From Myxococcales bacterium (lineage in GTDB: Bacteria > Myxococcota_A > UBA9042), in the NCBI GenBank assembly GCA_009692465.1, contig SHZD01000006.1, positions 1-61,852 on the forward strand: 61,852 bases of DNA, given 5' to 3'. The notes beneath the pieces were generated by a model that saw nothing but the letters and a program-made list of their open reading frames with translations, was not told the DNA's origin and did no database searches. Position numbers and translations under genes: made by a program. Shown here piece after piece: positions 1 through 61,852 of this stretch; the stretch's first letter is position 1; each line of letters begins with the position of its first letter.

Positions 1-182
1 CGGCGCTTTCCTCCTAGACAGTTCGCAGGACTGTCTCATTGGCGTACGCAAGTACGCCTCAGTCGTCAAGCCCCTTGCTCCTTGTCGAGCGACAGCGAGC
101 GACAGCGAGCGACAGCGAGCGACAGGGCACTGGCATCCCAAATCGGGGGCCGCAGGGAATTTCGGTGGTGAATTTGGGTAGT
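1..182 (+). repeat. R1 dispersed repeat, copy 1 (3' portion at window start)
   Basis: Begins mid-element with two hairpins (AGACAGT/ACTGTCT and GGCGTAC/GTACGCC), then CCTTGCTCCTTGTC, four decamer units GAGCGACAGC, GGCACTGGCATCCCAAATC and the conserved end GGTGGTGAATTTGGG. Bases 1-113 are identical to the last 113 bases of the window. Short reading frames across it recur at every copy and are repeat-derived, so I do not treat them as genes. Confidence 0.9.
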
Positions 183-470
183 CGACCGCCGCGCTGGTTC
201 AATCCAGCCCGACGGCTGCGCCCTTCGTCCGCGGTTGACGAGCAGGTCCTCACCGGCAACCGCATTGGCAGATCGCCAGATTCTCGAGCGGCACAGGCGC
301 ACTGGAGCATCACTGGGCTGGCGTGTTGCTCTTTTTCACCGCCCTGCTAACCTTGCCGACGCGAGCGCGTAGTGGCCCAATTTGGGCAGCGGAAACAGGG
401 CAAAAGTGGCGCCCCGACCGTGACTAAACGCGCCCAAAACTTTGCATTTTCGTACAACTGGAGGAAAAGC
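183..470. other. Intergenic, no gene recognised
   Basis: Between the R1 end and the first supported gene. A reading frame runs through from R1 but has arbitrary composition and no start context. The leader of the next gene lies here, including its GGAGG at 460-464. Confidence 0.5.
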
Positions 471-905
471 ATGGCGGCTTCCGCGTTTTCGCATGACCAA
501 ATGATCAGTGCCTTTGAGTCGCGCTTCGACTACATGACCGCGCGCACCATGTTGAGTGAAGTGCTTGACAAGGCAGGCGTCGGCAAGTCCGGCGCCTATG
601 ATGGCGCGGCACTGGCTAAGATCTCAGCGACCGTGGAGCAAGCTGTAGCGCGACCGCAAGCGATCTTGGCCAAGTTGGCCACCAGTGGCGGCTCTGCCGC
701 AGCAGCGGTTGCAGCACCCAAGGCCGCCGAGCCGGCCAAGGCTGAGGCCAAGGCCGAAGCCAAGAGTGAGCCCAAGGCTGAGTCAAGTGCCGAGGCCGCG
801 GCGGCCCAACCCGCAGCTGCCGCTGACGCCGCTACAGGCGACGCTGCCACCGAAGAGGGCGCAGACAAGCCGGCCGAAAAGAAGAGCAAGAAGAAAGAGG
901 GCTAA
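471..905 (+). CDS. Small protein with Ala/Lys-rich tail, unknown function
   Basis: I do not recognise a family. The start at 471 is preferred over an upstream in-frame start at 372 because GGAGG lies 6 bases before it. The protein is about 144 aa. The first 70 residues look folded and helical (SHDQMISAFESRFDYM, then TARTMLSEVLDKAGV). The remainder is low-complexity Ala/Pro/Lys/Glu sequence ending in a basic KKSKKKEG tail, as in nucleic-acid-associated or disordered bacterial proteins. It is followed directly by R3-like repeat sequence. A DNA/RNA-binding accessory role is only a guess from the charged tail. Confidence 0.6.
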   Translation: MAASAFSHDQMISAFESRFDYMTARTMLSEVLDKAGVGKSGAYDGAALAKISATVEQAVARPQAILAKLATSGGSAAAAVAAPKAAEPAKAEAKAEAKSEPKAESSAEAAAAQPAAAADAATGDAATEEGADKPAEKKSKKKEG

Positions 906-911
906 GGAGTT

Positions 912-1155
912 GTTGCGGAAAAAGGCAATGTGGGGCTGGTTCCCAATGCCTACTTCGCGGATCGCAAGCTGTCGCCCTTTCAAGTCGACTCGTCTGGCCG
1001 ATCTTTTCGCCAATCGCCCGAGTTGTGCTTGTATGCACGCTAAAATACAGTGGTTTTCAGTTTCGCCGGTTGCACCGGCTGGCGACCGTGACGGCATACT
1101 TTTCGCCACCCAAGAGCCCGCGCAAAATCAAGTCGATCTTGCTTGGGCCCTAACC
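912..1155 (+). repeat. R3 dispersed repeat, copy 1 (diverged)
   Basis: Contains the R3 core (a GATCGCAAGCT block, then CCTTTCAAGTCGACTCG) and, about 100 bases later, the R3 arm CAAAATCAAGTCGATCTTGC plus GGGCCCTAA. It lies immediately after the stop of the 471-905 gene and in the same orientation, as at the other R3 copies. The match is looser than for the copies near 19.0 and 27.4 kb. Confidence 0.5.
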
Positions 1156-1375
1156 TCAAATCGCCCTGCAAGCCCGCCTCAGCGTCGGTTGGTTCATCGC
1201 AAGCTGCCACCGCCACCGAAAATACACATTCGCCGTCGCGCGCTCGCTGCCTTCAGTGGTAGCATGGGCCACCGGCAGTGCTGCCGGACGCGCCTTGGAG
1301 CTTGGTTTGTCCCCGAATCTACAGGTTCTGGATGCGGCATCTGCAGCAATCGCACCCCCTACTGCGCTCGATCCC

Positions 1376-2323
1376 ATGGCTCGGGTCGGTGGCGCCAACA
1401 CCGTGCAGACCTTGCGCAGCTTGCGCGACGACGATGGCAGCGAAGCCTTTGAAATCGAAAATGATTTCTCCTTTGACTTGAGCGGCCCGCACCAGATCGC
1501 CGTGCCCAAGCGTCAACAAATTCCACAAGATCCGGCCAACTTGGAGCGCCGGATTTCGCACCTTTTTACCCGCGCCAGCAAAGATTTTCAGTTGTTGCAG
1601 GCTGGCGACAAGGTCATGGTCTGCATGTCCGGTGGTAAGGACAGCTATGGGCTTTTGCATTTCATGCAGCGCGCGCAGAAGCACAGTCCGATCAAGTTTG
1701 ACGTGATCGCGGTGCACCTCGATCAAGGCCATCCCGGCTTTCCGCTGCACACGTTGGAAGACTACTTGCGCAACAGCGGTTCGCCCTACGAAATCGTCCA
1801 CTCCCATACCTATGCTATTGTTATGGAAAAGCTGGAGCCCGGCAAAACGACTTGTTCACTCTGTTCACGCTTGCGGCGCGGGATTCTGTACGACACGGCC
1901 AAGAGGCTGGGCTGCAACAAGATTGCTTTGGGCCACCACCGCGACGACATGGCCGCCACATTGTTGCTGAATCTGTTTTTTTGCGGCCAACTCAAAGCGA
2001 TGCCGGCCAAGCTGCGCGCCGATGACGGCATCAACACGGTGATTCGTCCATTGGCCTATGTTCCCGAGGCGATGTTGGTTAAATGGGCGCAACTTCAGAA
2101 GTATCCACTGATCCCCTGCAACTTGTGCAGCCGTCAGCCCGACCTGAAACGGGCGCAAATGAATACGCTGCTCGCTGATATTGATCGCCGCTACCCCAGC
2201 GCCCTGCCGTCTGCCCTTCACGCTGTGCAAAACGTCAAGCCACGCTTCTTGCTTGATCGCAATCTGTACGACTTTGAAGCTACTGCCGGGGCGGCTGACC
2301 GCGACGACGACGCGTTTGGCTAG
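1376..2323 (+). CDS. ttcA: tRNA 2-thiocytidine biosynthesis protein TtcA
   Basis: TtcA-type PP-loop enzyme that adenylates and thiolates C32 of certain tRNAs using an iron-sulfur cluster. From this start, the PP-loop SGGKDS is at residues 85-90, followed by the TtcA cysteine pairs CSLC (160-163) and CNLC (248-251) and the GHHRDD motif. The frame is open upstream to a GTG at 1256, but that extension has no TtcA-like sequence and no Shine-Dalgarno. GTG 1502 is also possible, so the N-terminus is uncertain. The TAG stop is formed by the CTAG at the left edge of repeat R2 copy 1, so the natural C-terminus may have ended at, or been cut by, the insertion. Family assignment is firm. Confidence 0.9.
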   Translation: MARVGGANTVQTLRSLRDDDGSEAFEIENDFSFDLSGPHQIAVPKRQQIPQDPANLERRISHLFTRASKDFQLLQAGDKVMVCMSGGKDSYGLLHFMQRAQKHSPIKFDVIAVHLDQGHPGFPLHTLEDYLRNSGSPYEIVHSHTYAIVMEKLEPGKTTCSLCSRLRRGILYDTAKRLGCNKIALGHHRDDMAATLLLNLFFCGQLKAMPAKLRADDGINTVIRPLAYVPEAMLVKWAQLQKYPLIPCNLCSRQPDLKRAQMNTLLADIDRRYPSALPSALHAVQNVKPRFLLDRNLYDFEATAGAADRDDDAFG

Positions 2324-2538
2324 GAGCGTGTCGGAGTATTCCGACTCGCTCCTAGCGCCGTCTGAGTAGACGGCGGCAACTGTCCGAAACTGCACGAATT
2401 TGATTGGGCCAGTTCTCCGGGCAGTTCTTGGACAGTTGAGAATATCTGAATGGCTAGGAGACTGTCGGATCGTAATAGATTCATTGTGTATAGCCCAATA
2501 GACATTCAAAATGCGTTTGATTTCCGACAGGCTCCTAG
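2320..2538 (+). repeat. R2 MITE-like repeat, copy 1 (219 bp)
   Basis: Starts and ends with CTAG. The left end is a palindrome (CTAGGAGCG, GTCGGA, GTAT, TCCGAC, CGCTCCTAG) and the right end reads TTTCCGACAGGCTCCTAG. Internal stems include CGCCGTCT/AGACGGCG and CAACTGTCC/GGACAGTTG. The left CTAG supplies the ttcA stop codon. Confidence 0.9.
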
Positions 2539-2539
2539 G

Positions 2540-2650
2540 CAGCCGATCGAGTAGGATTTGCGCGCAGTGCCCGTGCTTGTTTCGTGGGTCGCGAGCGATC
2601 GCTACTTTCCTGCACCGGTCAGCTGGCCGAGCCGGTCGAAAGGGATTCGA
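2540..2650 (+). repeat. R3 dispersed repeat, copy 2
   Basis: Carries GCCGATCGAGTAGGATTTGC, then CAGTGCCCGTGCTTGTTTCG and GGGTCGCGAGC, all shared with the copies at 5.6 and 19.0 kb. It is in the orientation of ttcA, from which R2 copy 1 separates it. Confidence 0.6.
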
Positions 2651-2697
2651 CCCAAATGCCGTCTTCCACGCACCTAGTCCTGCGGGGGCCCTAAGCC

Positions 2698-4590
2698 ATG
2701 GCCACGACCGATACCGACGTTCGTCCACCGGATGCGGTCCGCACCGCCGAAAATGGGCGCCTCGAACCGCCTCGCGTCGCCGCCAATTGGCCCGGCGGCA
2801 TCGATGTGGCAACACTGGCAGGAGTCCTTGAAAATCAAGGGTTATTGACCGCCCAACAAGTGGAAGACGTCGGTCGAATGGCGGACCGCCGCAAGGTGGT
2901 GATCGACCGTCAGCGGCAGGCCGACAATGCCGAGGACTATGTGCCGACCAGCGCGGCCGAAGTCATCGCCAGCTTGCAAATGGTCACACCGACGGGCTCG
3001 CAGTTGAACGAAGAGCGCATTCAACACGCGCTGGCCAAAGCCGCCAACTACAAGTTTGTCCGCATTGACCCGCTCAAACTCGACGCTCGGTGGGTAACAT
3101 CTGTTGTTTCACGCAGTTATGCTCGGCGCAACTGCTGCTTGCCGTTGGGTCGCGCCAACGGTCGCTTGGTGATCGCCACCGATAGCCCGTTTATTGGCCC
3201 TGCCCTCGATACTTTGGAAACCCGCGATGGTCAGGCCGCCGATCTGGTGATCTCGATCCGCGCCGACATTTTGCGCTTTATCGACGACGTTTTTGCCTTT
3301 CGCGCCACGATTCGCAATGCCGCCGCTGACTTGGGCGACACCACCATCGACATTGGCAATTTTGAACAGTTGGTCCGCATTGGCCAGCAGGGCAAGGAAG
3401 TCGAAGGCGACGACCGCAACGTCATCCGCGCGGTCGATTTCTTGTTGCAATACGCGCTGGATCAGGGCGCGTCCGACATTCACCTCGAGCCCAAACGCGA
3501 ACAGGGTCATGTGCGGCTGCGCATTGACGGTGTATTGCACGGTGTGCATTCGCTGCCCAAGGTGGTGCATGCGGCAGTGGTGTCGCGAATTAAGACGGTG
3601 GCCCGACTCGATATTGCCGAAAAGCGTCGGCCTCAAGACGGCCGCATCAAGATCCAACACTGCCCGCCCAACATGCCGCCGCGTGAAGTCGAATTGCGAA
3701 TTTCGACCTTGCCGACCGCGTTTGGTGAAAAATGCGTGATGCGTATTTTCGACCCGACGATTTTGTTGCAGGATCTCAGCGGATTGGGGATGTTTTCTCG
3801 CGACCTGGACACCGTGCAAAGCCTAATTCGGCGGCCGCACGGTCTGGTGCTGGTGTGCGGACCGACTGGCTCGGGCAAAACGACGACGCTGTATTCGTGT
3901 CTGCGCGCCATTTCCAGTCCCAACATCAATATCACCACCATCGAAGACCCGATCGAAATGGTCATCGAGGACTTCAATCAGACCGCGGTGCAGCCCAAGG
4001 TCGGCCTCACGTTTGCCGGCGCTCTGCGCACGCTGCTGCGCCAAGATCCTGATGTGATTATGGTTGGCGAAATTCGCGATCCGGAGACGGCCCAAAACGC
4101 CATTCAAGCGGCGATGACCGGCCACTTGGTGCTGTCGACGGTGCATACCAACGACGCGCCAGCGACGATCGCGCGGCTTTTCGACTTGGGCGTCCAGCCT
4201 TATTTGCTGGCGGCGACCCTGCTTGGGGTGGTCGCTCAGCGGCTGCTGCGCAACGTCTGTTTGCATTGCCGCCGCGAGACTGAACTGGCCCCTGAGCAAA
4301 TCGCCGCGCTCGGCTTAGAGACCGGCGGCGATCGCTTTGCGGTGTGGCGCGGCAGTGGCTGTTCGCATTGCCGCGATACCGGGTTGCGTGGGCGGACCGG
4401 CATCTATGAAGTGATGCCCATTGGCGACAAACTTCGCAGATTGGTTGCAGAAAAGGCCGACGCCGGTCGCCTGACTCGCCAAGCGATGGAGGACGGCATG
4501 ACCAGTTTGCGCGAAGCCGCCATCAAGAAGATGGCGCTGGGCCTGACCAGTTTCGATGAGGTGCTCAGAGTCACGACTGAGGCGGAATAG
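2698..4590 (+). CDS. GspE/PilB-type secretion or pilus assembly ATPase
   Basis: Cytoplasmic hexameric ATPase of the type II secretion / type IV pilus family, 630 aa. An N-terminal MshEN-like domain spans roughly residues 40-190. The Walker A GPTGSGKTT is at 388-396. The Walker B stretch DPDVIMVGEIRD lies near 450-460, followed by a His-box region (GHLVLSTVHTNDA). A zinc-binding C-terminal module has CLHC (521-524) and CSHC (555-558). These features are shared by GspE and PilB, and no pilin, secretin or other secretion gene is nearby to decide between them. The ATG at 2698 fits family length. The stop overlaps the next gene's GTG by one base, suggesting translational coupling to the Hsp33-like gene. 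Confidence 0.88.
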   Translation: MATTDTDVRPPDAVRTAENGRLEPPRVAANWPGGIDVATLAGVLENQGLLTAQQVEDVGRMADRRKVVIDRQRQADNAEDYVPTSAAEVIASLQMVTPTGSQLNEERIQHALAKAANYKFVRIDPLKLDARWVTSVVSRSYARRNCCLPLGRANGRLVIATDSPFIGPALDTLETRDGQAADLVISIRADILRFIDDVFAFRATIRNAAADLGDTTIDIGNFEQLVRIGQQGKEVEGDDRNVIRAVDFLLQYALDQGASDIHLEPKREQGHVRLRIDGVLHGVHSLPKVVHAAVVSRIKTVARLDIAEKRRPQDGRIKIQHCPPNMPPREVELRISTLPTAFGEKCVMRIFDPTILLQDLSGLGMFSRDLDTVQSLIRRPHGLVLVCGPTGSGKTTTLYSCLRAISSPNINITTIEDPIEMVIEDFNQTAVQPKVGLTFAGALRTLLRQDPDVIMVGEIRDPETAQNAIQAAMTGHLVLSTVHTNDAPATIARLFDLGVQPYLLAATLLGVVAQRLLRNVCLHCRRETELAPEQIAALGLETGGDRFAVWRGSGCSHCRDTGLRGRTGIYEVMPIGDKLRRLVAEKADAGRLTRQAMEDGMTSLREAAIKKMALGLTSFDEVLRVTTEAE

Positions 4591-5570
4591 TGAGCAAAAG
4601 CAAGTATTTTGACCACGACGGCGTCCCTACCGCTGAGGCCGTTCGGGTCTTGGCTGAGCGCCACGCTCTGCGCATGTCGGCGCCGACCACATTTGTGGAC
4701 CCGGCGCCGCCCGTGCAAGTCGATACCCTCTGGCGAGGGCTGTTGCGCGGCGGTCAGGCGCGCATCTTAGTCGTGCGCGCCACCGCGGCGGTGCAAGAGG
4801 CAGCGCGCCGGGTGCAGGCTTCGGCGGATGTGACCCAATTGCTGGGCGAGTTGGTGGTCAACACTTTGCTAGTGCGCTCGACGCTGAGCCCCGACGAGCG
4901 CCTGCAGATTCACATAGAGCATCAAGGTCCCGCCGGCAAGATCGCTGTGGATGCGTGGCAAGCGGGCGGAGTGCGCGCGTATGTGGCGAAACCGCAAGCT
5001 GAAAAGCGCGAGTTCGGCTTCCTGGTCGGCGCCGGTACTTTGCATGTTTCGCGCAGCGTTGGCGGCCGCAGCTACGCCAGTACAGTCACGCTGGATGGCG
5101 ACGGCATCGACGATTTCGTCATGAATTACCTGTTAGAATCCGAACAGATCTTGTCGCTGGTCCGCTCGGAAGTCACAGTTGACCACGAGGGGCAGGTGGC
5201 GCATGCATTGGGCTATTTGGTGCAGTTGATGCCCGAGGGCAATCGCGACGACATCGCCAAAGTATTGGATAATTTGAAGTCTATTGGCCCACTTGGCGAC
5301 GGAATGAGCGCTGACGATCCGGATGGCCGCCTGTGGGCCAACGCCATCTTAGCCGGGTTCAAATGGGATCAAGTCGCGCGCGAAAGTGTAGCCTTCCTGT
5401 GCCGTTGCAGCCGCGATCGCATGTTGTCGATGTTGTCGAGCTTGCCCGCCAGAGATATCGCCGAGCTCGCTGCCGGCACCGCGCCGCTCGAGCTCGTGTG
5501 CGACTATTGTCTGAGCAAGTTCGCGGTCAAACCGGCAGAATTGCGCGCACTTTTGGCAGAGCCGTCGTAG
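4590..5570 (+). CDS. hslO: Hsp33 redox-regulated chaperone
   Basis: Holdase chaperone that is activated when its zinc-bound cysteines are oxidised. The diagnostic C-terminal zinc centre is visible: CRC at 271-273 and CDYC at 304-307, i.e. CxC-X30-CxxC, within the family spacing. The upstream region (about 60-260) has the Hsp33 core pattern, including a GDGIDDFV-YLLESEQ segment. At 326 aa it is somewhat longer than the usual 290, with a non-conserved N-terminus. The GTG start overlaps the stop of the GspE/PilB-like gene. R3 copy 3 follows the stop. Confidence 0.85.
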   Translation: MSKSKYFDHDGVPTAEAVRVLAERHALRMSAPTTFVDPAPPVQVDTLWRGLLRGGQARILVVRATAAVQEAARRVQASADVTQLLGELVVNTLLVRSTLSPDERLQIHIEHQGPAGKIAVDAWQAGGVRAYVAKPQAEKREFGFLVGAGTLHVSRSVGGRSYASTVTLDGDGIDDFVMNYLLESEQILSLVRSEVTVDHEGQVAHALGYLVQLMPEGNRDDIAKVLDNLKSIGPLGDGMSADDPDGRLWANAILAGFKWDQVARESVAFLCRCSRDRMLSMLSSLPARDIAELAAGTAPLELVCDYCLSKFAVKPAELRALLAEPS

Positions 5571-5589
5571 GCGCGCGGCCGCTCAACAC

Positions 5590-5740
5590 AAGACTGGCTC
5601 GCTAGAGAGCCGATCAAATAAGATTTGCTCGGCGTCTCAGTGCTTGCTTTGTGGGTCGCGAGCCTGCGCCACTTATTCAGTGGCCTGCGGGTTGGCGTCA
5701 GGCCGCTCCGTTTTATTTGGGAATTCTTTGAGGTTCGGCG
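5590..5740 (+). repeat. R3 dispersed repeat, copy 3
   Basis: Contains GAGAGCCGATCAAATAAGAT, GTGCTTGCTTTGTGGGTCGC and GCCGCTCCGTTTTATTTGGG. It lies about 20 bp after the hslO stop and in the same direction. Confidence 0.65.
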
Positions 5741-5756
5741 TTAATTGGTCGGGTCT

Positions 5757-5963
5757 CTAGGAGCGTGTCGGAGTATTCCGACTCGCTCCTCGCGCTGTCT
5801 GGCTAGACGGCGGCAACTGTCCGAAACTGCACGGATTCACTCCGGGCAGTTCTTGGACAGTTGAGAATTTCTGAGAAGCTAGGAGACTGTCAGATCGTAA
5901 TAGATTCATTGTGTATAGCCGGATAGACACTTTATAAACGATTAATTTCCGACAGGCTCCTAG
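5757..5963 (+). repeat. R2 MITE-like repeat, copy 2 (207 bp)
   Basis: Short R2 subtype that lacks a 12-base internal segment present in copies 1 and 4. CTAG is present at both ends. The right CTAG supplies, on the minus strand, the TAG stop of the TatT-like gene. Confidence 0.9.
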
Positions 5964-6973
5964 GGCGCCGGAAAAAACGTATCCACGTCCTTGAGTAGCG
6001 CCTCCGCTTTGCGCTTCTCGACCGCCATTTCCGGGACCATGTCGGCAATGGCATCGCCCTTGGCCGCGCGGACCGTGGCCAGCAGCGATTCAAACAGCGT
6101 GCGGCACGGGTGAACGGCGGGAGTCGGCGCATCGTCAGCGATTTTCTTGGTGCCGATGGCGCACATCTTGGACCGCACATCGACCTTGTTGGCGGCGCGC
6201 ACCACGTACATTTCGGCCATCAAGTTGTAGGTGGGCAAATAGGTGGGCGCGCCCTTGATCGACGCCGAAAAGTGCGAAAACGACCGCGCCAAATCGCCTT
6301 CTGGGAACGGTACTTTGGTGTAATAACCGGCCAAATAGCGATCGGGCGCGAAGTGAAAGTAGTCGGGCTTGAGCGCTAAGAGCTTGCTCATGACCGCAAA
6401 AATCAGATCCTTGTTCGACAGGACCTCCAACAAGTCCTTGGAAAGACCGTACTTACCCATGTGGGTGCAAAACCAGTAAATCGGTTCCACCGCGCGATCA
6501 TCGAGCGCGGCCACCACTTCAGCCATGGGCGCGCCGGTGCAAATCTTGCGCTTCAACACTGGGCTGGTCACCGCCAGCGCGGCGGCCGCGTGGGCCATCC
6601 CACGCTCAAAGCCAGCAATCATCGCCGGTTCCTTACTTTCGCCGGCCAAGCGGTGGTAGCCGTCGGCGACCAAGTAATACAACCGCGCCAGTTTGATGCG
6701 AACCACCGTGTTGTTTGGGTCGGCAGCCAACACTTTTTCGTAGCTTTCAATACCAATCAGCGCCTTGGCGGCGTCGCCGCGGGCGGCGAAGGTGGCATCG
6801 GCCTCGGCAAGGTCGCGCTTGGCGGACTCGGCATCGCCCGTCGGCGCGGGCACATCCGCGCACAGCAGATTCGAAGCCATCTTGGACAGACCGAAGGCAG
6901 TCGCTGGGGCCAGCGTCAGCAGGGCTGCCACCGACAAACTGTGTACAATTGCAATAGATTTGCTTTGTAGCAT
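5960..6973 (-). CDS. TatT-like TPR protein (TRAP transporter T-component family)
   Basis: Exported protein of 337 aa with a signal peptide (residues 1-28, ending near ATAFG). The helical TPR-like body matches my memory of the TatT (Tp0956-like) family, notably a PDYFHFAPDRYLAGYYTKVP-type stretch and an FPEGDL segment. Known TatT forms a periplasmic trimer that helps a TRAP-P binding protein take up hydrophobic ligands, but no TRAP transporter genes are in this window, so the role here is inferred from family only. The stop TAG lies inside the CTAG of R2 copy 2. It is the last gene of the long minus-strand run that begins with selB. Confidence 0.65.
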   Translation of the reverse strand: MLQSKSIAIVHSLSVAALLTLAPATAFGLSKMASNLLCADVPAPTGDAESAKRDLAEADATFAARGDAAKALIGIESYEKVLAADPNNTVVRIKLARLYYLVADGYHRLAGESKEPAMIAGFERGMAHAAAALAVTSPVLKRKICTGAPMAEVVAALDDRAVEPIYWFCTHMGKYGLSKDLLEVLSNKDLIFAVMSKLLALKPDYFHFAPDRYLAGYYTKVPFPEGDLARSFSHFSASIKGAPTYLPTYNLMAEMYVVRAANKVDVRSKMCAIGTKKIADDAPTPAVHPCRTLFESLLATVRAAKGDAIADMVPEMAVEKRKAEALLKDVDTFFPAP

Positions 6974-7071
6974 CGAGGCCTCAGATTAGGGTGTGCGCAG
7001 TGCGAAAGAGTGGACAACGGCGGATCGCACTCAGTGTACGCAAGGTTGGGGCGGCGCTACAAGCAGTTGGA

Positions 7072-8217
7072 TTACAGCGAAGCGAGTTCCAGCCGCACAT
7101 GCACATCCAACGCCGTCGGCAGCCGCGGCAGGTCCTTGCGCAAGCCCCACAGGCGCTTGAGGCATTGGCCCACAACCGGGTTGGCATGTTCAATCGCGGC
7201 GATCTTGGCGGTGCCATCGGTCCCAAGCGTGAACTTGACTTGGACTTCGCCCAACATTTCGTCAGGCGATCCGGCGACATGCCGGTCGTAACAGCCGTGA
7301 ATGTCGCTCAGGATTCCCGCTGTTTTCAGCAGTGTCTGGGTGTCCTCAGGCACCGCGATCAGCCACTTTTCGGCCCGTACCCGACTGAGCGGATGCTGTT
7401 TGGGTTGGTAGCGGTTCAGTTCGCGCTTGGCTTCCACTCGCCACTGCCCGTCCATGTTGCGCCGGTTAATTTCGGCCCATGCCCCTTCGGCCAAACGCAG
7501 CGATTGTGCTTCTATATCAAGGGCTTGCTCGTCGACAATTTGCCGCCAATGGGTCTGAACCTCCGTGGGTTCGTCGGCAGGCAACGGGGTATCGCGAATG
7601 ACTTCGGCGACCCGCGACAGCAGCTTGGATTGGTACACGGCGGTCGCAATCGTCCATTCGGTGGCACGGTAGGTGGACACCAGAGCGGAATAATCGCCAC
7701 TCAAGCCCCCTTTGCGCTCAGCCATGCCGCCATCGGTGCTGGGCACTTCGTCGCCGGCAATGTTTTGGCGCAGGCCCCGAATTTGCGCCGCCAACTGCTC
7801 AGCGGGCTTACTGCCCTTGCCAAACGCGATTTTAGCCTGCATGGCCGCGTCGAAACGCGGCGCCAACAACCAAAACTGGGCCTCAGCCGCCCACGCCGCC
7901 TCCGGTCCGCCATTCTTGGGCAAGCCGCTCTTGGCAAACAGCTTGAGAATTTCTTTGCCCTGTTCTTCGACTTTCTTGGCCCAGTGGGCTGCAAAATACA
8001 GCCGCATCAGGCGACCACGCACCGCAAGCAGCTCAGCGGGAGCGATTTTTTGCGTCAACGCCTGCCGCAACTCGGTCTCGGCCCTCGCCATTTGATCTTT
8101 GAGTTCTTGATTCGACTCGGCGGCACCTGCCGACGGCATGGGGATCAGGCCCAGCGCCAGCGCGGTCGCGACTCCTACCGTCGCCAACCGAACCCAATTG
8201 ACCGCCTTGTTCGCCAT
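7072..8217 (-). CDS. Exported protein with AgmX/PglI-like C-terminal domain
   Basis: 381 aa. The start at 8217 is preferred over an upstream in-frame one at 8253 because GGAG precedes it and a signal peptide (to about residue 33, ending SAGAAE) then begins at the N-terminus. The middle is helical with no recognised motif. The last 90 residues follow the AgmX/PglI C-terminal pattern common in myxobacterial surface and gliding proteins: a conserved Cys (HGCYDRH), a GEVQVKFTLGTDG strand, a second Cys (VVGQCLKRL) and a terminal strand. The two cysteines may pair in the periplasm. Exact function is unknown. Confidence 0.7.
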   Translation of the reverse strand: MANKAVNWVRLATVGVATALALGLIPMPSAGAAESNQELKDQMARAETELRQALTQKIAPAELLAVRGRLMRLYFAAHWAKKVEEQGKEILKLFAKSGLPKNGGPEAAWAAEAQFWLLAPRFDAAMQAKIAFGKGSKPAEQLAAQIRGLRQNIAGDEVPSTDGGMAERKGGLSGDYSALVSTYRATEWTIATAVYQSKLLSRVAEVIRDTPLPADEPTEVQTHWRQIVDEQALDIEAQSLRLAEGAWAEINRRNMDGQWRVEAKRELNRYQPKQHPLSRVRAEKWLIAVPEDTQTLLKTAGILSDIHGCYDRHVAGSPDEMLGEVQVKFTLGTDGTAKIAAIEHANPVVGQCLKRLWGLRKDLPRLPTALDVHVRLELASL

Positions 8218-8313
8218 TGCAACTCCGCTCGACTGCACTATGCAGCCACCCATAGCGCAACGGGGCTGCCAAGGCGGTCATTCAACTCCAAGATCGCGGA
8301 TTTTGGCGGATTG

Positions 8314-8883
8314 TCAAGAATTGGGTGCACTACCGTAGCTGTGGGCCAGTTGATCGAGCAACTGCTGCAGCAGTTCATGCAAAAACGGATCGTCAGCGAT
8401 CATCGGCAGCACGCAGCGCGGAGTCTCTTCGAGATACTTGCGAGCCAGGCGCTCGCGCGGCCACTTGAGGCATGAACGCAAGTTGTCGATGCGGTCGGCT
8501 GCCTTGACCTGCCGAATCGGCAACGGTGACTGCCGCAGCACCTGCCAATACTGATCGTCGGTCTTGCGGGCGTTGGGCACTGCGCGCAGTTGCTTGGACA
8601 GGGCACGCACCGCTGAGCTGACATCTTCCCCAAAAAGAGCAGTCAGTTCATTATGGTGGACGTCACAATCCTCCAGAACGTCGTGCAGCAACGCCACCGC
8701 AAGCAGCCACGACTGCCGCACTTGTGGATTGGGATGCTCGGTTTCCAAGATCGCGCGCACTGCCCGCGGATGGACGATGTAAGGCACTTGCGGGGCGCTG
8801 TCGTCGCCCGTGTTGCGCGTTTGGCCGTCATGAGCGCGCTGGGCAAATTCGTCGGCCAGGACTAGATCGACCTCGTCGAACAT
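8314..8883 (-). CDS. HD-domain phosphohydrolase (RelA/SpoT hydrolase-like)
   Basis: 189 aa from the ATG at 8883, which has GGAGG 7 bases upstream; an in-frame extension to 8967 is less likely. Metal-binding HD signature: YIVHPRAV, then LLHDVLEDC, then KAADRIDNLRSC, the arrangement seen in the RelA/SpoT-type guanosine-polyphosphate hydrolase domain and in stand-alone small alarmone hydrolases. No synthetase, TGS or ACT domain is present. Substrate is not determined. A second protein of the same type is at 60988-61578. Confidence 0.8.
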   Translation of the reverse strand: MFDEVDLVLADEFAQRAHDGQTRNTGDDSAPQVPYIVHPRAVRAILETEHPNPQVRQSWLLAVALLHDVLEDCDVHHNELTALFGEDVSSAVRALSKQLRAVPNARKTDDQYWQVLRQSPLPIRQVKAADRIDNLRSCLKWPRERLARKYLEETPRCVLPMIADDPFLHELLQQLLDQLAHSYGSAPNS

Positions 8884-8926
8884 GCGGTGCCTCCGCCGGG
8901 CTAAATCGGCAGTAAGTATATTGATT

Positions 8927-10471
8927 TCAAGGAGCTGAATCGAGATCGGCGCCGTCGTCAACCTCATCCGGATCGGCTTCTTCTGGCTCTTGGGCGGTGG
9001 TCGGCGAGGCGGCGCTAGGCAGTGGTTTCGACGTCACCGCCCGCCCGGAACCCGTCGTCAATTCTGGAGCACCGTCGGCCGGCAACTCTTCGATTGCAAA
9101 CTGGGTTAGCGACTCCGCCACTTTGGCGGCAAGCAACTTGCTCGGGCCAACCATGACCCCGACCAGATGCTCCAACTGGCAGCGCTCTTTGAGCACCCGC
9201 TGCACCGTCTTGAGATCCACCGCAGCAATTTTGGCGGGTAACTGTGTAATCTCATTGAGTTCTAAGCCCAGCGCCCGGCCGCGCATTTGGTAGCCCAGTT
9301 CCGCCGCCGCCGTTTCCAACGTCAGCCGGTGAGCGCCGAGCAGCCAGTCTTTGACAAAGCGCAGTTCGGCTGGCGTGACTCCATGGCGCCCCAGTTCTTC
9401 CCACAACTTGACGGTCAGTTCGAGAGCGGCGACCGCATCCGCAGTTCCCGTGCCCAGCGTCGCGATCCAAGTCGACGACACGGCACCCAACGTCAGCGTG
9501 GCCTCGGTGTGGTAAGCCCAGCCGCGCAGTTGCCGGACGTCGCGGCTCAGGCGCGCAGAAAATGGACCGCCGAACACCGCGTTGGCCACTAGCAGCGCCG
9601 GCAGATCCTTGTTCTGTGCGCCAACAGTAGACAATGCAAGTGCAATTTGTGTTTGCGTCCGTTTGGGCTTGTCAACCAACAGCAAGCGCCGCCCGCTCAC
9701 TACCGCTCGTTCATGGACGATTTTGGGGCCGGATTTGGAAGAGAGCGCCCCAAACGCCGCACTGACCAGTTCCGTCGCCCGCTTGAGGTCGATGGCCCCG
9801 GCGAAACCAATGCGCAAGTTGCTGGCCGTGATCTGGCGGGCGTGCCACCCAGCCAGGTCCTCACTGCGGATCGTCGCCAAACTGAGCTCGGTCCCTTGGC
9901 TGGGTCGACCCACCGCTTGCCCGCGAAACAAGTAGCGACTGAGCGCATCATCGGCAAGCGCCCCGTCGTCATCCTGCATATGGCGAAGATCCGCTATTAA
10001 TTCATCGCGTTGAGCGTGGACTTCGCTCGGGTCAAAACGCGGCTGACTCACGATCTCGGCGAGCAACTGCACCAGCGGTTCCAACCGTTCAGCCGCTACG
10101 CTGGCGGTCAGCCACGCCCCGGACTTGTCGACCGCCACATCGACTTGGGCGGCAATCGCGTCGATCGCGCCTTGTAACTGCAGCCGATCTTTAGATTTCG
10201 TTCCGCGCAGCGCACTGAGCCAGCCCAGCAGAGTCTGGCCCTCCTTGCCCACCGGATCGAGAGCGGCGCCGCCACCGACGAACACGCGGACAGCGACCAG
10301 CGGCGGCCAAGGACGATGAACAACAAGAATTTCTGGCATGGAGCCTCGGGTGGACTTGGGAGCGGCAGCAGCCGGCGCGACTGGCAGGCCGCCCAACAAG
10401 AACGGCACGCTCAAAGCAGCGACGCCAGGGCGCCAGCGCCAGCGTGTCTTGGGCCAGTTGTCAATGATCAC
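8927..10471 (-). CDS. M16-family peptidase, non-catalytic partner subunit
   Basis: 514 aa, two M16 (pitrilysin-like) lobes after a signal peptide (residues 1-37, VAPAAAAPK). No HxxEH zinc motif is visible at the position where the adjacent M16 protein has it, so this is the catalytically silent member of a pair. The second lobe keeps the SRDVRQLRGWAYHTEA motif, typical of M16 C-lobes that close over substrate. The GTG start (10471) overlaps the TGA stop of the upstream active M16 gene by four bases, a coupling expected for subunits made in equal amounts. The tail is acidic and Pro-rich. Confidence 0.82.
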   Translation of the reverse strand: MIIDNWPKTRWRWRPGVAALSVPFLLGGLPVAPAAAAPKSTRGSMPEILVVHRPWPPLVAVRVFVGGGAALDPVGKEGQTLLGWLSALRGTKSKDRLQLQGAIDAIAAQVDVAVDKSGAWLTASVAAERLEPLVQLLAEIVSQPRFDPSEVHAQRDELIADLRHMQDDDGALADDALSRYLFRGQAVGRPSQGTELSLATIRSEDLAGWHARQITASNLRIGFAGAIDLKRATELVSAAFGALSSKSGPKIVHERAVVSGRRLLLVDKPKRTQTQIALALSTVGAQNKDLPALLVANAVFGGPFSARLSRDVRQLRGWAYHTEATLTLGAVSSTWIATLGTGTADAVAALELTVKLWEELGRHGVTPAELRFVKDWLLGAHRLTLETAAAELGYQMRGRALGLELNEITQLPAKIAAVDLKTVQRVLKERCQLEHLVGVMVGPSKLLAAKVAESLTQFAIEELPADGAPELTTGSGRAVTSKPLPSAASPTTAQEPEEADPDEVDDGADLDSAP

Positions 10472-12186
10472 GGCAATTTTGCCTGCACCACTTGCGGGCC
10501 GCCACGCCGTGAGGCCTTGGCGGTCGGCGGCGGCGGCGGATCGGCCAGCACAATCGCCCGCACCGAACCGGCCAGCCACCGCTTAGCCGCAGCCTGCACA
10601 TCGGACACCTGCAGCTTAGCCACTTGATTCCACATCGCAGCGTACCCCGCCAAGTCGCCCCAATTGGCCCACGTTTGGCCCAAGACGTCGGCGCGGCCAT
10701 CGGCGTTGGCCAGTTGACGATAATGCGAGGTCGTGAGCCGCCGGCTGGCGTTGGCGAACTCGGTCGCCGTCAATGGCGCACTGCTCAACAGGGCCACCAC
10801 AGCGGCGTCGACGGCGATCAGTGCGGCTTGAGCACTGTGGCCGGGCCGCAAAGTGACGATGAAGTTGAACGACCCTTGCAGACGCGTTTCGTCCTGAAAA
10901 CAGCCCACCGACGACGCCAGCTTGTGCTCGTCGACCAAACTGCGATGCAGGCGCGCAGACTCGCCGCCACACAGCGCCTCTGCCAGCACCACCAGCGCCG
11001 GGTGATCGGCAGAGGCAAGGGCCACTGTCGGCCACGCGATCGCCAACCGCGCTGCTGCCGCATCGATGGTCATGGTCTTGCGCACCTCAGCCGTTAGTTG
11101 CACGGTGGGTTGGCCGGCAGGCGCACGCTTGGTCGCCACAGTAGTCGGCAACGGTCCAAAACTTTTTACGATTTCGCGCAGTACCGTGGTCTGGTCAAAA
11201 GTCCCTGTCACCACCACCGCGGTCCTGCCGGTGGCATAATGGGCCCGGTAAAACGCAAGCGCGGTATCGCGAGTCATCGCCTCCAGATCGGCCGCCCAAC
11301 CAATCACCGGATGCGCATACACACTATTGCCGTGGACCAAGCGCGCCATCGCCTCGGCAATCTGGCCGTCCACATCGGTATCGATGGTCTCGCGGCGCTC
11401 GTTCTTGACCACTGACAGCTCGCTGCGCACCCCAGCCACAGTCAAGTGCAGATTGACCATCCGATCGGCTTCCATCGCCAAAACCAGCGGCACCACCTGC
11501 GACGGCACCACTTGGTGGTACATGGTCCAGTCCAGCCACGTCGCCGCGTTGGTGTTGGCGCCGTGGGCTTCCAATTCGCGGTCAAAAACCCCAGCTGGCC
11601 GGGCCTTAGTGCCTTTGAACATCAAGTGTTCAAGCAAGTGGGCCGCGCCCGTTTGCCCTGGCGCCTCGTCGGCCGAGCCTGCGCGCACCCACACATGCAC
11701 TGCCGCGACCCCGGCATGCGGATCGGCGGCCATCACCACTTCCAAGCCGTTGGTTAACCGCCACCGTTCAGCGCCAGATGGGCCAAAAGACAATGTTTCT
11801 AGACAGTTTGCGCCGACAATGCCGGCAGCAGTCGCCCACGCCTGCCGCTCTTGGATGGTCGAGGGCTGCGGTTCCAGTTCCACGGTGGGCGGTTGTTGTG
11901 CCATTGCGCTCCGGTGCGGGCTCGCCGCTTCCAGCACCAGCATCCACCCCAACGGCGATGCAAGCGCTGTAATTGCATGAAAAATAGCGGCTCGGCCCAA
12001 TCCTTGTCGACCCGAATGGCGAGTCGGCGGGCAATGGCGCGCGCTGGCGGTCGCTGCCCATGACCCATCAGCTGGCGGCACCCAGTGCCCTTTGCCACAC
12101 CGAATTGGCCCAGCCGCCCCTGTTTGGCATCGGCCCTGATTGGCGGCTAAATTCAAAACAACCGCGGCTTTTCGCTGTGTGTTCAA
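10468..12186 (-). CDS. M16-family zinc metallopeptidase, catalytic subunit
   Basis: Contains the inverted zinc motif HLLEH (residues 183-187 of this frame) followed by FKGT and a downstream acidic ligand region, then a second lobe with SLVDEHKLASSVG. With the adjacent motif-less homologue it forms the usual M16B heterodimer. The start is uncertain. The longest frame opens with a TTG that overlaps the TGA of the ArsA-like gene. The first 65 residues do not look conserved, and a hydrophobic segment at about 69-85 would suit a signal peptide if translation begins further in. Likely a periplasmic peptidase. Confidence 0.82.
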   Translation of the reverse strand: MNTQRKAAVVLNLAANQGRCQTGAAGPIRCGKGHWVPPADGSWAATASARHCPPTRHSGRQGLGRAAIFHAITALASPLGWMLVLEAASPHRSAMAQQPPTVELEPQPSTIQERQAWATAAGIVGANCLETLSFGPSGAERWRLTNGLEVVMAADPHAGVAAVHVWVRAGSADEAPGQTGAAHLLEHLMFKGTKARPAGVFDRELEAHGANTNAATWLDWTMYHQVVPSQVVPLVLAMEADRMVNLHLTVAGVRSELSVVKNERRETIDTDVDGQIAEAMARLVHGNSVYAHPVIGWAADLEAMTRDTALAFYRAHYATGRTAVVVTGTFDQTTVLREIVKSFGPLPTTVATKRAPAGQPTVQLTAEVRKTMTIDAAAARLAIAWPTVALASADHPALVVLAEALCGGESARLHRSLVDEHKLASSVGCFQDETRLQGSFNFIVTLRPGHSAQAALIAVDAAVVALLSSAPLTATEFANASRRLTTSHYRQLANADGRADVLGQTWANWGDLAGYAAMWNQVAKLQVSDVQAAAKRWLAGSVRAIVLADPPPPPTAKASRRGGPQVVQAKLP

Positions 12187-13175
12187 ACTAGACCGCTCGA
12201 CGACGGTCGGAGCGCCGCTTGAGCTCGCAAATCCGCCGCTTCCATTCCGGCTGCCGCAAGTTGGGACAGCTGTTCGATTTGGGCCCGACCAATCGGCCGC
12301 AGCAGGTGCGGCAACTCAACCACTGGCAGCCGACTGTGGTGGTGCAAGCGGGTCAACTGGGCCTGCTGACCGGCCCGCCAATTCTCGTAGGTGTGGGTGG
12401 CTTGCAATGCGCTGGATACCAACGGTTTATCTACTACATGGTGGCGCTTGAGCGTGCGCCGCTGCCCTTCGGTGAGCAATTTGGGCAGCACTTGATTGAC
12501 GAAAAGGTAGCCGGTCGGCACCCCCAGCGTGGTCCGCGCATGCTCGCACAGCTCTAAGGCTTCGGACGCAGGCAGTTCTTGAGGCAGCGTGACCACATGC
12601 AAGGCGGTGCGCAACGGATCTTCCAGCAGGCCGCGCATCGCCCGCGCATCCTCGGCCATCGGGCCCACCGGCACCGCGTTGCAGATCGTTTGCGGCAAGC
12701 GCAACAGCGACACACCGTGCCCTGTGGCCGGGGCGTCGATCACCAGCAAGTCCCAAGTCGGCGCGCCGTTGGCCCTGCGGTCCGCCGCCTCCATGTGCCA
12801 GGCCTTGCCGAGCATGAGCATTTCATTCATGCCTGGGATCATCTTGGTCAAGCGCCGCATCACGTCGTTTTCAAAAACCAAGTTGTGCAGCGCTCGAAAG
12901 CGCAGTTTCATCTGGCCGTACTCGCGCAAGGCTTCCGCTGGGGTCAAATTGGCTGCAAACAGAGGCAGCACCGGGTCGATCTGCACCGGCGCATAGCTGG
13001 CATGGTCATGCCCATAAGCGCGCGCTGCCCAATCGCGGGCCCCCAACTGCACCACACAGGTCCGCAAGCCGTAGCGCGCCGCGCAATAGGCCAAGGCCAG
13101 CGACAACGTAGAACGACCGACGCCGCCCTTGCCGGAGACGATGGCGAAACGGCGGTCAAAAAGGCGACTACGCAT
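12183..13175 (-). CDS. ArsA/MinD-like deviant Walker A ATPase
   Basis: 330 aa SIMIBI-class ATPase. Deviant Walker A GKGGVGRST at residues 15-23; the usual family form is GKGGVGKT/ST, so the second lysine position is Arg here. A Walker B-like LLVIDAPATGHG follows, as in ArsA/Get3 proteins (VFDTAPTGHT). The repeated His-box and metalloid-binding Cys of true arsenite pumps are not seen, and no ars genes are near. Myxobacteria often carry paired ArsA-like ATPases of unclear role, but only one copy is found here. The stop overlaps the first possible start of the M16 gene. Confidence 0.75.
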   Translation of the reverse strand: MRSRLFDRRFAIVSGKGGVGRSTLSLALAYCAARYGLRTCVVQLGARDWAARAYGHDHASYAPVQIDPVLPLFAANLTPAEALREYGQMKLRFRALHNLVFENDVMRRLTKMIPGMNEMLMLGKAWHMEAADRRANGAPTWDLLVIDAPATGHGVSLLRLPQTICNAVPVGPMAEDARAMRGLLEDPLRTALHVVTLPQELPASEALELCEHARTTLGVPTGYLFVNQVLPKLLTEGQRRTLKRHHVVDKPLVSSALQATHTYENWRAGQQAQLTRLHHHSRLPVVELPHLLRPIGRAQIEQLSQLAAAGMEAADLRAQAALRPSSSGLV

Positions 13176-13265
13176 GCGAAGTTGAACCGGTCGGGGCAGG
13201 CACCGCGAGCGCTGCGGGGCATGGCGATCGTGTGGCAGGGCGCGAGCGTTGTCCAGTTGGCCAAT

Positions 13266-15242
13266 TCACGGCGCGGCCACTTTCTGCTGCCACGCTTGCA
13301 GCGCGCGGGCGCGAATCTTGCGGTTGCCAGCAGCGTCGCGCACGGTCACCTTGTCCGCGTCCAGCCATTGTGCAAATGGAATCAGGTGTTTGCGTGTCAG
13401 TCCGAGCAAGTCCTTAAGCTCACCGGTGCTGAACGTTTCGACCTCCGCAAAAGCGGCGATCACGCGGTCGGCCGCCGTGCGCGCCCGGTGGGTGGCCAAA
13501 AAATGGTCCTCGGCCACCCGCACCAACTCGCCCTGTTGAGTGGCCAACACCGCCGCCGCCTGTACGTCTTTGACAGGCAACAGCAAAGTTGCCGCCAGTT
13601 CTGCAAACAGTGGCGGTGCCAAATCGCTGGCGTCGATGGCCGCAACCACCCGCGCCACCGCGTCGGTACTCACGGCGGCCTTAGGCTGAAACCCGGCAAT
13701 TGCGTAGGACTGCCCATCAAATTGGAGGACTGTTCGCTTGACTAGCGCCCCAGCCACCGCCGCCGCCACCGCCGGGTCCAGCCAAGCGCCAAGCAAGCGC
13801 GCAATCGCCTCGGCGTCGAGCCCAGCCCGCGCCGGTTGCTCACGGTGAAATTGGGCAATGGCTGTCTTTAGGCGCGTTTCCAATGCGGTAAACGAAGCAG
13901 TGTCCATGATGCGCCCCGTAGATCCGGCCCGCCGCAGGGTCGCTGTCGCCGTCAGGTCCTTGACAGTGCGCAAAATCGTCGCCGCTGGCAGCGCGCTGCA
14001 CTGGTTCAATTCCAGCTCGGATAGGCCGCGCTCCCCAGCCAGTGCTACCGTAGCGGCGAGCTGCAGCGGCGCTTGCGGCGCCAAGCACTGGTCCAGCAAC
14101 GCCAAAGTCGCCGGTTTGGCCGCTGGTAATCGCCGCGGCCAGCCGAAAAGCACAGTCCCACCGCCAATCGTGCGGCCGCTATGGCCAGCAAGCTGCGAAC
14201 CGCGCACCACGAAACGGCTGTTGGCCGGCAGTGGCATCGGCCGATCAAAAAACACCTCGACCCACGCCAGTTGATCTGGCTCTTGGGGCGACGACGACAA
14301 TTGGCGAATGCGGGCTGCGCAGCTGTCGGTTCCCAAATGCACGGTCGCCCGTGCCTCTTTGGCCAATTGCGGGGCATGAGCAAGCGTGCGCAATCGCGCC
14401 ACGCAGCGCCGACCGACCGCGATCGTCTGCGCGACCGCGACGACATTACCCACCGCAACATCGGCCAGCGTCGCCCCAGCCAAGTTGATCGCGACTCGCC
14501 CAGGCGCAGAAATTTCCGACCTCGCCAGCCCTTGTTGCTGCAAACCGCGAACCCGAAACAGCTTGCCGGACGGCAGCACCGCCAAATTCTGCTCGATCGT
14601 CAGGCTGCCCACCGAGGCAGTGCCCGCGACCACCGTTCCGCGACCTGCGATGGTGAACGCACGGTCGATCCCCATCGCAAACGGCCGCGTATCCGTGCTG
14701 GCTGTTTTGGGCCGCTCGTCGAGCAGTTGTTGGGCAAACTGCGCTATGTGATCGCGCAGTTGGGCAATCAAGTGCGGCTGCAGCGCCGAAAATGACCACA
14801 CCGGGGCCCCTTCCAAAAACGTGCCTTGGGCCAACGTGCAAACGTCCAATTGCGCCAGTTCCAACAGGTCAGCGTCGACCATGTCCACTTTGGACAGCAC
14901 GATCGCGCCGCGCTGGACCCCAAGCAACTGACAAATGGCCAGATGTTCGCGGCCCTGCGGCATGGCGCCCTCATCGGCGGCCACCACCAACACCACCGCG
15001 TCCAAGGCGGCAGCACCCGCGATCATGCGCCGCACAAAGCGTTCGTGGCCCGGCATATCGACCAATGCAACGCGCTGCATCCCATGGCCGGCGACAGGCA
15101 CGTCCAGCCACGCAAAGCCCAGCTCAATGCTGATGCCGCGCCGTTGCTCCTCCACCAGCCGATCGGTTTGCATACCAGTCAGCGCCCGCACCAGCGAGGT
15201 CTTGCCGTGATCGACGTGGCCGGCGATGCCAAACGTCAGCAT
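13266..15242 (-). CDS. selB: Selenocysteine-specific translation elongation factor SelB
   Basis: GTPase that delivers Sec-tRNA to UGA codons with a SECIS element. The ATG at 15242 gives MLTFGIAGHVDHGKTS, with the G1 motif at residues 8-15; an in-frame extension to 15269 adds nothing conserved. G3 DMPGHERF and G4 (SKVD) are present, then the EF-Tu-like beta-barrel domains and the RNA-binding winged-helix repeats that distinguish SelB from EF-Tu (final WH region around FSTGELKDLLGLTRKHLIPF). About 658 aa is normal for the family. No selA, selC, selD or obvious selenoprotein is in the window. First gene of the minus-strand run. Confidence 0.93.
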   Translation of the reverse strand: MLTFGIAGHVDHGKTSLVRALTGMQTDRLVEEQRRGISIELGFAWLDVPVAGHGMQRVALVDMPGHERFVRRMIAGAAALDAVVLVVAADEGAMPQGREHLAICQLLGVQRGAIVLSKVDMVDADLLELAQLDVCTLAQGTFLEGAPVWSFSALQPHLIAQLRDHIAQFAQQLLDERPKTASTDTRPFAMGIDRAFTIAGRGTVVAGTASVGSLTIEQNLAVLPSGKLFRVRGLQQQGLARSEISAPGRVAINLAGATLADVAVGNVVAVAQTIAVGRRCVARLRTLAHAPQLAKEARATVHLGTDSCAARIRQLSSSPQEPDQLAWVEVFFDRPMPLPANSRFVVRGSQLAGHSGRTIGGGTVLFGWPRRLPAAKPATLALLDQCLAPQAPLQLAATVALAGERGLSELELNQCSALPAATILRTVKDLTATATLRRAGSTGRIMDTASFTALETRLKTAIAQFHREQPARAGLDAEAIARLLGAWLDPAVAAAVAGALVKRTVLQFDGQSYAIAGFQPKAAVSTDAVARVVAAIDASDLAPPLFAELAATLLLPVKDVQAAAVLATQQGELVRVAEDHFLATHRARTAADRVIAAFAEVETFSTGELKDLLGLTRKHLIPFAQWLDADKVTVRDAAGNRKIRARALQAWQQKVAAP

Positions 15243-15501
15243 GAAAAGCGCTTGGGCGGGACACCGCATTGTTCAAAATTGCCGCGCATCGAATGGCCCG
15301 CGTAAATGGCGTTGGCAATGCCACTGACAGAGGATAATTGACCCTGCGGCTTGCGCAAGGTAGCTTGCTGCCTCAGGCGGGAGTCGCCAATCGTCGCCAA
15401 ACTCAAGATTGGGCCCCGCAGTTGGCGCAATCGGACTTTGCCCTTCGGGCCGCGACGCGAGCGAGTCGCTTGAAACGCAAGCGGATTTTGGAGCCTGCTA
15501 G

Positions 15502-18500
15502 GTGAATGTTCGCTGCCCACATTGTAGCGCGGTGTTTCCAGCTGGTCCGCTGCCGGACACGGGTTCACGGCTGGTTGAATGCCCCTTGTGCCTGTTGCGC
15601 TTTGACGTCGCCGGCGAAGGCACGATCAGCGTCGCTCAGGCGTCGGCACCGACCGCTGGCGCCATTTCCCAACCCGACGACGAGTTTGAGCAATACGGTT
15701 TGGGCGGCCAAGTGAACGCCGTCAGCACCGGCCTTACGGTGCCGCTGATGCGATCGGCGGGCGGGCCGTCGGCGCCACCGATTGTTCCACGCTCCGCGCC
15801 GCGTCCGCTGCAACCTGTTGATGACGAGGTTGATTTTGAGGCGCTGCTCTCCGATGCTGTCGGCGCGGTCGAAAAATACCAAGACAGGCCAGCGGCTTCG
15901 AACCGCTCCAATCCGTTTGTGCGCATCAGTGCGCCGCGCTCCGGCGGCGGTGTCAGTTTAGCCGGCACAGAGAGCGTTTTTAACAATGACGGCGCTCGCC
16001 AGCCTTTGCAACCGACCAGCGCACCACCGACGCGAACCGGCGTGCTGCAGACTGGTCAGCCCGGTGGTTTTGCCGCTGGGTCCGCGTATGCTGCGGCGCC
16101 AGCGGCCTCACAAGCCCCGACTCATGTTTTGCAAAGTGGATCTGGCGCTGCTGGGGGCTTTCAGCCCTTCGTCAATGTCAATGCCGCCCAGGACTTTCTG
16201 TCCGGTTTTGGCCGAAGCTCTGGGGCGGCGCCTGATGCAGAGCAAAGCTCGTTGGCTTTCGATCCTTTTGGTGGTCAAGGCGGCGCTGGGCCCGCGCCAG
16301 ATTCCGATTCATTGTTTGAATCTGGTGGCGGTTATGCCTCGCAACCGCCCGCGGACGATCAACGGCGGCCCATCAGCGATCTCAACTCGGCGCGGCCGGT
16401 GGCATCAGTCGCTCCGCCGACCATCGGTACCACCAAAAAGCCCAAGCTGACATTCGACCGCCTTCTCGGCTTTGCCATGATCGTTGCGGTGCTGGGTCTC
16501 GCCACTGATTACCTAGGTTTAGGCTTGTTTGCTAGCCACTTGTGGCGGCCTGAGGCGCCAGCAGAGGTCAAGACCGCGCGGCCGTTGCCCAAGGATTTGG
16601 TGACGCCGGTGGTGCTCGACGACACCCGCAAGACCTACGAACTGGAACTGGCACGCTTGGACAAGGCGCTTAAGATGCGACCTGACTCCGCTGGGCTGCA
16701 ATTGCGCCGTGCCTCGGTGTACCTCGACTTGCTCGAGCGGTTTCCAGAGATTTTGCAAGAAGAGCCTGAGATCAAGAAGGGTTTTGACGAACTGGTCAAG
16801 GCTGGCAAGATCGGCGGGCCGCGGCTGGTGGCGCTCGAAGCGCTGTCGCGGGCCGATCTGGCCACCGCAATCAAGCAGTTCGACGCCCTCAAGATCGGCA
16901 GTGCCGACGACCGCGGGGTGGCTGCGCGGGTGCGTCTGCTTGATTTTCGCCAGCGGGTGGAGATCCAAGCCCTCAATCACCCGGGTCTGACCGCGTCACC
17001 GGAGGCCGATCCGCTGCAAACTTTGGGCGCCGATGACCCGTCGTTGGTGCAAGCCAAGCAGTTGCTCGACGCCACTCTGGCCGAATCGCGCGGCGCGGAA
17101 AATGCGAGTAAGCTCATAGTGTTGCAGGCCGAAATCAACGACCGCATGGGCAAGCACGCCGAAGTTGCCGCTGCCCTTGAGCCAATCATCGCCAAGGCGG
17201 CAGAGCACTTAGAGGCCCGGTTGGTGCTTAGTTCCGCGTATTTGGAAATCGGCAAGCTCGACGAGGCGCAAAAGCACTGTGACCACGTCACATTGGCGCT
17301 GGCTGGCCAAGTCAAAGCTCCGGCGGTTCCGCGCAAACTGGCATTCGTTCAAGCTAGATTGGCCGCACGGCGCGGCGACCGCGAAGGTCAGATCTCCGCG
17401 CTGGCGGCCCAAATCGGCGTCAATGCGGGGGACGAGATGGCAGTTGTGCGCCAAGCCCGCCTGACGCTGGCGGAAAAGCACTTCGACGACACGATCAAGA
17501 GTCTGCAACTTGGCAAGAAGAATCAGAAATTTAAGTCTGTCGCTTTTGAAGTGGTGGTGGTGGAGTACTGGTTGACCGTCAACCGCAACGAAGATGCACT
17601 GGCGGAATTGCGCGAGGCGACCAAGCTCTATCCTCAATCCCTAGAATTGCTCTACCTGCGTGGACAAGTGGAAGACAAACAAGCCCATTATGCCACTGCC
17701 CGCGACTATTTTGCCCAAGTTCTGCAGCGTGAACCCAAGCACTTGCGGGCGTCCATTCGGCTCGCTGAGTTGCAAGCGGCGGCCAATCGTCACGATGAAG
17801 CCTTGGCCACCTTGGAGCGCGCCCGTGCTGAGGTCGGCGACGACGAAACGATTTTGCGCCTGCGGGCCGACGAGCTGGCGGCGCTCAAACGCGACGATGA
17901 AGCTCGCAAAGTGATCGACCAGCTGTTGACCCTAGCGCCAGAGAATCGTCGCTACTTGCTGCGAGCGGCGCAGATGGACTTGCGGGCCGGCAATACCGAC
18001 CAAGCGCTGTCCTACCTGCGCAAACTGCGTGCGCAGAAGGCCTTGGACCGCGAGGCGGCGATGCAGCTAGCTCAGGCGCTGAGCGAAAAGAAGACCTTTT
18101 CTGAGGCCGCTGCGACGGTGGAGCCGTTTGCGGACCAGGCGCAAAGTGACGTCGAGCTTAATTGTCTCACTGGCCAGTACTATTTGGACGCGGATCAAGT
18201 CGAAAAAGCCACGGTCTACATTATCCGCGCGGTGCAGACTGCGAACGGCAAAAGCGCGATGGCTCTGTTTCAGTGGGGTCGACTGGCCTTCAAGAAGGGC
18301 GAAGTCGCTGCCGGAACGTCGCGCATTCGCCAAGCGATCGGTCTGGACGCGATGGCTCACGAGTACCGCTACGAGCTGGCAAAAACGCTGCTTGGGGCCA
18401 AGAACGACGCCAATTCGCGCAAAGTCGCCGTCGAAGAGCTCGAAACTATTGAGCGCAGCGCCGCGGGTCTGGCCTTGGCCGAGCATCCGGTCAAGTACTT

Positions 18501-18990
18501 GCCCGATGTTCACCGCCAGTTGGCTCGAGCCTTTTTGGACGCCCACGACTATAACAAGGCGGCGCGCCATCTTTACGCGGTGCTGGCGAAAGTCCCGGAC
18601 GACGTGGACAGCAAGTCGGACTTGGGGCGGTCGCTGTATTACCTGGGCCACAAAGACGCGCTCAAGACGCTGCGCGAAGTGCTGGCGCGCCGACCGGGCG
18701 ATGCGCGCGCCGCGATGTATCTGGGCCTGACGATGCTCAATGCCCGGCAGACCAGCGATGCGCTGCCGCACTTGCAGCATGCGGGCAATTCGGGTGACCG
18801 ACGGCTGGTGGAGAGCTGGTACCATCTTGCGCTGATCTACAAGGAGCGCGATTTGGTGCCGCAAGCGTTGCGGATGGTCGACACCTATCTGGAGCGCGCG
18901 CCCAATGACGAGACCTACCGCGCCGATGCCGAGAGCTTGCGCCGCGGCTTGCAGGGCAGCTTGGGCGACTTGAAGAAAAAACGAAAGTAG
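15502..18990 (+). CDS. Zinc-ribbon, single-pass membrane, TPR-rich protein
   Basis: 1162 aa. Starts at GTG with GGAG 9 bases upstream. An N-terminal zinc ribbon has CPHC (5-8) and CPLC (27-30), followed by a Pro/Gly/Ser-rich linker to about residue 300, one transmembrane helix near 318-340, and then a long array of TPR-like helical repeats to the C-terminus (AYLEIGKLDEAQ, YLRGQVEDKQAHYATARDYF, DLGRSLYYLGHKDA). This layout (cytosolic zinc finger, long linker, membrane anchor, extracytoplasmic TPRs) is common in myxobacterial proteins next to secretion or motility genes. Probably a scaffold; partner unknown. R3 copy 4 follows its stop. Confidence 0.8.
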   Translation: MNVRCPHCSAVFPAGPLPDTGSRLVECPLCLLRFDVAGEGTISVAQASAPTAGAISQPDDEFEQYGLGGQVNAVSTGLTVPLMRSAGGPSAPPIVPRSAPRPLQPVDDEVDFEALLSDAVGAVEKYQDRPAASNRSNPFVRISAPRSGGGVSLAGTESVFNNDGARQPLQPTSAPPTRTGVLQTGQPGGFAAGSAYAAAPAASQAPTHVLQSGSGAAGGFQPFVNVNAAQDFLSGFGRSSGAAPDAEQSSLAFDPFGGQGGAGPAPDSDSLFESGGGYASQPPADDQRRPISDLNSARPVASVAPPTIGTTKKPKLTFDRLLGFAMIVAVLGLATDYLGLGLFASHLWRPEAPAEVKTARPLPKDLVTPVVLDDTRKTYELELARLDKALKMRPDSAGLQLRRASVYLDLLERFPEILQEEPEIKKGFDELVKAGKIGGPRLVALEALSRADLATAIKQFDALKIGSADDRGVAARVRLLDFRQRVEIQALNHPGLTASPEADPLQTLGADDPSLVQAKQLLDATLAESRGAENASKLIVLQAEINDRMGKHAEVAAALEPIIAKAAEHLEARLVLSSAYLEIGKLDEAQKHCDHVTLALAGQVKAPAVPRKLAFVQARLAARRGDREGQISALAAQIGVNAGDEMAVVRQARLTLAEKHFDDTIKSLQLGKKNQKFKSVAFEVVVVEYWLTVNRNEDALAELREATKLYPQSLELLYLRGQVEDKQAHYATARDYFAQVLQREPKHLRASIRLAELQAAANRHDEALATLERARAEVGDDETILRLRADELAALKRDDEARKVIDQLLTLAPENRRYLLRAAQMDLRAGNTDQALSYLRKLRAQKALDREAAMQLAQALSEKKTFSEAAATVEPFADQAQSDVELNCLTGQYYLDADQVEKATVYIIRAVQTANGKSAMALFQWGRLAFKKGEVAAGTSRIRQAIGLDAMAHEYRYELAKTLLGAKNDANSRKVAVEELETIERSAAGLALAEHPVKYLPDVHRQLARAFLDAHDYNKAARHLYAVLAKVPDDVDSKSDLGRSLYYLGHKDALKTLREVLARRPGDARAAMYLGLTMLNARQTSDALPHLQHAGNSGDRRLVESWYHLALIYKERDLVPQALRMVDTYLERAPNDETYRADAESLRRGLQGSLGDLKKKRK

Positions 18991-19003
18991 TTTCGGGTAA
19001 TTG

Positions 19004-19158
19004 GGTTAGGGCCCGTGCAAAATCAAGTCGATTTTGCACCCCGGCCCAGTGCTTGCTTGGTCGGTCGCTAACTCGCGGCTTTGCAAGCCGACTCGACGCT
19101 CCGTTCCAGTCGCGGATCGATCGAGTTATTTTTTCACGAGCCCTTAACTTGCTGGACT
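19004..19158 (+). repeat. R3 dispersed repeat, copy 4
   Basis: Clear R3: outer arms TTAGGGCCCGTG / CACGAGCCCTTAA, inner hairpin GTGCAAAATC/GATTTTGCAC, core GTGCTTGCTTGG, then GCTTTGCAAGCCGACTCG, and a T-run (19128-19135). It starts about 14 bp after the stop of the TPR gene and points the same way, so it could act as a 3'-end or terminator element. Confidence 0.75.
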
Positions 19159-19213
19159 AGCTAGGGCATTTTCTGATTGCTCAAAAGAGCTCTAGCTGAG
19201 TGCAGTCTCGCAA

Positions 19214-19443
19214 CTAGGAGCCTGTCGGAAATCAAACGCATTTTGAATGTCTATCCGGTTATACACAATGAATCTATTGCGATCCGACAGTCTCCTAGCC
19301 ATTCAGATATTCTCAACTGTCCAAGAACTGTCCAAGAACTGCCCGGAGAACTGGCCCAATCAAATTCGTGCAGTTTCGGACAGTTGCCGCCGTCTAGCTA
19401 GACGGCGCTAGGAGCGAGTCGGAATACTCCGACACGCTCCTAG
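19214..19443 (-). repeat. R2 MITE-like repeat, copy 3 (230 bp)
   Basis: Same family as copy 1, reversed, with an extra 11-base tandem duplication (TGTCCAAGAAC twice). CTAG at both ends; the right CTAG supplies the TAG stop of the E1-beta gene on the minus strand. Confidence 0.9.
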
Positions 19444-20495
19444 GCTATAATTGCGACCAGTTGGCGCATTGCCGCCGCAATGTCATCGGGTTGCGGAACG
19501 CTGTGCTTTTCGTAGCCCCACGCCAAGCCGACGCCCGGGACGTCTAGACCGGCCAGCATCCGCGGCGGCGCCAGCAAGTCGTAAAAACAGCTATCGACAA
19601 CCCGCCGAATCAAGTGCTCGCCAAAATTGGTGATTTCGGTGTCCTCGTTGACCACCAGCAGGCGGCCGGTCTTGCGCACCGACGCAAAAACCGTCGCGGC
19701 GTCCCACGGATAAATCGTCCGCAAATCAATGACTTCGGCGTCAATCTGTTCGGCTTCCAGCTCACGAGCCACCGCTACGCACGCAGGCAATTGCCGACCG
19801 TAACTGACCACCGTCAGGCTAGAGCCACTGTGACAGATCTTGGCCTGGCCAAACGGGACGCGATAATCCTGCAAGTCTGGCCAGTTCGGCTGCCAGCCCG
19901 CCCGATCGCCGACTGGCGCATCGATCATCGCGTGCAAGGTGCGCTCATCTTGGGGCTCGCCGGCAATCAGCTCGTCGCCTTTGGCCCGCATCAGCCCCTT
20001 GGGCGCCAAGAAAAGCACCGGATTGGGGTCGGCAATCGCCGCCAGCAGCAGCCCGTAGGCGTCCTTGGCATTGCTGGGCATCACAATGGTCCAGCCTTGG
20101 ATGTGGCTGGCCATACTCTCAAAACTATGCGAGTGGTACATCGAGCCGTGAATGCCGGCCCCCACTGGCGTCATCAACACCATTGGCACGTGGTACTCGC
20201 CGGCCGACGACCAATGGGCGTTGCCACATAACTTGAGCAGATCGATGCAGTTGTAGATGTAATCGCAAAACTGAATCTCGGCCACCGGTTTGCCGCCGGC
20301 ATAGGCAATGCCCAGCGCGGTGCCGATGATGCCGCGTTCGTCGAGCGGCGTATTCCAAGCGGTTTTCAGCCCTTGGGTGCAAGTGAACACCCCGCCGAGC
20401 GGCGCCCCGACATCTTGACCAAAAATATCGGTCACCCCCAAGTGGGTTTCGCCGTAATGCAGGGCCATGCGAATGGCTTGAGCGAGATTGGCCAT
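19440..20495 (-). CDS. 2-oxoacid (branched-chain) dehydrogenase E1 component, beta subunit
   Basis: 351 aa thiamine-diphosphate enzyme subunit: GTALGIAYAGGKPVAEIQF, the FCDYIYNCIDLL segment, and a transketolase C-terminal domain with VIDLRTIYPWD and a conserved GEHLIRR region. With the E1-alpha gene 61 bp upstream it makes the alpha2beta2 decarboxylase that acts on branched-chain 2-oxoacids or pyruvate; the arrangement and sequence favour the branched-chain type. No E2 or E3 gene is in the window. The stop is provided by R2 copy 3. A link with the nearby propionyl-CoA carboxylase subunit through valine/isoleucine breakdown is plausible. Confidence 0.88.
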   Translation of the reverse strand: MANLAQAIRMALHYGETHLGVTDIFGQDVGAPLGGVFTCTQGLKTAWNTPLDERGIIGTALGIAYAGGKPVAEIQFCDYIYNCIDLLKLCGNAHWSSAGEYHVPMVLMTPVGAGIHGSMYHSHSFESMASHIQGWTIVMPSNAKDAYGLLLAAIADPNPVLFLAPKGLMRAKGDELIAGEPQDERTLHAMIDAPVGDRAGWQPNWPDLQDYRVPFGQAKICHSGSSLTVVSYGRQLPACVAVARELEAEQIDAEVIDLRTIYPWDAATVFASVRKTGRLLVVNEDTEITNFGEHLIRRVVDSCFYDLLAPPRMLAGLDVPGVGLAWGYEKHSVPQPDDIAAAMRQLVAIIA

Positions 20496-20556
20496 AAATG
20501 ATCACTCAGTTGGAGCGGTGGAGACTCGCGAATCTAAAAATATTCCCGAACAAAAC

Positions 20557-21645
20557 TCACTGTTTCGGCTCGACAGGACCATTGCCGGCGGCGCCGCGGT
20601 GCCAGACATGCTGCAGGACATGTTCTTGAGCCGGCATCGGTTCGGTAATCACGACCTTGAGCGCGTCGGACAACAGCGCATTCCACTTGTCCCACACCAG
20701 CTTGAGTTCGGTTTCGGTCGCTACATTCTCAGAAATGAGCCGTTTTTCGTACAAAGCGACACAACAGGGCTCATCGTAGCGATTGGCGCCCGAACTCGAC
20801 GAGTGCCCGTACAATCGACTGCAATTGACTTGCAAAACATAGGGTTTTCGCTCGTGGCGCACATAATTCAGCGCTTCGACCAAAGCGTGCCAGCTGGCGA
20901 TGGGGTCATTGCCATCGACGCGGGCGTTGCGAATCCGAAAACCGTCGGCGCGCTGATGCAGATTGGGCGTGTTCTGCACAGTTTCGGCGGATGTTGAGAT
21001 TCCATAGTGATTCTGGGCTATTAGCATGAGAACCGGCAATTCACCGCCGGGCCGGGTCGACCAGTTCATGGCGCTGTAAAAATCGCCTTCAGCGGAGCCA
21101 GCATCACCACCGGTCACGATCGAGCAGCCGATTCCGCCGTGGCGCCGCTGCATGTGCGCGGTTCCGGGTGCCATCAGGTACTGGGTCTCAATCGTTGGCG
21201 TCACTGGCACAATATTCCACGGCTTTATCGCAAAGTGGTTCACAAAGTTGCGGCCCTTGCTGTAGGGATCGGTGACGGTCCCGCGCATTTGGCGCAAAAT
21301 ATCAATCGGTTCGCTGCCCATGGCCAGCACCACTGCCGAGGAGCGGTAGTGCAAGTGCAAATAGTCGTAAGCCGGCCCGTGGCCCTTGTGCACCAATAGG
21401 CCGAGCGCGCTGCCGTAGGCCTCTTCGCCGGGTCCGCCGATCCAGAAATAGCCGTGACCGGTGCGCATCATGCGAATGAGCATTTCTTCGGTGGCCCGGG
21501 CCTTGACCATCCTATCGTGCAGGCGCAAGCGCAGCGCTTGGTCCAGAACGGGCGGGATCCAGCGGGGCGCGCCAGCTGTCGCCACAAACGCCGGGGTCAA
21601 CACGGTGTCATTGCGCTCGTTTTGCTGATTTAGACTCGGCTGCAT
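20557..21645 (-). CDS. 2-oxoacid (branched-chain) dehydrogenase E1 component, alpha subunit
   Basis: ThDP-binding motif GGDAGSAEGDF begins near residue 179 and continues into an NHYGIST segment, the usual GDG-X-N form with Ala in place of the second Gly. SAEGDFYSAMNWS and the phosphorylation-loop-like YGHSSSSGANRY stretch are typical of branched-chain E1-alpha. The ATG at 21645 begins a 362-aa protein; an upstream in-frame GTG at 21729 adds 28 non-conserved residues. It precedes E1-beta in the same transcription unit. A 17-bp tandem repeat lies upstream between this gene and the divergent BMC-like gene. Confidence 0.87.
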   Translation of the reverse strand: MQPSLNQQNERNDTVLTPAFVATAGAPRWIPPVLDQALRLRLHDRMVKARATEEMLIRMMRTGHGYFWIGGPGEEAYGSALGLLVHKGHGPAYDYLHLHYRSSAVVLAMGSEPIDILRQMRGTVTDPYSKGRNFVNHFAIKPWNIVPVTPTIETQYLMAPGTAHMQRRHGGIGCSIVTGGDAGSAEGDFYSAMNWSTRPGGELPVLMLIAQNHYGISTSAETVQNTPNLHQRADGFRIRNARVDGNDPIASWHALVEALNYVRHERKPYVLQVNCSRLYGHSSSSGANRYDEPCCVALYEKRLISENVATETELKLVWDKWNALLSDALKVVITEPMPAQEHVLQHVWHRGAAGNGPVEPKQ

Positions 21646-21751
21646 ACCCAAAATACCTGAGCTCGCGGAGAAAATTGCGCGACCCAAACACGGGACCGCG
21701 GGGCAGCAGTGTAGGCGTTTTCGATCCACGTGGAAACATCGGCTGTGCCGT

Positions 21752-21850
21752 GCCGACTTAACGACGGGCCGACTTAACGACGGGCCGACTTAACGACGGG
21801 CCGACTTACCGACGGGCCGACTTACCGACGGGCTGACTTGCCGCCAACGT
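21752..21850 (+). repeat. 17-bp tandem repeat, about 5.5 units
   Basis: Units of GCCGACTTAACGACGGG, the later ones with CC for AA. It sits in the divergent intergenic region between the E1-alpha gene and the BMC-like gene, where both promoters must lie. Confidence 0.95.
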
Positions 21851-21916
21851 GCATCTGCCGCACACTCGCGCCCTGCCTGTGCCGACCCATCTGAGTGCGG
21901 CCACCCGGAGTTGCCC

Positions 21917-22561
21917 ATGGCCGATGCCATCGATCTGCGCACTTACACCATTATCGACGTACTGCAGCCGCAGACGGCGTCGTTTATCGCGACGGTGGCT
22001 GGCGGTTTCCTGCCGCTTGAGGGCCAAACGGCGCTGGTGGTCGAAGTCGCGCCTGGGATGTCAATCAACAACGTCACCGACGCCGTTCTCAAGCAGACTC
22101 AGGCCATTGTCGGTATGCAGATCGTCGAGCGCGCTTTTGGCATGCTCGAGGTTCACTCGTTCGATCAGGGCCAAATTCGCGCCGCTGGCGACGCGGTGCT
22201 CAATCACTACGGCATCAAGGCCACCGATCGGCTCAAGCCGCGCATTATGACCGTGCAAGCGATTACCGGTATCCAAGGCTACCACACCATGCTGATCAAC
22301 CGCATGCGCCACGGTGACATGATCTTGCAGGGTCAAACCATGCTCACCCTTGAAGTGCATCCGGCTGGCTATGCCATGCTCGCGACCAATGAAGCTGAAA
22401 AAGCGGCCAATATTCACGTGTTAGAGATGGTGGCCTTTGGCGCTTTTGGCCGCGTGTGGCTGGGCGGCGACGAAGAGAACATCAATCAAGCCGCTCTGGC
22501 GATCGAAAAAGTGCTAAATGCCATCGAAGGTCGCGAAAATAAAGGCGATAAGTCGAGCTAG
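21917..22561 (+). CDS. Tandem BMC-domain-like protein (solitary)
   Basis: 214 aa. The ATG at 21917 has GGAG 6 bases upstream. Two similar halves (about 1-95 and 105-205) each resemble a bacterial microcompartment shell domain: VTDAVLKQTQ...VGMQIVERAFGMLEVHSF and EKAANIHVLEMVAFGAFGRV, followed by WLGGDEENINQAALAIEKVL (compare the KAANVxLVG and GxxxxVKAA elements of BMC domains). That would make it a BMC-T-like pseudohexamer protomer. No other shell, encapsulation-enzyme or signature genes are nearby, so a classical microcompartment is not supported. The assignment is from pattern by eye. maf follows within 4 bases. Confidence 0.55.
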   Translation: MADAIDLRTYTIIDVLQPQTASFIATVAGGFLPLEGQTALVVEVAPGMSINNVTDAVLKQTQAIVGMQIVERAFGMLEVHSFDQGQIRAAGDAVLNHYGIKATDRLKPRIMTVQAITGIQGYHTMLINRMRHGDMILQGQTMLTLEVHPAGYAMLATNEAEKAANIHVLEMVAFGAFGRVWLGGDEENINQAALAIEKVLNAIEGRENKGDKSS

Positions 22562-22564
22562 CCT

Positions 22565-23257
22565 TTGACGATCGCCGCCGATACCGCTGGTTTGTCAGGC
22601 CTACTCGCACTGCCAGACTTACTCGCACAGCCGGCCGTGCTGTCACTGCCACCCGTGCTGCCATTGCCGTTGGTGCTGGCTTCGACCTCGCGCTACCGCA
22701 AGGCCCAACTGGAGCGCCTCGGGATCGCGTTCACCTGCATCGCGCCCGACTACGCCGAAGATCCGGTGGCTGGCATCGCGGCGGGCGATCTGCCGCGGTA
22801 TCACGCCCGCCACAAAGCGCTGGCCGTGGCCGAGCAATCTGGCGCACCGCAAGCGTGGATCTTGGCGGCTGATCAAGGTGTTGTGTGGCAAAATGGCTCC
22901 ACCGCCGAGCTGCTCGGCAAGCCACACACCCAGGCCAAGGCGGTCGATCAACTGCTGCAACTTGCCGGTCAACCTCATCTTTTGCGCACCGCGGTGGCAC
23001 TGCTCTTGGCCGATGGCACGCTGTTGGATCGGGTCGTCGATGTCACGTTGCACATGCGGCCGCTAAGCCACGCCGAGGCCACCGACTACGTTGCCCGCGA
23101 TCAACCCTTGGATTGCGCCGGCAGTTACCGCATCGAGTCGCTGGGACCGTGGTTATTCGATAAAGTGGACTGCGACGACCCAACGGCCATTGAGGGCCTG
23201 CCGTTGTTGGCGGTGGCTGCGTTGCTGCGGCAAGGGTTGGCCCATTGGAATCGGTGA
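22565..23257 (+). CDS. maf: Maf/YceF-family nucleotide pyrophosphatase
   Basis: House-cleaning pyrophosphatase that hydrolyses non-canonical or methylated nucleoside triphosphates. Maf signature LVLASTSRYRKAQLERLG near the N-terminus, the AADQGVV catalytic-Asp segment, the GKPHTQAKA loop, and a C-terminal CAGSYRIESLG...IEGLPLLA region. The frame opens with TTG 4 bases after the BMC-like stop; the first 30 residues are Leu/Pro-rich and unconserved, so a later GTG (for example 22657) may be the true start. It is followed by R1 copy 2. Confidence 0.85.
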   Translation: MTIAADTAGLSGLLALPDLLAQPAVLSLPPVLPLPLVLASTSRYRKAQLERLGIAFTCIAPDYAEDPVAGIAAGDLPRYHARHKALAVAEQSGAPQAWILAADQGVVWQNGSTAELLGKPHTQAKAVDQLLQLAGQPHLLRTAVALLLADGTLLDRVVDVTLHMRPLSHAEATDYVARDQPLDCAGSYRIESLGPWLFDKVDCDDPTAIEGLPLLAVAALLRQGLAHWNR

Positions 23258-23276
23258 AGGTCGGCCCGTGTTGAAG

Positions 23277-23546
23277 CCCCAAATTCCCCACCGGCGACTC
23301 CGCGGGGAATCGCGCAAGCCGCAAATTCACCACCGAAATTCCCCGCGAGCCCATTTGGGATGCCAGTGCCCTGTCGCTCGCTGTCGCTCGCTGTCGCTCG
23401 CTGTCGCTCGCTGTCGCTCGACAAGGAGCAAGGAGCATTTCGACTGAGGCGTACTCGCGTACGCCAATGAGACAGTCCTGCGAACTGTCTAGGAGAAAGG
23501 CGACGCCGCGACGCACCGATGCGCCCAAAGCGGGGGATCGCGCAAG
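23277..23546 (-). repeat. R1 dispersed repeat, copy 2
   Basis: Complete R1 in reverse, with five decamer units (GCTCGCTGTC in this orientation), the paired hairpins GGCGTAC/GTACGCC and AGACAGT/ACTGTCT, the CCCAAAGCGGGGGATCGCG end, and a duplicated distal end (GGGGAATTTCGG-like block twice). It lies between maf and exbB. Confidence 0.9.
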
Positions 23547-23575
23547 CGCGTCGGCGCTGACAGCCCGAAGCGTCG

Positions 23576-24301
23576 ATGGTATACGCCTTGACCACCGCGT
23601 CTGATCCGGTGGCGTTTAGGGACATGATCGCTAGTCTGCAAAAACTCGTGGAGCAAGGCGGTCCGACCTTAATTGTCATCGCGGTGGTGGCGGCGATTGG
23701 TTTTGCCATTTTTATCGAGCGCTGGCTGGCGTTGCGCGACGTAGCGGCGCGCTCGCGGGCCTTGGATGCGCGGTTGCGCGACTTGGTGGCGGCTGGACGG
23801 CTGTCGGACGTGCTGGCGGCCTGTAACACCGCTCCCGATGGCCTCAATACCGTGCTGACCCGTGGCATTGAGGCGGCGCTGCGCAGCGGTCAGCGCGATG
23901 CCATCTTTGCCGAGATGTCGCGCGATGCCCGGCGCCTGTTAGCGAGGTTGCGCCGCGGCTTAGGCATGCTGGCGACCTTGGGCACCATGTCGCCGTTCTT
24001 GGGGCTGTTTGGGACCGTGCTGGGCATTATGCAGGCGTTGCGGCGCATTGGAGAAACCGGCGCATCTGGCCTAGAAGTCGTGGCGTCGGGGGTGTCTGAG
24101 GCGTTGATCGACACTGCTGCCGGCATTCTGGTGGCGATCTGCATGGTTCTATTGCACCAATTGCTCAAGGCCAAAGTGGCTCAGGCCGTGCTGGAAGTCC
24201 AGATCTTGGTCGAAGACAGTGCCGATGCGTTTGCGCGCCTGCCCGATCGCAGCAGTGGGCCCGATGGCGCCGTCGGCAAAGAGGCACAGCATGGCGTCTG
24301 A
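23576..24301 (+). CDS. exbB: ExbB/TolQ/MotA-family proton channel protein
   Basis: 241 aa inner-membrane protein. TM1 is around 30-48 (GPTLIVIAVVAAIGFAIFIE), followed by a cytoplasmic helical loop, TM2 (LGMLATLGTMSPFLGLFGTV) with the conserved GLFGTVLGIM segment, and TM3 (SEALIDTAAGILVAICMVLL). It pairs with the overlapping ExbD gene to form a proton-driven motor for TonB-like or Tol-like work. The start is ambiguous: ATG 23576 has no Shine-Dalgarno, while ATG 23624 is preceded by AGGGA. It begins just after R1 copy 2. No TonB or receptor is adjacent. Confidence 0.85.
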   Translation: MVYALTTASDPVAFRDMIASLQKLVEQGGPTLIVIAVVAAIGFAIFIERWLALRDVAARSRALDARLRDLVAAGRLSDVLAACNTAPDGLNTVLTRGIEAALRSGQRDAIFAEMSRDARRLLARLRRGLGMLATLGTMSPFLGLFGTVLGIMQALRRIGETGASGLEVVASGVSEALIDTAAGILVAICMVLLHQLLKAKVAQAVLEVQILVEDSADAFARLPDRSSGPDGAVGKEAQHGV

Positions 24302-24734
24302 CTGGGGGCCTGAGCCGGACGACAGCAGTGATGTCGTTGATCTCAATATGACTTCGCTGGTCGATGTGGTGCTGGTTCTGTTGGTGGTGTTTATGGTCTC
24401 GACCTCGGCCATCGTCGACCGCGATCGCTTGGCCAATGCCGTCGGCAAGGTGGATTTGCAGTTGCCCAGCGGCAATCAGGCGGCCAGCGACCAGCCGCGG
24501 CCGGCCGAACTGGCGCTGGCCGTCAATGCCGATGGGCTGCTGTTCCTCAATGGGGCGCCAACGGAGTGGAACGCGCTCAGCAAGGACTTGATCGCCCGTT
24601 TGGCTGCAGACCCCGACATTCAGGTGCGCATTGACGCCGATCAAGCCTTGTCTGTACAAAAAGCCGTAGAAGTGCTGGAGAAACTGCAAAATTTGGGTAT
24701 TCGCAACGTCGGTTTGGGTACCAAAGGCAAGTAG
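24291..24734 (+). CDS. exbD: ExbD/TolR-family biopolymer transport protein
   Basis: 147 aa. The ATG at 24291 has GAGG 6 bases upstream and overlaps the ExbB frame by 11 bases. One N-terminal TM helix follows the conserved [19 protein letters not shown], which contains the membrane Asp used in proton conduction. The periplasmic domain ends in a typical [19 protein letters not shown] helix and a short strand. It works with ExbB as a proton motor. R3 copy 5 follows in the same direction. Confidence 0.85.
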
Positions 24735-24762
24735 ACCGCCACCACTGGCAACCAGCGTCGGT

Positions 24763-24885
24763 GCCTACTTGGGGTCCGTGCAAAATCAAGTCGATTTTGC
24801 ATCTGGGCCCAGTGGGTGTTTTGTGGGTCGCAAGTTTGGGTCTTTGCACGCCGCCCCTGCACTTCGGTGCAATGCCAAACGATCG
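24763..24885 (+). repeat. R3 dispersed repeat, copy 5
   Basis: GTGCAAAATC-AAGTC-GATTTTGCA hairpin, GGGCCCAGTGGGTGTTTTG, GGGTCGCAAGTTTGGGTCTT and a second small hairpin (CCCTGCACTTCGGTGCAATG). It begins about 28 bp downstream of exbD. Confidence 0.75.
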
Positions 24886-24895
24886 ACTTATGGTG

Positions 24896-25117
24896 TCACA
24901 AACTCTTATCCATCAACCCAGCCACCATCACCCAAGCCAAAAACACCGCCACCGTCAGCCCGACCAACGCCGTCGCCCCGCAACCGATCAGCATCCAGCG
25001 CCCAATCAGCACTTCGATGGGCGCCTCGGGCTTGCCGGCCGCGATTGGCAGGTTGGACCCCGGCACGCGGTTGGCCGTGCTCGGCAGCGATTCTTCGATA
25101 GTGGGCGGGCTACTCAT
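24896..25117 (-). CDS. Small membrane protein, unknown function
   Basis: 73 aa from the ATG at 25117; the frame is open further upstream but those residues overlap the start of the divergent carboxylase gene. A Pro/Ser-rich N-terminus is followed by one or two close hydrophobic helices ([29 protein letters not shown]). No clear Shine-Dalgarno and no recognised family. Divergent from pccB (88 bp between starts), convergent with exbD across R3. Confidence 0.45.
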
Positions 25118-25204
25118 CGGTCGCAGCGTGCCGTCCTTGTCGAATCGCGTCAATTCCGTTACACCGCCGCAGCGTCGCCCCATTGGCGCGCCCAAGGTCC
25201 CGTC

Positions 25205-26764
25205 ATGTCCAACGGACGCCGCCAAAAAGTTCTTGATCGCCTGAGCAAATTGGAGTCCCAAGCCGAGCTAGGCGGCGGCGCTGAGCGCATTGCCAAGATC
25301 CACAAGGCCGGCAAAAATACCGCGCGCGAACGCATTGAATTGCTTTTAGATTCAGGCAGTTTTGTCGAAATGGACAAACTGGTCATGCACCGCTGCACCG
25401 ATTTCGGCATGCAAGTAAAGCAAGTCCCCGGCGACGGTGTGGTCACCGGTTACGGCATGGTCAACGGTCGCACCGTCTTCGTGTTCGCCCAAGACTTCAC
25501 GGTTTTTGGCGGCTCGCTGTCCGGGGCGTTTGCCGGAAAAATATGCAAGATCATGGACTTGGCTCTCAAGACTGGCGCTCCTGTCATTGGCTTGAACGAC
25601 TCGGGCGGCGCGCGCATCCAAGAAGGCGTGGTCAGCTTGGCTGGCTACGCCGAGATCTTCACCCGCAACACGTTGGCTTCGGGCGTTGTGCCGCAGATCT
25701 CATTAATTTTAGGTCCTTGTGCCGGCGGCGCCGTCTACAGCCCAGCGATTACCGATTTTGTGGTCATGGCCCAGCACACCAGTTTCATGTTCATCACTGG
25801 GCCCGATGTGATTAAGACCGTGACTCACGAAGAGGTGACCCAGGAGGATCTGGGCGGCGCCATGCGTCACGCCTCCACTTCGGGGGTGGCCCATTTCGCC
25901 TGTGACGACGAAAAACAAGCGATCGCCACTGCCCGCGAGTTGCTGTCCTACATGCCTCAAAATAATCTAGAAAAGGCGCCGATGGTGGCTACGGATGACC
26001 CGTGGGACCGCCGTGATCCCGCATTGGCGACGTTGGTCCCTGAGGAGGCCAACAAGCCCTACGACATCAAGACGCTCATCGCGCTCATCGTCGATGATGG
26101 CAAGCTTTTGGAAGTGCATGAGAATTTTGCCCGCAACATCGTGGTCGGCTTTGCCCGGATGGACGGCCAAGCCGTCGGCATCGTCGCCAATCAGCCAGCC
26201 GTGTTGGCCGGATGCCTCGACATCGACGCTTCGGTCAAAGCCGGTCGGTTTGTACGGTTTTGCGACGCCTTTAACATCCCGATTCTGACTTTTGTCGACG
26301 TGCCAGGCTTCTTGCCCGGCACCAAGCAGGAGTACGGCGGCATTATTCGCCACGGTGCCAAGCTTTTGTATGCCTATGCCGAGGCGACCGTGCCCAAGCT
26401 GACCGTCATTACCCGCAAGGCCTACGGCGGCGCCTACGACGTGATGGGCAGTAAACACGTGCGCGCCGACTTGAATTTTGCGTGGCCAACCGCCGAAATT
26501 GCGGTGATGGGCCCCGAAGGTGCGGTCAACATCGTATACCGGGCCGAATTGGCCGCGGCCGCCAATCCAACTGAGGCAGCGCGCAACTACGCCGAGGCCT
26601 ACCGTGACAAGTTTGCCAATCCGTTCAAGGCCGCCGAGTTAGGCTATGTCGATGAGGTGCTGCGGCCAGAAGACACCCGACCGCGGCTGATTGCCGGTCT
26701 GCGCATGCTGGCAGGCAAGCGCGACCACAATCCCCGGCGCAAACACGGCAATATTCCGCTGTGA
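25205..26764 (+). CDS. pccB: Propionyl-CoA carboxylase beta subunit (carboxyltransferase)
   Basis: 519 aa biotin-dependent acyl-CoA carboxyltransferase, both crotonase-like halves complete. N-half: [29 protein letters not shown], the [13 protein letters not shown] oxyanion region. C-half: [27 protein letters not shown] (quoted in part) and [15 protein letters not shown]. It ends KHGNIPL, the usual PccB terminus. The ATG at 25205 fits family length; the frame continues open to 24761 without conserved sequence. Makes methylmalonyl-CoA from propionyl-CoA, consistent with valine/isoleucine degradation alongside the E1 genes. The biotin carboxylase subunit is not in the window. R3 copy 6 follows. 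Confidence 0.92.
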
Positions 26765-26895
26765 GGAACAGTACCCCAATTGGACAGGGTAGGACTGGTT
26801 GCGTTTGCTTTCTGGCAGGGTCGCAAGCTCGTGTCTTTACAGCCGACTCGCCGCTCCAGTCTTGACGCAGGTTGATCGAACTGGCCGTCAAGGGC
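26765..26895 (+). repeat. R3 dispersed repeat, copy 6
   Basis: TTGCTTTCTGGCAGGGTCGC, AAGCTCGTGTCTTTACAGCC and GACTCGCCGCTCCAGTC form the R3 core. It starts directly after the pccB stop and is in its orientation. Confidence 0.7.
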
Positions 26896-26929
26896 CGAGC
26901 GGGTGGTACTGCGTCGCACAGGTCGTCCA

Positions 26930-27078
26930 GGATTCCCCACCGAAATTCCCCGCGGCCCCCGATTTGGGATGCAGATCAAGGAGCAAGGAGCTTTTCTTCC
27001 TGGGGCGTACTCTGGTACGTCCCAGGAAGAAAAGCGACGCAGTGACGCCGAGCTGCGCCCAAAGCGGGGGATCGCGGT
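26930..27078 (-). repeat. R1 dispersed repeat, copy 3
   Basis: R1 without decamers. Near-perfect hairpin with arms CTTTTCTTCCTGGG (26991-27004) and CCCAGGAAGAAAAG (27021-27034), inner CGTAC/GTACG. The flanks match the other copies while the arm sequence is private. Confidence 0.9.
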
Positions 27079-27085
27079 CGTTCGC

Positions 27086-27225
27086 GTAAGGAGCTGTCCT
27101 CAGATAACTCGATCGATCTGGGCAACACAGGAGCGGCGAGTCGGCCATTGAGGACGCGAGCTTAGCGACCAACAAAGCAAGCAAACGGAACCAGTCCCAG
27201 AATTACTTATTCTGGGACAGTTCCT
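27086..27225 (-). repeat. R3 dispersed repeat, copy 7
   Basis: Reverse orientation: GGAGCGGCGAGTCGGC, then ACGCGAGCTTAGCGACCAAC (core) and an end hairpin GTCCCAGAAT/ATTCTGGGAC. It is one of two R3 copies downstream of the giant minus-strand gene. Confidence 0.7.
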
Positions 27226-27396
27226 AACTTGCGGACAATTCTTAATTCAGCAAGTTGGCCGACAGCGAATGACGGCTTCACCTTGTGGATGCGAGTTGGC
27301 AACCCACGCCCGAGGCGGGACGGTCGCGCTCGGTCACTGCCAAGTGGCGCGAGCATGCCAGTTGACCAGCCTGCGTGCTACGTACGCGACTTGCGG
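27226..27396. other. Intergenic, nothing recognised
   Basis: Between two R3 copies, in the gap between convergent pccB and the giant Cys-rich gene. No supported reading frame, RNA gene or repeat seen. Confidence 0.5.
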
Positions 27397-27540
27397 CCTA
27401 AGGAACTGTGACAATTTAAGTCGATCGATTTGATTTTTGCCGGAGCGGCGAGTCGACTTGCAAAGTCGCGAGCTTGCGACCCACCTAGCCAGCAAATGGA
27501 ACCCTGTGACAGAACAACTTGTTCTGTCACAGTTCCTAAC
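27397..27540 (-). repeat. R3 dispersed repeat, copy 8
   Basis: Reverse orientation: core GGAGCGGCGAGTCGAC, then CGCGAGCTTGCGACCC, and outer arms AGGAACTGTGACA/TGTCACAGTTCCT. Hairpin CTGTGACAGAACAA (27504-27517) / TTGTTCTGTCACAG (27519-27532). Its end contains the TAG stop of the giant gene, so the hairpin would form in the mRNA right after translation ends. Confidence 0.75.
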
Positions 27541-30500
27541 GGCACATCATCAAGACATCATCGACGTACGACTTGAGAGTCTTGTTGGACGCCGTCGCGA
27601 CCGCCGTGATCATCAAATTGCAGTCCAGCCCAGCGAAGGCTGTATTGGTCATTTCACCCAAGACCGGCTGCCAGCCTACCGTACTTGAACAATGACTGTC
27701 CAAGGAATAGTTGCCGTCCGCGTTATTGTTCATGGCATTGGCATTGTTGAACGTCGGCTGATTGCCGATCCCGAAAAACACGCAGCGCAAAAGCAGGCCC
27801 GCACCAAACACCGCCGGCCCAGCGGGCAGCGGCGCACCTGAGTCAAGACAATTGGGATTGGGTGTTTCAACAAACAAGTTCAAGTTGTAGCTGAAGGTAA
27901 AGCCCAGCACGGGAATAAAGAACGATGTCTTGGCCAAGATGAAGTTCTGCGTCTCGGTGGTCGGAGCACCCGGGTTGGGGTACACGTTGTAGGCTGAGCC
28001 CTTGGGTGATTTCGACTGTTCCGCTGTAATTACCCACGGTTTCCACTTCGACGGTTCGCCCGCTGTGGCAGTCCAGTGCAAGCTGATGGTCCCAGTGTCA
28101 AAATCGGAAAAGAAGCACGCGTATTGGCACTTACCGGCCACGCCAATATCGTCAATCTCAAAGTTGCCGGCAGTGCTGGGGCCAAAACCGGACACCACCG
28201 AGAATTCGACGTCGCTGGTTACCCCGGCTGGAAGGTCGACTCCCACCGTCAGCCATGTTGCTTGGGCATTGCAGCGGCGGTAAACCTCCTTGCCGCCGAT
28301 TTTGACGACCAAGTCGTCATTGCCGCAGCCGGCGTCGCCGACCGTGGGTGCCCTCATTGCGAACCACAGCTTGTCACCCTGCATCGCAAACAGCCTGGGT
28401 ATGGTGATCTTGGTCGTCTCTTGCTTGCCTGACGACGGCGCCCCTTTGTATTCGGCGCGCAAGAAGCCGATGCCGGTGTGACCATTCGCCGCAGCCGCCG
28501 CCAGCGTGATGAATGCGGGATCAGAGGACTCAATGCGCCACGGTTGCGGAATGCTCTCAGCTACCAGATCCGCCGGCGGGGCGTCGGGGTCCTCGGTCAG
28601 CGGCTCAAAGGGCACGCCAACGCAGCCGGGTCCACAGGCGCCGGTCAGCTTGACGTTGTCTAGGTCGATGGTGCCAAAATTGTCGGCATTGGCGCCGGCA
28701 ATGACGCGGAACTCCAAATCGGCAGGCGCACCAGCGAACTTACTCAAATCCAAGGTGAACTTTTGGTAGTTCGTCCCCGGCACTGAGTCTTTGGGCTGCA
28801 CGCTCTCGCACTTCTCCCACACTTTGATGCCGTTGATGCGGACTTGGAAGTCGTCGCCACCGCAACCTTGCTGAGCCACGACCATGGCCAAGTGGAATTC
28901 CAATGACGCTGCCGCGGTGTCGGCGATGTACAAGCGGCGATGGCGCAAGCGCGCCTCGTCCCTGTCGGAGCCGTCGGCGATGACGACCGGTCCCTTCCAA
29001 CTGGCGCGGAAGTTGCCGGTCCCGGCAAAAGGCTTGACCACAGAGTGGGCCCAGTTGACAAAGGACTTGACCTTACTCGATGCGGTCCACGTCGTCGGAA
29101 ACGGGTTGTCAAAAGTCTCGTCTAAGCATTTCGTGCAGCCCACAATGGTCTTGTTGGCGCATTTGCCGGCACTGCATGAATCCAGCGTGCAGGTGTCCTG
29201 GTCGTCGCAGTTCTTGTTGGTGCCGCCGGTGCATTTGCCGCCAGCGCAGGCATCCGCTTCGGTGCACTTGTCGCCGTCGTCGCAATACACGGTCTTGCTG
29301 GACAAACAAGTCGCCAATTTGGCTAGTTCATCGGTGACGGTGCAGGTATAGCCGGTCGGGCACTTGGGCGGGCTGTCGGTCACTGTACAGGCTTGCTGCG
29401 GGTCTAGCGCTGGGTACGATTCCTTGGGCACCGCGTCACATTTGTACGAATTGTCGCTTAAGGACTTGCAAGTCGCGTCCGCACACAACCCAGCCAAAGT
29501 CGAGCAAGTCTGAATGTCGCCGGCGTCACAAAAGCCCAATTGACAGCTGTCGTTGACGGTGCAGCCGTTGCTGTCGGCGTTGCACGGGGTGTTGTCCTTG
29601 GTGGGCGCGTTGTCACATTGGTAGGTGGTAGAACCTGAGGCCACGCACAACGCGCTCAAACACTGTGATTTTGGCGCTTTTGGATCGGTGCAGTCGATTT
29701 TGGCGCCGGCTACGCACTTGCCGCTGGCGCATTTGTCGTCTTTGGTGCAGCCCGATATGTCGGCGTCGCAGGCGGATCCATCGGCCTTCGGGTCGCCCTG
29801 GCAGGTGTAGGTCTCGGTGCCGGTGGTCTTGCAGATGCCTTGCGAGCAACCCGTGGTCACGCTCAAGCAATCCACAGCCTTGCCCGGTTGGCAGGCGCCT
29901 AAGCCGTTGCATTGGTCGCTTTGGGTACAGCCGTTGTTGTCCGAGTTGCAGAACTTGCCCTTGGTGGCGTAGCCGACATCGCAAAACGACGACGACGGGC
30001 CAGTGGACTTGCAGACCCCTTCTTGGCAACCATCCGCAGAATTCTTGGCCGCGCAGTCCATCGCCTTGCCGGTCGCACACTTACCGGCTTTGCAGGCGTC
30101 GCCAACCGTGCAGCCGTTGCTGTCGGCCTCACAAGGCAATTCGTCCTTCTTGGGGGCGCCGACACAATCAAAGGTCGCGGCACCAGTGGACTTGCACGCC
30201 CCGGTGGCGCAATTGGTGGCGGCCGACTGGCAGTTGGCTGGCGCCCCTGAAATACAGGTACCAGCCGCACATTTGTCGTCTTGAGAGCAACCGTTGTTAT
30301 CGGCGTCGCACACTTTGCCATCATTTTGGGGTTTAGGAATGCACGCCCCCAAACCGCCGTTGCCGACTTTGTCGCACGACCCTATGGCACAGATGCTGTT
30401 CAAGTTGCTGCAATTGTGCGGTTGGGTACCGGCCTGGCACTTGCCGGTCTTGCAAAAATCACCTTCGGTGCACAACTGTTCATCGTTGCACAAGCCGCCG

Positions 30501-33500
30501 TCCGCTACCGCTGCAGTCGCACATTGGAAGGAGGCCGCACCAGTCGACTTGCACGAGGCCGTTTGGCATTCTTTGGCCACCCCACTGCAGTCCACCGCGG
30601 CCCCAGAGAAGCACTTGCCCGCCGAGCAAAAGTCGTTGGCCGTGCAACCGCTGCCGTCCGCGTCGCAAATCGGCGAGCCGTCCTTGGGCAGCGACACACA
30701 GGCGAATTCGGTAATTTTTCCAGTTTCCTTACAATTGGCAGAATTGCACGCGTCGGCCGATTTGCTGCAGTCCGCCTGTGGACCTGATTTGCATTGACCG
30801 TTCAAGCAGGTATCGCTAACGGTGCAGCCCAGCCCATCTTGGCACTTGCTGCCGTTGACGGCCTCTTGCATGGTGCAGGTGCCTGCCTGTGGCAGACATA
30901 CACTCTTGTTGCAGAAGGTGTCGCCGGTTGTGTCGCACACGATTTTGGTGGCATCGAAATAGCAGGCCTTCTTACCAGTAGCGCCCGCTTTGCAAGTGAA
31001 CTGGCCGTCACACTTGTTATTGTTGTCAAAAATGTCGCAATCCTTGTCGACCGCGCACGAACCACAAGTCAGCGAGCCGCCTTGGCAATTGCCGCCCAAA
31101 CACATGGTGTCTTTTGTGCAGGCGTCGCCATCGTCACACGAAGATTTTTCGGCCACATCCACGGTGATGCAGCCCTTTAGCGAGTTGCAACTGTCGACCG
31201 TGCACGGATTGGCATCGTCGCATTCCTTCTTGCTGCCTACGCAACTGCCCTTGGAGCAGGAGTCAGTCGTGCACGGATCCTTGTCGTCGCAGGTGACCTG
31301 AGTGTCCTCGCCGGCCAAGAACACGCAACCCTTGTCTTTTTCGCAACCATCTAAGGTACAGCCACTCTTGTCGTCGCAGATCACCTGCTTGCCCACGCAT
31401 TTGCCGGTCTGGCATTGGGTCTGATCGGTGCACAAGTCGCCATCTTCGCACTTGGCGCCGTCCAACACCGCGTGTTGGCAGCCTTTTTGCTTGTTACAGG
31501 TGTCTGTAGTGCAACTGTTGCCGTCGTCGCAAGTATTCTGCTTGATTTGACAGCCTTTCTTGGGGTCGCAGGCGTCATTGGTGCACACATCGCCATCGTT
31601 GCAGTCGACGCTGAGACCTGTGCAGGCGCCGCCCTTGCAGGTGTCGTTGAAACTGCACAAGTCGTTGTCGGTACACGTTTTTCCGTCATTGGGCACACTG
31701 AAACAGCCTTTGGTCGGCAAGCACCCTTGCGGGTAGGCGATGCAGGCGTTGGTCGTATCGCATTGGAACACTTTGCCGGTGCAGGCACCCTTGTTGTCAC
31801 AGGCGTCATTGCCCGTACACGCGTTGCCGTCGTCGCACGGCGTGCCGGACTGGGCCAAAATCACGCAAGTGCCGCTCTTGCAGGTGTCGTCGGTGCAGCC
31901 GTTGCCGTCATCGCACTTCTTGGCAATACCTTCACATTTAGCGGTCTTGCACACGTCGCCGATGGTGCAAGCGTCGCCGTCGTTGCAGTCTTTGCCGTCG
32001 ATCACAATGTTCTTGCAGCCGCCCTGACCGTCGCAGGCATCAATGGTGCACGGATTGCCGTCGTCGCATTTGAGCGGCGGTCCCGCGCAGGTGCCGTTTT
32101 TGCAGACATCTTTGCCGGTACAGCCATCGTTGTCGTCGCAGGGCAGGGTATCGTCGATCTGATTGGTGCAACCGGTGACTTTGCTGCACAAATCCAAGGT
32201 GCAGTCGCTGCCGTCGTTGCAGTCGAGCTTGCCGCCGGTGCACTTGCCGTCTTTGCACACGTCATTGGTGGTGCAAGCGTCGCTGTCGGTGCATTTGGCG
32301 CCACTGGCCTTGGGTCCAGACGCACAGCCAAATTCGCCCGAACAAATGTCGTCGGTGCAGGCGTTGTTGTCGTTGCAATTGAGTTTCTTGATCGAAACAC
32401 ATTTGCCGGTAGCGCACGCTTCGCCCAACGTGCATTTGTCGCTGTCGTCGCAGGCGGTGGTGTCGGCTTTGGTGACGGGCTTGCATTGGCCCGAGGCCTT
32501 CTCGCAGGTGCTGATTACGCAAGGCGTATCTTTGCTGGTGTCACACACGGTCTCGGTGCCGGCCACCGGTTTGCAGAACTTGCTTCCGCCAGCGCCCGAC
32601 AAACACTTGAACTTTTCATTGCAGCCGTCGCCGTCCTTGCTTTCGTAGATCAAGCAGTCCTGATCGGTGGCGCACGCGCAGGTGTTCACTGGATTGAGGC
32701 ACTGGCCCTTGCTGCACTTGTCGCCTTCTGCCGGCGTGCACAACGTGCCGTCGTCGCAAACGGTGCCGTCGGCCTTGCCGGCGAACTTGCAGCCCAGCTT
32801 GGGGTCGCAAGAATCGACCGTGCAATCATTTTTATCGTCACAATTCAAAGTCTTGCCATTGCACTGACCCTGCAAGTTGCAGACTGCCGCCGTGATGCAT
32901 TTGCTGGTCGCGGTGCACGGCAGGCCCTCTTGCTTCATCGCGGCCGAGCATACCCCGGTGTCCGAATTGCAAGTATTGGTGCTGCAAGGCGTATCGCCGC
33001 TGGCGTCACACTTGACCACGCTGACGTTGTCGATGGCACACACTTTGCCCTTGCCGGCGCCAGTATCGATGCACTTGACGATGCCATTGCACACATCATT
33101 GTCGTCGAACTGCTTGCAATACGAATTGCTATCACACGGTTTACAATCATCTTTGGCTGCGATGCACTTGCCGGCGTCGCAGTAGTCGTTGACCGTGCAA
33201 CTCAAGCCGTCGTCGCAAGGTGAACCACCAGCGGAGAACTTGTAGATACAGCCCTTTTGCGAGTCGCAAATGTCGATGGTGCAGGTGTTCTTGTCGTCGC
33301 ACAGCACGGGTTTGCCGGTGCAGGTGCCGCCGGTGCACAAGTCGTTGGAACTGCACTTGTCATTGTCGTTACACGGGCCCTCGTACGACTCGTGTAAGCA
33401 GGCCTTTTTGAGGTCGACCGCCTGAGGATCGCACTTGTCATTGGTGCACGGGTCGGTGTCCTTGCAGTCGCGCGGCACACCTTTGCAGGTGGCGGAGGCG

Positions 33501-35029
33501 CATTTGTCGACTTCAGTGCACGGATCGCCGTCGTCGCAGAACACGGTCTTTTGCGGGTCAATCGGCACATTGATGCAACCAGCGCCCGGCTGGCAATTGT
33601 CGTTGGTACACGCGTTCTTGTCGTCGCAGCCGCCCGAACTGAGCAGGTCAATACCGGTGCACTTACCGACCTTGCAGCTGTCCTTGCTGGTGCATTTGTC
33701 GCCGTCCTCGCACACCGCGCCGTCTTTGACCGGCAAATAGCTGCATTGGCCGCAGACCTTGATGCCGTTATTGTCGACGCACTTGTTGGGGTCGCAGGCA
33801 TCCTGAGTGCACGGATTGCCGTCATTGCAGACCAACGGTTGGGCTTTGCAGGCGCCTTTGACGCAGGAGTCACCGATGCTGCACGGCTCGCCGTCGTCGC
33901 AGGAGGTGCCATCGAGCGGTTCGTGGCTGATCTTGCACTTGGCGAGGCCCTTGCCTTCGCCGCCGTCCTTGGTACACGGGTTGCCATCGTCGACGCCGAT
34001 GATCAACTTGCCACTGCACACCGCGTTGTTGCATTTTTCGTCGATGTAGCACGAATCGCCGGACACGCAGCTAGCGCCACTGTTGAGCGGTTTGGCCACG
34101 CAGCCAAGCACCGTGTCGCAGGCCTGTTCCGCGCACGGATTGGGGACGGAGCCGCAGGTCACCGGGCCGCCGCCGCATTTGCCGCCTTCGCACTGATCGT
34201 TCTTAGTGCAGGCGTTGTTGTCGTTGCAAGCCGTGCCGGAGGGCTGCAAGCTCAGCTCGCAAGCACCTTGTTTGGCCGCGTTGCACGTTTCCAGCGTACA
34301 CGGGTTGAGGTCGACGTCGGGGCAGACTTTGAGTTCGCCATTGCACTTGCCGCCGACTTGGCACTTGTCACTGCTGGTGCACGGATCGCCGTCGTCGCAT
34401 AAGCCTGTAGTAGTGTTGTAGAATTCACATTTCCCAGTGCCATCGTCGGCGCATTTGCCAATCTTGCAGACGTTAGGCAGACCCGACACCGGATCTTTGT
34501 ATTCACACTTGATCGTGCCTTCGCATTTGCCGGCGCTGCACACGTCGTCCGCCGTGCAGGCGGCGCCGTCGTCGCATTTGGCGCCGTCACCGGCTACTGC
34601 AATTTGGCATTTGCCGGAGGTCTGATTGCACGCCGCCCGCTCGCACTTCTTGGCGTCGACAGTGAGGCCGGCGGCGTCGCAGTCCTTATCGACCAAGCAT
34701 TTCGTCGAAGTGCTCCCATCGGCTTGCCCAGAATCGACCGTGCTATCAGCACCTTCGCCACTGTCGCCCCGGTTCACGACTGTTTCCTGAAGGCCGACAT
34801 CGGGCTCAACAATGGCGCCGGAATCTGCGGGCGCAACTGTTTGTGTGCAGGCCACGCCCACCATCAGCGACAACAGCACAGCAGCAAGTGGCCAAAACCG
34901 CCGCGGTCCCGGATTCGAATTTTCTGCGGGCGCTGGGCCCGAATTCACCCATGGCACCAGCCCAATACTGGCGGCTAGCGAGCGAAAGGTTGATCCTGAT
35001 TGCCGTGTGGCGTCTGTTGGCCTGCGCAT
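27536..35029 (-). CDS. Giant Cys-rich repeat lipoprotein (2497 aa)
   Basis: Predicted surface-anchored protein. An N-terminal hydrophobic stretch ends in a lipobox (LMVGVAC, Cys61), though the n-region is long and a start nearer the hydrophobic core (GTG around residue 28) is possible. Residues about 90-1960 are a continuous array of disulfide-rich repeats of the CDDGxxCTxDxC...GKC type, dozens of units, resembling the Dictyostelium CTDC repeat family that is expanded in Myxococcota. The last roughly 530 residues form three beta-rich, jelly-roll-like modules (first begins at CLDETFDNPFPTTW), each with a VxINGxxVW- or VKIGGKEVY-type strand and a closing LDNVKLTG- or IDDIGVAG-type strand, as in carbohydrate-binding domains. 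Likely an adhesin or spacer fibre. Divergent from another Cys-rich lipoprotein; R1 copy 4 lies between them. Confidence 0.85.
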   Translation of the reverse strand: MRRPTDATRQSGSTFRSLAASIGLVPWVNSGPAPAENSNPGPRRFWPLAAVLLSLMVGVACTQTVAPADSGAIVEPDVGLQETVVNRGDSGEGADSTVDSGQADGSTSTKCLVDKDCDAAGLTVDAKKCERAACNQTSGKCQIAVAGDGAKCDDGAACTADDVCSAGKCEGTIKCEYKDPVSGLPNVCKIGKCADDGTGKCEFYNTTTGLCDDGDPCTSSDKCQVGGKCNGELKVCPDVDLNPCTLETCNAAKQGACELSLQPSGTACNDNNACTKNDQCEGGKCGGGPVTCGSVPNPCAEQACDTVLGCVAKPLNSGASCVSGDSCYIDEKCNNAVCSGKLIIGVDDGNPCTKDGGEGKGLAKCKISHEPLDGTSCDDGEPCSIGDSCVKGACKAQPLVCNDGNPCTQDACDPNKCVDNNGIKVCGQCSYLPVKDGAVCEDGDKCTSKDSCKVGKCTGIDLLSSGGCDDKNACTNDNCQPGAGCINVPIDPQKTVFCDDGDPCTEVDKCASATCKGVPRDCKDTDPCTNDKCDPQAVDLKKACLHESYEGPCNDNDKCSSNDLCTGGTCTGKPVLCDDKNTCTIDICDSQKGCIYKFSAGGSPCDDGLSCTVNDYCDAGKCIAAKDDCKPCDSNSYCKQFDDNDVCNGIVKCIDTGAGKGKVCAIDNVSVVKCDASGDTPCSTNTCNSDTGVCSAAMKQEGLPCTATSKCITAAVCNLQGQCNGKTLNCDDKNDCTVDSCDPKLGCKFAGKADGTVCDDGTLCTPAEGDKCSKGQCLNPVNTCACATDQDCLIYESKDGDGCNEKFKCLSGAGGSKFCKPVAGTETVCDTSKDTPCVISTCEKASGQCKPVTKADTTACDDSDKCTLGEACATGKCVSIKKLNCNDNNACTDDICSGEFGCASGPKASGAKCTDSDACTTNDVCKDGKCTGGKLDCNDGSDCTLDLCSKVTGCTNQIDDTLPCDDNDGCTGKDVCKNGTCAGPPLKCDDGNPCTIDACDGQGGCKNIVIDGKDCNDGDACTIGDVCKTAKCEGIAKKCDDGNGCTDDTCKSGTCVILAQSGTPCDDGNACTGNDACDNKGACTGKVFQCDTTNACIAYPQGCLPTKGCFSVPNDGKTCTDNDLCSFNDTCKGGACTGLSVDCNDGDVCTNDACDPKKGCQIKQNTCDDGNSCTTDTCNKQKGCQHAVLDGAKCEDGDLCTDQTQCQTGKCVGKQVICDDKSGCTLDGCEKDKGCVFLAGEDTQVTCDDKDPCTTDSCSKGSCVGSKKECDDANPCTVDSCNSLKGCITVDVAEKSSCDDGDACTKDTMCLGGNCQGGSLTCGSCAVDKDCDIFDNNNKCDGQFTCKAGATGKKACYFDATKIVCDTTGDTFCNKSVCLPQAGTCTMQEAVNGSKCQDGLGCTVSDTCLNGQCKSGPQADCSKSADACNSANCKETGKITEFACVSLPKDGSPICDADGSGCTANDFCSAGKCFSGAAVDCSGVAKECQTASCKSTGAASFQCATAAVADGGLCNDEQLCTEGDFCKTGKCQAGTQPHNCSNLNSICAIGSCDKVGNGGLGACIPKPQNDGKVCDADNNGCSQDDKCAAGTCISGAPANCQSAATNCATGACKSTGAATFDCVGAPKKDELPCEADSNGCTVGDACKAGKCATGKAMDCAAKNSADGCQEGVCKSTGPSSSFCDVGYATKGKFCNSDNNGCTQSDQCNGLGACQPGKAVDCLSVTTGCSQGICKTTGTETYTCQGDPKADGSACDADISGCTKDDKCASGKCVAGAKIDCTDPKAPKSQCLSALCVASGSTTYQCDNAPTKDNTPCNADSNGCTVNDSCQLGFCDAGDIQTCSTLAGLCADATCKSLSDNSYKCDAVPKESYPALDPQQACTVTDSPPKCPTGYTCTVTDELAKLATCLSSKTVYCDDGDKCTEADACAGGKCTGGTNKNCDDQDTCTLDSCSAGKCANKTIVGCTKCLDETFDNPFPTTWTASSKVKSFVNWAHSVVKPFAGTGNFRASWKGPVVIADGSDRDEARLRHRRLYIADTAAASLEFHLAMVVAQQGCGGDDFQVRINGIKVWEKCESVQPKDSVPGTNYQKFTLDLSKFAGAPADLEFRVIAGANADNFGTIDLDNVKLTGACGPGCVGVPFEPLTEDPDAPPADLVAESIPQPWRIESSDPAFITLAAAAANGHTGIGFLRAEYKGAPSSGKQETTKITIPRLFAMQGDKLWFAMRAPTVGDAGCGNDDLVVKIGGKEVYRRCNAQATWLTVGVDLPAGVTSDVEFSVVSGFGPSTAGNFEIDDIGVAGKCQYACFFSDFDTGTISLHWTATAGEPSKWKPWVITAEQSKSPKGSAYNVYPNPGAPTTETQNFILAKTSFFIPVLGFTFSYNLNLFVETPNPNCLDSGAPLPAGPAVFGAGLLLRCVFFGIGNQPTFNNANAMNNNADGNYSLDSHCSSTVGWQPVLGEMTNTAFAGLDCNLMITAVATASNKTLKSYVDDVLMMCR

Positions 35030-35139
35030 ACCTGTCCCCCTTGCAACTACGCCAGCGCAATGCCATGCAGGCTTGCGGGCGACGATAAAGCGCTACGATA
35101 CCAGAGGCGCGTCACGGTGCGCAAGAAAATGGGCGGCCG

Positions 35140-35290
35140 GCGATTCGCCGCTTTGGGCGCATCTCGGCGTCACCGCGTCACTTTTCTGTCAGGGAGGTAC
35201 GAGAGTACGCCCCTGACAGAAAAGCTCCTTGCTCCTTGATCTGCATCCCAAATCGGGGGCCGCGGGGAATTTCGGTGGTGAATTTGGGCG
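35140..35290 (+). repeat. R1 dispersed repeat, copy 4
   Basis: No decamers. Perfect hairpin arms CTTTTCTGTCAGGG (35181-35194) / CCCTGACAGAAAAG (35211-35224) around GTAC-GAGA-GTAC. Conserved flanks CCGCTTTGGGCGCATCT and CATCCCAAATCGGGGGCCGC, ending GGTGGTGAATTTGGG. In the divergent promoter region between the two Cys-rich genes. Confidence 0.9.
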
Positions 35291-35507
35291 GCGCAAGAAA
35301 CAGGCTATACGCTTACAGGCAAGGCGAATTCTCGTGCTTTGCTCAAGAAGATCGGTGATTCTGGGTGGCGCTCGGGGCGATTGCAGTATCTCATAGCGGT
35401 CTGTGCACCCCGCACCAGATGGCGAACCAGTTGAAGACGCGCCCCGTGCAGCGTATTCTTGGCAGTTCGGGCCGCCGACGGCGCGCCTGCGGGCGGAGAA
35501 CCTAACG

Positions 35508-37430
35508 ATGACTGCAGTGGCAAAGCAACCGATCGTCCGCCGCCGAAGGTGCAAGATTGCGAACTTTTGTAAAGGCGCGGGGCTGGCGGCGGTGATCGCG
35601 GCAGCGGGATGCGCCGATTCCGAAGTGGCAGGCACCGTGGTCCCAGGCGCTAGCACTGGCACCGATGGCTTTGGCGGCGCGGTCGACGGCAACCTGTTTG
35701 CCAGTGATGGCCCCAGCTTGGTGTTGGACGCGCTCACCGTCGACAGCGGGCCGGTCGCCGGCGAGTTTGGCTGGCCGTGCTTGCTAACCACGGAATGCAA
35801 CAGCGGTTTGTGCGTGGATTCGCCCCAGGGCAAAGTGTGCTCCAAGTATTGCACCGACACCTGTCCCAAGGGGTTCATGTGCGTGGAGCAGGTGTTGCCC
35901 GGCACGATGGACAAAGCGTTTTTTTGTTCAGCGCGCGACAAGTACATCTGTGATCCGTGCGAAGCCAGTTTGACTTGCAATGATGTCGGCCAGGCCGGCA
36001 ACTTGTGCATCAAGAATGCCAAGTTTGGCAGTTTTTGCGGGGTCAAATGCAACCCCAAAGCCTCGGATTGCGCAGACGGGTTTTCTTGCGATGCGTCTAC
36101 TGATCCCGAAACCGGCTTGTCGAGCTACCAGTGCCAGCCCGAAAAAAATGGCGAATGCACCTGCAGCAGCAACGCCGTGGCGCTGGGCCTGAAGACAACT
36201 TGCGTTAATCACAACGTATACGGCGATTGCAAGGGCTTTCGCCAATGCACCGACAAGGGCTTGTCGTCGTGCACTGCGTTGGTGGCCAAAGCCGAAGAAT
36301 GCAACGGCATCGACGACGACTGCAACGGCAAAACCGACGATTTTTCCGCCGGGGCCAAGTGCGATCTGACCAACGAATTTGGCACCTGCAAAGGTCAGGT
36401 CAAAGAATGCGTGGACGGTAAGCCCGTTTGCGAAGGAGCGGCCGCCAAACCAGAGGGTTGCAACGGCATTGACGATAACTGTGACGGCAAGACGGACGAG
36501 GGGCTGTGCGAAGACGGCGATCCGTGCACCAACGACACCTGCAATACCGATGGCTCATGCAAACACATTCAGCTGGGCGGCATGGTCTGCGATGACGGCT
36601 CGATTTGCACCACCGTCGACAAGTGCGTTGCCGGTAAGTGCATGGGAGGTAAGGTCATGGACTGCGACGACAAAGACCCCTGCACCTCGGACAGCTGCAA
36701 TCCGATCGATGGCTGCCAGCACAATCAAGCCAGCGACTTGGTGTGCCCCGACGACGGTGAAGCGTGTACGCAAGACCTGTGCAAGGACGGCAAGTGCGTC
36801 CACCCCCAAGCGGCGGACGGCAGCAAATGCGCCGAAGATGGCAAGCCGTGCACCGCCGACATCTGCACCGCCGGCAAATGCACCCACCCGCAGCAAGACG
36901 GCATCGAGTGCGCTGACGACGGCAAACCGTGTACCAACGACGTGTGCGTCAACGGCACCTGTACTCACCCGGCCAACACCGGCAAGCTGTGCCAAGACGG
37001 CAACTCGTGCACTGACAACGATTCTTGTCTGAACGGCGTGTGCAAGGCGGGCAAACTCAACTTGTGCAACGACGGCAACCCGTGCACCAAAGACACCTGC
37101 CTTAACAACGCAGGTTGCGTCAATGATCCCAATGGCGGCAACGGGTTGCCGTGCAAATCCTCCTCGGGCGATTGCCCTTTGGGCGTATGTTCGGGCGGTT
37201 CGTGCTTTTCGTCGCCCAACCAGCCGTGCACCTACAAGTACGACGGCGGCATTTGCAATCAGGACTTGAACATCCCGGGCACCTGCTCGGCCGCCGGTAC
37301 CTGCGCGGCCAACAAGAACGCGGTGCCCGGCAAGGTGACCTGTTCAGTGCCGTGCAAGTCCGTGTGCATCGCCTGCAGTATCTTTGGCATTCCGACTCAG
37401 CTGTGTCTCGATGGCCTCTTCGGGTTCTAG
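35508..37430 (+). CDS. Cys-rich surface lipoprotein with MopE-type and CTDC-type repeats
   Basis: 640 aa from the ATG at 35508, chosen because GGAG lies 9 bases upstream and a lipoprotein signal then fits (basic n-region RRRR, LAAVIAAAGC, Cys35); the longer frame from 35403 does not. Order: Cys-rich N-terminal segment (about 90-250), two CNGIDDDCNGKTD / CNGIDDNCDGKTD putative metal-binding motifs (about 265-335) of the kind found in MopE-like proteins, then ten or so CxDGxPCTxDxC repeats to near the C-terminus, ending in a short hydrophobic tail. Function unknown; an extracellular metal-binding or adhesive role is inferred. Pairs divergently with the giant lipoprotein. Confidence 0.82.
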   Translation: MTAVAKQPIVRRRRCKIANFCKGAGLAAVIAAAGCADSEVAGTVVPGASTGTDGFGGAVDGNLFASDGPSLVLDALTVDSGPVAGEFGWPCLLTTECNSGLCVDSPQGKVCSKYCTDTCPKGFMCVEQVLPGTMDKAFFCSARDKYICDPCEASLTCNDVGQAGNLCIKNAKFGSFCGVKCNPKASDCADGFSCDASTDPETGLSSYQCQPEKNGECTCSSNAVALGLKTTCVNHNVYGDCKGFRQCTDKGLSSCTALVAKAEECNGIDDDCNGKTDDFSAGAKCDLTNEFGTCKGQVKECVDGKPVCEGAAAKPEGCNGIDDNCDGKTDEGLCEDGDPCTNDTCNTDGSCKHIQLGGMVCDDGSICTTVDKCVAGKCMGGKVMDCDDKDPCTSDSCNPIDGCQHNQASDLVCPDDGEACTQDLCKDGKCVHPQAADGSKCAEDGKPCTADICTAGKCTHPQQDGIECADDGKPCTNDVCVNGTCTHPANTGKLCQDGNSCTDNDSCLNGVCKAGKLNLCNDGNPCTKDTCLNNAGCVNDPNGGNGLPCKSSSGDCPLGVCSGGSCFSSPNQPCTYKYDGGICNQDLNIPGTCSAAGTCAANKNAVPGKVTCSVPCKSVCIACSIFGIPTQLCLDGLFGF

Positions 37431-37582
37431 TTCTGCCAAAATGCGGAATCGTTCGTTCATTCGCCCATTGGTCTGCCCATTGGTCTGCCTAGGGGGTTGC
37501 GCACCGACAGGCAAATTCATGGAGCTTGCCGCCGTTTCGGGCTAGACTGCCGAACACGTTGCGCTAGGTTCGGCGCGCGAGG

Positions 37583-40500
37583 TTGGCCTTGTCGGCGCAA
37601 TCCCCAGCAAAACCAAAGCGTTTTCGGCGAACTTTGCGCAAGCTGCGCGCCGCTGGTCGCTTTGTCTATCTGGTGCTGGTCCAGGCTGCCGTTGGGTTTG
37701 TTTGGTTAGCAATCTGTGGACATTTAGGCATTAATTCGCCAAGTGCGGCGCAGCACCTCAGCCGGATCGCTAGCGAAGCACTGCCCGGGTCGTTCGCGAT
37801 CGGCGGTCTGCGCCTGACTTGGACGCTAGATGACGTGCAGCTGGGCCTACGTCTTCAGGCTCGCAAGCTGCAAGTGCTTGATCCAGCTGGTGATGTTGTA
37901 TTTTCGGCGGCCCAATTGCGCGCTCGTTTGGCGCTGTGGCCGCTGCTGGCCGGCCTGCAGAACGACGCCGTGCGCTTATCGCTGCCAGAACTGCACCTGC
38001 ACCAACCGCTGTTAGCCCTGCACAACGATGCTCAGGGTCGTTTGACGCTGGCGCTGGCCTTTGCTGATCCCGACGAACCGCCCTCGCCCAAGCCCAAGCC
38101 GTTTCATTTGGCGATCGGCGAGGCGTCCCTGACCGATGCCCACTTCGACATCAAGCTGCCGGGCATCGTCATGCTCGCAGAACAATTGGGGCTGACCAGC
38201 CCTGATCTGGTGGTCGAGGCCCAGCCAGGGCGGCCGGTCGATGTGCGCTACCAGCTGCGCGACGTGGTGGCCGCCCGCCTGCACATGGGGCTGGAGTCGA
38301 TGCAGCAACTGCCGACGATCCCCGATGCGAGCGTGCAGATTGGTCGTGTTTCTGGCGACTTGCAACAGGTTGCGCTCGCGGCCCTGTCGCTGCAAATGCC
38401 GCCGTTGCAGGTCACGCAGCCTTACGGTCCGCCCCCGCACACCGTGCTCGCCCACAGCGACATTTCGGCGCGTTGGGGGCAGCAGACGGTGACCGACGGC
38501 GACAATGTGCTGCTGGCGACCACCACCGCCGACCCGTTTGTAGGTGCCTTGCTCGGACCGCTGTTTGCCGCCCAAGCGAGCATGCGTGGCAGTTTTCATT
38601 TTGACGATCACCGTGGTTTTACCACTGAAGGCCAAGTGTTGGCGCGCGGCAAGCTGTCGGGCTTTGACACGGACGGCCTGCGCGGCCATGTGGCGGTCCA
38701 CACCGGCGGGCTCGGCGCAGCGGCGGTGAGGGTGGTCGCTACCGATGTTGCCGTCGCGGCTTACGGTGGCACCTTGCGCAGTGGTCGGATCGACTACGGC
38801 ATGCCCAAGGATCGCAACGAACATTGGCTGCGCACGGTGCTGCGGGTCGACCACATGCGCGCCGAGGCTGCGCTGGTCTCTGAGGCAATCGGCCTAAAAC
38901 CGCTTGAACTTACGGCATTATTGGCCACTGGCTCGCTCACCGGTGAGTTGGGGGTTGCCACCCGCACGCTGCTCAAGCCGGGACTGCCCGTCGAACTCGA
39001 CGTGGCTTTGGATGCCGACCTGGCGCTCAAGCGCGACGCCTACCTGGAGATCCTGCACCAAAAACTGCCGACCGTACGTATGGTTGGCGGGCTGCGCACC
39101 ACTATCGACGGGGCTGGCGCCCTGCGCATGGGCATGGACCAACTGCACATCAGCGCCGACGACGAACACAGTGTCAATCTGCTGCGACTGCGAGCCGACG
39201 GCCTTTTCGATGTGGCCGCAGGCGCCACCGATTTGGATTTGTCGCTCGATGTGCCGCGGTTGGAGGCCTGGCTGCAACCGCTAGGCGTCGCTAACATTAC
39301 GGGATCGCTGCGCTTGGACAACAGTTCATTGGGGGGCCAGTGGCGCAATCCGGACGTTCTGGGCACTTTGACGATGGACAATGTCGGGATTGCGGGTCGG
39401 ATGGCCCGTCACCTGCGCTGTAAATTGCGAATGCGCGAAGGTGTGGTGTTTTTTGACGGTCTCACCATCGGCGCTGACTTCGCCACGCTTGCCGCCGACG
39501 TGCAATTGGGGCTTTTTGCCAAAGACATTCGCGTTTTGCGCAGCTCATGGCCGACGGAAGTGCGCAACGCCACTGTCGAACGTGTGGAATTGGCCAATCT
39601 AGTCCCAGGTTTCGCTGGAACGGGCGAACTGCGCGGTGGACGCTTTTCGCTCGATGCCAAAAACTGGGCGGCGACAATTGTGGGTTCGGCAGACTTGACG
39701 TTGCACGATGTCCGAGTGGCCGGCGAAGCCCTGGACCGGGTCAGCGGCCAAGTCAGCTTCGGCCATGGCAAAGCCAGCCTCGTCGGTGGCCGCATCGCCT
39801 TGCGCGGTGGCCGCAGTGGCGGCGACGATGACATTCAAGTGGCTGGCAATTACGATTTGACCCATCAGACGTTCTCCACCGAATTCGAGGTGCCGATGCT
39901 GCCGTTTGAGCGCCTGCACGCCGTCGCCGGTCAACCCTTGCTCGGCAGCATGGCTTGCGCAGGCCGGATTTCAGGGTCGTTGCGCGAGTTTGAGAGTGAA
40001 ATTGGCGTTCAGTTGCGCGGACTTGGCTGGGACAAGATTAAACTAGGCGATGGCGATTTTCGCTTGGTTAAGGCCAAGGGCGGCGCTATGGTGCTGACGG
40101 CCATGGATAATCTGGATTTCTTCGATGTCCAAGCTGGAAGTGAGTTACGCTTCGCCGGTCTGAGTAAACTCAACGAGATTGCGCTGCGGTTGCGCACCCA
40201 CGGCGACATCGACCCCGTTAGCGCCGCTGGTCTGGGCAAGTTGTCCGGCTTGCAGGCTAAGCTACAGGGAGAAGTCGACATCTTGCTCGACCTTCGGCCC
40301 AACGCGACTCTGTACCGGGTCGACACCCAGATTGGCATGGGGCAATTGCGCGTTGATTTTGCCGGTGGCCATCGACTGGTCAACACCAGCGCAGCGCATG
40401 TGCTGGTCATGCCAGAAAAAATCGAGCTGGCGGACACCCATTTTTCGATGCAACGCAGTGAATTCGAGATGTGCGGTGCCATCAGTTTACCCAAGGATGG

Positions 40501-42061
40501 CGGGCCGCTGACGATGGCGATGTTTGTGGCAGGTGCCATTGACGTGCCGCGATCGGGAGCGTGGGCGGAATCGCTGTCGGATCTGGACTTGCGGTTGGAT
40601 GTGCTGCCCGATCCGATTGTCGCCGCGGACCCGCGATCGGAGTGCCTGAGCGCGTCGTTGGGTGGTCGCGGGCGCTTGCGGGTCGCCGGACCGGTCCATG
40701 CCCCAAAAATTCAAGGAATTGTGCAAACACGTGCCGGCAAAATCGCTCTGCGCAAGTATCCGCACGACATCACCATTGACGAGGGCGGTCGGGTCCAGAT
40801 TGCGACCATGGGCAGCGGCGGGCCTTTGGCGGCCCTGCAGCTCAGTATCCCTGCGGCGCACAAGCTGACCATGCACATCGACAATGGCACGCTCAAGGTC
40901 GACGGGCGCATTGGTCTCAAAGACCTCAAGATTGACACCATGGAGCTCGATTTTGCCGGCGACGAACTGCCTGCCGATGTGCCCAAGCAGTATTCGATGC
41001 GGGTGTCACCGACTGTCCGGTTAAGTGCCCGTAATTACTATGATAATGAACACAGAGAGTGGAAGGCGCGCGGCCGAGTTGTGGTCACTGAAGGCATTTA
41101 TTACCGCAGTTTTGACCGCCTGTCCGGTGTCGTCGGCAATGCCGGTCAGCGCCGAGTCGACAGCTATTCGCGGCCCTTGACAGAGTCGTGGCCTGAACTT
41201 GCTGATTTGCAAATGGAACTTGAGATTTTGGGCACCAATTTTGAAGTGTCCAGTCGCTTTCTGTTGGGCAAGGCCGACTTGGTAACGGAATTTGGGGTCA
41301 AAGTTGCAGGCACGTTGCCGGCGATGCGAGTCTACGACCTTGCCAAAGTCACGCCAGGCGCCGGCAGTCAGATCAGCTATGCAATCAATAACTTGGTGTT
41401 TGAAGTCGATCGGGGTAACCTCAATTTCACCGGCGACTGGCTCAAGCCGCACATGGACCTGTCCCTGCGAACTGACATTGCCGTGCGCGCCGCCAATCGC
41501 TCCGTTGGCGGCACTGGCGCGTTAAGTACTGATTTGTCGACGGATTCGGCTGCAGCGGAGGAAGTGGTGCAGGTCTACGTGCAGATTGCCGGGGTCTACT
41601 CGGAAAACTCCAAAGATTTCAAGATTCACCTAACGAGCAACAAGGGCGACACCGAAAAAGATGTCCAGTGCTTGATTGTGACGCGGCGGCGCTGCGGTGA
41701 CGCCGGAGCTTCAGCGCCACGGTTGACCACCGATATGCTCTTTGGTGAAGCGATCAATTCGGTGGCGACCAACCTGCTTAAGACCTTTGTAGACACCGTT
41801 GCCATCGACTTCGACCCCGCCAACGTCGGCGTGACCGCAGAAGCGTCGAAAAAGTTTGGCAAGTCGATCGCCCTGGGCGCGCGCCTGCAAACGGGTCGCG
41901 AACAGCGCTACACCGCTAACTTTGCCTTCAAGATTACCGATCGCCTGTCCCTGAACGGTCTGCTTCGGCGCGAGCGGCCGGTCGATGCCGCAGGTACCCA
42001 AGACGCGCCAGTCAGTGTGTACGAGTCCAAACTGCGCTATCGAGTCCCGTTGGATGACTGA
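37583..42061 (+). CDS. tamB: TamB-like translocation/assembly module protein (AsmA/TamB family)
   Basis: 1492 aa. One N-terminal membrane helix (VLVQAAVGFVWLAICGHLG, about residues 30-48) is followed by a very long beta-strand-rich region with repeated amphipathic strands, typical of proteins that form hydrophobic grooves spanning the periplasm. The C-terminal ~350 residues match the TamB (DUF490) region: VVTEGIYYRSFDRLSG, LEILGTNFEVSSRFLLG, SYAINNLVFEVDRGNLNFTG, and a final barrel-like strand set. In known systems TamB works with the Omp85 protein TamA in outer-membrane protein insertion or phospholipid transport; the next gene is an Omp85 protein, supporting this role. TTG start at 37583 is uncertain. 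Confidence 0.8.
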   Translation: MALSAQSPAKPKRFRRTLRKLRAAGRFVYLVLVQAAVGFVWLAICGHLGINSPSAAQHLSRIASEALPGSFAIGGLRLTWTLDDVQLGLRLQARKLQVLDPAGDVVFSAAQLRARLALWPLLAGLQNDAVRLSLPELHLHQPLLALHNDAQGRLTLALAFADPDEPPSPKPKPFHLAIGEASLTDAHFDIKLPGIVMLAEQLGLTSPDLVVEAQPGRPVDVRYQLRDVVAARLHMGLESMQQLPTIPDASVQIGRVSGDLQQVALAALSLQMPPLQVTQPYGPPPHTVLAHSDISARWGQQTVTDGDNVLLATTTADPFVGALLGPLFAAQASMRGSFHFDDHRGFTTEGQVLARGKLSGFDTDGLRGHVAVHTGGLGAAAVRVVATDVAVAAYGGTLRSGRIDYGMPKDRNEHWLRTVLRVDHMRAEAALVSEAIGLKPLELTALLATGSLTGELGVATRTLLKPGLPVELDVALDADLALKRDAYLEILHQKLPTVRMVGGLRTTIDGAGALRMGMDQLHISADDEHSVNLLRLRADGLFDVAAGATDLDLSLDVPRLEAWLQPLGVANITGSLRLDNSSLGGQWRNPDVLGTLTMDNVGIAGRMARHLRCKLRMREGVVFFDGLTIGADFATLAADVQLGLFAKDIRVLRSSWPTEVRNATVERVELANLVPGFAGTGELRGGRFSLDAKNWAATIVGSADLTLHDVRVAGEALDRVSGQVSFGHGKASLVGGRIALRGGRSGGDDDIQVAGNYDLTHQTFSTEFEVPMLPFERLHAVAGQPLLGSMACAGRISGSLREFESEIGVQLRGLGWDKIKLGDGDFRLVKAKGGAMVLTAMDNLDFFDVQAGSELRFAGLSKLNEIALRLRTHGDIDPVSAAGLGKLSGLQAKLQGEVDILLDLRPNATLYRVDTQIGMGQLRVDFAGGHRLVNTSAAHVLVMPEKIELADTHFSMQRSEFEMCGAISLPKDGGPLTMAMFVAGAIDVPRSGAWAESLSDLDLRLDVLPDPIVAADPRSECLSASLGGRGRLRVAGPVHAPKIQGIVQTRAGKIALRKYPHDITIDEGGRVQIATMGSGGPLAALQLSIPAAHKLTMHIDNGTLKVDGRIGLKDLKIDTMELDFAGDELPADVPKQYSMRVSPTVRLSARNYYDNEHREWKARGRVVVTEGIYYRSFDRLSGVVGNAGQRRVDSYSRPLTESWPELADLQMELEILGTNFEVSSRFLLGKADLVTEFGVKVAGTLPAMRVYDLAKVTPGAGSQISYAINNLVFEVDRGNLNFTGDWLKPHMDLSLRTDIAVRAANRSVGGTGALSTDLSTDSAAAEEVVQVYVQIAGVYSENSKDFKIHLTSNKGDTEKDVQCLIVTRRRCGDAGASAPRLTTDMLFGEAINSVATNLLKTFVDTVAIDFDPANVGVTAEASKKFGKSIALGARLQTGREQRYTANFAFKITDRLSLNGLLRRERPVDAAGTQDAPVSVYESKLRYRVPLDD

Positions 42062-42285
42062 ACCAGCATGACGGCAACTCATTTGCAAGCGCGGGCTTGG
42101 CCGCGACTCTCCGCTCTCGGCGCAACATGCTTGGTGAAGTCGGCGTGCTTGAACCCAAGCATCCTGCATCGGCGCTGCAGTCCCCAGTTCTTGACTAAGC
42201 TGGTGCTCAACGGCCCACAAGGCCGTTTCCGTGGCACGGGAAATCAGTTCGCCGGACTGATTTCTGGATCCGCGCCCATTGGGCT
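42062..42285. other. tamB-Omp85 intergenic with a hairpin at 42240-42264
   Basis: No gene recognised. A perfect stem GAAATCAGT / ACTGATTTC with a 7-base loop lies at 42240-42264. It has no T-run, so it is not a standard terminator; it may be part of a diverged repeat that precedes R1 copy 5. Confidence 0.5.
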
Positions 42286-42287
42286 TG

Positions 42288-42397
42288 GTCGAGCGGCAGC
42301 GAGCATCAGGGCACGGTCCCTGTCGAGCGAAAGCGAACGACAGAGCGTTGGCATAAGAAATCGGGGCTCGCGGAGATTTCGGTGGTGAATTTGGCTT
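42288..42397 (+). repeat. R1 dispersed repeat, copy 5 (diverged 3' part)
   Basis: Degenerate decamers (GTCGAGCGGCAGCGAGC; GTCGAGCGAAAGCGAACG), GAGCGTTGGCATAAGAAATC and the R1 end GGAGATTTCGGTGGTGAAT. Its last bases contain the GGAG and the GTG start codon of the downstream Omp85 gene. The hairpin half is missing. Confidence 0.8.
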
Positions 42398-45300
42398 GGT
42401 TGGGGCTGTGGATCGCAGTGTCGCTGTTGCCGGCTTCTTTGGGGTTCGCCCAAGCTGACGGTGCCTCAAGCCCGAGCGCCGAAGTGGCGCCTGCCAAAGC
42501 CACCGGACTGGCCGCTGCCGCCACCACCACTGCCGATCCTAGCCTGCCCAAGGCCGCGACGCGCACGACAGAACTGGCAGCCACCACTGCCACCGACGTG
42601 GCGATGATCGCCTTTGGCGCCGGCGCGTTGGTCGCCGCCGAAGGAGCGTGCGTGCTGCGGCCGATCGCCGCTGTCGAATTTGTCGGCTGTGCCGATCAGG
42701 CCTGTGGTGATTCCAAGGTACTGAGCCAATTGGCATCGGTGGTCGATTTGCGGCCGGGCCGCAAGTTGCAGAGCGGTGAACTGCGGGTCGCTTGGGATCG
42801 CTTGTTGCGAATCGGTTTTTTCAAGTCCGTGCAGTTGCGCTGCCAGCGTAATGCCGAAGGTAATGGCTTGATACGCTTTGAGGTAGCCCCGCATGCCTTT
42901 GTCAAGCGCATCCACTTTGCCGGCAACAGCGCGCTGTTTGTCGACGAATTGCGCACCAAGCTCTTGATTCAACCCGGTGACGCTCTCGATCTAGACACCG
43001 TTGGCGGTCGCGAGCGCATGCAGGCCCAAAAAGAGGCGATCGAAGCCGTCTACCAACGCAATGGCTTCGACGGTGCCAAGATCCGGCTGCGCAGCGTGGC
43101 CTTGGGTCACGGCAATCTCGCGCTATGGATCGACATCAGCGAGGGCGAGCGCCGGCGCATTAACGACGCCAAATTCGAGATTCAGGCCCCACCGCGACGC
43201 AGCGAGTTTGAGGAACACCATGGCTTGCGCTGCCCGGTAGTCAGCGAGCGCGCTGTTCGCCTTGCGGCCGCCGTTCAGGGGCTCGATGTATTCAGCCAAC
43301 GCGAAGCCAACCGGGTTCGCTCGCGAATTCGCACTTACTTACGCCGCATTGGCTTTGGGTCGGCGCGCATTGAAGTCCATCACGAAACCAGCGACCAGAC
43401 GATTCGCATTGATGTCGTCCCCGGCAAATGCTCGATCGTGCGGATCTTGTTGCGTGACGACTCAGAGGGCAGCGCTAACGCCGGTTTTGAGCTGCAAGAG
43501 GATCGCGCATTGTATGACGCGTTGTCGTTTGGCGATTCGGGCCTCTACGACTTTGCTGAAGCCGAGCGCGGCCGCCAGGATTTGCTCATCGCCTTGGAAA
43601 ATCGGGGCTATCTGTTTGCCGACGCCCGCCTTGATTTTCGACCCGTGCCACCCAGTGAAAGCGGTCAAGTTATCTCCGCGATTACCTATTATGCGGCAAC
43701 GGGCTACGTTTCGCAGGTGCGCGGCATCTTTTTTCACGCGGTCGACAAGCGCAGCGCAGCGGCATTGGACGACGCGGCCTTGCGCAACGTGGTCAGCACC
43801 CGCGCCTACGATTTTTTCGACGCGGGCGGTTACTTGCAAATCGACCAAGTGCTGGCCGATCTGGACTTGTTGCGCCAGTTTTTCATTTCGCAAGGCTATT
43901 GGGAGTTTCGCTACGCATTGACCCTGCCAGAACACGCGACACCGACAGCAGCGAACCGGCGCACGGTCTCCACGGTGGACAACATCTTGACCATTGCCTA
44001 CCGCTACCCGGACAAGGGCTTTCGGTTGCGCAAGCCGCTGGAGGAGTCGTTTATTTACTTGGATATCGACTACTTCCAAGGCGAGCCCACCCGGCTGCGC
44101 GGTCTGCAGGTTACCGGGGCCAATGTCATCACCCAAGCGGCGGTGCGCGCGCTGTGGCCACTGAAGTCTGGCGACATTGTCAGTTTTGAAAAGCTGGAGC
44201 GGGCGCTGACTGAGCTGGAGGCCAGCTATCGCAATAGTGGGTTTTTTAGAAGCCATGTCACGATGTTGTGCAGCAGTACCGCCCCGGACCGGCCGCTGAC
44301 CGAGTGCACGCGCACGACCCTTTTGGCCCGCCAGATTGACGTTGAACTGCACATCAGTGAAGGCGAGCGCGTTGATTTTGGTGAGTCTTTTGTGATCGGG
44401 GCGTTCAATACCGACATTGACGTCGTTACCCGCGATTTGCCGCGAGCGGGCGAACCGTACTCGGCGGCTCTCGAGTTTGAATCGCAGCGGCGCTTGCGCG
44501 GTTTGGGCCTATTTGCACAGGTTTCGTTTGCGCGGGTCGGCGACGACGAAAAGCCGCCGCGTCGGCGCTTGGGCACCGTGGTGCGGGTGGTCGAGGAGCA
44601 AAACCGCTATTGGGAGGGACTGACCGGCTTTCAGACCATCAACACCGCGCGCAACTCGTTCGAACGCGAGAGTATTGCCGGTTTTAAGGAGGTCATCGAC
44701 CACGCCACGACCGCCACGGACCGCGCGGCCATGGGCTACGGTCGCGCCCAAAACTTGATCCTGCCCAATCTGCTGGCGACCGCCGAAGCCGCCTATGTCG
44801 ACAAAAACTTTGCCCGATCTGGCAAATTGCTGCGATTGGCCGCCAAAGTGGGCCTGACCGCGCCGCCTGAGTACGCTGCGAGCCAGACGCGCTACAACGC
44901 TGAGTACCTCACCCCGCCGTGGTGGTCCGATACCCTGCGCTACGCCGCCGCCTCGCTGACGTATCACGATCCACGGTTGCTGGGCACCGAGTTTGGCCTG
45001 CGCTGGGTCATCCCGGCGATTACCCACGATTACGCGTTGTCAGTCGTCGACCAGGATAAGGTCAGCTCGTTGGTCGAAATCTCGAGGCGTTTTGGTCGGT
45101 TGCTGACTGCAGTGTCGTTGGACTACGGTTTCTTGCGCTTGCGACCTGCCAATCTGCGCGATCGGGACTTTGACAATGCCAATTCCTTTTTTGGGTTGAG
45201 CCAACAGTTGCTGGTCACGCCTAGTGTTAGCTACGACAACACCGACAGCCCGCTGAATCCGACTCGCGGACTTTCGCTCCAACTGTCACTGCCTTACATC

Positions 45301-45993
45301 AATGGGTACATCAGGGACAGTCAGGACTCGTCCGAGCCCTTCAAGCTGGCGAACATGATCAAGTGGGAGGGTACCGGTCGCATGTATCTGCCCGTTGGCG
45401 ATTCGCTGGTGTTGGCGACGATGGTTCACGGTGGCGTCGTGTACCCGTTTTCGGATGCTGCGACTGCGGAACTTCCTCAAAATATTACGTTTCGTCTGGG
45501 TGGCCAGTATCCGCAGTCGCTGTTGCGTGGCTATGCCGACTATGGGATTCGGCGCTATGACTCCAGCGGCAAGCCGATTGTGCGTGACAAGGCCGGCAAT
45601 CTTGTCGAACTGCAGACGATCGAAGACAAGACTTCGCCCAAGGGCCGCGCATTTTTGGAAACGGATTACACGGTCGGCTATGGCCGCGTCGTCGCCAACG
45701 GCGCGCTTGAACTGCGCTTTCCAGTGTCCCGCGACCTCAAGCTGAGCGGAGCACTGTATTGGGATTTTGGGGCCCTGGCTGACGACGCCAGCGACCTATG
45801 GGGCGGAGTTCGGCACGGTCTGGGCGGCAGTTTGGTGTGGATGCTGGCGGGCCAGATTCCAGTGCGCTTTGACTTGGCGTTCACCGATCAACGCGACCGC
45901 TGCATCGACATCGGCAAGGGCACCGACGGCAAGTACGATTGCTTGCTGGAGGAGTCCATTGCCACCTATTTTGGCCTCATGTACGCCTTTTAG
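42382..45993 (+). CDS. Omp85-family outer membrane assembly protein (TamA/BamA-like)
   Basis: 1203 aa. Start GTG at 42382 (or 42385), inside the end of R1 copy 5, with GGAG 8 bases upstream; it opens a convincing signal peptide (WLGLWIAVSLLPASLGFAQA). An Ala/Thr-rich linker to about residue 85 is followed by several POTRA-type repeats (for example HFAGNSALFVDELRTKLLIQ and LQVTGANVITQAAVRALWPL) to about 800, then a roughly 400-residue beta-barrel (VSLDYGFLRLRP, SVSYDNTDSPLNPTRG, a GALELRFPVS segment, C-terminal YFGLMYAF with the aromatic end). Much longer than E. coli TamA (about 580) or BamA (about 810), so it carries extra POTRA-region sequence. Its position next to TamB suggests a TAM-like partner. 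Confidence 0.85.
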   Translation: MVNLAWLGLWIAVSLLPASLGFAQADGASSPSAEVAPAKATGLAAAATTTADPSLPKAATRTTELAATTATDVAMIAFGAGALVAAEGACVLRPIAAVEFVGCADQACGDSKVLSQLASVVDLRPGRKLQSGELRVAWDRLLRIGFFKSVQLRCQRNAEGNGLIRFEVAPHAFVKRIHFAGNSALFVDELRTKLLIQPGDALDLDTVGGRERMQAQKEAIEAVYQRNGFDGAKIRLRSVALGHGNLALWIDISEGERRRINDAKFEIQAPPRRSEFEEHHGLRCPVVSERAVRLAAAVQGLDVFSQREANRVRSRIRTYLRRIGFGSARIEVHHETSDQTIRIDVVPGKCSIVRILLRDDSEGSANAGFELQEDRALYDALSFGDSGLYDFAEAERGRQDLLIALENRGYLFADARLDFRPVPPSESGQVISAITYYAATGYVSQVRGIFFHAVDKRSAAALDDAALRNVVSTRAYDFFDAGGYLQIDQVLADLDLLRQFFISQGYWEFRYALTLPEHATPTAANRRTVSTVDNILTIAYRYPDKGFRLRKPLEESFIYLDIDYFQGEPTRLRGLQVTGANVITQAAVRALWPLKSGDIVSFEKLERALTELEASYRNSGFFRSHVTMLCSSTAPDRPLTECTRTTLLARQIDVELHISEGERVDFGESFVIGAFNTDIDVVTRDLPRAGEPYSAALEFESQRRLRGLGLFAQVSFARVGDDEKPPRRRLGTVVRVVEEQNRYWEGLTGFQTINTARNSFERESIAGFKEVIDHATTATDRAAMGYGRAQNLILPNLLATAEAAYVDKNFARSGKLLRLAAKVGLTAPPEYAASQTRYNAEYLTPPWWSDTLRYAAASLTYHDPRLLGTEFGLRWVIPAITHDYALSVVDQDKVSSLVEISRRFGRLLTAVSLDYGFLRLRPANLRDRDFDNANSFFGLSQQLLVTPSVSYDNTDSPLNPTRGLSLQLSLPYINGYIRDSQDSSEPFKLANMIKWEGTGRMYLPVGDSLVLATMVHGGVVYPFSDAATAELPQNITFRLGGQYPQSLLRGYADYGIRRYDSSGKPIVRDKAGNLVELQTIEDKTSPKGRAFLETDYTVGYGRVVANGALELRFPVSRDLKLSGALYWDFGALADDASDLWGGVRHGLGGSLVWMLAGQIPVRFDLAFTDQRDRCIDIGKGTDGKYDCLLEESIATYFGLMYAF

Positions 45994-46139
45994 CCTGCCG
46001 ACGCCGACTTAGAATTCGCATTGACGATCTCGCCACGCGGGCATGGAGCGGGCGCTACCGGTGTTGATCGTCGCCCCGCTTGCCAGTTCTGCTTGCGATC
46101 ACTTGCTACGTCCTCTTGGGCTGGCTTGCTTCTTGCCCC

Positions 46140-46311
46140 CAAATTGCCCATCGAGATCCCCGCGGCCCCCGATTTGGGATGCCAGCGCCCTGTCGCTCGC
46201 TGTCGCTCGACAAGGAACAAGGAGCTTTTCGCCCAGTGGCGTACTCGCGTATGTCGCTGGGCGAAAAGCGACGCAGTGACGCCGAGATGCGCCCAACGCG
46301 GGGGATCGCGG
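46140..46311 (-). repeat. R1 dispersed repeat, copy 6
   Basis: Two decamer units; hairpin arms CTTTTCGCCCAG (46225-46236) / CTGGGCGAAAAG (46257-46268), a third independent arm sequence with full complementarity. Abuts the stop codon of the 46312 gene. Confidence 0.9.
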
Positions 46312-46998
46312 CTACAGTGACGGGTTTCCGGCGGCCGCTGGGCCCTTGCGATGACCGATAAACCACCACGCCAACACCAAACCGCCAACGAACAGATTGC
46401 CGATTGCTGCCAATACCACCGTGCCGCTTTGGCCCAGCTCGCCCAACAGCAAAACGGCCGCGGCAATGCTGGCGAGGGCCGAGCCTAACGTATTGATAAA
46501 ATACAACATCCCTACGGACTTGCCGACATTGTGCGAGCTTTGCACCGCGTAGGCCACCAACATCGGCAACGTGCTGCCCATGAGCAATGTGGGCACTACG
46601 ACTAGGCTAAACGACAGCCCAAAAGTGGCCAGACCCTCCGCCCCGGCGGTCAGATCGCCGACCCAATGGAATAACTGCAATGAAATCAAGCCGAAAACGC
46701 CTATGCCGATCTCAATCAGGCCGAACCACAGCGGCAGCGGCGCGTCGGGCACCTTGCTCAGTTTGCCACCGGCAAAACTGCCCAAGCCCAAGCCCAGCAT
46801 GAAGGCGGCGACCACAATGGTGACCGCTTCGACGTTGACGCCATACAGCGCAAACAGGCTGCGCTGCCACACCACTTGGTACAGCAGCGCCGCGGCACCT
46901 GAAATCAAGAATAACCCATAGATAAGCGGCAGCGGGATGGAACGGGCGCTGGGGCTGCCCACGGCGTGTGGTCCGGCTATGGCGGTGGATTCGGTCAC
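46312..46998 (-). CDS. Spermidine-synthase-like membrane protein, transmembrane half only
   Basis: 228 aa with about seven TM helices. It resembles the N-terminal membrane domain of the fused MFS/spermidine-synthase proteins: LISGAAALLYQVVWQRSLF, FMLGLGLGSFAGGKLS, PTLLMGSTLPMLV, and SVGMLYFINTLGSALASIAA. The C-terminal aminopropyltransferase (Rossmann) domain is absent: the frame ends right at the edge of R1 copy 6. It could be a naturally membrane-only family member or a gene truncated by the repeat. Convergent with the Omp85 gene. Confidence 0.7.
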   Translation of the reverse strand: MTESTAIAGPHAVGSPSARSIPLPLIYGLFLISGAAALLYQVVWQRSLFALYGVNVEAVTIVVAAFMLGLGLGSFAGGKLSKVPDAPLPLWFGLIEIGIGVFGLISLQLFHWVGDLTAGAEGLATFGLSFSLVVVPTLLMGSTLPMLVAYAVQSSHNVGKSVGMLYFINTLGSALASIAAAVLLLGELGQSGTVVLAAIGNLFVGGLVLAWWFIGHRKGPAAAGNPSL

Positions 46999-47103
46999 GG
47001 TGGCCTTGGTCGTTGAAATTGCCGGTCGGGTTTTGGGTCGAGTCCACCGCGCAGCGCGGCGCCGACAGGATCGCCCTGCGCGGCGGCACCTGTCAACGAT
47101 CGC

Positions 47104-48675
47104 TCAAAAACCGGCAATGCCGACGACCACACCTGGCCACACAGCGGCTGCTGACGGCGGTGGACCGCAGTCTTGGCAAAAGGGCTTGTCGCCAGCATTG
47201 GATGGCGAAAATGGCGTCAGGCTCTCGACCAAGGAGCCCGTCGGTAGCCACAACGCATTGATGCTCAGGCCAGCGAACACAGTTGCTGAGCGCAGCACGC
47301 GCAAGCCGACCGTCGCTCGGACTTGGCTCAAGTGATCGGGCGTTTGGTCCTCGCTGTGGTCCGCTTGCAGCAACAAGTGGTGGATGCCGTCGATGTCCAG
47401 GTGCAGCCGATCGCCCAAGCGCGCACGCAAGCCCATCCCACCGGCAACAACCGGTTGCCACCGGTCGCGGACACTGCGGCCGCCGACGGCGACAATGGTG
47501 TGCAGCCACTTGCTGCCATGCTTGAGCCCGATCATGGCCCGCGCCCAGTCCTGCGACCACATTTCCAAGTGGGTGCGCCCCCGCCAATAGAGCGAAACTA
47601 AACCGATTCCAACATCGGCATCGGCGGCTACGTTGATCAGGCCGATTTGCACTCCGCCCACCGTGCCGCCGGCGAAGTTGGCCAGACCGACCTGCACGCC
47701 GCGCACGTCGCCTTTGACCGCGTTCAAGGTGCCCCCTTGCACGCCATTGAAGTCGCCGATGGCGAAATTGGCCGCCCCAAATTGCATTGCGTGATCCGCA
47801 GGGCCGGAAATATTGAGCATGCTGAACTGCATGCCATGGTCGAGGCGGCGGGCAATGTTGATCCCAAATGACCCTTGGACGCCGCGCAGACGGCCGCCGG
47901 TCAGGTTGAGCATCCCGGCAAGCTGAATGCCTTGCATATCATTGGCTACGGCGCACAGGATCCCAGCGCCTTGAAAGCCGCGCGCCCGATCCGACTTGAG
48001 GGCAAAAATGTTGGCGGCTTCTACACCATTAAGCCCAGCGGACCACGCCCCGATCACCCCAAAGGACAGGCGGCGGACCGGTTTGGTCCACCGGCGTGGC
48101 GGAATGCTAAAATCAGGGAACAAATCGATGGCGATGGCCATGCTGGGCAGGTCGGTGTCGGCGTCCGCATCGTCCGCGCTGATTGGGGTCGGCGGCACCG
48201 CTGGCGGCACTGGCACCGCTACAGGCAACGGGGCGGGTGGCGGCGGGATCAGCACTTCGGCTGGCTTGACCGACTTGGCCTTGCGTAGCGTTTCCAACAG
48301 GTCGGCTGCTTCGTCACGAACCAAGCTCGATGCCAGTAAAGCAATGGTCTCGGCCGCCCGGGCCGCTTCGGCGGGCAGTCGCACGGTGCGACCGCTGGTG
48401 TGGCCATCTGGCGCCGAAAACGCCACTTTGGCTTGACCGACGCCCGCTGCACTGACCGCCAAACTGCCACTTTGGGCCGGGCACGGCAGCTCGACCCGCA
48501 CCGGCACCTCCAGTTCGTGCTCAATGGCCAACTGCAAGGCCGCCGCCGCCGGCAAATCCTCGGCGCCGCTGATGCTGAGACAGATCGTCGGTGGCAGCGG
48601 TTGGGCAGTCGCAGCAGGCGCGCACAGCAGGCTCAGGGCGACTGCGTGCAGGGCGTAGGCGCGAACGGCGATCAT
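47104..48675 (-). CDS. Exported protein with glycine-rich surface repeats (LA_2272-like)
   Basis: 523 aa. Signal peptide to about residue 24 (LCAPAATAQ), a segment of about 120 residues resembling exported regulators of this operon type, a Pro-rich linker (PPPPAPLPVAVPVPP), then from about 225 a set of near-regular repeats of about 20 residues with the pattern GxQxGxxNxxxGxxxGVQ (for example GVQGGTLNAVKGDVRGVQVG, then GGVQIGLINVA), like the LA_2272 surface-repeat family. The repeats would form a beta-solenoid or barrel-like sheet. Starts 4 bases inside the end of the upstream membrane regulator gene, in the sigma-factor operon. Confidence 0.65.
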   Translation of the reverse strand: MIAVRAYALHAVALSLLCAPAATAQPLPPTICLSISGAEDLPAAAALQLAIEHELEVPVRVELPCPAQSGSLAVSAAGVGQAKVAFSAPDGHTSGRTVRLPAEAARAAETIALLASSLVRDEAADLLETLRKAKSVKPAEVLIPPPPAPLPVAVPVPPAVPPTPISADDADADTDLPSMAIAIDLFPDFSIPPRRWTKPVRRLSFGVIGAWSAGLNGVEAANIFALKSDRARGFQGAGILCAVANDMQGIQLAGMLNLTGGRLRGVQGSFGINIARRLDHGMQFSMLNISGPADHAMQFGAANFAIGDFNGVQGGTLNAVKGDVRGVQVGLANFAGGTVGGVQIGLINVAADADVGIGLVSLYWRGRTHLEMWSQDWARAMIGLKHGSKWLHTIVAVGGRSVRDRWQPVVAGGMGLRARLGDRLHLDIDGIHHLLLQADHSEDQTPDHLSQVRATVGLRVLRSATVFAGLSINALWLPTGSLVESLTPFSPSNAGDKPFCQDCGPPPSAAAVWPGVVVGIAGF

Positions 48676-49712
48676 GGTTCGGCTCCCTCTAGGGCCGCGA
48701 GCAGCTTAGTCGCTTCGGCTTGGCGATAACCGCCTTCGGCGCCATGAGCGAAATGCTCAAGAGCCATGCGGGCCTGCGGTTTTCGACCCAACCGCAATAA
48801 GCAAATTGCGCGGTTCCAACGCGCCTCAGGAGCCAATACACCCGCGGGAGCTGCGTGCAGATAGCCCTCCCACGCTGCCAATGCCTTGGCATAGTTCTTG
48901 TCGCGGTGCTGCAAGGCTTGGGCGGCACGAAACAGCACCAATGTTTCGTCGGGCGGGGCATCCGGTGGTGCCGTGGGTGCGGCAACGACGACCGGTTCGG
49001 CTTGGGCTGCGGCTGTTGCTTGGGGCCCGACAGCCGTCGCCGGTTGGTCCACCGCAGGTTCGGCAGCAGTTTTGGGCGCTTTGAGCTGCGGTTTTGCGGC
49101 TGGCGCCGGCTGGAGACGCGCTGTGAGTGCCGGTTGGCCCTCCAACGCCGATCCGCCTGTGCCTGCCTGCGCGGGCGGTGCCGACACTGGCGAGGCTGGT
49201 GCTGGCGAGGCTGGTGCTGGCGAGACTGGTGCTGGCGAGGCTGGTGCTGGCGAGACTGGTGCTGGCGGCTCGGCCGATGGTAGTACTGCTGCGCCACTCG
49301 CAGGCTGCAAAGGTTCATCCATAGCAATATCAACTGCTTGTGCCTCGCTGGCAGGGACGGCTGGGCGCATTCCAGCTGGGCCTTTGCCCTTTTTCAAGCG
49401 CAATCGCGCGGCACTTTCGGGCTCGCTCGCCATTGGATGCCCAGAGCCACTTGGCGCCGAAGCGTCCATTCCGACAGCGCGCTGGACCGCTGCGACCACA
49501 CTAGGCAAGGCCCCAGTTGCTGCCGCGATGGCCGTCGATGTCACCAGCACAGCCGACAGCGCCATCGCCACCGCCGCTCGCCGCTCGCCACGTACGCGCT
49601 GGTGCTGAGCGCGGGCCAAAATGTGCATCCGTGCCGTTGTCGGCCCAGCTTGACCGTCGTCGGTCGACTGCCGCAAGGCCCGCGCCGCTTTATTCAGGAG
49701 GTCTTCGCTCAT
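48672..49712 (-). CDS. Probable anti-sigma-type membrane protein with TPR-like C-terminus
   Basis: 346 aa. Cytoplasmic N-terminus (about 1-44, short helices; no zinc-binding HxxxCxxC anti-sigma motif seen), one TM helix (AAVAMALSAVLVTSTAIAAA, about 45-65), a long Pro/Ala-rich periplasmic linker containing five-residue repeats (ASPAP, VSPAP) encoded by a 15-bp tandem repeat, and a C-terminal TPR-like domain of about 90 residues (LFRAAQALQHRDKNYAKALA, then PEARWNRAICLLRLGR). ATGA overlaps link it to the ECF sigma gene upstream and the surface-repeat gene downstream. Role as the sigma factor's regulator is inferred from position and topology. Confidence 0.65.
   Translation of the reverse strand: MSEDLLNKAARALRQSTDDGQAGPTTARMHILARAQHQRVRGERRAAVAMALSAVLVTSTAIAAATGALPSVVAAVQRAVGMDASAPSGSGHPMASEPESAARLRLKKGKGPAGMRPAVPASEAQAVDIAMDEPLQPASGAAVLPSAEPPAPVSPAPASPAPVSPAPASPAPASPVSAPPAQAGTGGSALEGQPALTARLQPAPAAKPQLKAPKTAAEPAVDQPATAVGPQATAAAQAEPVVVAAPTAPPDAPPDETLVLFRAAQALQHRDKNYAKALAAWEGYLHAAPAGVLAPEARWNRAICLLRLGRKPQARMALEHFAHGAEGGYRQAEATKLLAALEGAEP
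49190..49267 (+). repeat. 15-bp tandem repeat inside the membrane regulator gene
   Basis: Five units of GAGGCTGGTGCTGGC with GAG(A/G)CT variants; encodes the ASPAP/VSPAP linker on the minus strand. Unit number could vary between strains without changing frame (15 = 5 codons). Confidence 0.9.
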
Positions 49713-50305
49713 CGTCCCTCCGCGTGCTGCAGCACCTCGCGCAGTTTCTTGCGTGCATGAAAAAGTCGCGTACGCATCGTGGCTTCCGGGGCACCGGCAA
49801 TTTCGGCCGCTTCAGCAGCTGAGCGTTCTTCGACTTCGCACAGCACAAACGCAACCCGCTGGTCGATAGGTAGCAAGTCCAGCGCTTGCGACAACAACTT
49901 GGCTAGTTCAGCTTGCGCAGCCACAGCATCGGCTGCCTGTTCGTGTTCGGCGCGGCCATCCGCCGCTGTCAGCCACATCTTGCGCCGCCGCGCCGCAGAC
50001 CGCACATGGTGACGCGCATGGTTAATCGCGATCCCGATCAGAAAGGTGCGCAGGGCGCAGCGACCGTCAAACTTGCGCCCAGCCGTGGCCAAGGTGACGA
50101 ACACTTCTTGAACCAGGTCTTCAGCGGTATCGCTGTCACCTGTCAGGCGGCGGGCAAAAGCGCGCACCGCGCTGTGGTGCAAGTCGTAGGCCATGCCGAT
50201 CGCTGCCAACTCGCCGCGCTGCAGGGCGTCAACCAGCGCATCGCCGGTCGGCGCACTACGCCGCCAAAACAACGGCGCCTCTGCAATAAGCGAAATCAAG
50301 GACAT
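49709..50305 (-). CDS. ECF-type RNA polymerase sigma factor
   Basis: 198 aa. Region 2 (AVRAFARRLTGDSDTAEDLVQEVFVTLATAG with the DxAEDLVQEVF core, quoted in part) binds the -10 element and core polymerase. Region 4 (LPIDQRVAFVLCEVEERSAA, then EIAGAPEATMRTRLFHARKK) is the helix-turn-helix for the -35. ATG at 50305 is used; an upstream GTG at 50320 is in frame. First gene of a three-gene operon with overlapping ATGA junctions (sigma, membrane regulator, surface-repeat protein), the usual layout for an envelope-stress-type ECF system with autoregulation. Confidence 0.9.
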   Translation of the reverse strand: MSLISLIAEAPLFWRRSAPTGDALVDALQRGELAAIGMAYDLHHSAVRAFARRLTGDSDTAEDLVQEVFVTLATAGRKFDGRCALRTFLIGIAINHARHHVRSAARRRKMWLTAADGRAEHEQAADAVAAQAELAKLLSQALDLLPIDQRVAFVLCEVEERSAAEAAEIAGAPEATMRTRLFHARKKLREVLQHAEGR

Positions 50306-50320
50306 GGGGCCAGCCACCAC

Positions 50321-50640
50321 AACTGGCGCGCCGCATTTGACGCCTAGTCAATCTTGATTGCCCGCTGGCGGCCATTTCGTTCAACGTGGGCCTCAAGTTT
50401 TTGCGCGACTGGCGATGGGCAAGGTAGCGCGGCCACGGATCGAGGGCAACCTACACATAACAACATAAAATAATAAAGATTTTAGAACTGTGCATTTTCG
50501 TTTGAACGAAATCGCGGTCATCGGGCATCCAGCTTTGAACTGCAGGCAGCCCCGCTGCCAGCGCCCATCGCCACTCCCCGCGCGGCCAAATTTGGTTTTT
50601 GGCGTTGTGCGGGGTTAGGGCGGTGATCTGTCCCACATGT
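50321..50640. other. Divergent promoter region, AT-rich tract at 50450-50500
   Basis: No gene recognised between the ECF sigma gene (-) and the small lipoprotein gene (+). A tract near 50450-50500 is much richer in A and T than the rest of the window, as promoter regions often are; I could not identify reliable -35/-10 pairs by eye. Confidence 0.4.
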
Positions 50641-50658
50641 AGTAGCCTGGAGGAAGTT

Positions 50659-51399
50659 ATGCGTTTGTTTTCACTAATCAGTACCGCGACCATTTTGACC
50701 TTGAGTCTGCTGTGCGCCTGTCACGTCGAGCACCACGGCGGCAAAATGGACTGGGATGGCGACGATACCGGCGACGCGGTGACAGTGTGCAGCTCTTTTT
50801 GCGGCCAGCTGTTGGACTGCGGCAATATTAATGCAGCTAAATTTGCATCGTGTATCAGCACTTGTCAGGACGAGTTCACCGCGACCGAGAAGAAAACGCG
50901 CTCAGCATGCAAGTGCGTCGTGCAGTCCAGCTGCAAAGCCACCGGAAGCTACGCATGCGAAGGCGCGCCACTTTCTGTCGGACAGGCCGCGCCCCGTTCC
51001 TCCACCAGCAGTAGTGACGCCGGATCGACAGACGCAGACACATCATCGGCCGCGCCCTCGGCTGGCAGCGCGGATGCCGGTTCCAGTACCGATGGCGCTG
51101 CAAGCTCGTCCGGTGCAGGTGCCGGTGCAGGTGCCGGTGCCGGTGCAAGCGGCGGCCAGCAAGCGGCCGGGGCCGGCAAAGCGGGCGCTTACATCTGCAC
51201 TGCCAGCAAACAATGCGCATGGAGCGAGGATTGCGTGCTCGGCTACTGCCTGACGCGCTGCAAGGCATCCTGCGAGTGCCACACGGGCGAAAGCTGCATC
51301 ACCGGTTACTGCTCGCTGCCCGTCGCGCCGCCCAAGTCGTGCAGCGTCGATTGCGAGTGCCCGGCGGGTGGTAAGTGCAGCTTAGGCGTTTGCAAGTAA
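50659..51399 (+). CDS. Small Cys-rich lipoprotein with Ser/Ala/Gly linker
   Basis: 246 aa from the ATG at 50659, with a strong GGAGG 6 bases upstream. The signal peptide ends in a lipobox-like LSLLCAC (Cys19 or Cys21). Two Cys-rich modules (about 40-100, helical with CSSFCGQLLDC and CISTC; and about 178-246, CxxxxxCxxxxCxxGxC type) are separated by a low-complexity Ser/Asp/Ala/Gly linker encoded by a GGTGCAG/GGTGCCG hexamer repeat (around 51112-51156). The exposed, disulfide-stabilised layout suggests a surface protein. No family recognised. Confidence 0.75.
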   Translation: MRLFSLISTATILTLSLLCACHVEHHGGKMDWDGDDTGDAVTVCSSFCGQLLDCGNINAAKFASCISTCQDEFTATEKKTRSACKCVVQSSCKATGSYACEGAPLSVGQAAPRSSTSSSDAGSTDADTSSAAPSAGSADAGSSTDGAASSSGAGAGAGAGAGASGGQQAAGAGKAGAYICTASKQCAWSEDCVLGYCLTRCKASCECHTGESCITGYCSLPVAPPKSCSVDCECPAGGKCSLGVCK

Positions 51400-51424
51400 C
51401 GTTCAGACCGCTTCTGCGCTGGAC

Positions 51425-51478
51425 TCCGGTGGTCGACGCAGCGACGCACAGATGCGCCCAAAGCGGGGGCTCGCGGTC
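51425..51478 (-). repeat. R1 dispersed repeat, copy 7 (terminal fragment)
   Basis: Only the end block GACGCAGCGACGCACAGATG, then CGCCCAAAGCGGGGGCTCGC remains. It abuts the stop codon of the polyphosphate glucokinase gene. Confidence 0.75.
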
Positions 51479-52328
51479 AGGCCCAAAGTTTGACGCCGCC
51501 GAGTAGCCCGGCCACATTGTCTGTCACCTTGACATTGTCCGGCAGGATGACGCTGAGCTTCTTGGCATTGCCGCCGCCCAAATAGATGACGCGCGGATTC
51601 CAGATGGGCTCGATCTGGGCCAAGATCTTGAGGACCCGCTTGTTCCAGCGCTTCTTGCCGACCTTGACCAGCGCCTTGGCGCCGACGTACTGCTCGTAGG
51701 TCTTGCCTTTGGCAAACGGGTGGTGGGCCAATTCCAGGTTGGGCACGTATTTGCCGTCAACAAACAGCGCGCAGCCCATGCCGGTGCCCAGGGTCAGCAC
51801 CATTTCAACCCCGCTGCCTTCGACCACACCGTGCCCTTGGACCCCGGCGTCGTTGAGTACTTTTACCGGTTTTCCCAATAATTCAGTCAGTTCAGCGCCA
51901 AGGGCAAAGCCGGTCCAGCTCGGATCCAGATTGGGCGCGGTCTTGGTCACTCCGGCTTGAACTACGCCCGGAAAACCTGTGGATACCCGATCAAACTCGC
52001 CCAATGGCTCCACCAAATGCACCAGCGTGCGCAAGATAGCGTCGGTGGTCGCCGGTCGCGGTGTTTCGATGCGCGCCCGATCGGTCAACTGGCGGCCCTG
52101 CGCGTCGAGCACCATGGCCTTGAGCCCGGTGCCGCCAATATCGATGCACAGCGTCAGCGGACGCTCAGCGTCGGCCAGAGAAATGTTAGCGATTTCCTTA
52201 GGATCGTCATGGGCAGTGGCCGACTCAGTCGATGGACTTTCGTTGGCCTGAGCAGTGGTTTCCCCTTGATCTACAGCACTTTGGTTGGTGTCACTGGAGT
52301 CTTTTGAACGTGTAGAACGGGCAGACAT
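51477..52328 (-). CDS. ppgK: Polyphosphate glucokinase (ROK family)
   Basis: Phosphorylates glucose with inorganic polyphosphate (and often ATP). ATG at 52328 gives 283 aa; a longer frame to 52436 overlaps R1 and is unlikely. The first 55 residues are Ser/Thr/Glu-rich and unconserved; the phosphate-1 motif CIDIGGTGLKAMVLD follows (about 61-75), then TGFPGVVQAGVTKTAPNLD, the NDAGVQG segment, LTLGTGMGCALF (phosphate-2) and a GGGNAKKL region. The wide similarity with the actinobacterial/myxobacterial PpgK pattern, including HHPFAKGKTYEQY, supports this over plain ROK glucokinase. The stop touches R1 copy 7. Confidence 0.88.
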   Translation of the reverse strand: MSARSTRSKDSSDTNQSAVDQGETTAQANESPSTESATAHDDPKEIANISLADAERPLTLCIDIGGTGLKAMVLDAQGRQLTDRARIETPRPATTDAILRTLVHLVEPLGEFDRVSTGFPGVVQAGVTKTAPNLDPSWTGFALGAELTELLGKPVKVLNDAGVQGHGVVEGSGVEMVLTLGTGMGCALFVDGKYVPNLELAHHPFAKGKTYEQYVGAKALVKVGKKRWNKRVLKILAQIEPIWNPRVIYLGGGNAKKLSVILPDNVKVTDNVAGLLGGVKLWA

Positions 52329-52414
52329 GGTCGGGCTCCAGCGCCAGTGGCGGCGCGGTAATTTGAAGCCATTGTGGCCCAGCGGCAGCCGGAAGTCGAT
52401 CCCGCGCGCACCCG

Positions 52415-52582
52415 CGATCCACCGCTTTGGGCGCATCTGTGCGTTGCTGCGTCTCTTTTCTCAATCGCCGTACCCAAGTACGGCTCAATCGTTCAGCTCC
52501 TTGCGCCTTGTCGAGCGCCAGCGAGCGACCGAGCACTGGCATAAGAAATCGGGCCTCGCGGAAATTTCAGTCGTGAATTTGG
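52415..52582 (+). repeat. R1 dispersed repeat, copy 8
   Basis: CCGCTTTGGGCGCATCT flank, hairpin CCGTAC-CCAA-GTACGG (covaries with the GGCGTAC-GCAA-GTACGCC of copy 1), diverged decamers GTCGAGCGCCAGCGAGCG, GGCATAAGAAATCGGGCC and the end GTGAATTTGGGG. In the divergent region between ppgK and the radical SAM gene. Confidence 0.85.
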
Positions 52583-52636
52583 GGCAACGAGCGCTGCCGT
52601 CTTGCCAAAACGGTGTCGCCCCGCCACGCTGGCCTT

Positions 52637-54616
52637 ATGGCTCACCATCACGTCATTGCGATCAACCGCGCCTGTGACCGCAGTTGTGCGTTTTGTACAG
52701 TGCGCGCCGCCGATTCGGGTACGGCCCAACAGCGGGGTCAGCGCGCCGGGCTCGCCGTGCGCAAGGCGATCGAGGCCGGTGCTTCGGCCCTGACCATCAC
52801 CGGCGGCGAGCCGACTTTGGAGCCTTACCTTCCGCAATTGCTGCATTTAGCCAAAACCTTGGGCGTGGGCGATCTGACGCTGGAGACCCACGCGGGCACC
52901 ATCGACAGCCGGCAAGCGCAACTGCTGGCGCGGGCAGGGCTGCGGCGGGCGGTGGTGGCGGTCAATTCGCTGGACGCCGCCACTGCCGACGCGATTAGCG
53001 GTCGATCCAATGACCAACAATCGACGCTAGTGGGGGTGCGGGCTTTGCTGACGGCTGGCATCGACGTCGAAATTGCCGTGGCGCTGTTGCCGCAAAACGC
53101 TTCGACGCTGTCGGCCTTGCGCCAGAATTGCCTGCTGCTGGCCCAAGATACTGCAGGTCGAATCGTGCGGATCGTGGTGCGAACCATCGGCCAAGCGCCG
53201 CAACCCTTGGCGTTGCTGGATCCGTTGGCGGCGGCCGCAGCCTTGGCCCAGGCAGCGCAGCAACAAGTCAGTCGCGACGCTCCGCCACTGGAACAGGCGA
53301 CCGGCCACGAACTGCCGCCCTGTGCCTTTGCCGATCCTGAGCAAGTGCTTGAGCTGTTTCGGCTATCCGAACAAAGAGTTGCGCGCGAGTCTGACCGTTA
53401 TCGACGCTTGGCAGCGTGCGCGCAGTGTCCACTGGCTGTCGTTTGTCCTGGCACGCCTGCAGTGTGGGCGTCGGCGCTCGAGACAAAAGCCTTTGCTGTG
53501 CACGATCACATGGTTGCCGCCGTGGCCGCGGTGGACTCCGTTCAGGCTGCCGACGAGGGCGCGGCGCTGACGATAACCACGGTGCTAGCCCGCTGGCCCG
53601 CTCTGATGCGCGCCATGAGCTTGACGTCCCTAGATGCCTGCACGGCGACAGCCGCCGATCCTAGTGTTATCGCTCACTTGGCCGCGCGGCGCGCGCCTGA
53701 GCACGGGCAATGGCCGCTCGTTGCCGGTGACTGCGACCGCGAAGCCATCGAACTGCAAAATGGGCTCAGGCAGCTGCTGCGGCGCGAGGTCCCAGATCCC
53801 GATCGGGTTGCCCAAGCCGTGACCGCACTGCAACGAGTGGGCTTGCACACGGCGGTCATGAAGTCGGCGGTTGCCGGTGTGGCTGGTCAGCTCAGAACCC
53901 ACGTTTTTGCCGCCCGCGATCGCTCGTTGGTGGCAGCGGCGCTGCGTCTGGACCCGATTTTGGGCGGCAGTGGATCGCAAAAATCAAATGCAATTCGACA
54001 GTTCGGCGCTTGGTTCGGCTATCCGCCCTGTTGCGTCGATGCCTTCGTGATCGGCGGCGACCGCGATGATTCGGTGTTGGTTGCCGAGCGAGCGGCCCGC
54101 CAGTCCGATCGCGCGCTGCCGTGGCCGCAAAACTGGGCGGTAGTGCCGGTGCGCCTCGGTTCGTGGCTGCCGTGCGCGCCCGACTGCGCCCAGACCTTGC
54201 GCCAGACGACGGCGGTGGCCGAGCTGTTGGCACAACACACGCCTACGTGGCTGGCGGCTGCGCGTCCCCTGCTTCAAGCGCACGTTGTGACCCTGGGCTT
54301 CGATCGCACCGTCGTCCTGCTGGCAGGGCAGCGTGAGGGCAATCACTGGCGCTATCAACGGGTTATCGGTCTGGGTCAACTGGCCGGGCAGGTCCACATC
54401 GCCCGTCGGCTGCCGTGGCTGGCCTTTGAGTGGTCGATCGTTGAAAAACTGCGCGCCGGTGACGCCTTAACAGTGCAGTCTGTGGCGCACGGCACTGAGA
54501 TCGCGGTTTTGCGCCAGGGTGCCCAGATCCACTCGCTGGTTTTTGGCGGCCGAGCCCCACAAATTCTTGATTTTACCGCAGAATCTCCACCCCAACCGCA
54601 ATCGGTCGCGGTTTGA
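52637..54616 (+). CDS. Radical SAM protein with C-terminal GYPPCC (DUF483-like) domain
   Basis: 659 aa from ATG 52637; a GTG at 52613 is also in frame. The radical SAM [4Fe-4S] motif CDRSCAFC is at residues 13-20, followed by the ITGGEPTLEP motif. A second cysteine set CAQC...C (261, 264, 270) resembles a short SPASM/twitch-type auxiliary cluster site. The C-terminal half (about 380-650) contains GYPPCC at 461-466 followed by VDAF, the hallmark I associate with DUF483-like proteins. I do not know the substrate. No precursor peptide, partner or pathway gene is adjacent. The fusion of these domains in one chain is the notable point. Confidence 0.72.
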   Translation: MAHHHVIAINRACDRSCAFCTVRAADSGTAQQRGQRAGLAVRKAIEAGASALTITGGEPTLEPYLPQLLHLAKTLGVGDLTLETHAGTIDSRQAQLLARAGLRRAVVAVNSLDAATADAISGRSNDQQSTLVGVRALLTAGIDVEIAVALLPQNASTLSALRQNCLLLAQDTAGRIVRIVVRTIGQAPQPLALLDPLAAAAALAQAAQQQVSRDAPPLEQATGHELPPCAFADPEQVLELFRLSEQRVARESDRYRRLAACAQCPLAVVCPGTPAVWASALETKAFAVHDHMVAAVAAVDSVQAADEGAALTITTVLARWPALMRAMSLTSLDACTATAADPSVIAHLAARRAPEHGQWPLVAGDCDREAIELQNGLRQLLRREVPDPDRVAQAVTALQRVGLHTAVMKSAVAGVAGQLRTHVFAARDRSLVAAALRLDPILGGSGSQKSNAIRQFGAWFGYPPCCVDAFVIGGDRDDSVLVAERAARQSDRALPWPQNWAVVPVRLGSWLPCAPDCAQTLRQTTAVAELLAQHTPTWLAAARPLLQAHVVTLGFDRTVVLLAGQREGNHWRYQRVIGLGQLAGQVHIARRLPWLAFEWSIVEKLRAGDALTVQSVAHGTEIAVLRQGAQIHSLVFGGRAPQILDFTAESPPQPQSVAV

Positions 54617-54741
54617 CGCTGGGGCGGCGCTGGGCGAAGGTGACCCGGCCGAACACGCCGGACGGCACCGAGGCAGTGGCGATGAAGACTGCCCCTAACG
54701 TCGTGCGCGCACTCAATCGCTGCTGTCTGCGTACTTGCCTC

Positions 54742-54960
54742 CTAGGAGCGTGCCGGAGTATTCCGACTCGCTCCTAGCGCCGTCTGGCTAGACGGCGGCA
54801 ACTGTCCGAAACTGCACGAATTTGATTGGGCAAGTTCTCCGAGCAGTTCTTGGACAGTTGAGAATATCTGAATGGCTAGGAGAATGTCGGATCGTAATAG
54901 ATTCATTGTGTATAACCGTATAGACATTCAAAATGCGTTTGATTTCCGACAGGCTCCTAG
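54742..54960 (+). repeat. R2 MITE-like repeat, copy 4 (219 bp)
   Basis: Nearly identical to copy 1. The ATG at 54933 within its right end starts the downstream lipoprotein cytochrome, so the repeat encodes the first nine residues (MRLISDRLL). Confidence 0.9.
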
Positions 54961-56252
54961 GTGCCGCGATACCCCTGTTTTTCGGCTGTGGCAAACCTGC
55001 GTCCCAACCGCCGACGGTGACGCCTGCAGCACTAGCCGTCCAGGCCCCAGATTTATCCGTGTTGAGCCGAACGGCCGGGCAGCACTGGCCGATACTGGAG
55101 CGCGGTCGCGCGATCGAAGACGGCCGCGCCGTGTTGCACCGCCACCAATGCAGCCGTTGTCACACCGTCGATGGCCAAGCGAGCCACGGCCGACCCTACG
55201 ACTGCGTCAAGTGCCACACTTTTCTCAAGGACTTGCCCAACCACCCGGCTAAATACGCCGACATCGCCGCCAAGCACGGCAAGCCCATTGTCGTGCGCTA
55301 CCTCAAGAACATCCAAAACTTACTGCAAGTCCCCGACTTGACGCTGCTCGGCGCCCGTCTGAGACCGGATTGGATCGGCAGGTTCGTGCGTGAACCCTAC
55401 GATGTGCGTCCCAATGCCCACGAAAGCATGTACCGCACCACAGTCACGGCCGAAGAAGCTGCGATTTTGGTCAAGTATTTCGCAGCAGTTGCCGACGTCG
55501 CCGATCCTACACTGCCGCAATGGCAGCCGCCGGCGTTGCCCGCCAAGCCCGACGCCAATCGCTTGACCGAAGGCAAGAATCTGTTCACCACTCGGGCATG
55601 CGCGACCTGCCATTACTTTGGCAATGTCGACTTTGGTATCAAGCCGCCGCTGCCCGTGGCCGGCAAACCCACTGTCAACGATTTGGCGCCCAATCTGCGC
55701 TTTGTCCGCGAGCGCATGACCTCAGAAGTGCTGGTCAAGTGGTTGCTCAATCCCCAGTCCGTCCAGCCGAACACCACGATGCCCAAGCTGGGTTTGAGCC
55801 AAACCGAGGCGGAAATCTTGCGCGATTATCTGTACTTTGCCGATCCTCTGCTGGCGCCAGCGCCGAGCCTGCCTACATCGCCGCCGACCACAGCGCTGCA
55901 CTTGTTGCCTGCAGCGGTAGCGCGGCCGGTAGGATGGGCGCAAGTCAAAGAGCGCGTTCTGGGCAAAGTCTGTGTCCACTGCCACATGAACGACCACGAA
56001 AACGACACCGGACCGGGCAACGGCGGCGGCATGGGCTACAAGGGCGTAGGCTTGTCGTTTCGGACCTACGAGCGCGCGGTGTGTGGGGCGCTGTCGGTCC
56101 GCAAGGTCGGCGCTATTCCGTGTTTGAAGTCCAGTCCAACGAAACGGTCCCGCCAATTCTGGCGACCATGCTGCAACGGCGAATCGAAGGCCTGCGCGAC
56201 CAAGCGGCGGCCAGTCGTGACACTGAACGGCCACCGTGCCCGCTGGGCCTAG
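54933..56252 (+). CDS. Multi-heme cytochrome c lipoprotein (5' part, frameshifted)
   Basis: Four CxxCH heme sites: CSRCH (from residue 73), CVKCH (91), CATCH (223) and CVHCH (347). The N-terminus MRLISDRLLGAAIPLFFGC reads as a lipoprotein signal with Cys19 as anchor, and its first part comes from R2 copy 4. The conserved protein appears to switch frame near 56079-56084, where (GT)3 occurs: removing one GT turns CGALS... into WGAVGPQGRRYSVFEVQ, which continues open to 56539. After the shift point this frame encodes about 50 unrelated residues to a stop at 56252. A multi-domain c-type cytochrome for periplasmic electron transfer; partner oxidase not in the window. Confidence 0.8.
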   Translation: MRLISDRLLGAAIPLFFGCGKPASQPPTVTPAALAVQAPDLSVLSRTAGQHWPILERGRAIEDGRAVLHRHQCSRCHTVDGQASHGRPYDCVKCHTFLKDLPNHPAKYADIAAKHGKPIVVRYLKNIQNLLQVPDLTLLGARLRPDWIGRFVREPYDVRPNAHESMYRTTVTAEEAAILVKYFAAVADVADPTLPQWQPPALPAKPDANRLTEGKNLFTTRACATCHYFGNVDFGIKPPLPVAGKPTVNDLAPNLRFVRERMTSEVLVKWLLNPQSVQPNTTMPKLGLSQTEAEILRDYLYFADPLLAPAPSLPTSPPTTALHLLPAAVARPVGWAQVKERVLGKVCVHCHMNDHENDTGPGNGGGMGYKGVGLSFRTYERAVCGALSVRKVGAIPCLKSSPTKRSRQFWRPCCNGESKACATKRRPVVTLNGHRARWA

Positions 56253-56539
56253 TCGGCATGCCACTGGGCTTGCCGGCGATGACAGACGAAGAATTTGCAA
56301 TCTTGCGCGCATGGATCGAACAAGGCTGCCAAGGGCCGACCGCAGTGACCGGAAAGGCAGGTTTTACGGATGGCTTGCTGGTCGCCGACGGGCCGATTGC
56401 AGTCAACTCTGGCTGCGAGGTGCGTCAGCCCGCAGTGCCGCCGCCACCATGGGCTGTTCGCCCTGTTCTGGCCGTGAAACCAGCAGGCGCAGCGACTGCA
56501 GTCGATGCTCAGCGCTCGCCAACGCCCAGTGGCCACTGA
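56086..56539 (+). pseudogene. 3' part of the multi-heme cytochrome c gene, other frame
   Basis: Reads WGAVGPQGRRYSVFEVQSNE, a PPILATMLQRRIEGLRDQ helix, MPLGLPAMTDEEFAILRAWI and EQGCQGP, the usual ending of these tandem-cytochrome proteins (PLGLPPL...W...G pattern). It is in the reading frame one base back from the 5' part, so either a two-base slippage at 56079-56084 or a sequencing/assembly error split one gene. The final 70 residues are Pro/Ala-rich. Confidence 0.65.
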
Positions 56540-56566
56540 CATGCCACTGACATGCCACTGACATGC
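56533..56566 (+). repeat. 11-bp tandem repeat, three units
   Basis: CCACTGACATG three times, between the cytochrome and transporter genes, spanning the cytochrome stop region and ending just before the ATG at 56571, where the ribosome site of the transporter would be. Confidence 0.9.
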
Positions 56567-56570
56567 CGCC

Positions 56571-57134
56571 ATGAATCCACGCTTGCTAGCGCTGTTGGGC
56601 GTTCGCCACGGCGAAGGTGCGCGCACCGGCCGCCTTTTCGTGTTGATTCTGCTGTTGACCCTGACGGTGGCAGTAGCCAAAGCCGCGCAACAAGGCATTT
56701 TTTTGGCCACCGCAGCCCGCGAGCGCATTGCCGATGCCTTTGTGCTGTCGGCGCTGGTGCTGGCCCTGTGTTCGCTGGTTGTGTCCGCTGTGGCTGGCCG
56801 AGTGGGTCCGGTGCGGCTGTTTGTCGGGCTGGCAACGGCGGTGGCGGTGCTGTTCATCGGTGCTTGGACCGTGTTTTTAGTGCACGCCGACCCTATGGCG
56901 TTGTATGTGCTGGTGCAAGCGTCGATTGGGCTGATGGTGGTCCAAGGGTGGTCAGTCGCCACTGAAGCCTTGGATGTCCGCAGTGCTAAACGGCTTTTGC
57001 CGGTCATTGGCAATGCGGCCGGCCTGGGTTGGACCCTGGGCGGTTTTGCGGTTGCCCCGCTCAGCCACCTCATCGGCGCGGTGGCGCTGGTGCCGGTGGC
57101 CGCAGGCTTACTGCTGGCGACGGCGGCGTTGGCG
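56571..57134 (+). pseudogene. Npt1/Npt2-type nucleotide transporter, N-terminal fragment (interrupted by R2)
   Basis: Membrane domain start of an NTT/MFS-like carrier: GVRHGEGARTGRLFVLILLL, then a series of TM helices (about six in 188 residues). Coding continues into R2 copy 5, where the frame reads about 40 repeat-derived residues to a stop at 57257. If R2 is removed leaving a single CTAG, the codons run ALA-LVV-AQYD straight into the 57341 frame, so this was one gene. The native family fuses the transporter with HEAT repeats and a cyclic-nucleotide-binding domain, both found downstream. Confidence 0.8.
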
Positions 57135-57341
57135 CTAGGAGCCTGTCGGAAATCAATCGGTTGTGAAATATCTATCCGGTTATACACAATGAATCTATTA
57201 CGATCCGACAGTCTCCTAGCCAGTCAACTATTCTCAACTGTCCGAGAACTGCCCTGAGTGAATCCGTGCAGTTTCGGACAGTTGCCGCCGTCTAGCCAGA
57301 CGGCGCTAGGAGCGAGTCGGAATACTCCGACACGCTCCTAG
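57135..57341 (-). mobile_element. R2 MITE-like repeat, copy 5 (207 bp), inserted in a transporter gene
   Basis: Begins CTAGGAGCCTGTCGGA and ends TCCGACACGCTCCTAG. CTAG at both ends behaves as a 4-bp target duplication: excision with one CTAG restores the reading frame, while removing all 207 bp does not. The terminal inverted repeat is GAGC(C/G)TGTCGGA. No transposase is inside, so it would need one in trans; the CTAG target fits the YTAR pattern I know for some IS5-type elements, which is only a suggestion. Confidence 0.88.
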
Positions 57342-59533
57342 TGGTGGCCCAGTACGATATTGCCCCGATTCGCCAGACTGCGGTCAAACCGACACTTTTG
57401 ACGTCTCTGGCGGCGGGCCTACACCAAATGGCCACCGTGCCGCTGTTGCGCACGCTCGCCGTCCTCGCGGTCGTCAGTTTGCTGACTGAGCAGTTGCTTG
57501 ATTTTGTGCTGTTTGCCACCGCCCAACAAGAGTTGCGCACCCCAGAGCACATTGCCGCCTTCATGGGCGTGTTTTTTGGCGTGACCGGCGCCTTGACGAT
57601 GCTGGCGCCGCTGGTGGCTGGCAAGGTGTTGGCCAAGCTCGGCAGCGCCACTACAGCCCAGATTCCGCTTGGCACCGCGCTGGTGTTGGCCTTGGCGCTG
57701 GTGGTGCATCCCAGTTTTGCGGCCGCAGTGCTCAGTCGCGGGGCGTTTCGGGTGACGGAGAGCGCTCTAGGCTCAGCGGCGCGCGGCCAAATGCAAACCG
57801 CCTTGCCGGGCACAGCGCGCTCACAGAGCAATGCCTTGCTAAAGGGTGTGATTGCGCCCGCGTTTTACGCGGTGGGTGGCTTGGGCCTCAAGTTCGCGCC
57901 GACCATCGATTTACGCTGGTTAGCGATCGCGGTCGCCGTGTTGGCTGCCATCGGCTTTGGTGTCGCCGGGGCGCTGTTGCGGCGAGCTTATGCCAGCCTA
58001 GTGCGCAACTCGATTGATGATCGACGGTTAGACCTCAATGAAGTCTATAGGTTGGATGACGAAACCCTACGCGCTTTGGCTGACGAACTGTACTGCGGGG
58101 ACCGCAATCGCGAGCTGCTGGCTGCAGAAATTCTGGCCCAGTGTCGCGACAACCCCAAGGCGCGGTTGGTTTTGCGCAACGCCTGTGCTCTTCCCGATCG
58201 CCAGTTGCAGCGCTTTGCGGTGGCGGCGCTGACCAATGGCTGTCAACACGAGGATGCGCAGGCGTTTGCCGGGGTGCTGGCGACGTCGACCGATGCCGAC
58301 GTGCGCAAATCCGCATTGCGCGGCTTGCTGCACTCTAGCGGCAGCTGGCAAGCGACCGTGGCGACCGCTGCCGATCAACCGCCGTCCGACGTCACTGCGC
58401 TGGCTTGTGCCGCCCAAATCGCCGACCACTGCGACAATGCCGGGGCGTGCCAAGGGCAGCTCTGCGACCGGCCTTGTGGCGCCGCAGCTGTCGCTTTGCA
58501 GCAGATGGCGACCAGTCCTAATGCGCTAGTGCGCGAAAATGCGCTGTGGGCGATCGGCGAGATCGGCGTGCACCGCGGCGGCGCGCTCCACTGGGTGCTT
58601 GGCGGGCGATCTGACCGCGAGCGCCCAGTATTTACAGCTAGTTACGCTGCGCTCGGTCGCATCGCTCACCCCGATGCGCAGCAGGCCCTGCTGGCCGGAT
58701 TGGCCGACCCGCGGACCGCGGCGGCGGCGATGGAAGGACTGGCCGCCATGCCAGACGCCTTGTGTGCTCACCTGCTCCCGCTGCTGGATCAACTCGCCGC
58801 TGGCGGACAAATTGCGGCTGCCGTGGCTTTGGGCAGTGGCACCGGTCCGCACAGTGCGGCGGCGTTGACGCATTTGCTGCGCAGGCCGCAGCGAGCGGTG
58901 CGCTACCGGGCTGCTAAGGCCATCGCTGCTCGACAATGCTTTGATACAATGCGGGAAATTCCAAATTCCGCGGTTACACTCGTGGTCCACGATGAAATTT
59001 GCTCAGCCTTGCAAGCGACATTGGTCTTGGCTGGGGTGGCGCACCGCAATGGCAATCGCATTCCGCACACGGGCGCCGTCGCATTTTTTTGTGGCGAAGT
59101 GCAGGCGCGGATTGCGCTTTGTCACCGGCGAATGTTTGCACTGCTCGCGCTGCTGGTAGACTCCAAATTGGTCGATTTGACCCAGTACCATGTCCGGCGC
59201 AACGACAGCAAAAGTGTGGCCGCCAGTCTGGAATTGTTGGAACATGCGCTGCCCGCTCCACTGCGCGGCGATGTGCTCTTGGTCTTGGACGGCCAGTCGC
59301 TGCGCGAACCCTACCGGACGCTGCGTGAGCGCCCCGACCTCGATCAGACCGCGACGACCGACCCCTTGGCCTGCGTGATGGGCCCCACCGGCGACGGTTG
59401 GCTGCGCACCTGTGCCGCCTATGCTTTCAAGGACGACATGGCCCGCCGCTATCCGCATCCAATTTGCCCTGGCCAGCTCCAAAATCCCGTTGTTGCAGCG
59501 CGTTCACTTTTTGCGGGCGGTGTCACTGTTTGA
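57341..59533 (+). CDS. Nucleotide-transporter C-half plus HEAT-repeat region (middle fragment)
   Basis: 730 aa frame opening with GTG at the right edge of R2. The first about 220 residues are the second half of the membrane domain (MATVPLLRTLAVLAVVSLLT, GVFFGVTGALTMLAPLVAGK, and so on, five or so TM helices). The remainder is a HEAT-like helical repeat region (about 230-700; ALRGLLHSSGSWQA, MATSPNALVRENALWAIGEI, YRAAKAIAARQC). In intact relatives a cNMP-binding domain follows in frame; here it lies in another frame from about 59445, so the last ~25 residues (PICPGQLQNPVVAARSLFAG...) are out of the ancestral frame. Probably non-functional unless the fragments act together. Confidence 0.72.
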   Translation: MVAQYDIAPIRQTAVKPTLLTSLAAGLHQMATVPLLRTLAVLAVVSLLTEQLLDFVLFATAQQELRTPEHIAAFMGVFFGVTGALTMLAPLVAGKVLAKLGSATTAQIPLGTALVLALALVVHPSFAAAVLSRGAFRVTESALGSAARGQMQTALPGTARSQSNALLKGVIAPAFYAVGGLGLKFAPTIDLRWLAIAVAVLAAIGFGVAGALLRRAYASLVRNSIDDRRLDLNEVYRLDDETLRALADELYCGDRNRELLAAEILAQCRDNPKARLVLRNACALPDRQLQRFAVAALTNGCQHEDAQAFAGVLATSTDADVRKSALRGLLHSSGSWQATVATAADQPPSDVTALACAAQIADHCDNAGACQGQLCDRPCGAAAVALQQMATSPNALVRENALWAIGEIGVHRGGALHWVLGGRSDRERPVFTASYAALGRIAHPDAQQALLAGLADPRTAAAAMEGLAAMPDALCAHLLPLLDQLAAGGQIAAAVALGSGTGPHSAAALTHLLRRPQRAVRYRAAKAIAARQCFDTMREIPNSAVTLVVHDEICSALQATLVLAGVAHRNGNRIPHTGAVAFFCGEVQARIALCHRRMFALLALLVDSKLVDLTQYHVRRNDSKSVAASLELLEHALPAPLRGDVLLVLDGQSLREPYRTLRERPDLDQTATTDPLACVMGPTGDGWLRTCAAYAFKDDMARRYPHPICPGQLQNPVVAARSLFAGGVTV

Positions 59534-59909
59534 CGCGGTATCGGGGGAGGACTTGATGCAAATTGCCTCCGCCGCCACCGAACTGGCCCTGGGAGCCGAT
59601 CAAACCGTGTTCGCCAAGGGCGATCCAAGCCAAGAGATCTACCTGCTGGTGGCTGGCTGCGTGATCGTCCTGGACGGCGGCGCGCCGATCGCCACGTTGC
59701 GGCCCCCTGAAGTGTTTGGCGAATTGGCCGCCTTGGACGGCGAACCCCGATCAGCCACGGCTGTGTGTGGCGAACCCACCACTTTGTTGCGCATTGCCCG
59801 CGGCGATTTGGACGAAATTATGGAGCGCAAGCCGCAAGTAGCCCGTGAAATCATTCGTGTATTGGCCCGGCGGCTGCGCGACAGTACCGCGCGCTTGACT
59901 AAGCACTAA
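59412..59909 (+). CDS. Cyclic-nucleotide-binding domain (C-terminal fragment of the transporter gene)
   Basis: 165 aa frame. LLQRVHFLRAVSLFDAVSGE leads into a Crp-type cNMP domain: GADQTVFAKGDPSQEIYLLV, FGELAALDGEPRSATAV (phosphate-binding cassette FGE...RSA) and a C-terminal helix ending LTKH. It overlaps the preceding frame by about 120 bp, and conserved sequence passes from the 57341 frame to this one around 59440-59465, implying a +1/-2 frameshift (real or error). A separately translated small cNMP protein from ATG 59421 is possible. Its stop codon lies in the first unit of a 25-bp tandem repeat. Confidence 0.75.
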   Translation: MPPMLSRTTWPAAIRIQFALASSKIPLLQRVHFLRAVSLFDAVSGEDLMQIASAATELALGADQTVFAKGDPSQEIYLLVAGCVIVLDGGAPIATLRPPEVFGELAALDGEPRSATAVCGEPTTLLRIARGDLDEIMERKPQVAREIIRVLARRLRDSTARLTKH

Positions 59910-60096
59910 ATTCGCAATGGTGACTAAGCACTAAATTCGCAATGGTGACTAGGCACTAAATTCGCAATGGTGACTAGGCACTAAATTCGCAATGGTGACT
60001 AGGCACTAGATTCGGGATGGTGGCTAAGCACTAGATTCGGGATGGTGGCTAAGCGCTGAATTCGGATTGGTGACCAAGCACTGAATTCGAAATAGG
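59897..60096 (+). repeat. 25-bp tandem repeat, eight units
   Basis: Unit GACTAAGCACTAAATTCGCA + ATGGT, with drift along the array (GACTAGGCAC..., GGCTAAGCACTAGATTCGGG). The first unit contains the stop codon of the cNMP-domain frame (AAG CAC TAA). No spacers, so it is not a CRISPR. Confidence 0.95.
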
Positions 60097-60122
60097 ATCA
60101 GGCGATCCGCTGGCCGGCACAG

Positions 60123-60788
60123 CTACTTGGCGGCCATCGACTGCATAAAGCCAAACGCGATCACAGCCACAATCGCCAACAATGCCGCAGCAACCACCAT
60201 ATAGCGGACTGGCGACTTGGGCTTGTTGTCTTGCACCATCAAGTCATGAAAACTCGACGGACTCGGACCGCGCCACGCCAACCGGCTAACTTCTTCCAGA
60301 GCCCGCAACGCGATATCCAACTCTGCGATATCAAAGGTCGGGGCCCGCAAAGTCGCCACCACCATGCCGCCGACGCACTGGGTCACCTCAAACCGCGTCC
60401 CCGCCAACTGGCCCATGCCCATGCCGCGGCCTTGGTTGCGCCACATCAATGGCTTAAGCGACCGATAGGCGATGGCCGCATAGGGCAAGCGGTGGCCACC
60501 CGCGTCCAGCACATCAAAAACACTTGTCGCAAGGCACCGCGGCGTCCACGCAAAAATGGCCTGAACCGGTCCCTTCACCGGCTGGTCCGGCACCGCAAAG
60601 TGCGGGTGAATATCGGCCACCACTGCAAAAATCGCACCGTTGCGGCGCAGTTCCAGCACCGCGGCATTCTCCAGCGCCAGCTTGTCGGCGGCTGGCGTAT
60701 CGGTCGCCAATGCCGCAGCCAACTGAAACGGCGTGCCACCAAACTTGGATTGGACAGCCATCCAGCTGCGTCTTGTACGGTCATCCAT
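60123..60788 (-). CDS. Tail-anchored membrane protein of unknown function
   Basis: 221 aa from the ATG at 60788 (the frame is open to 60854). A soluble mixed alpha/beta N-domain is followed by a C-terminal TM helix (YMVVAAALLAIVAVIAFGF) with only a short tail, so the protein is probably inserted by its C-terminus and faces the cytoplasm. Segments FGGTPFQLAAAL, IFAWTPRCLATSVFDV and ELDIALRALEEV are not ones I can assign. No operon partner is close; the tandem repeat lies downstream and the HD gene upstream in the same direction. Confidence 0.6.
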   Translation of the reverse strand: MDDRTRRSWMAVQSKFGGTPFQLAAALATDTPAADKLALENAAVLELRRNGAIFAVVADIHPHFAVPDQPVKGPVQAIFAWTPRCLATSVFDVLDAGGHRLPYAAIAYRSLKPLMWRNQGRGMGMGQLAGTRFEVTQCVGGMVVATLRAPTFDIAELDIALRALEEVSRLAWRGPSPSSFHDLMVQDNKPKSPVRYMVVAAALLAIVAVIAFGFMQSMAAK

Positions 60789-60987
60789 GCGGCATCCGAA
60801 TACGACTTCGCCGTTGCGTATGAAAATTATCGCGTGTTCGTGCCGCTGCGCCAAGTTCGGGTTGCGCGCAAACCTGTTGGTGCGCAGTTCGCAATCGCTT
60901 CACCGGTAAGCGTTTTGGCGAAAATACTTTATAGTCATTGTGTTAAGCTGCGCAACGGTGAATCGATACCCACTCGCCGTGGACCAC

Positions 60988-61578
60988 TCAGCCAGCCGTC
61001 AGGCGCTCCAACTCAGTGACCACCCGCTCCAACTCGTCGAGCAACCGCGAGCGGCCATGCAACAGAAACGCGTCGACTAACTTGCGGTAATACCATAGAG
61101 TTCCGACCTTGCCACCTTTGAAACGCTCAAACGCCGCATCGCCAAGTTCGCGGACGTCACTGAGGATACTGCGGGCGTTGTGCAGCTTGTCGCAGGCCGA
61201 AACCAGCCTGGACTCTGCGGATTTTTCGGCAACGTGGTCGATGTACGCTTGCTTGCGTTGTGGCCAAGGTGGCTTGGGTTGCACGTCGCTGTCGGTGCAA
61301 GCAGCCACAATTGCCGCAACTTGCTCGCCAAACTCACGACGGATTTGCGCCAAGCGCGCTGGGCCGCCACCATCCTCTACGGCATCGTGTAAAAGCGCTG
61401 CGATTGCGCAATCTTCATCGCCACCATATTCCAATGTGAGCGCAGCAACCGAGAATACGTGAGAAACATAGGGAATTTGCGTGCCCTTGCGGGCTTGGTC
61501 CCGGTGCCACAGGCACGCTCGGCTCGTCGCCAGCACGAAGCGGTCGCTCAGCGGCGCAATCAATCGGGTTTCGGGCAT
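60988..61578 (-). CDS. HD-domain phosphohydrolase (RelA/SpoT hydrolase-like)
   Basis: 196 aa from ATG 61578. HD signature: PYVSHVFSVAAL, then ALLHDAVEDGGG, CTDSDVQPKPPWPQRKQAYI (loop of the alarmone-hydrolase type) and SACDKLHNARSIL. It belongs to the same superfamily as the HD protein at 8314-8883 but is clearly a different gene. These stand-alone hydrolases typically degrade (p)ppGpp or related nucleotides; no synthetase is in the window. R1 copy 9 lies upstream. Confidence 0.8.
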   Translation of the reverse strand: MPETRLIAPLSDRFVLATSRACLWHRDQARKGTQIPYVSHVFSVAALTLEYGGDEDCAIAALLHDAVEDGGGPARLAQIRREFGEQVAAIVAACTDSDVQPKPPWPQRKQAYIDHVAEKSAESRLVSACDKLHNARSILSDVRELGDAAFERFKGGKVGTLWYYRKLVDAFLLHGRSRLLDELERVVTELERLTAG

Positions 61579-61700
61579 GGCAGACCTACCGATGCGACCA
61601 GTTCGTGCTGATCCCGAGAAAACTCAGCCACGAAAATGCAGCGGCGAGATGTCCCCAGATTGTGCAGGGAGAACGCACTGGCGGTCAATCCATGGGTCTC

Positions 61701-61852
61701 ACCGCGATCCCCCGCTTTGGGCGCATCTGTGCGTCGCTGCGGCGCTTTCCTCCTAGACAGTTCGCAGGACTGTCTCATTGGCGTACGCAAGTACGCCTCA
61801 GTCGTCAAGCCCCTTGCTCCTTGTCGAGCGACAGCGAGCGACAGCGAGCGAC
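61701..61852 (+). repeat. R1 dispersed repeat, copy 9 (5' portion, runs off window end)
   Basis: Complete left end (ACCGCGATCCCCCGCTTTGG, then GCGCATCTGTGCGTCGCTGC) followed by bases 61740-61852 that equal bases 1-113. Together with bases 114-182 it forms one whole R1. Confidence 0.92.

Follow-up and report, generated by a model that had tools for sequence, protein, structure and literature searches.

An abundant miniature transposon that enters CTAG, and its occurrence at stop codons in a Myxococcales genome

Three of the five copies of a short repeat, R2, in contig SHZD01000006.1 of a Myxococcales bacterium (assembly GCA_009692465.1; a stretch of 61,852 nucleotides, henceforth the window) end precisely where a gene ends. 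This raises the question of whether the insertions cut the genes short, are retained at their 3' ends for some function, or simply do no harm there. A preliminary description of the window had placed the stops of ttcA, a TatT-like gene and an E1-beta-like gene within the outer CTAG of R2 copies, and checking base by base confirmed all three sets of coordinates. Gene calls with a codon model trained on the genome itself likewise put these stops in copies 1, 2 and 3. The features concerned are:

1376-2323, forward strand: ttcA, tRNA 2-thiocytidine synthetase (NCBIfam NF007972 TtcA, 366 bits)
2321-2323, forward strand: TAG stop of ttcA, reading ...GGC TAG, inside CTAG 2320-2323
2320-2538, forward strand: R2 copy 1, 219 bp; its left outer CTAG, 2320-2323, holds the ttcA stop
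5757-5963, forward strand: R2 copy 2, 207 bp; its right outer CTAG, 5960-5963, holds the TatT-like stop
5960-6931, reverse strand: TatT-like gene (Pfam PF16811, TAtT); stop 5960-5962 in CTAG 5960-5963
19214-19443, reverse strand: R2 copy 3, 230 bp; its left outer CTAG, 19440-19443, holds the E1-beta-like stop
19440-20495, reverse strand: E1-beta-like gene with Transket_pyr and Transketolase_C domains; stop 19440-19442 in CTAG 19440-19443
54742-54960, forward strand: R2 copy 4, 219 bp; intergenic, 125 bases past one stop and 98 ahead of the next start
57135-57341, reverse strand: R2 copy 5, 207 bp; not at a stop, entered by the predicted ORF 56571-57257, with another ORF beginning at its edge

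The ORF 56571-57257, which is without a Pfam match, would acquire about 41 codons from copy 5. Elsewhere in the window we noted a very long reverse-strand ORF (27536-34879) that contains numerous internal repeats, each of about 40-60 bases, and has an apparently cysteine-rich product, and short tandem arrays at 59871-60095 (period 25), 21749-21839 (period 16) and 49172-49282 (period 15). An identical 113-base direct repeat forms the two contig ends (window 1-113 and 61740-61852), so either the contig is circular or a shared repeat marks a break in it.

R2 is a non-autonomous miniature inverted-repeat transposon (MITE) that is very abundant in this uncultured myxobacterium-like genome, which comprises 5.82 Mb in 294 contigs. 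The element is 207-230 bp long, contains no gene and is present in hundreds of copies, most of the full ones being 207 or 219 bp in length. Its ends read CTAGGAGC.TGTCGGA, also given as GAGC.TGTCGGA, with the full outer form CTAGGAGCGTGTCGGA ... TCCGACAGGCTCCTAG. Matches to the end motif CTAGGAGNNTGTCGGA number 21 in the window, against 0.1 expected by chance; the genome as a whole holds 544+544 end motifs when up to one mismatch is allowed, and 228 exact copies of the core of the left (L) hairpin. Each element consists of this 36-nt L hairpin (CTAGGAGCGTGTCGGAGTATTCCGACTCGCTCCTAG), a spacer folding as two hairpins and an 85-nt right (R) hairpin; copy 1 folds as RNA with -97 kcal/mol (z = -8.6 relative to shuffles), and an Rfam search of the window gave zero family matches. 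Of 87 full copies, 74 have the outer CTAG at both ends, and the others are altered on one side. We also encountered lone 36-nt palindromes bounded by CTAG from which the rest of R2 is absent (L066:3990-4025 and L110:11985-12020), and the smallest unit able to move may therefore be the L hairpin by itself. One further copy, at L117:8608-8826, is inserted in the loop of a different palindromic repeat of high copy number (CTTTTCTGTCAGGG...CCCTGACAGAAAAG), of which the sample described below contains 63 matches free of R2.

That R2 targets CTAG and duplicates it, as had been proposed from the window, is borne out by the empty sites of repeats that host it. In the repeat family around L125:8609-8815, 14 of 15 R2-free members have a single CTAG at the site, and in the filled copy R2 is flanked by a CTAG on each side. 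Other host families show an empty site of 4 bases, either CTAG or mostly one base off, from which nothing has been removed. Some families lack any member with CTAG at the site (they read CTCG or CTAA), and for these a point change before insertion or a loose targeting must be assumed. R2 thus enters CTAG with a 4-bp duplication, which by sequence looks identical to a duplication of TA alone at an obligatory CTAG.

A likely source of the transposase emerged from a sister species (G002), whose contig C350 carries a complete IS1182-family transposase between TAGGAGCCTGTCGGG and TCCGACAGGCTCCTAG, the same ends as those of R2. This protein scores 357 bits against the IS1182 model NF033551 (cut-off 270), as opposed to 68 bits against the nearest IS5 model, and also matches PF05598, PF13751 and PF01609. 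In the R2-bearing genome, two contigs end within an IS that starts with CTAGGAGCCTGTCGGACTATCG and then reads MSRSFRPHKSDALFLLPP, which we take to resemble the start of IS1182-type transposases; these partial IS copies have the exact R2 end, and no intact copy was found in this genome. Judging from the matching ends, an IS of the IS1182 family is the probable source of the transposase for R2. The sister species has in addition a related 181-bp element of different sequence with the same CTAG ends, and 5 of its 16 classifiable copies lie on C-TAG stops. In the G002 loci L278-L296 this element keeps the two-hairpin plan and the CTAG ends, while the hairpin loops and the spacer differ; the hairpin architecture thus outlasts the sequence between the two elements.

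To determine how often R2 sits on stops we surveyed 1.79 of the 5.82 Mb, combining stretches picked around R2 copies together with the window (set 1) and contig stretches picked without regard to R2 (set 2). The resulting counts are those of a simple gene caller applied to a fragmented metagenome-assembled genome, in which contigs are often broken at R2, and set 1 is selected for R2. Of the 232 copies that could be classified, 36 (15.5%) have the stop of a gene precisely within their outer CTAG; set 1 contributes 25 such cases among 151 copies, and set 2 contributes 11 among 81. As regards CTAGs that lack R2, the same sample has 1493 within genes, 727 between genes and 131 at stops; C-TAG stops therefore make up 5.6% of this total, or 15.3% once the interiors of coding regions are left aside. 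When copies with two readable flanks and with one were counted separately, 25.5 stop copies were expected against the 36 seen (Poisson p = 0.028), an excess of about 1.4-fold over the supply of CTAG with one-sided copies allowed for. Among complete copies, 26 of 102 (25%) are on stops, as compared with the above 15.3% (odds ratio 1.9, p = 0.011), and in set 2 by itself the excess is not significant.

The description of the window had called three of five copies at stops far from random. The observation itself is exact, but the proportion is well above the genome rate and marks the window as a lucky one: at a stop rate of 15% at least three of five would be seen with a probability of 0.03, and at 25%, the rate for copies with both flanks readable, with a probability of 0.10. 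What stands in the 1.79-Mb sample is a modest excess, and most of the pattern reflects CTAG supply and purifying selection. R2 is nearly absent inside genes, where a single end counted as lying across a gene call and five read-ins stand against 1493 genic CTAGs; sites in the 50 bases ahead of a start are avoided about two-fold. At CTAGs 1-30 bases beyond a stop R2 is about 2-fold enriched, and a comparison of stops with these sites revealed no preference for the stops (odds ratio 0.71, p = 0.25). Taken together, the distribution is that of a CTAG-specific element whose harmful insertions are removed, with a slight surplus at the 3' ends of genes.

The surplus leads to the reading on which R2 would be maintained at stops as a 3' end element, acting as a terminator, an RNA stabiliser or a brake on translation. 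The suggestion that an R2 hairpin would be placed at the 3' end of the mRNA was supported, in that a hairpin begins at the stop codon at all three window sites, with the UAG in the base of a stem of about -27 kcal/mol:

2320-2355, forward strand: L hairpin of copy 1, 36 nt, -26.8 kcal/mol as RNA
5879-5963, reverse strand: R hairpin of copy 2, 85 nt, -27.2 kcal/mol as RNA from the TatT-like gene
19408-19443, reverse strand: L hairpin of copy 3, 36 nt, -26.8 kcal/mol as RNA from the E1-beta-like gene

Such a stem must be opened by the ribosome in order to read the stop, and an effect on termination is thus conceivable. The embedding of stops in these hairpins, the modest excess over CTAG supply and the enrichment of sites just past stops all speak for a 3' end function. 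However, terminator prediction on copy 1 called none and found no GC-rich hairpin with a T run. Furthermore, the two ends of the element are used equally at stops (19 L ends versus 18 R ends), and stop copies are no more conserved than intergenic ones (identity to the consensus 0.938 versus 0.943, p 0.29). Selective avoidance of promoters and genes accounts for most of the pattern. Hence we regard a maintained 3' end element as unlikely, and there is similarly little probability that the R2-hairpin stops form a genome-wide set of genes with altered termination or 3' mRNA fate, in which R2 is kept for regulation and not merely tolerated.

A second possibility is that R2 swaps an older TGA or TAA stop for its own TAG, in which case CTAG would not be required beforehand. 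It draws on the two closest relatives, where the three window genes end in TGA or TAA and never in TAG. Against it stand the empty sites in repeats, which are CTAG or mostly one base off. Orthologous stops in general vary among TGA, TAA and TAG; using concatenated C-terminal queries, we found TAG in 14 of 29 readable orthologues of R2-bearing genes, equal to the 14 of 29 for control C-TAG genes free of R2. The shared fraction speaks against replacement of other stops, while for a pre-existing TAG as such these equal numbers decide nothing in either direction. On balance we consider stop replacement improbable.

The preliminary description had offered as an alternative that the insertions trimmed the proteins, R2 having brought an in-frame TAG that cut them short. 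The outer TAG is indeed part of the R2 end in nearly every copy, and a few genes do read into the element (d = 36, 36, 50, 123 and 147). Yet each of the three proteins in the window terminates at, or within a few residues of, the position where its orthologues without R2 do, as would be the case if insertion at C-TAG leaves the protein unchanged. Moreover, only one frame in three stops at once, so truncation in random frames would give about two read-ins for each exact match; the opposite was seen, with 37 of 42 gene ends in the immediate-stop frame and 5 reading on. The full-length C-termini and this ratio speak strongly against trimming, which has very little probability left. Least probable of all is that R2 targets and replaces terminator hairpins, and hence comes to lie at gene ends, in the manner of IS1272, an IS1182-family element that inserts at stem-loops and deletes them without duplication, several of its targets being terminators (PMC4923244, PMC5678879): comparison with the empty sites of R2 reveals that 4 bp were duplicated and that no hairpin disappeared, and its insertion sites are neither more palindromic nor better folding than other CTAGs; hairpin targeting of this kind was rejected on both grounds.

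The reading that we favor, and consider very probable, is that R2 is a MITE moved by an IS1182-type enzyme that enters and duplicates CTAG, is silent at C-TAG stops and is purged from genes. An IS1182-family transposase, as suggested by the IS with the same ends, would insert R2 into the palindrome CTAG and duplicate its 4 bp. Within a coding frame CTAG would be readable as C-TAG only at the stop codon itself, and the stop would thus be the sole silent position among sites that touch a gene, given that the upstream CTAG of the duplicate would retain it. Insertions elsewhere in genes would be purged, as their near absence implies, and the copies that remain would be those in intergenic CTAGs, just past stops and on C-TAG stops. 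As a side effect the stop codon would become the base of a strong hairpin. The notion of C-TAG stops as a safe landing place is thus supported both by the CTAG duplication and by the unchanged C-termini. Being its own reverse complement, a single CTAG can stop both genes of a convergent pair before insertion, and two can do so afterwards. Our sample contains one convergent pair with both stops in the CTAGs flanking R2, and at locus L289 of the sister species the related element lies between convergent genes that each stop in its flanking CTAG.

TAG stops supplied by repeats have a precedent in another class of elements, the GTAG-class REP repeats, whose terminal TAG is often the stop of a flanking gene and which, like R2, are palindromic and present in high copy number (PMC3733652). 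The REPs are 20-40 bp long with GTAG at one end and are associated with RAYT enzymes of the IS200/IS605 type (PMC3733652), whereas R2 spans 207-230 bp and its CTAG, found at both ends, is a target duplication flanking ends that match an IS1182-type DDE element. We accordingly rejected R2 as a GTAG REP or BIME, since this would call for a palindrome of 20-40 bp with GTAG on one foot, and R2 has CTAG at both ends of 207-230 bp. In its target R2 resembles IS5, which duplicates a Py-T-A-Pu tetranucleotide, most often CTAG (PMC5493358), although the transposase of IS5 differs from that of the IS with R2 ends. The latter shares its family with IS1272, which removes hairpins, as opposed to the entry of R2 into CTAG with a 4-bp duplication. 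Among named bacterial MITEs, ERIC, RUP and Nezha are likewise short, non-coding and structured, with inverted ends and a location near genes (PMC3733652), but R2 differs from them in its four consecutive hairpins and its specificity for CTAG. On sequence grounds, R2 can therefore be classed as a MITE that combines an IS5-like target with IS1182-like ends.

R2 thus offers a clean and countable case in which target specificity and the genetic code would together provide a densely packed genome with neutral places for insertion. With CTAG as the target, the stop would be the only in-frame position that can be duplicated harmlessly, and two convergent genes would both be protected by the palindrome. 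R2 also represents an element with IS1182-type ends that uses CTAG duplication, unlike the hairpin-replacing IS1272. Finally, a single genome with hundreds of strong hairpins, dozens of them at stops, is open to tests of termination and of the 3' ends of mRNAs.
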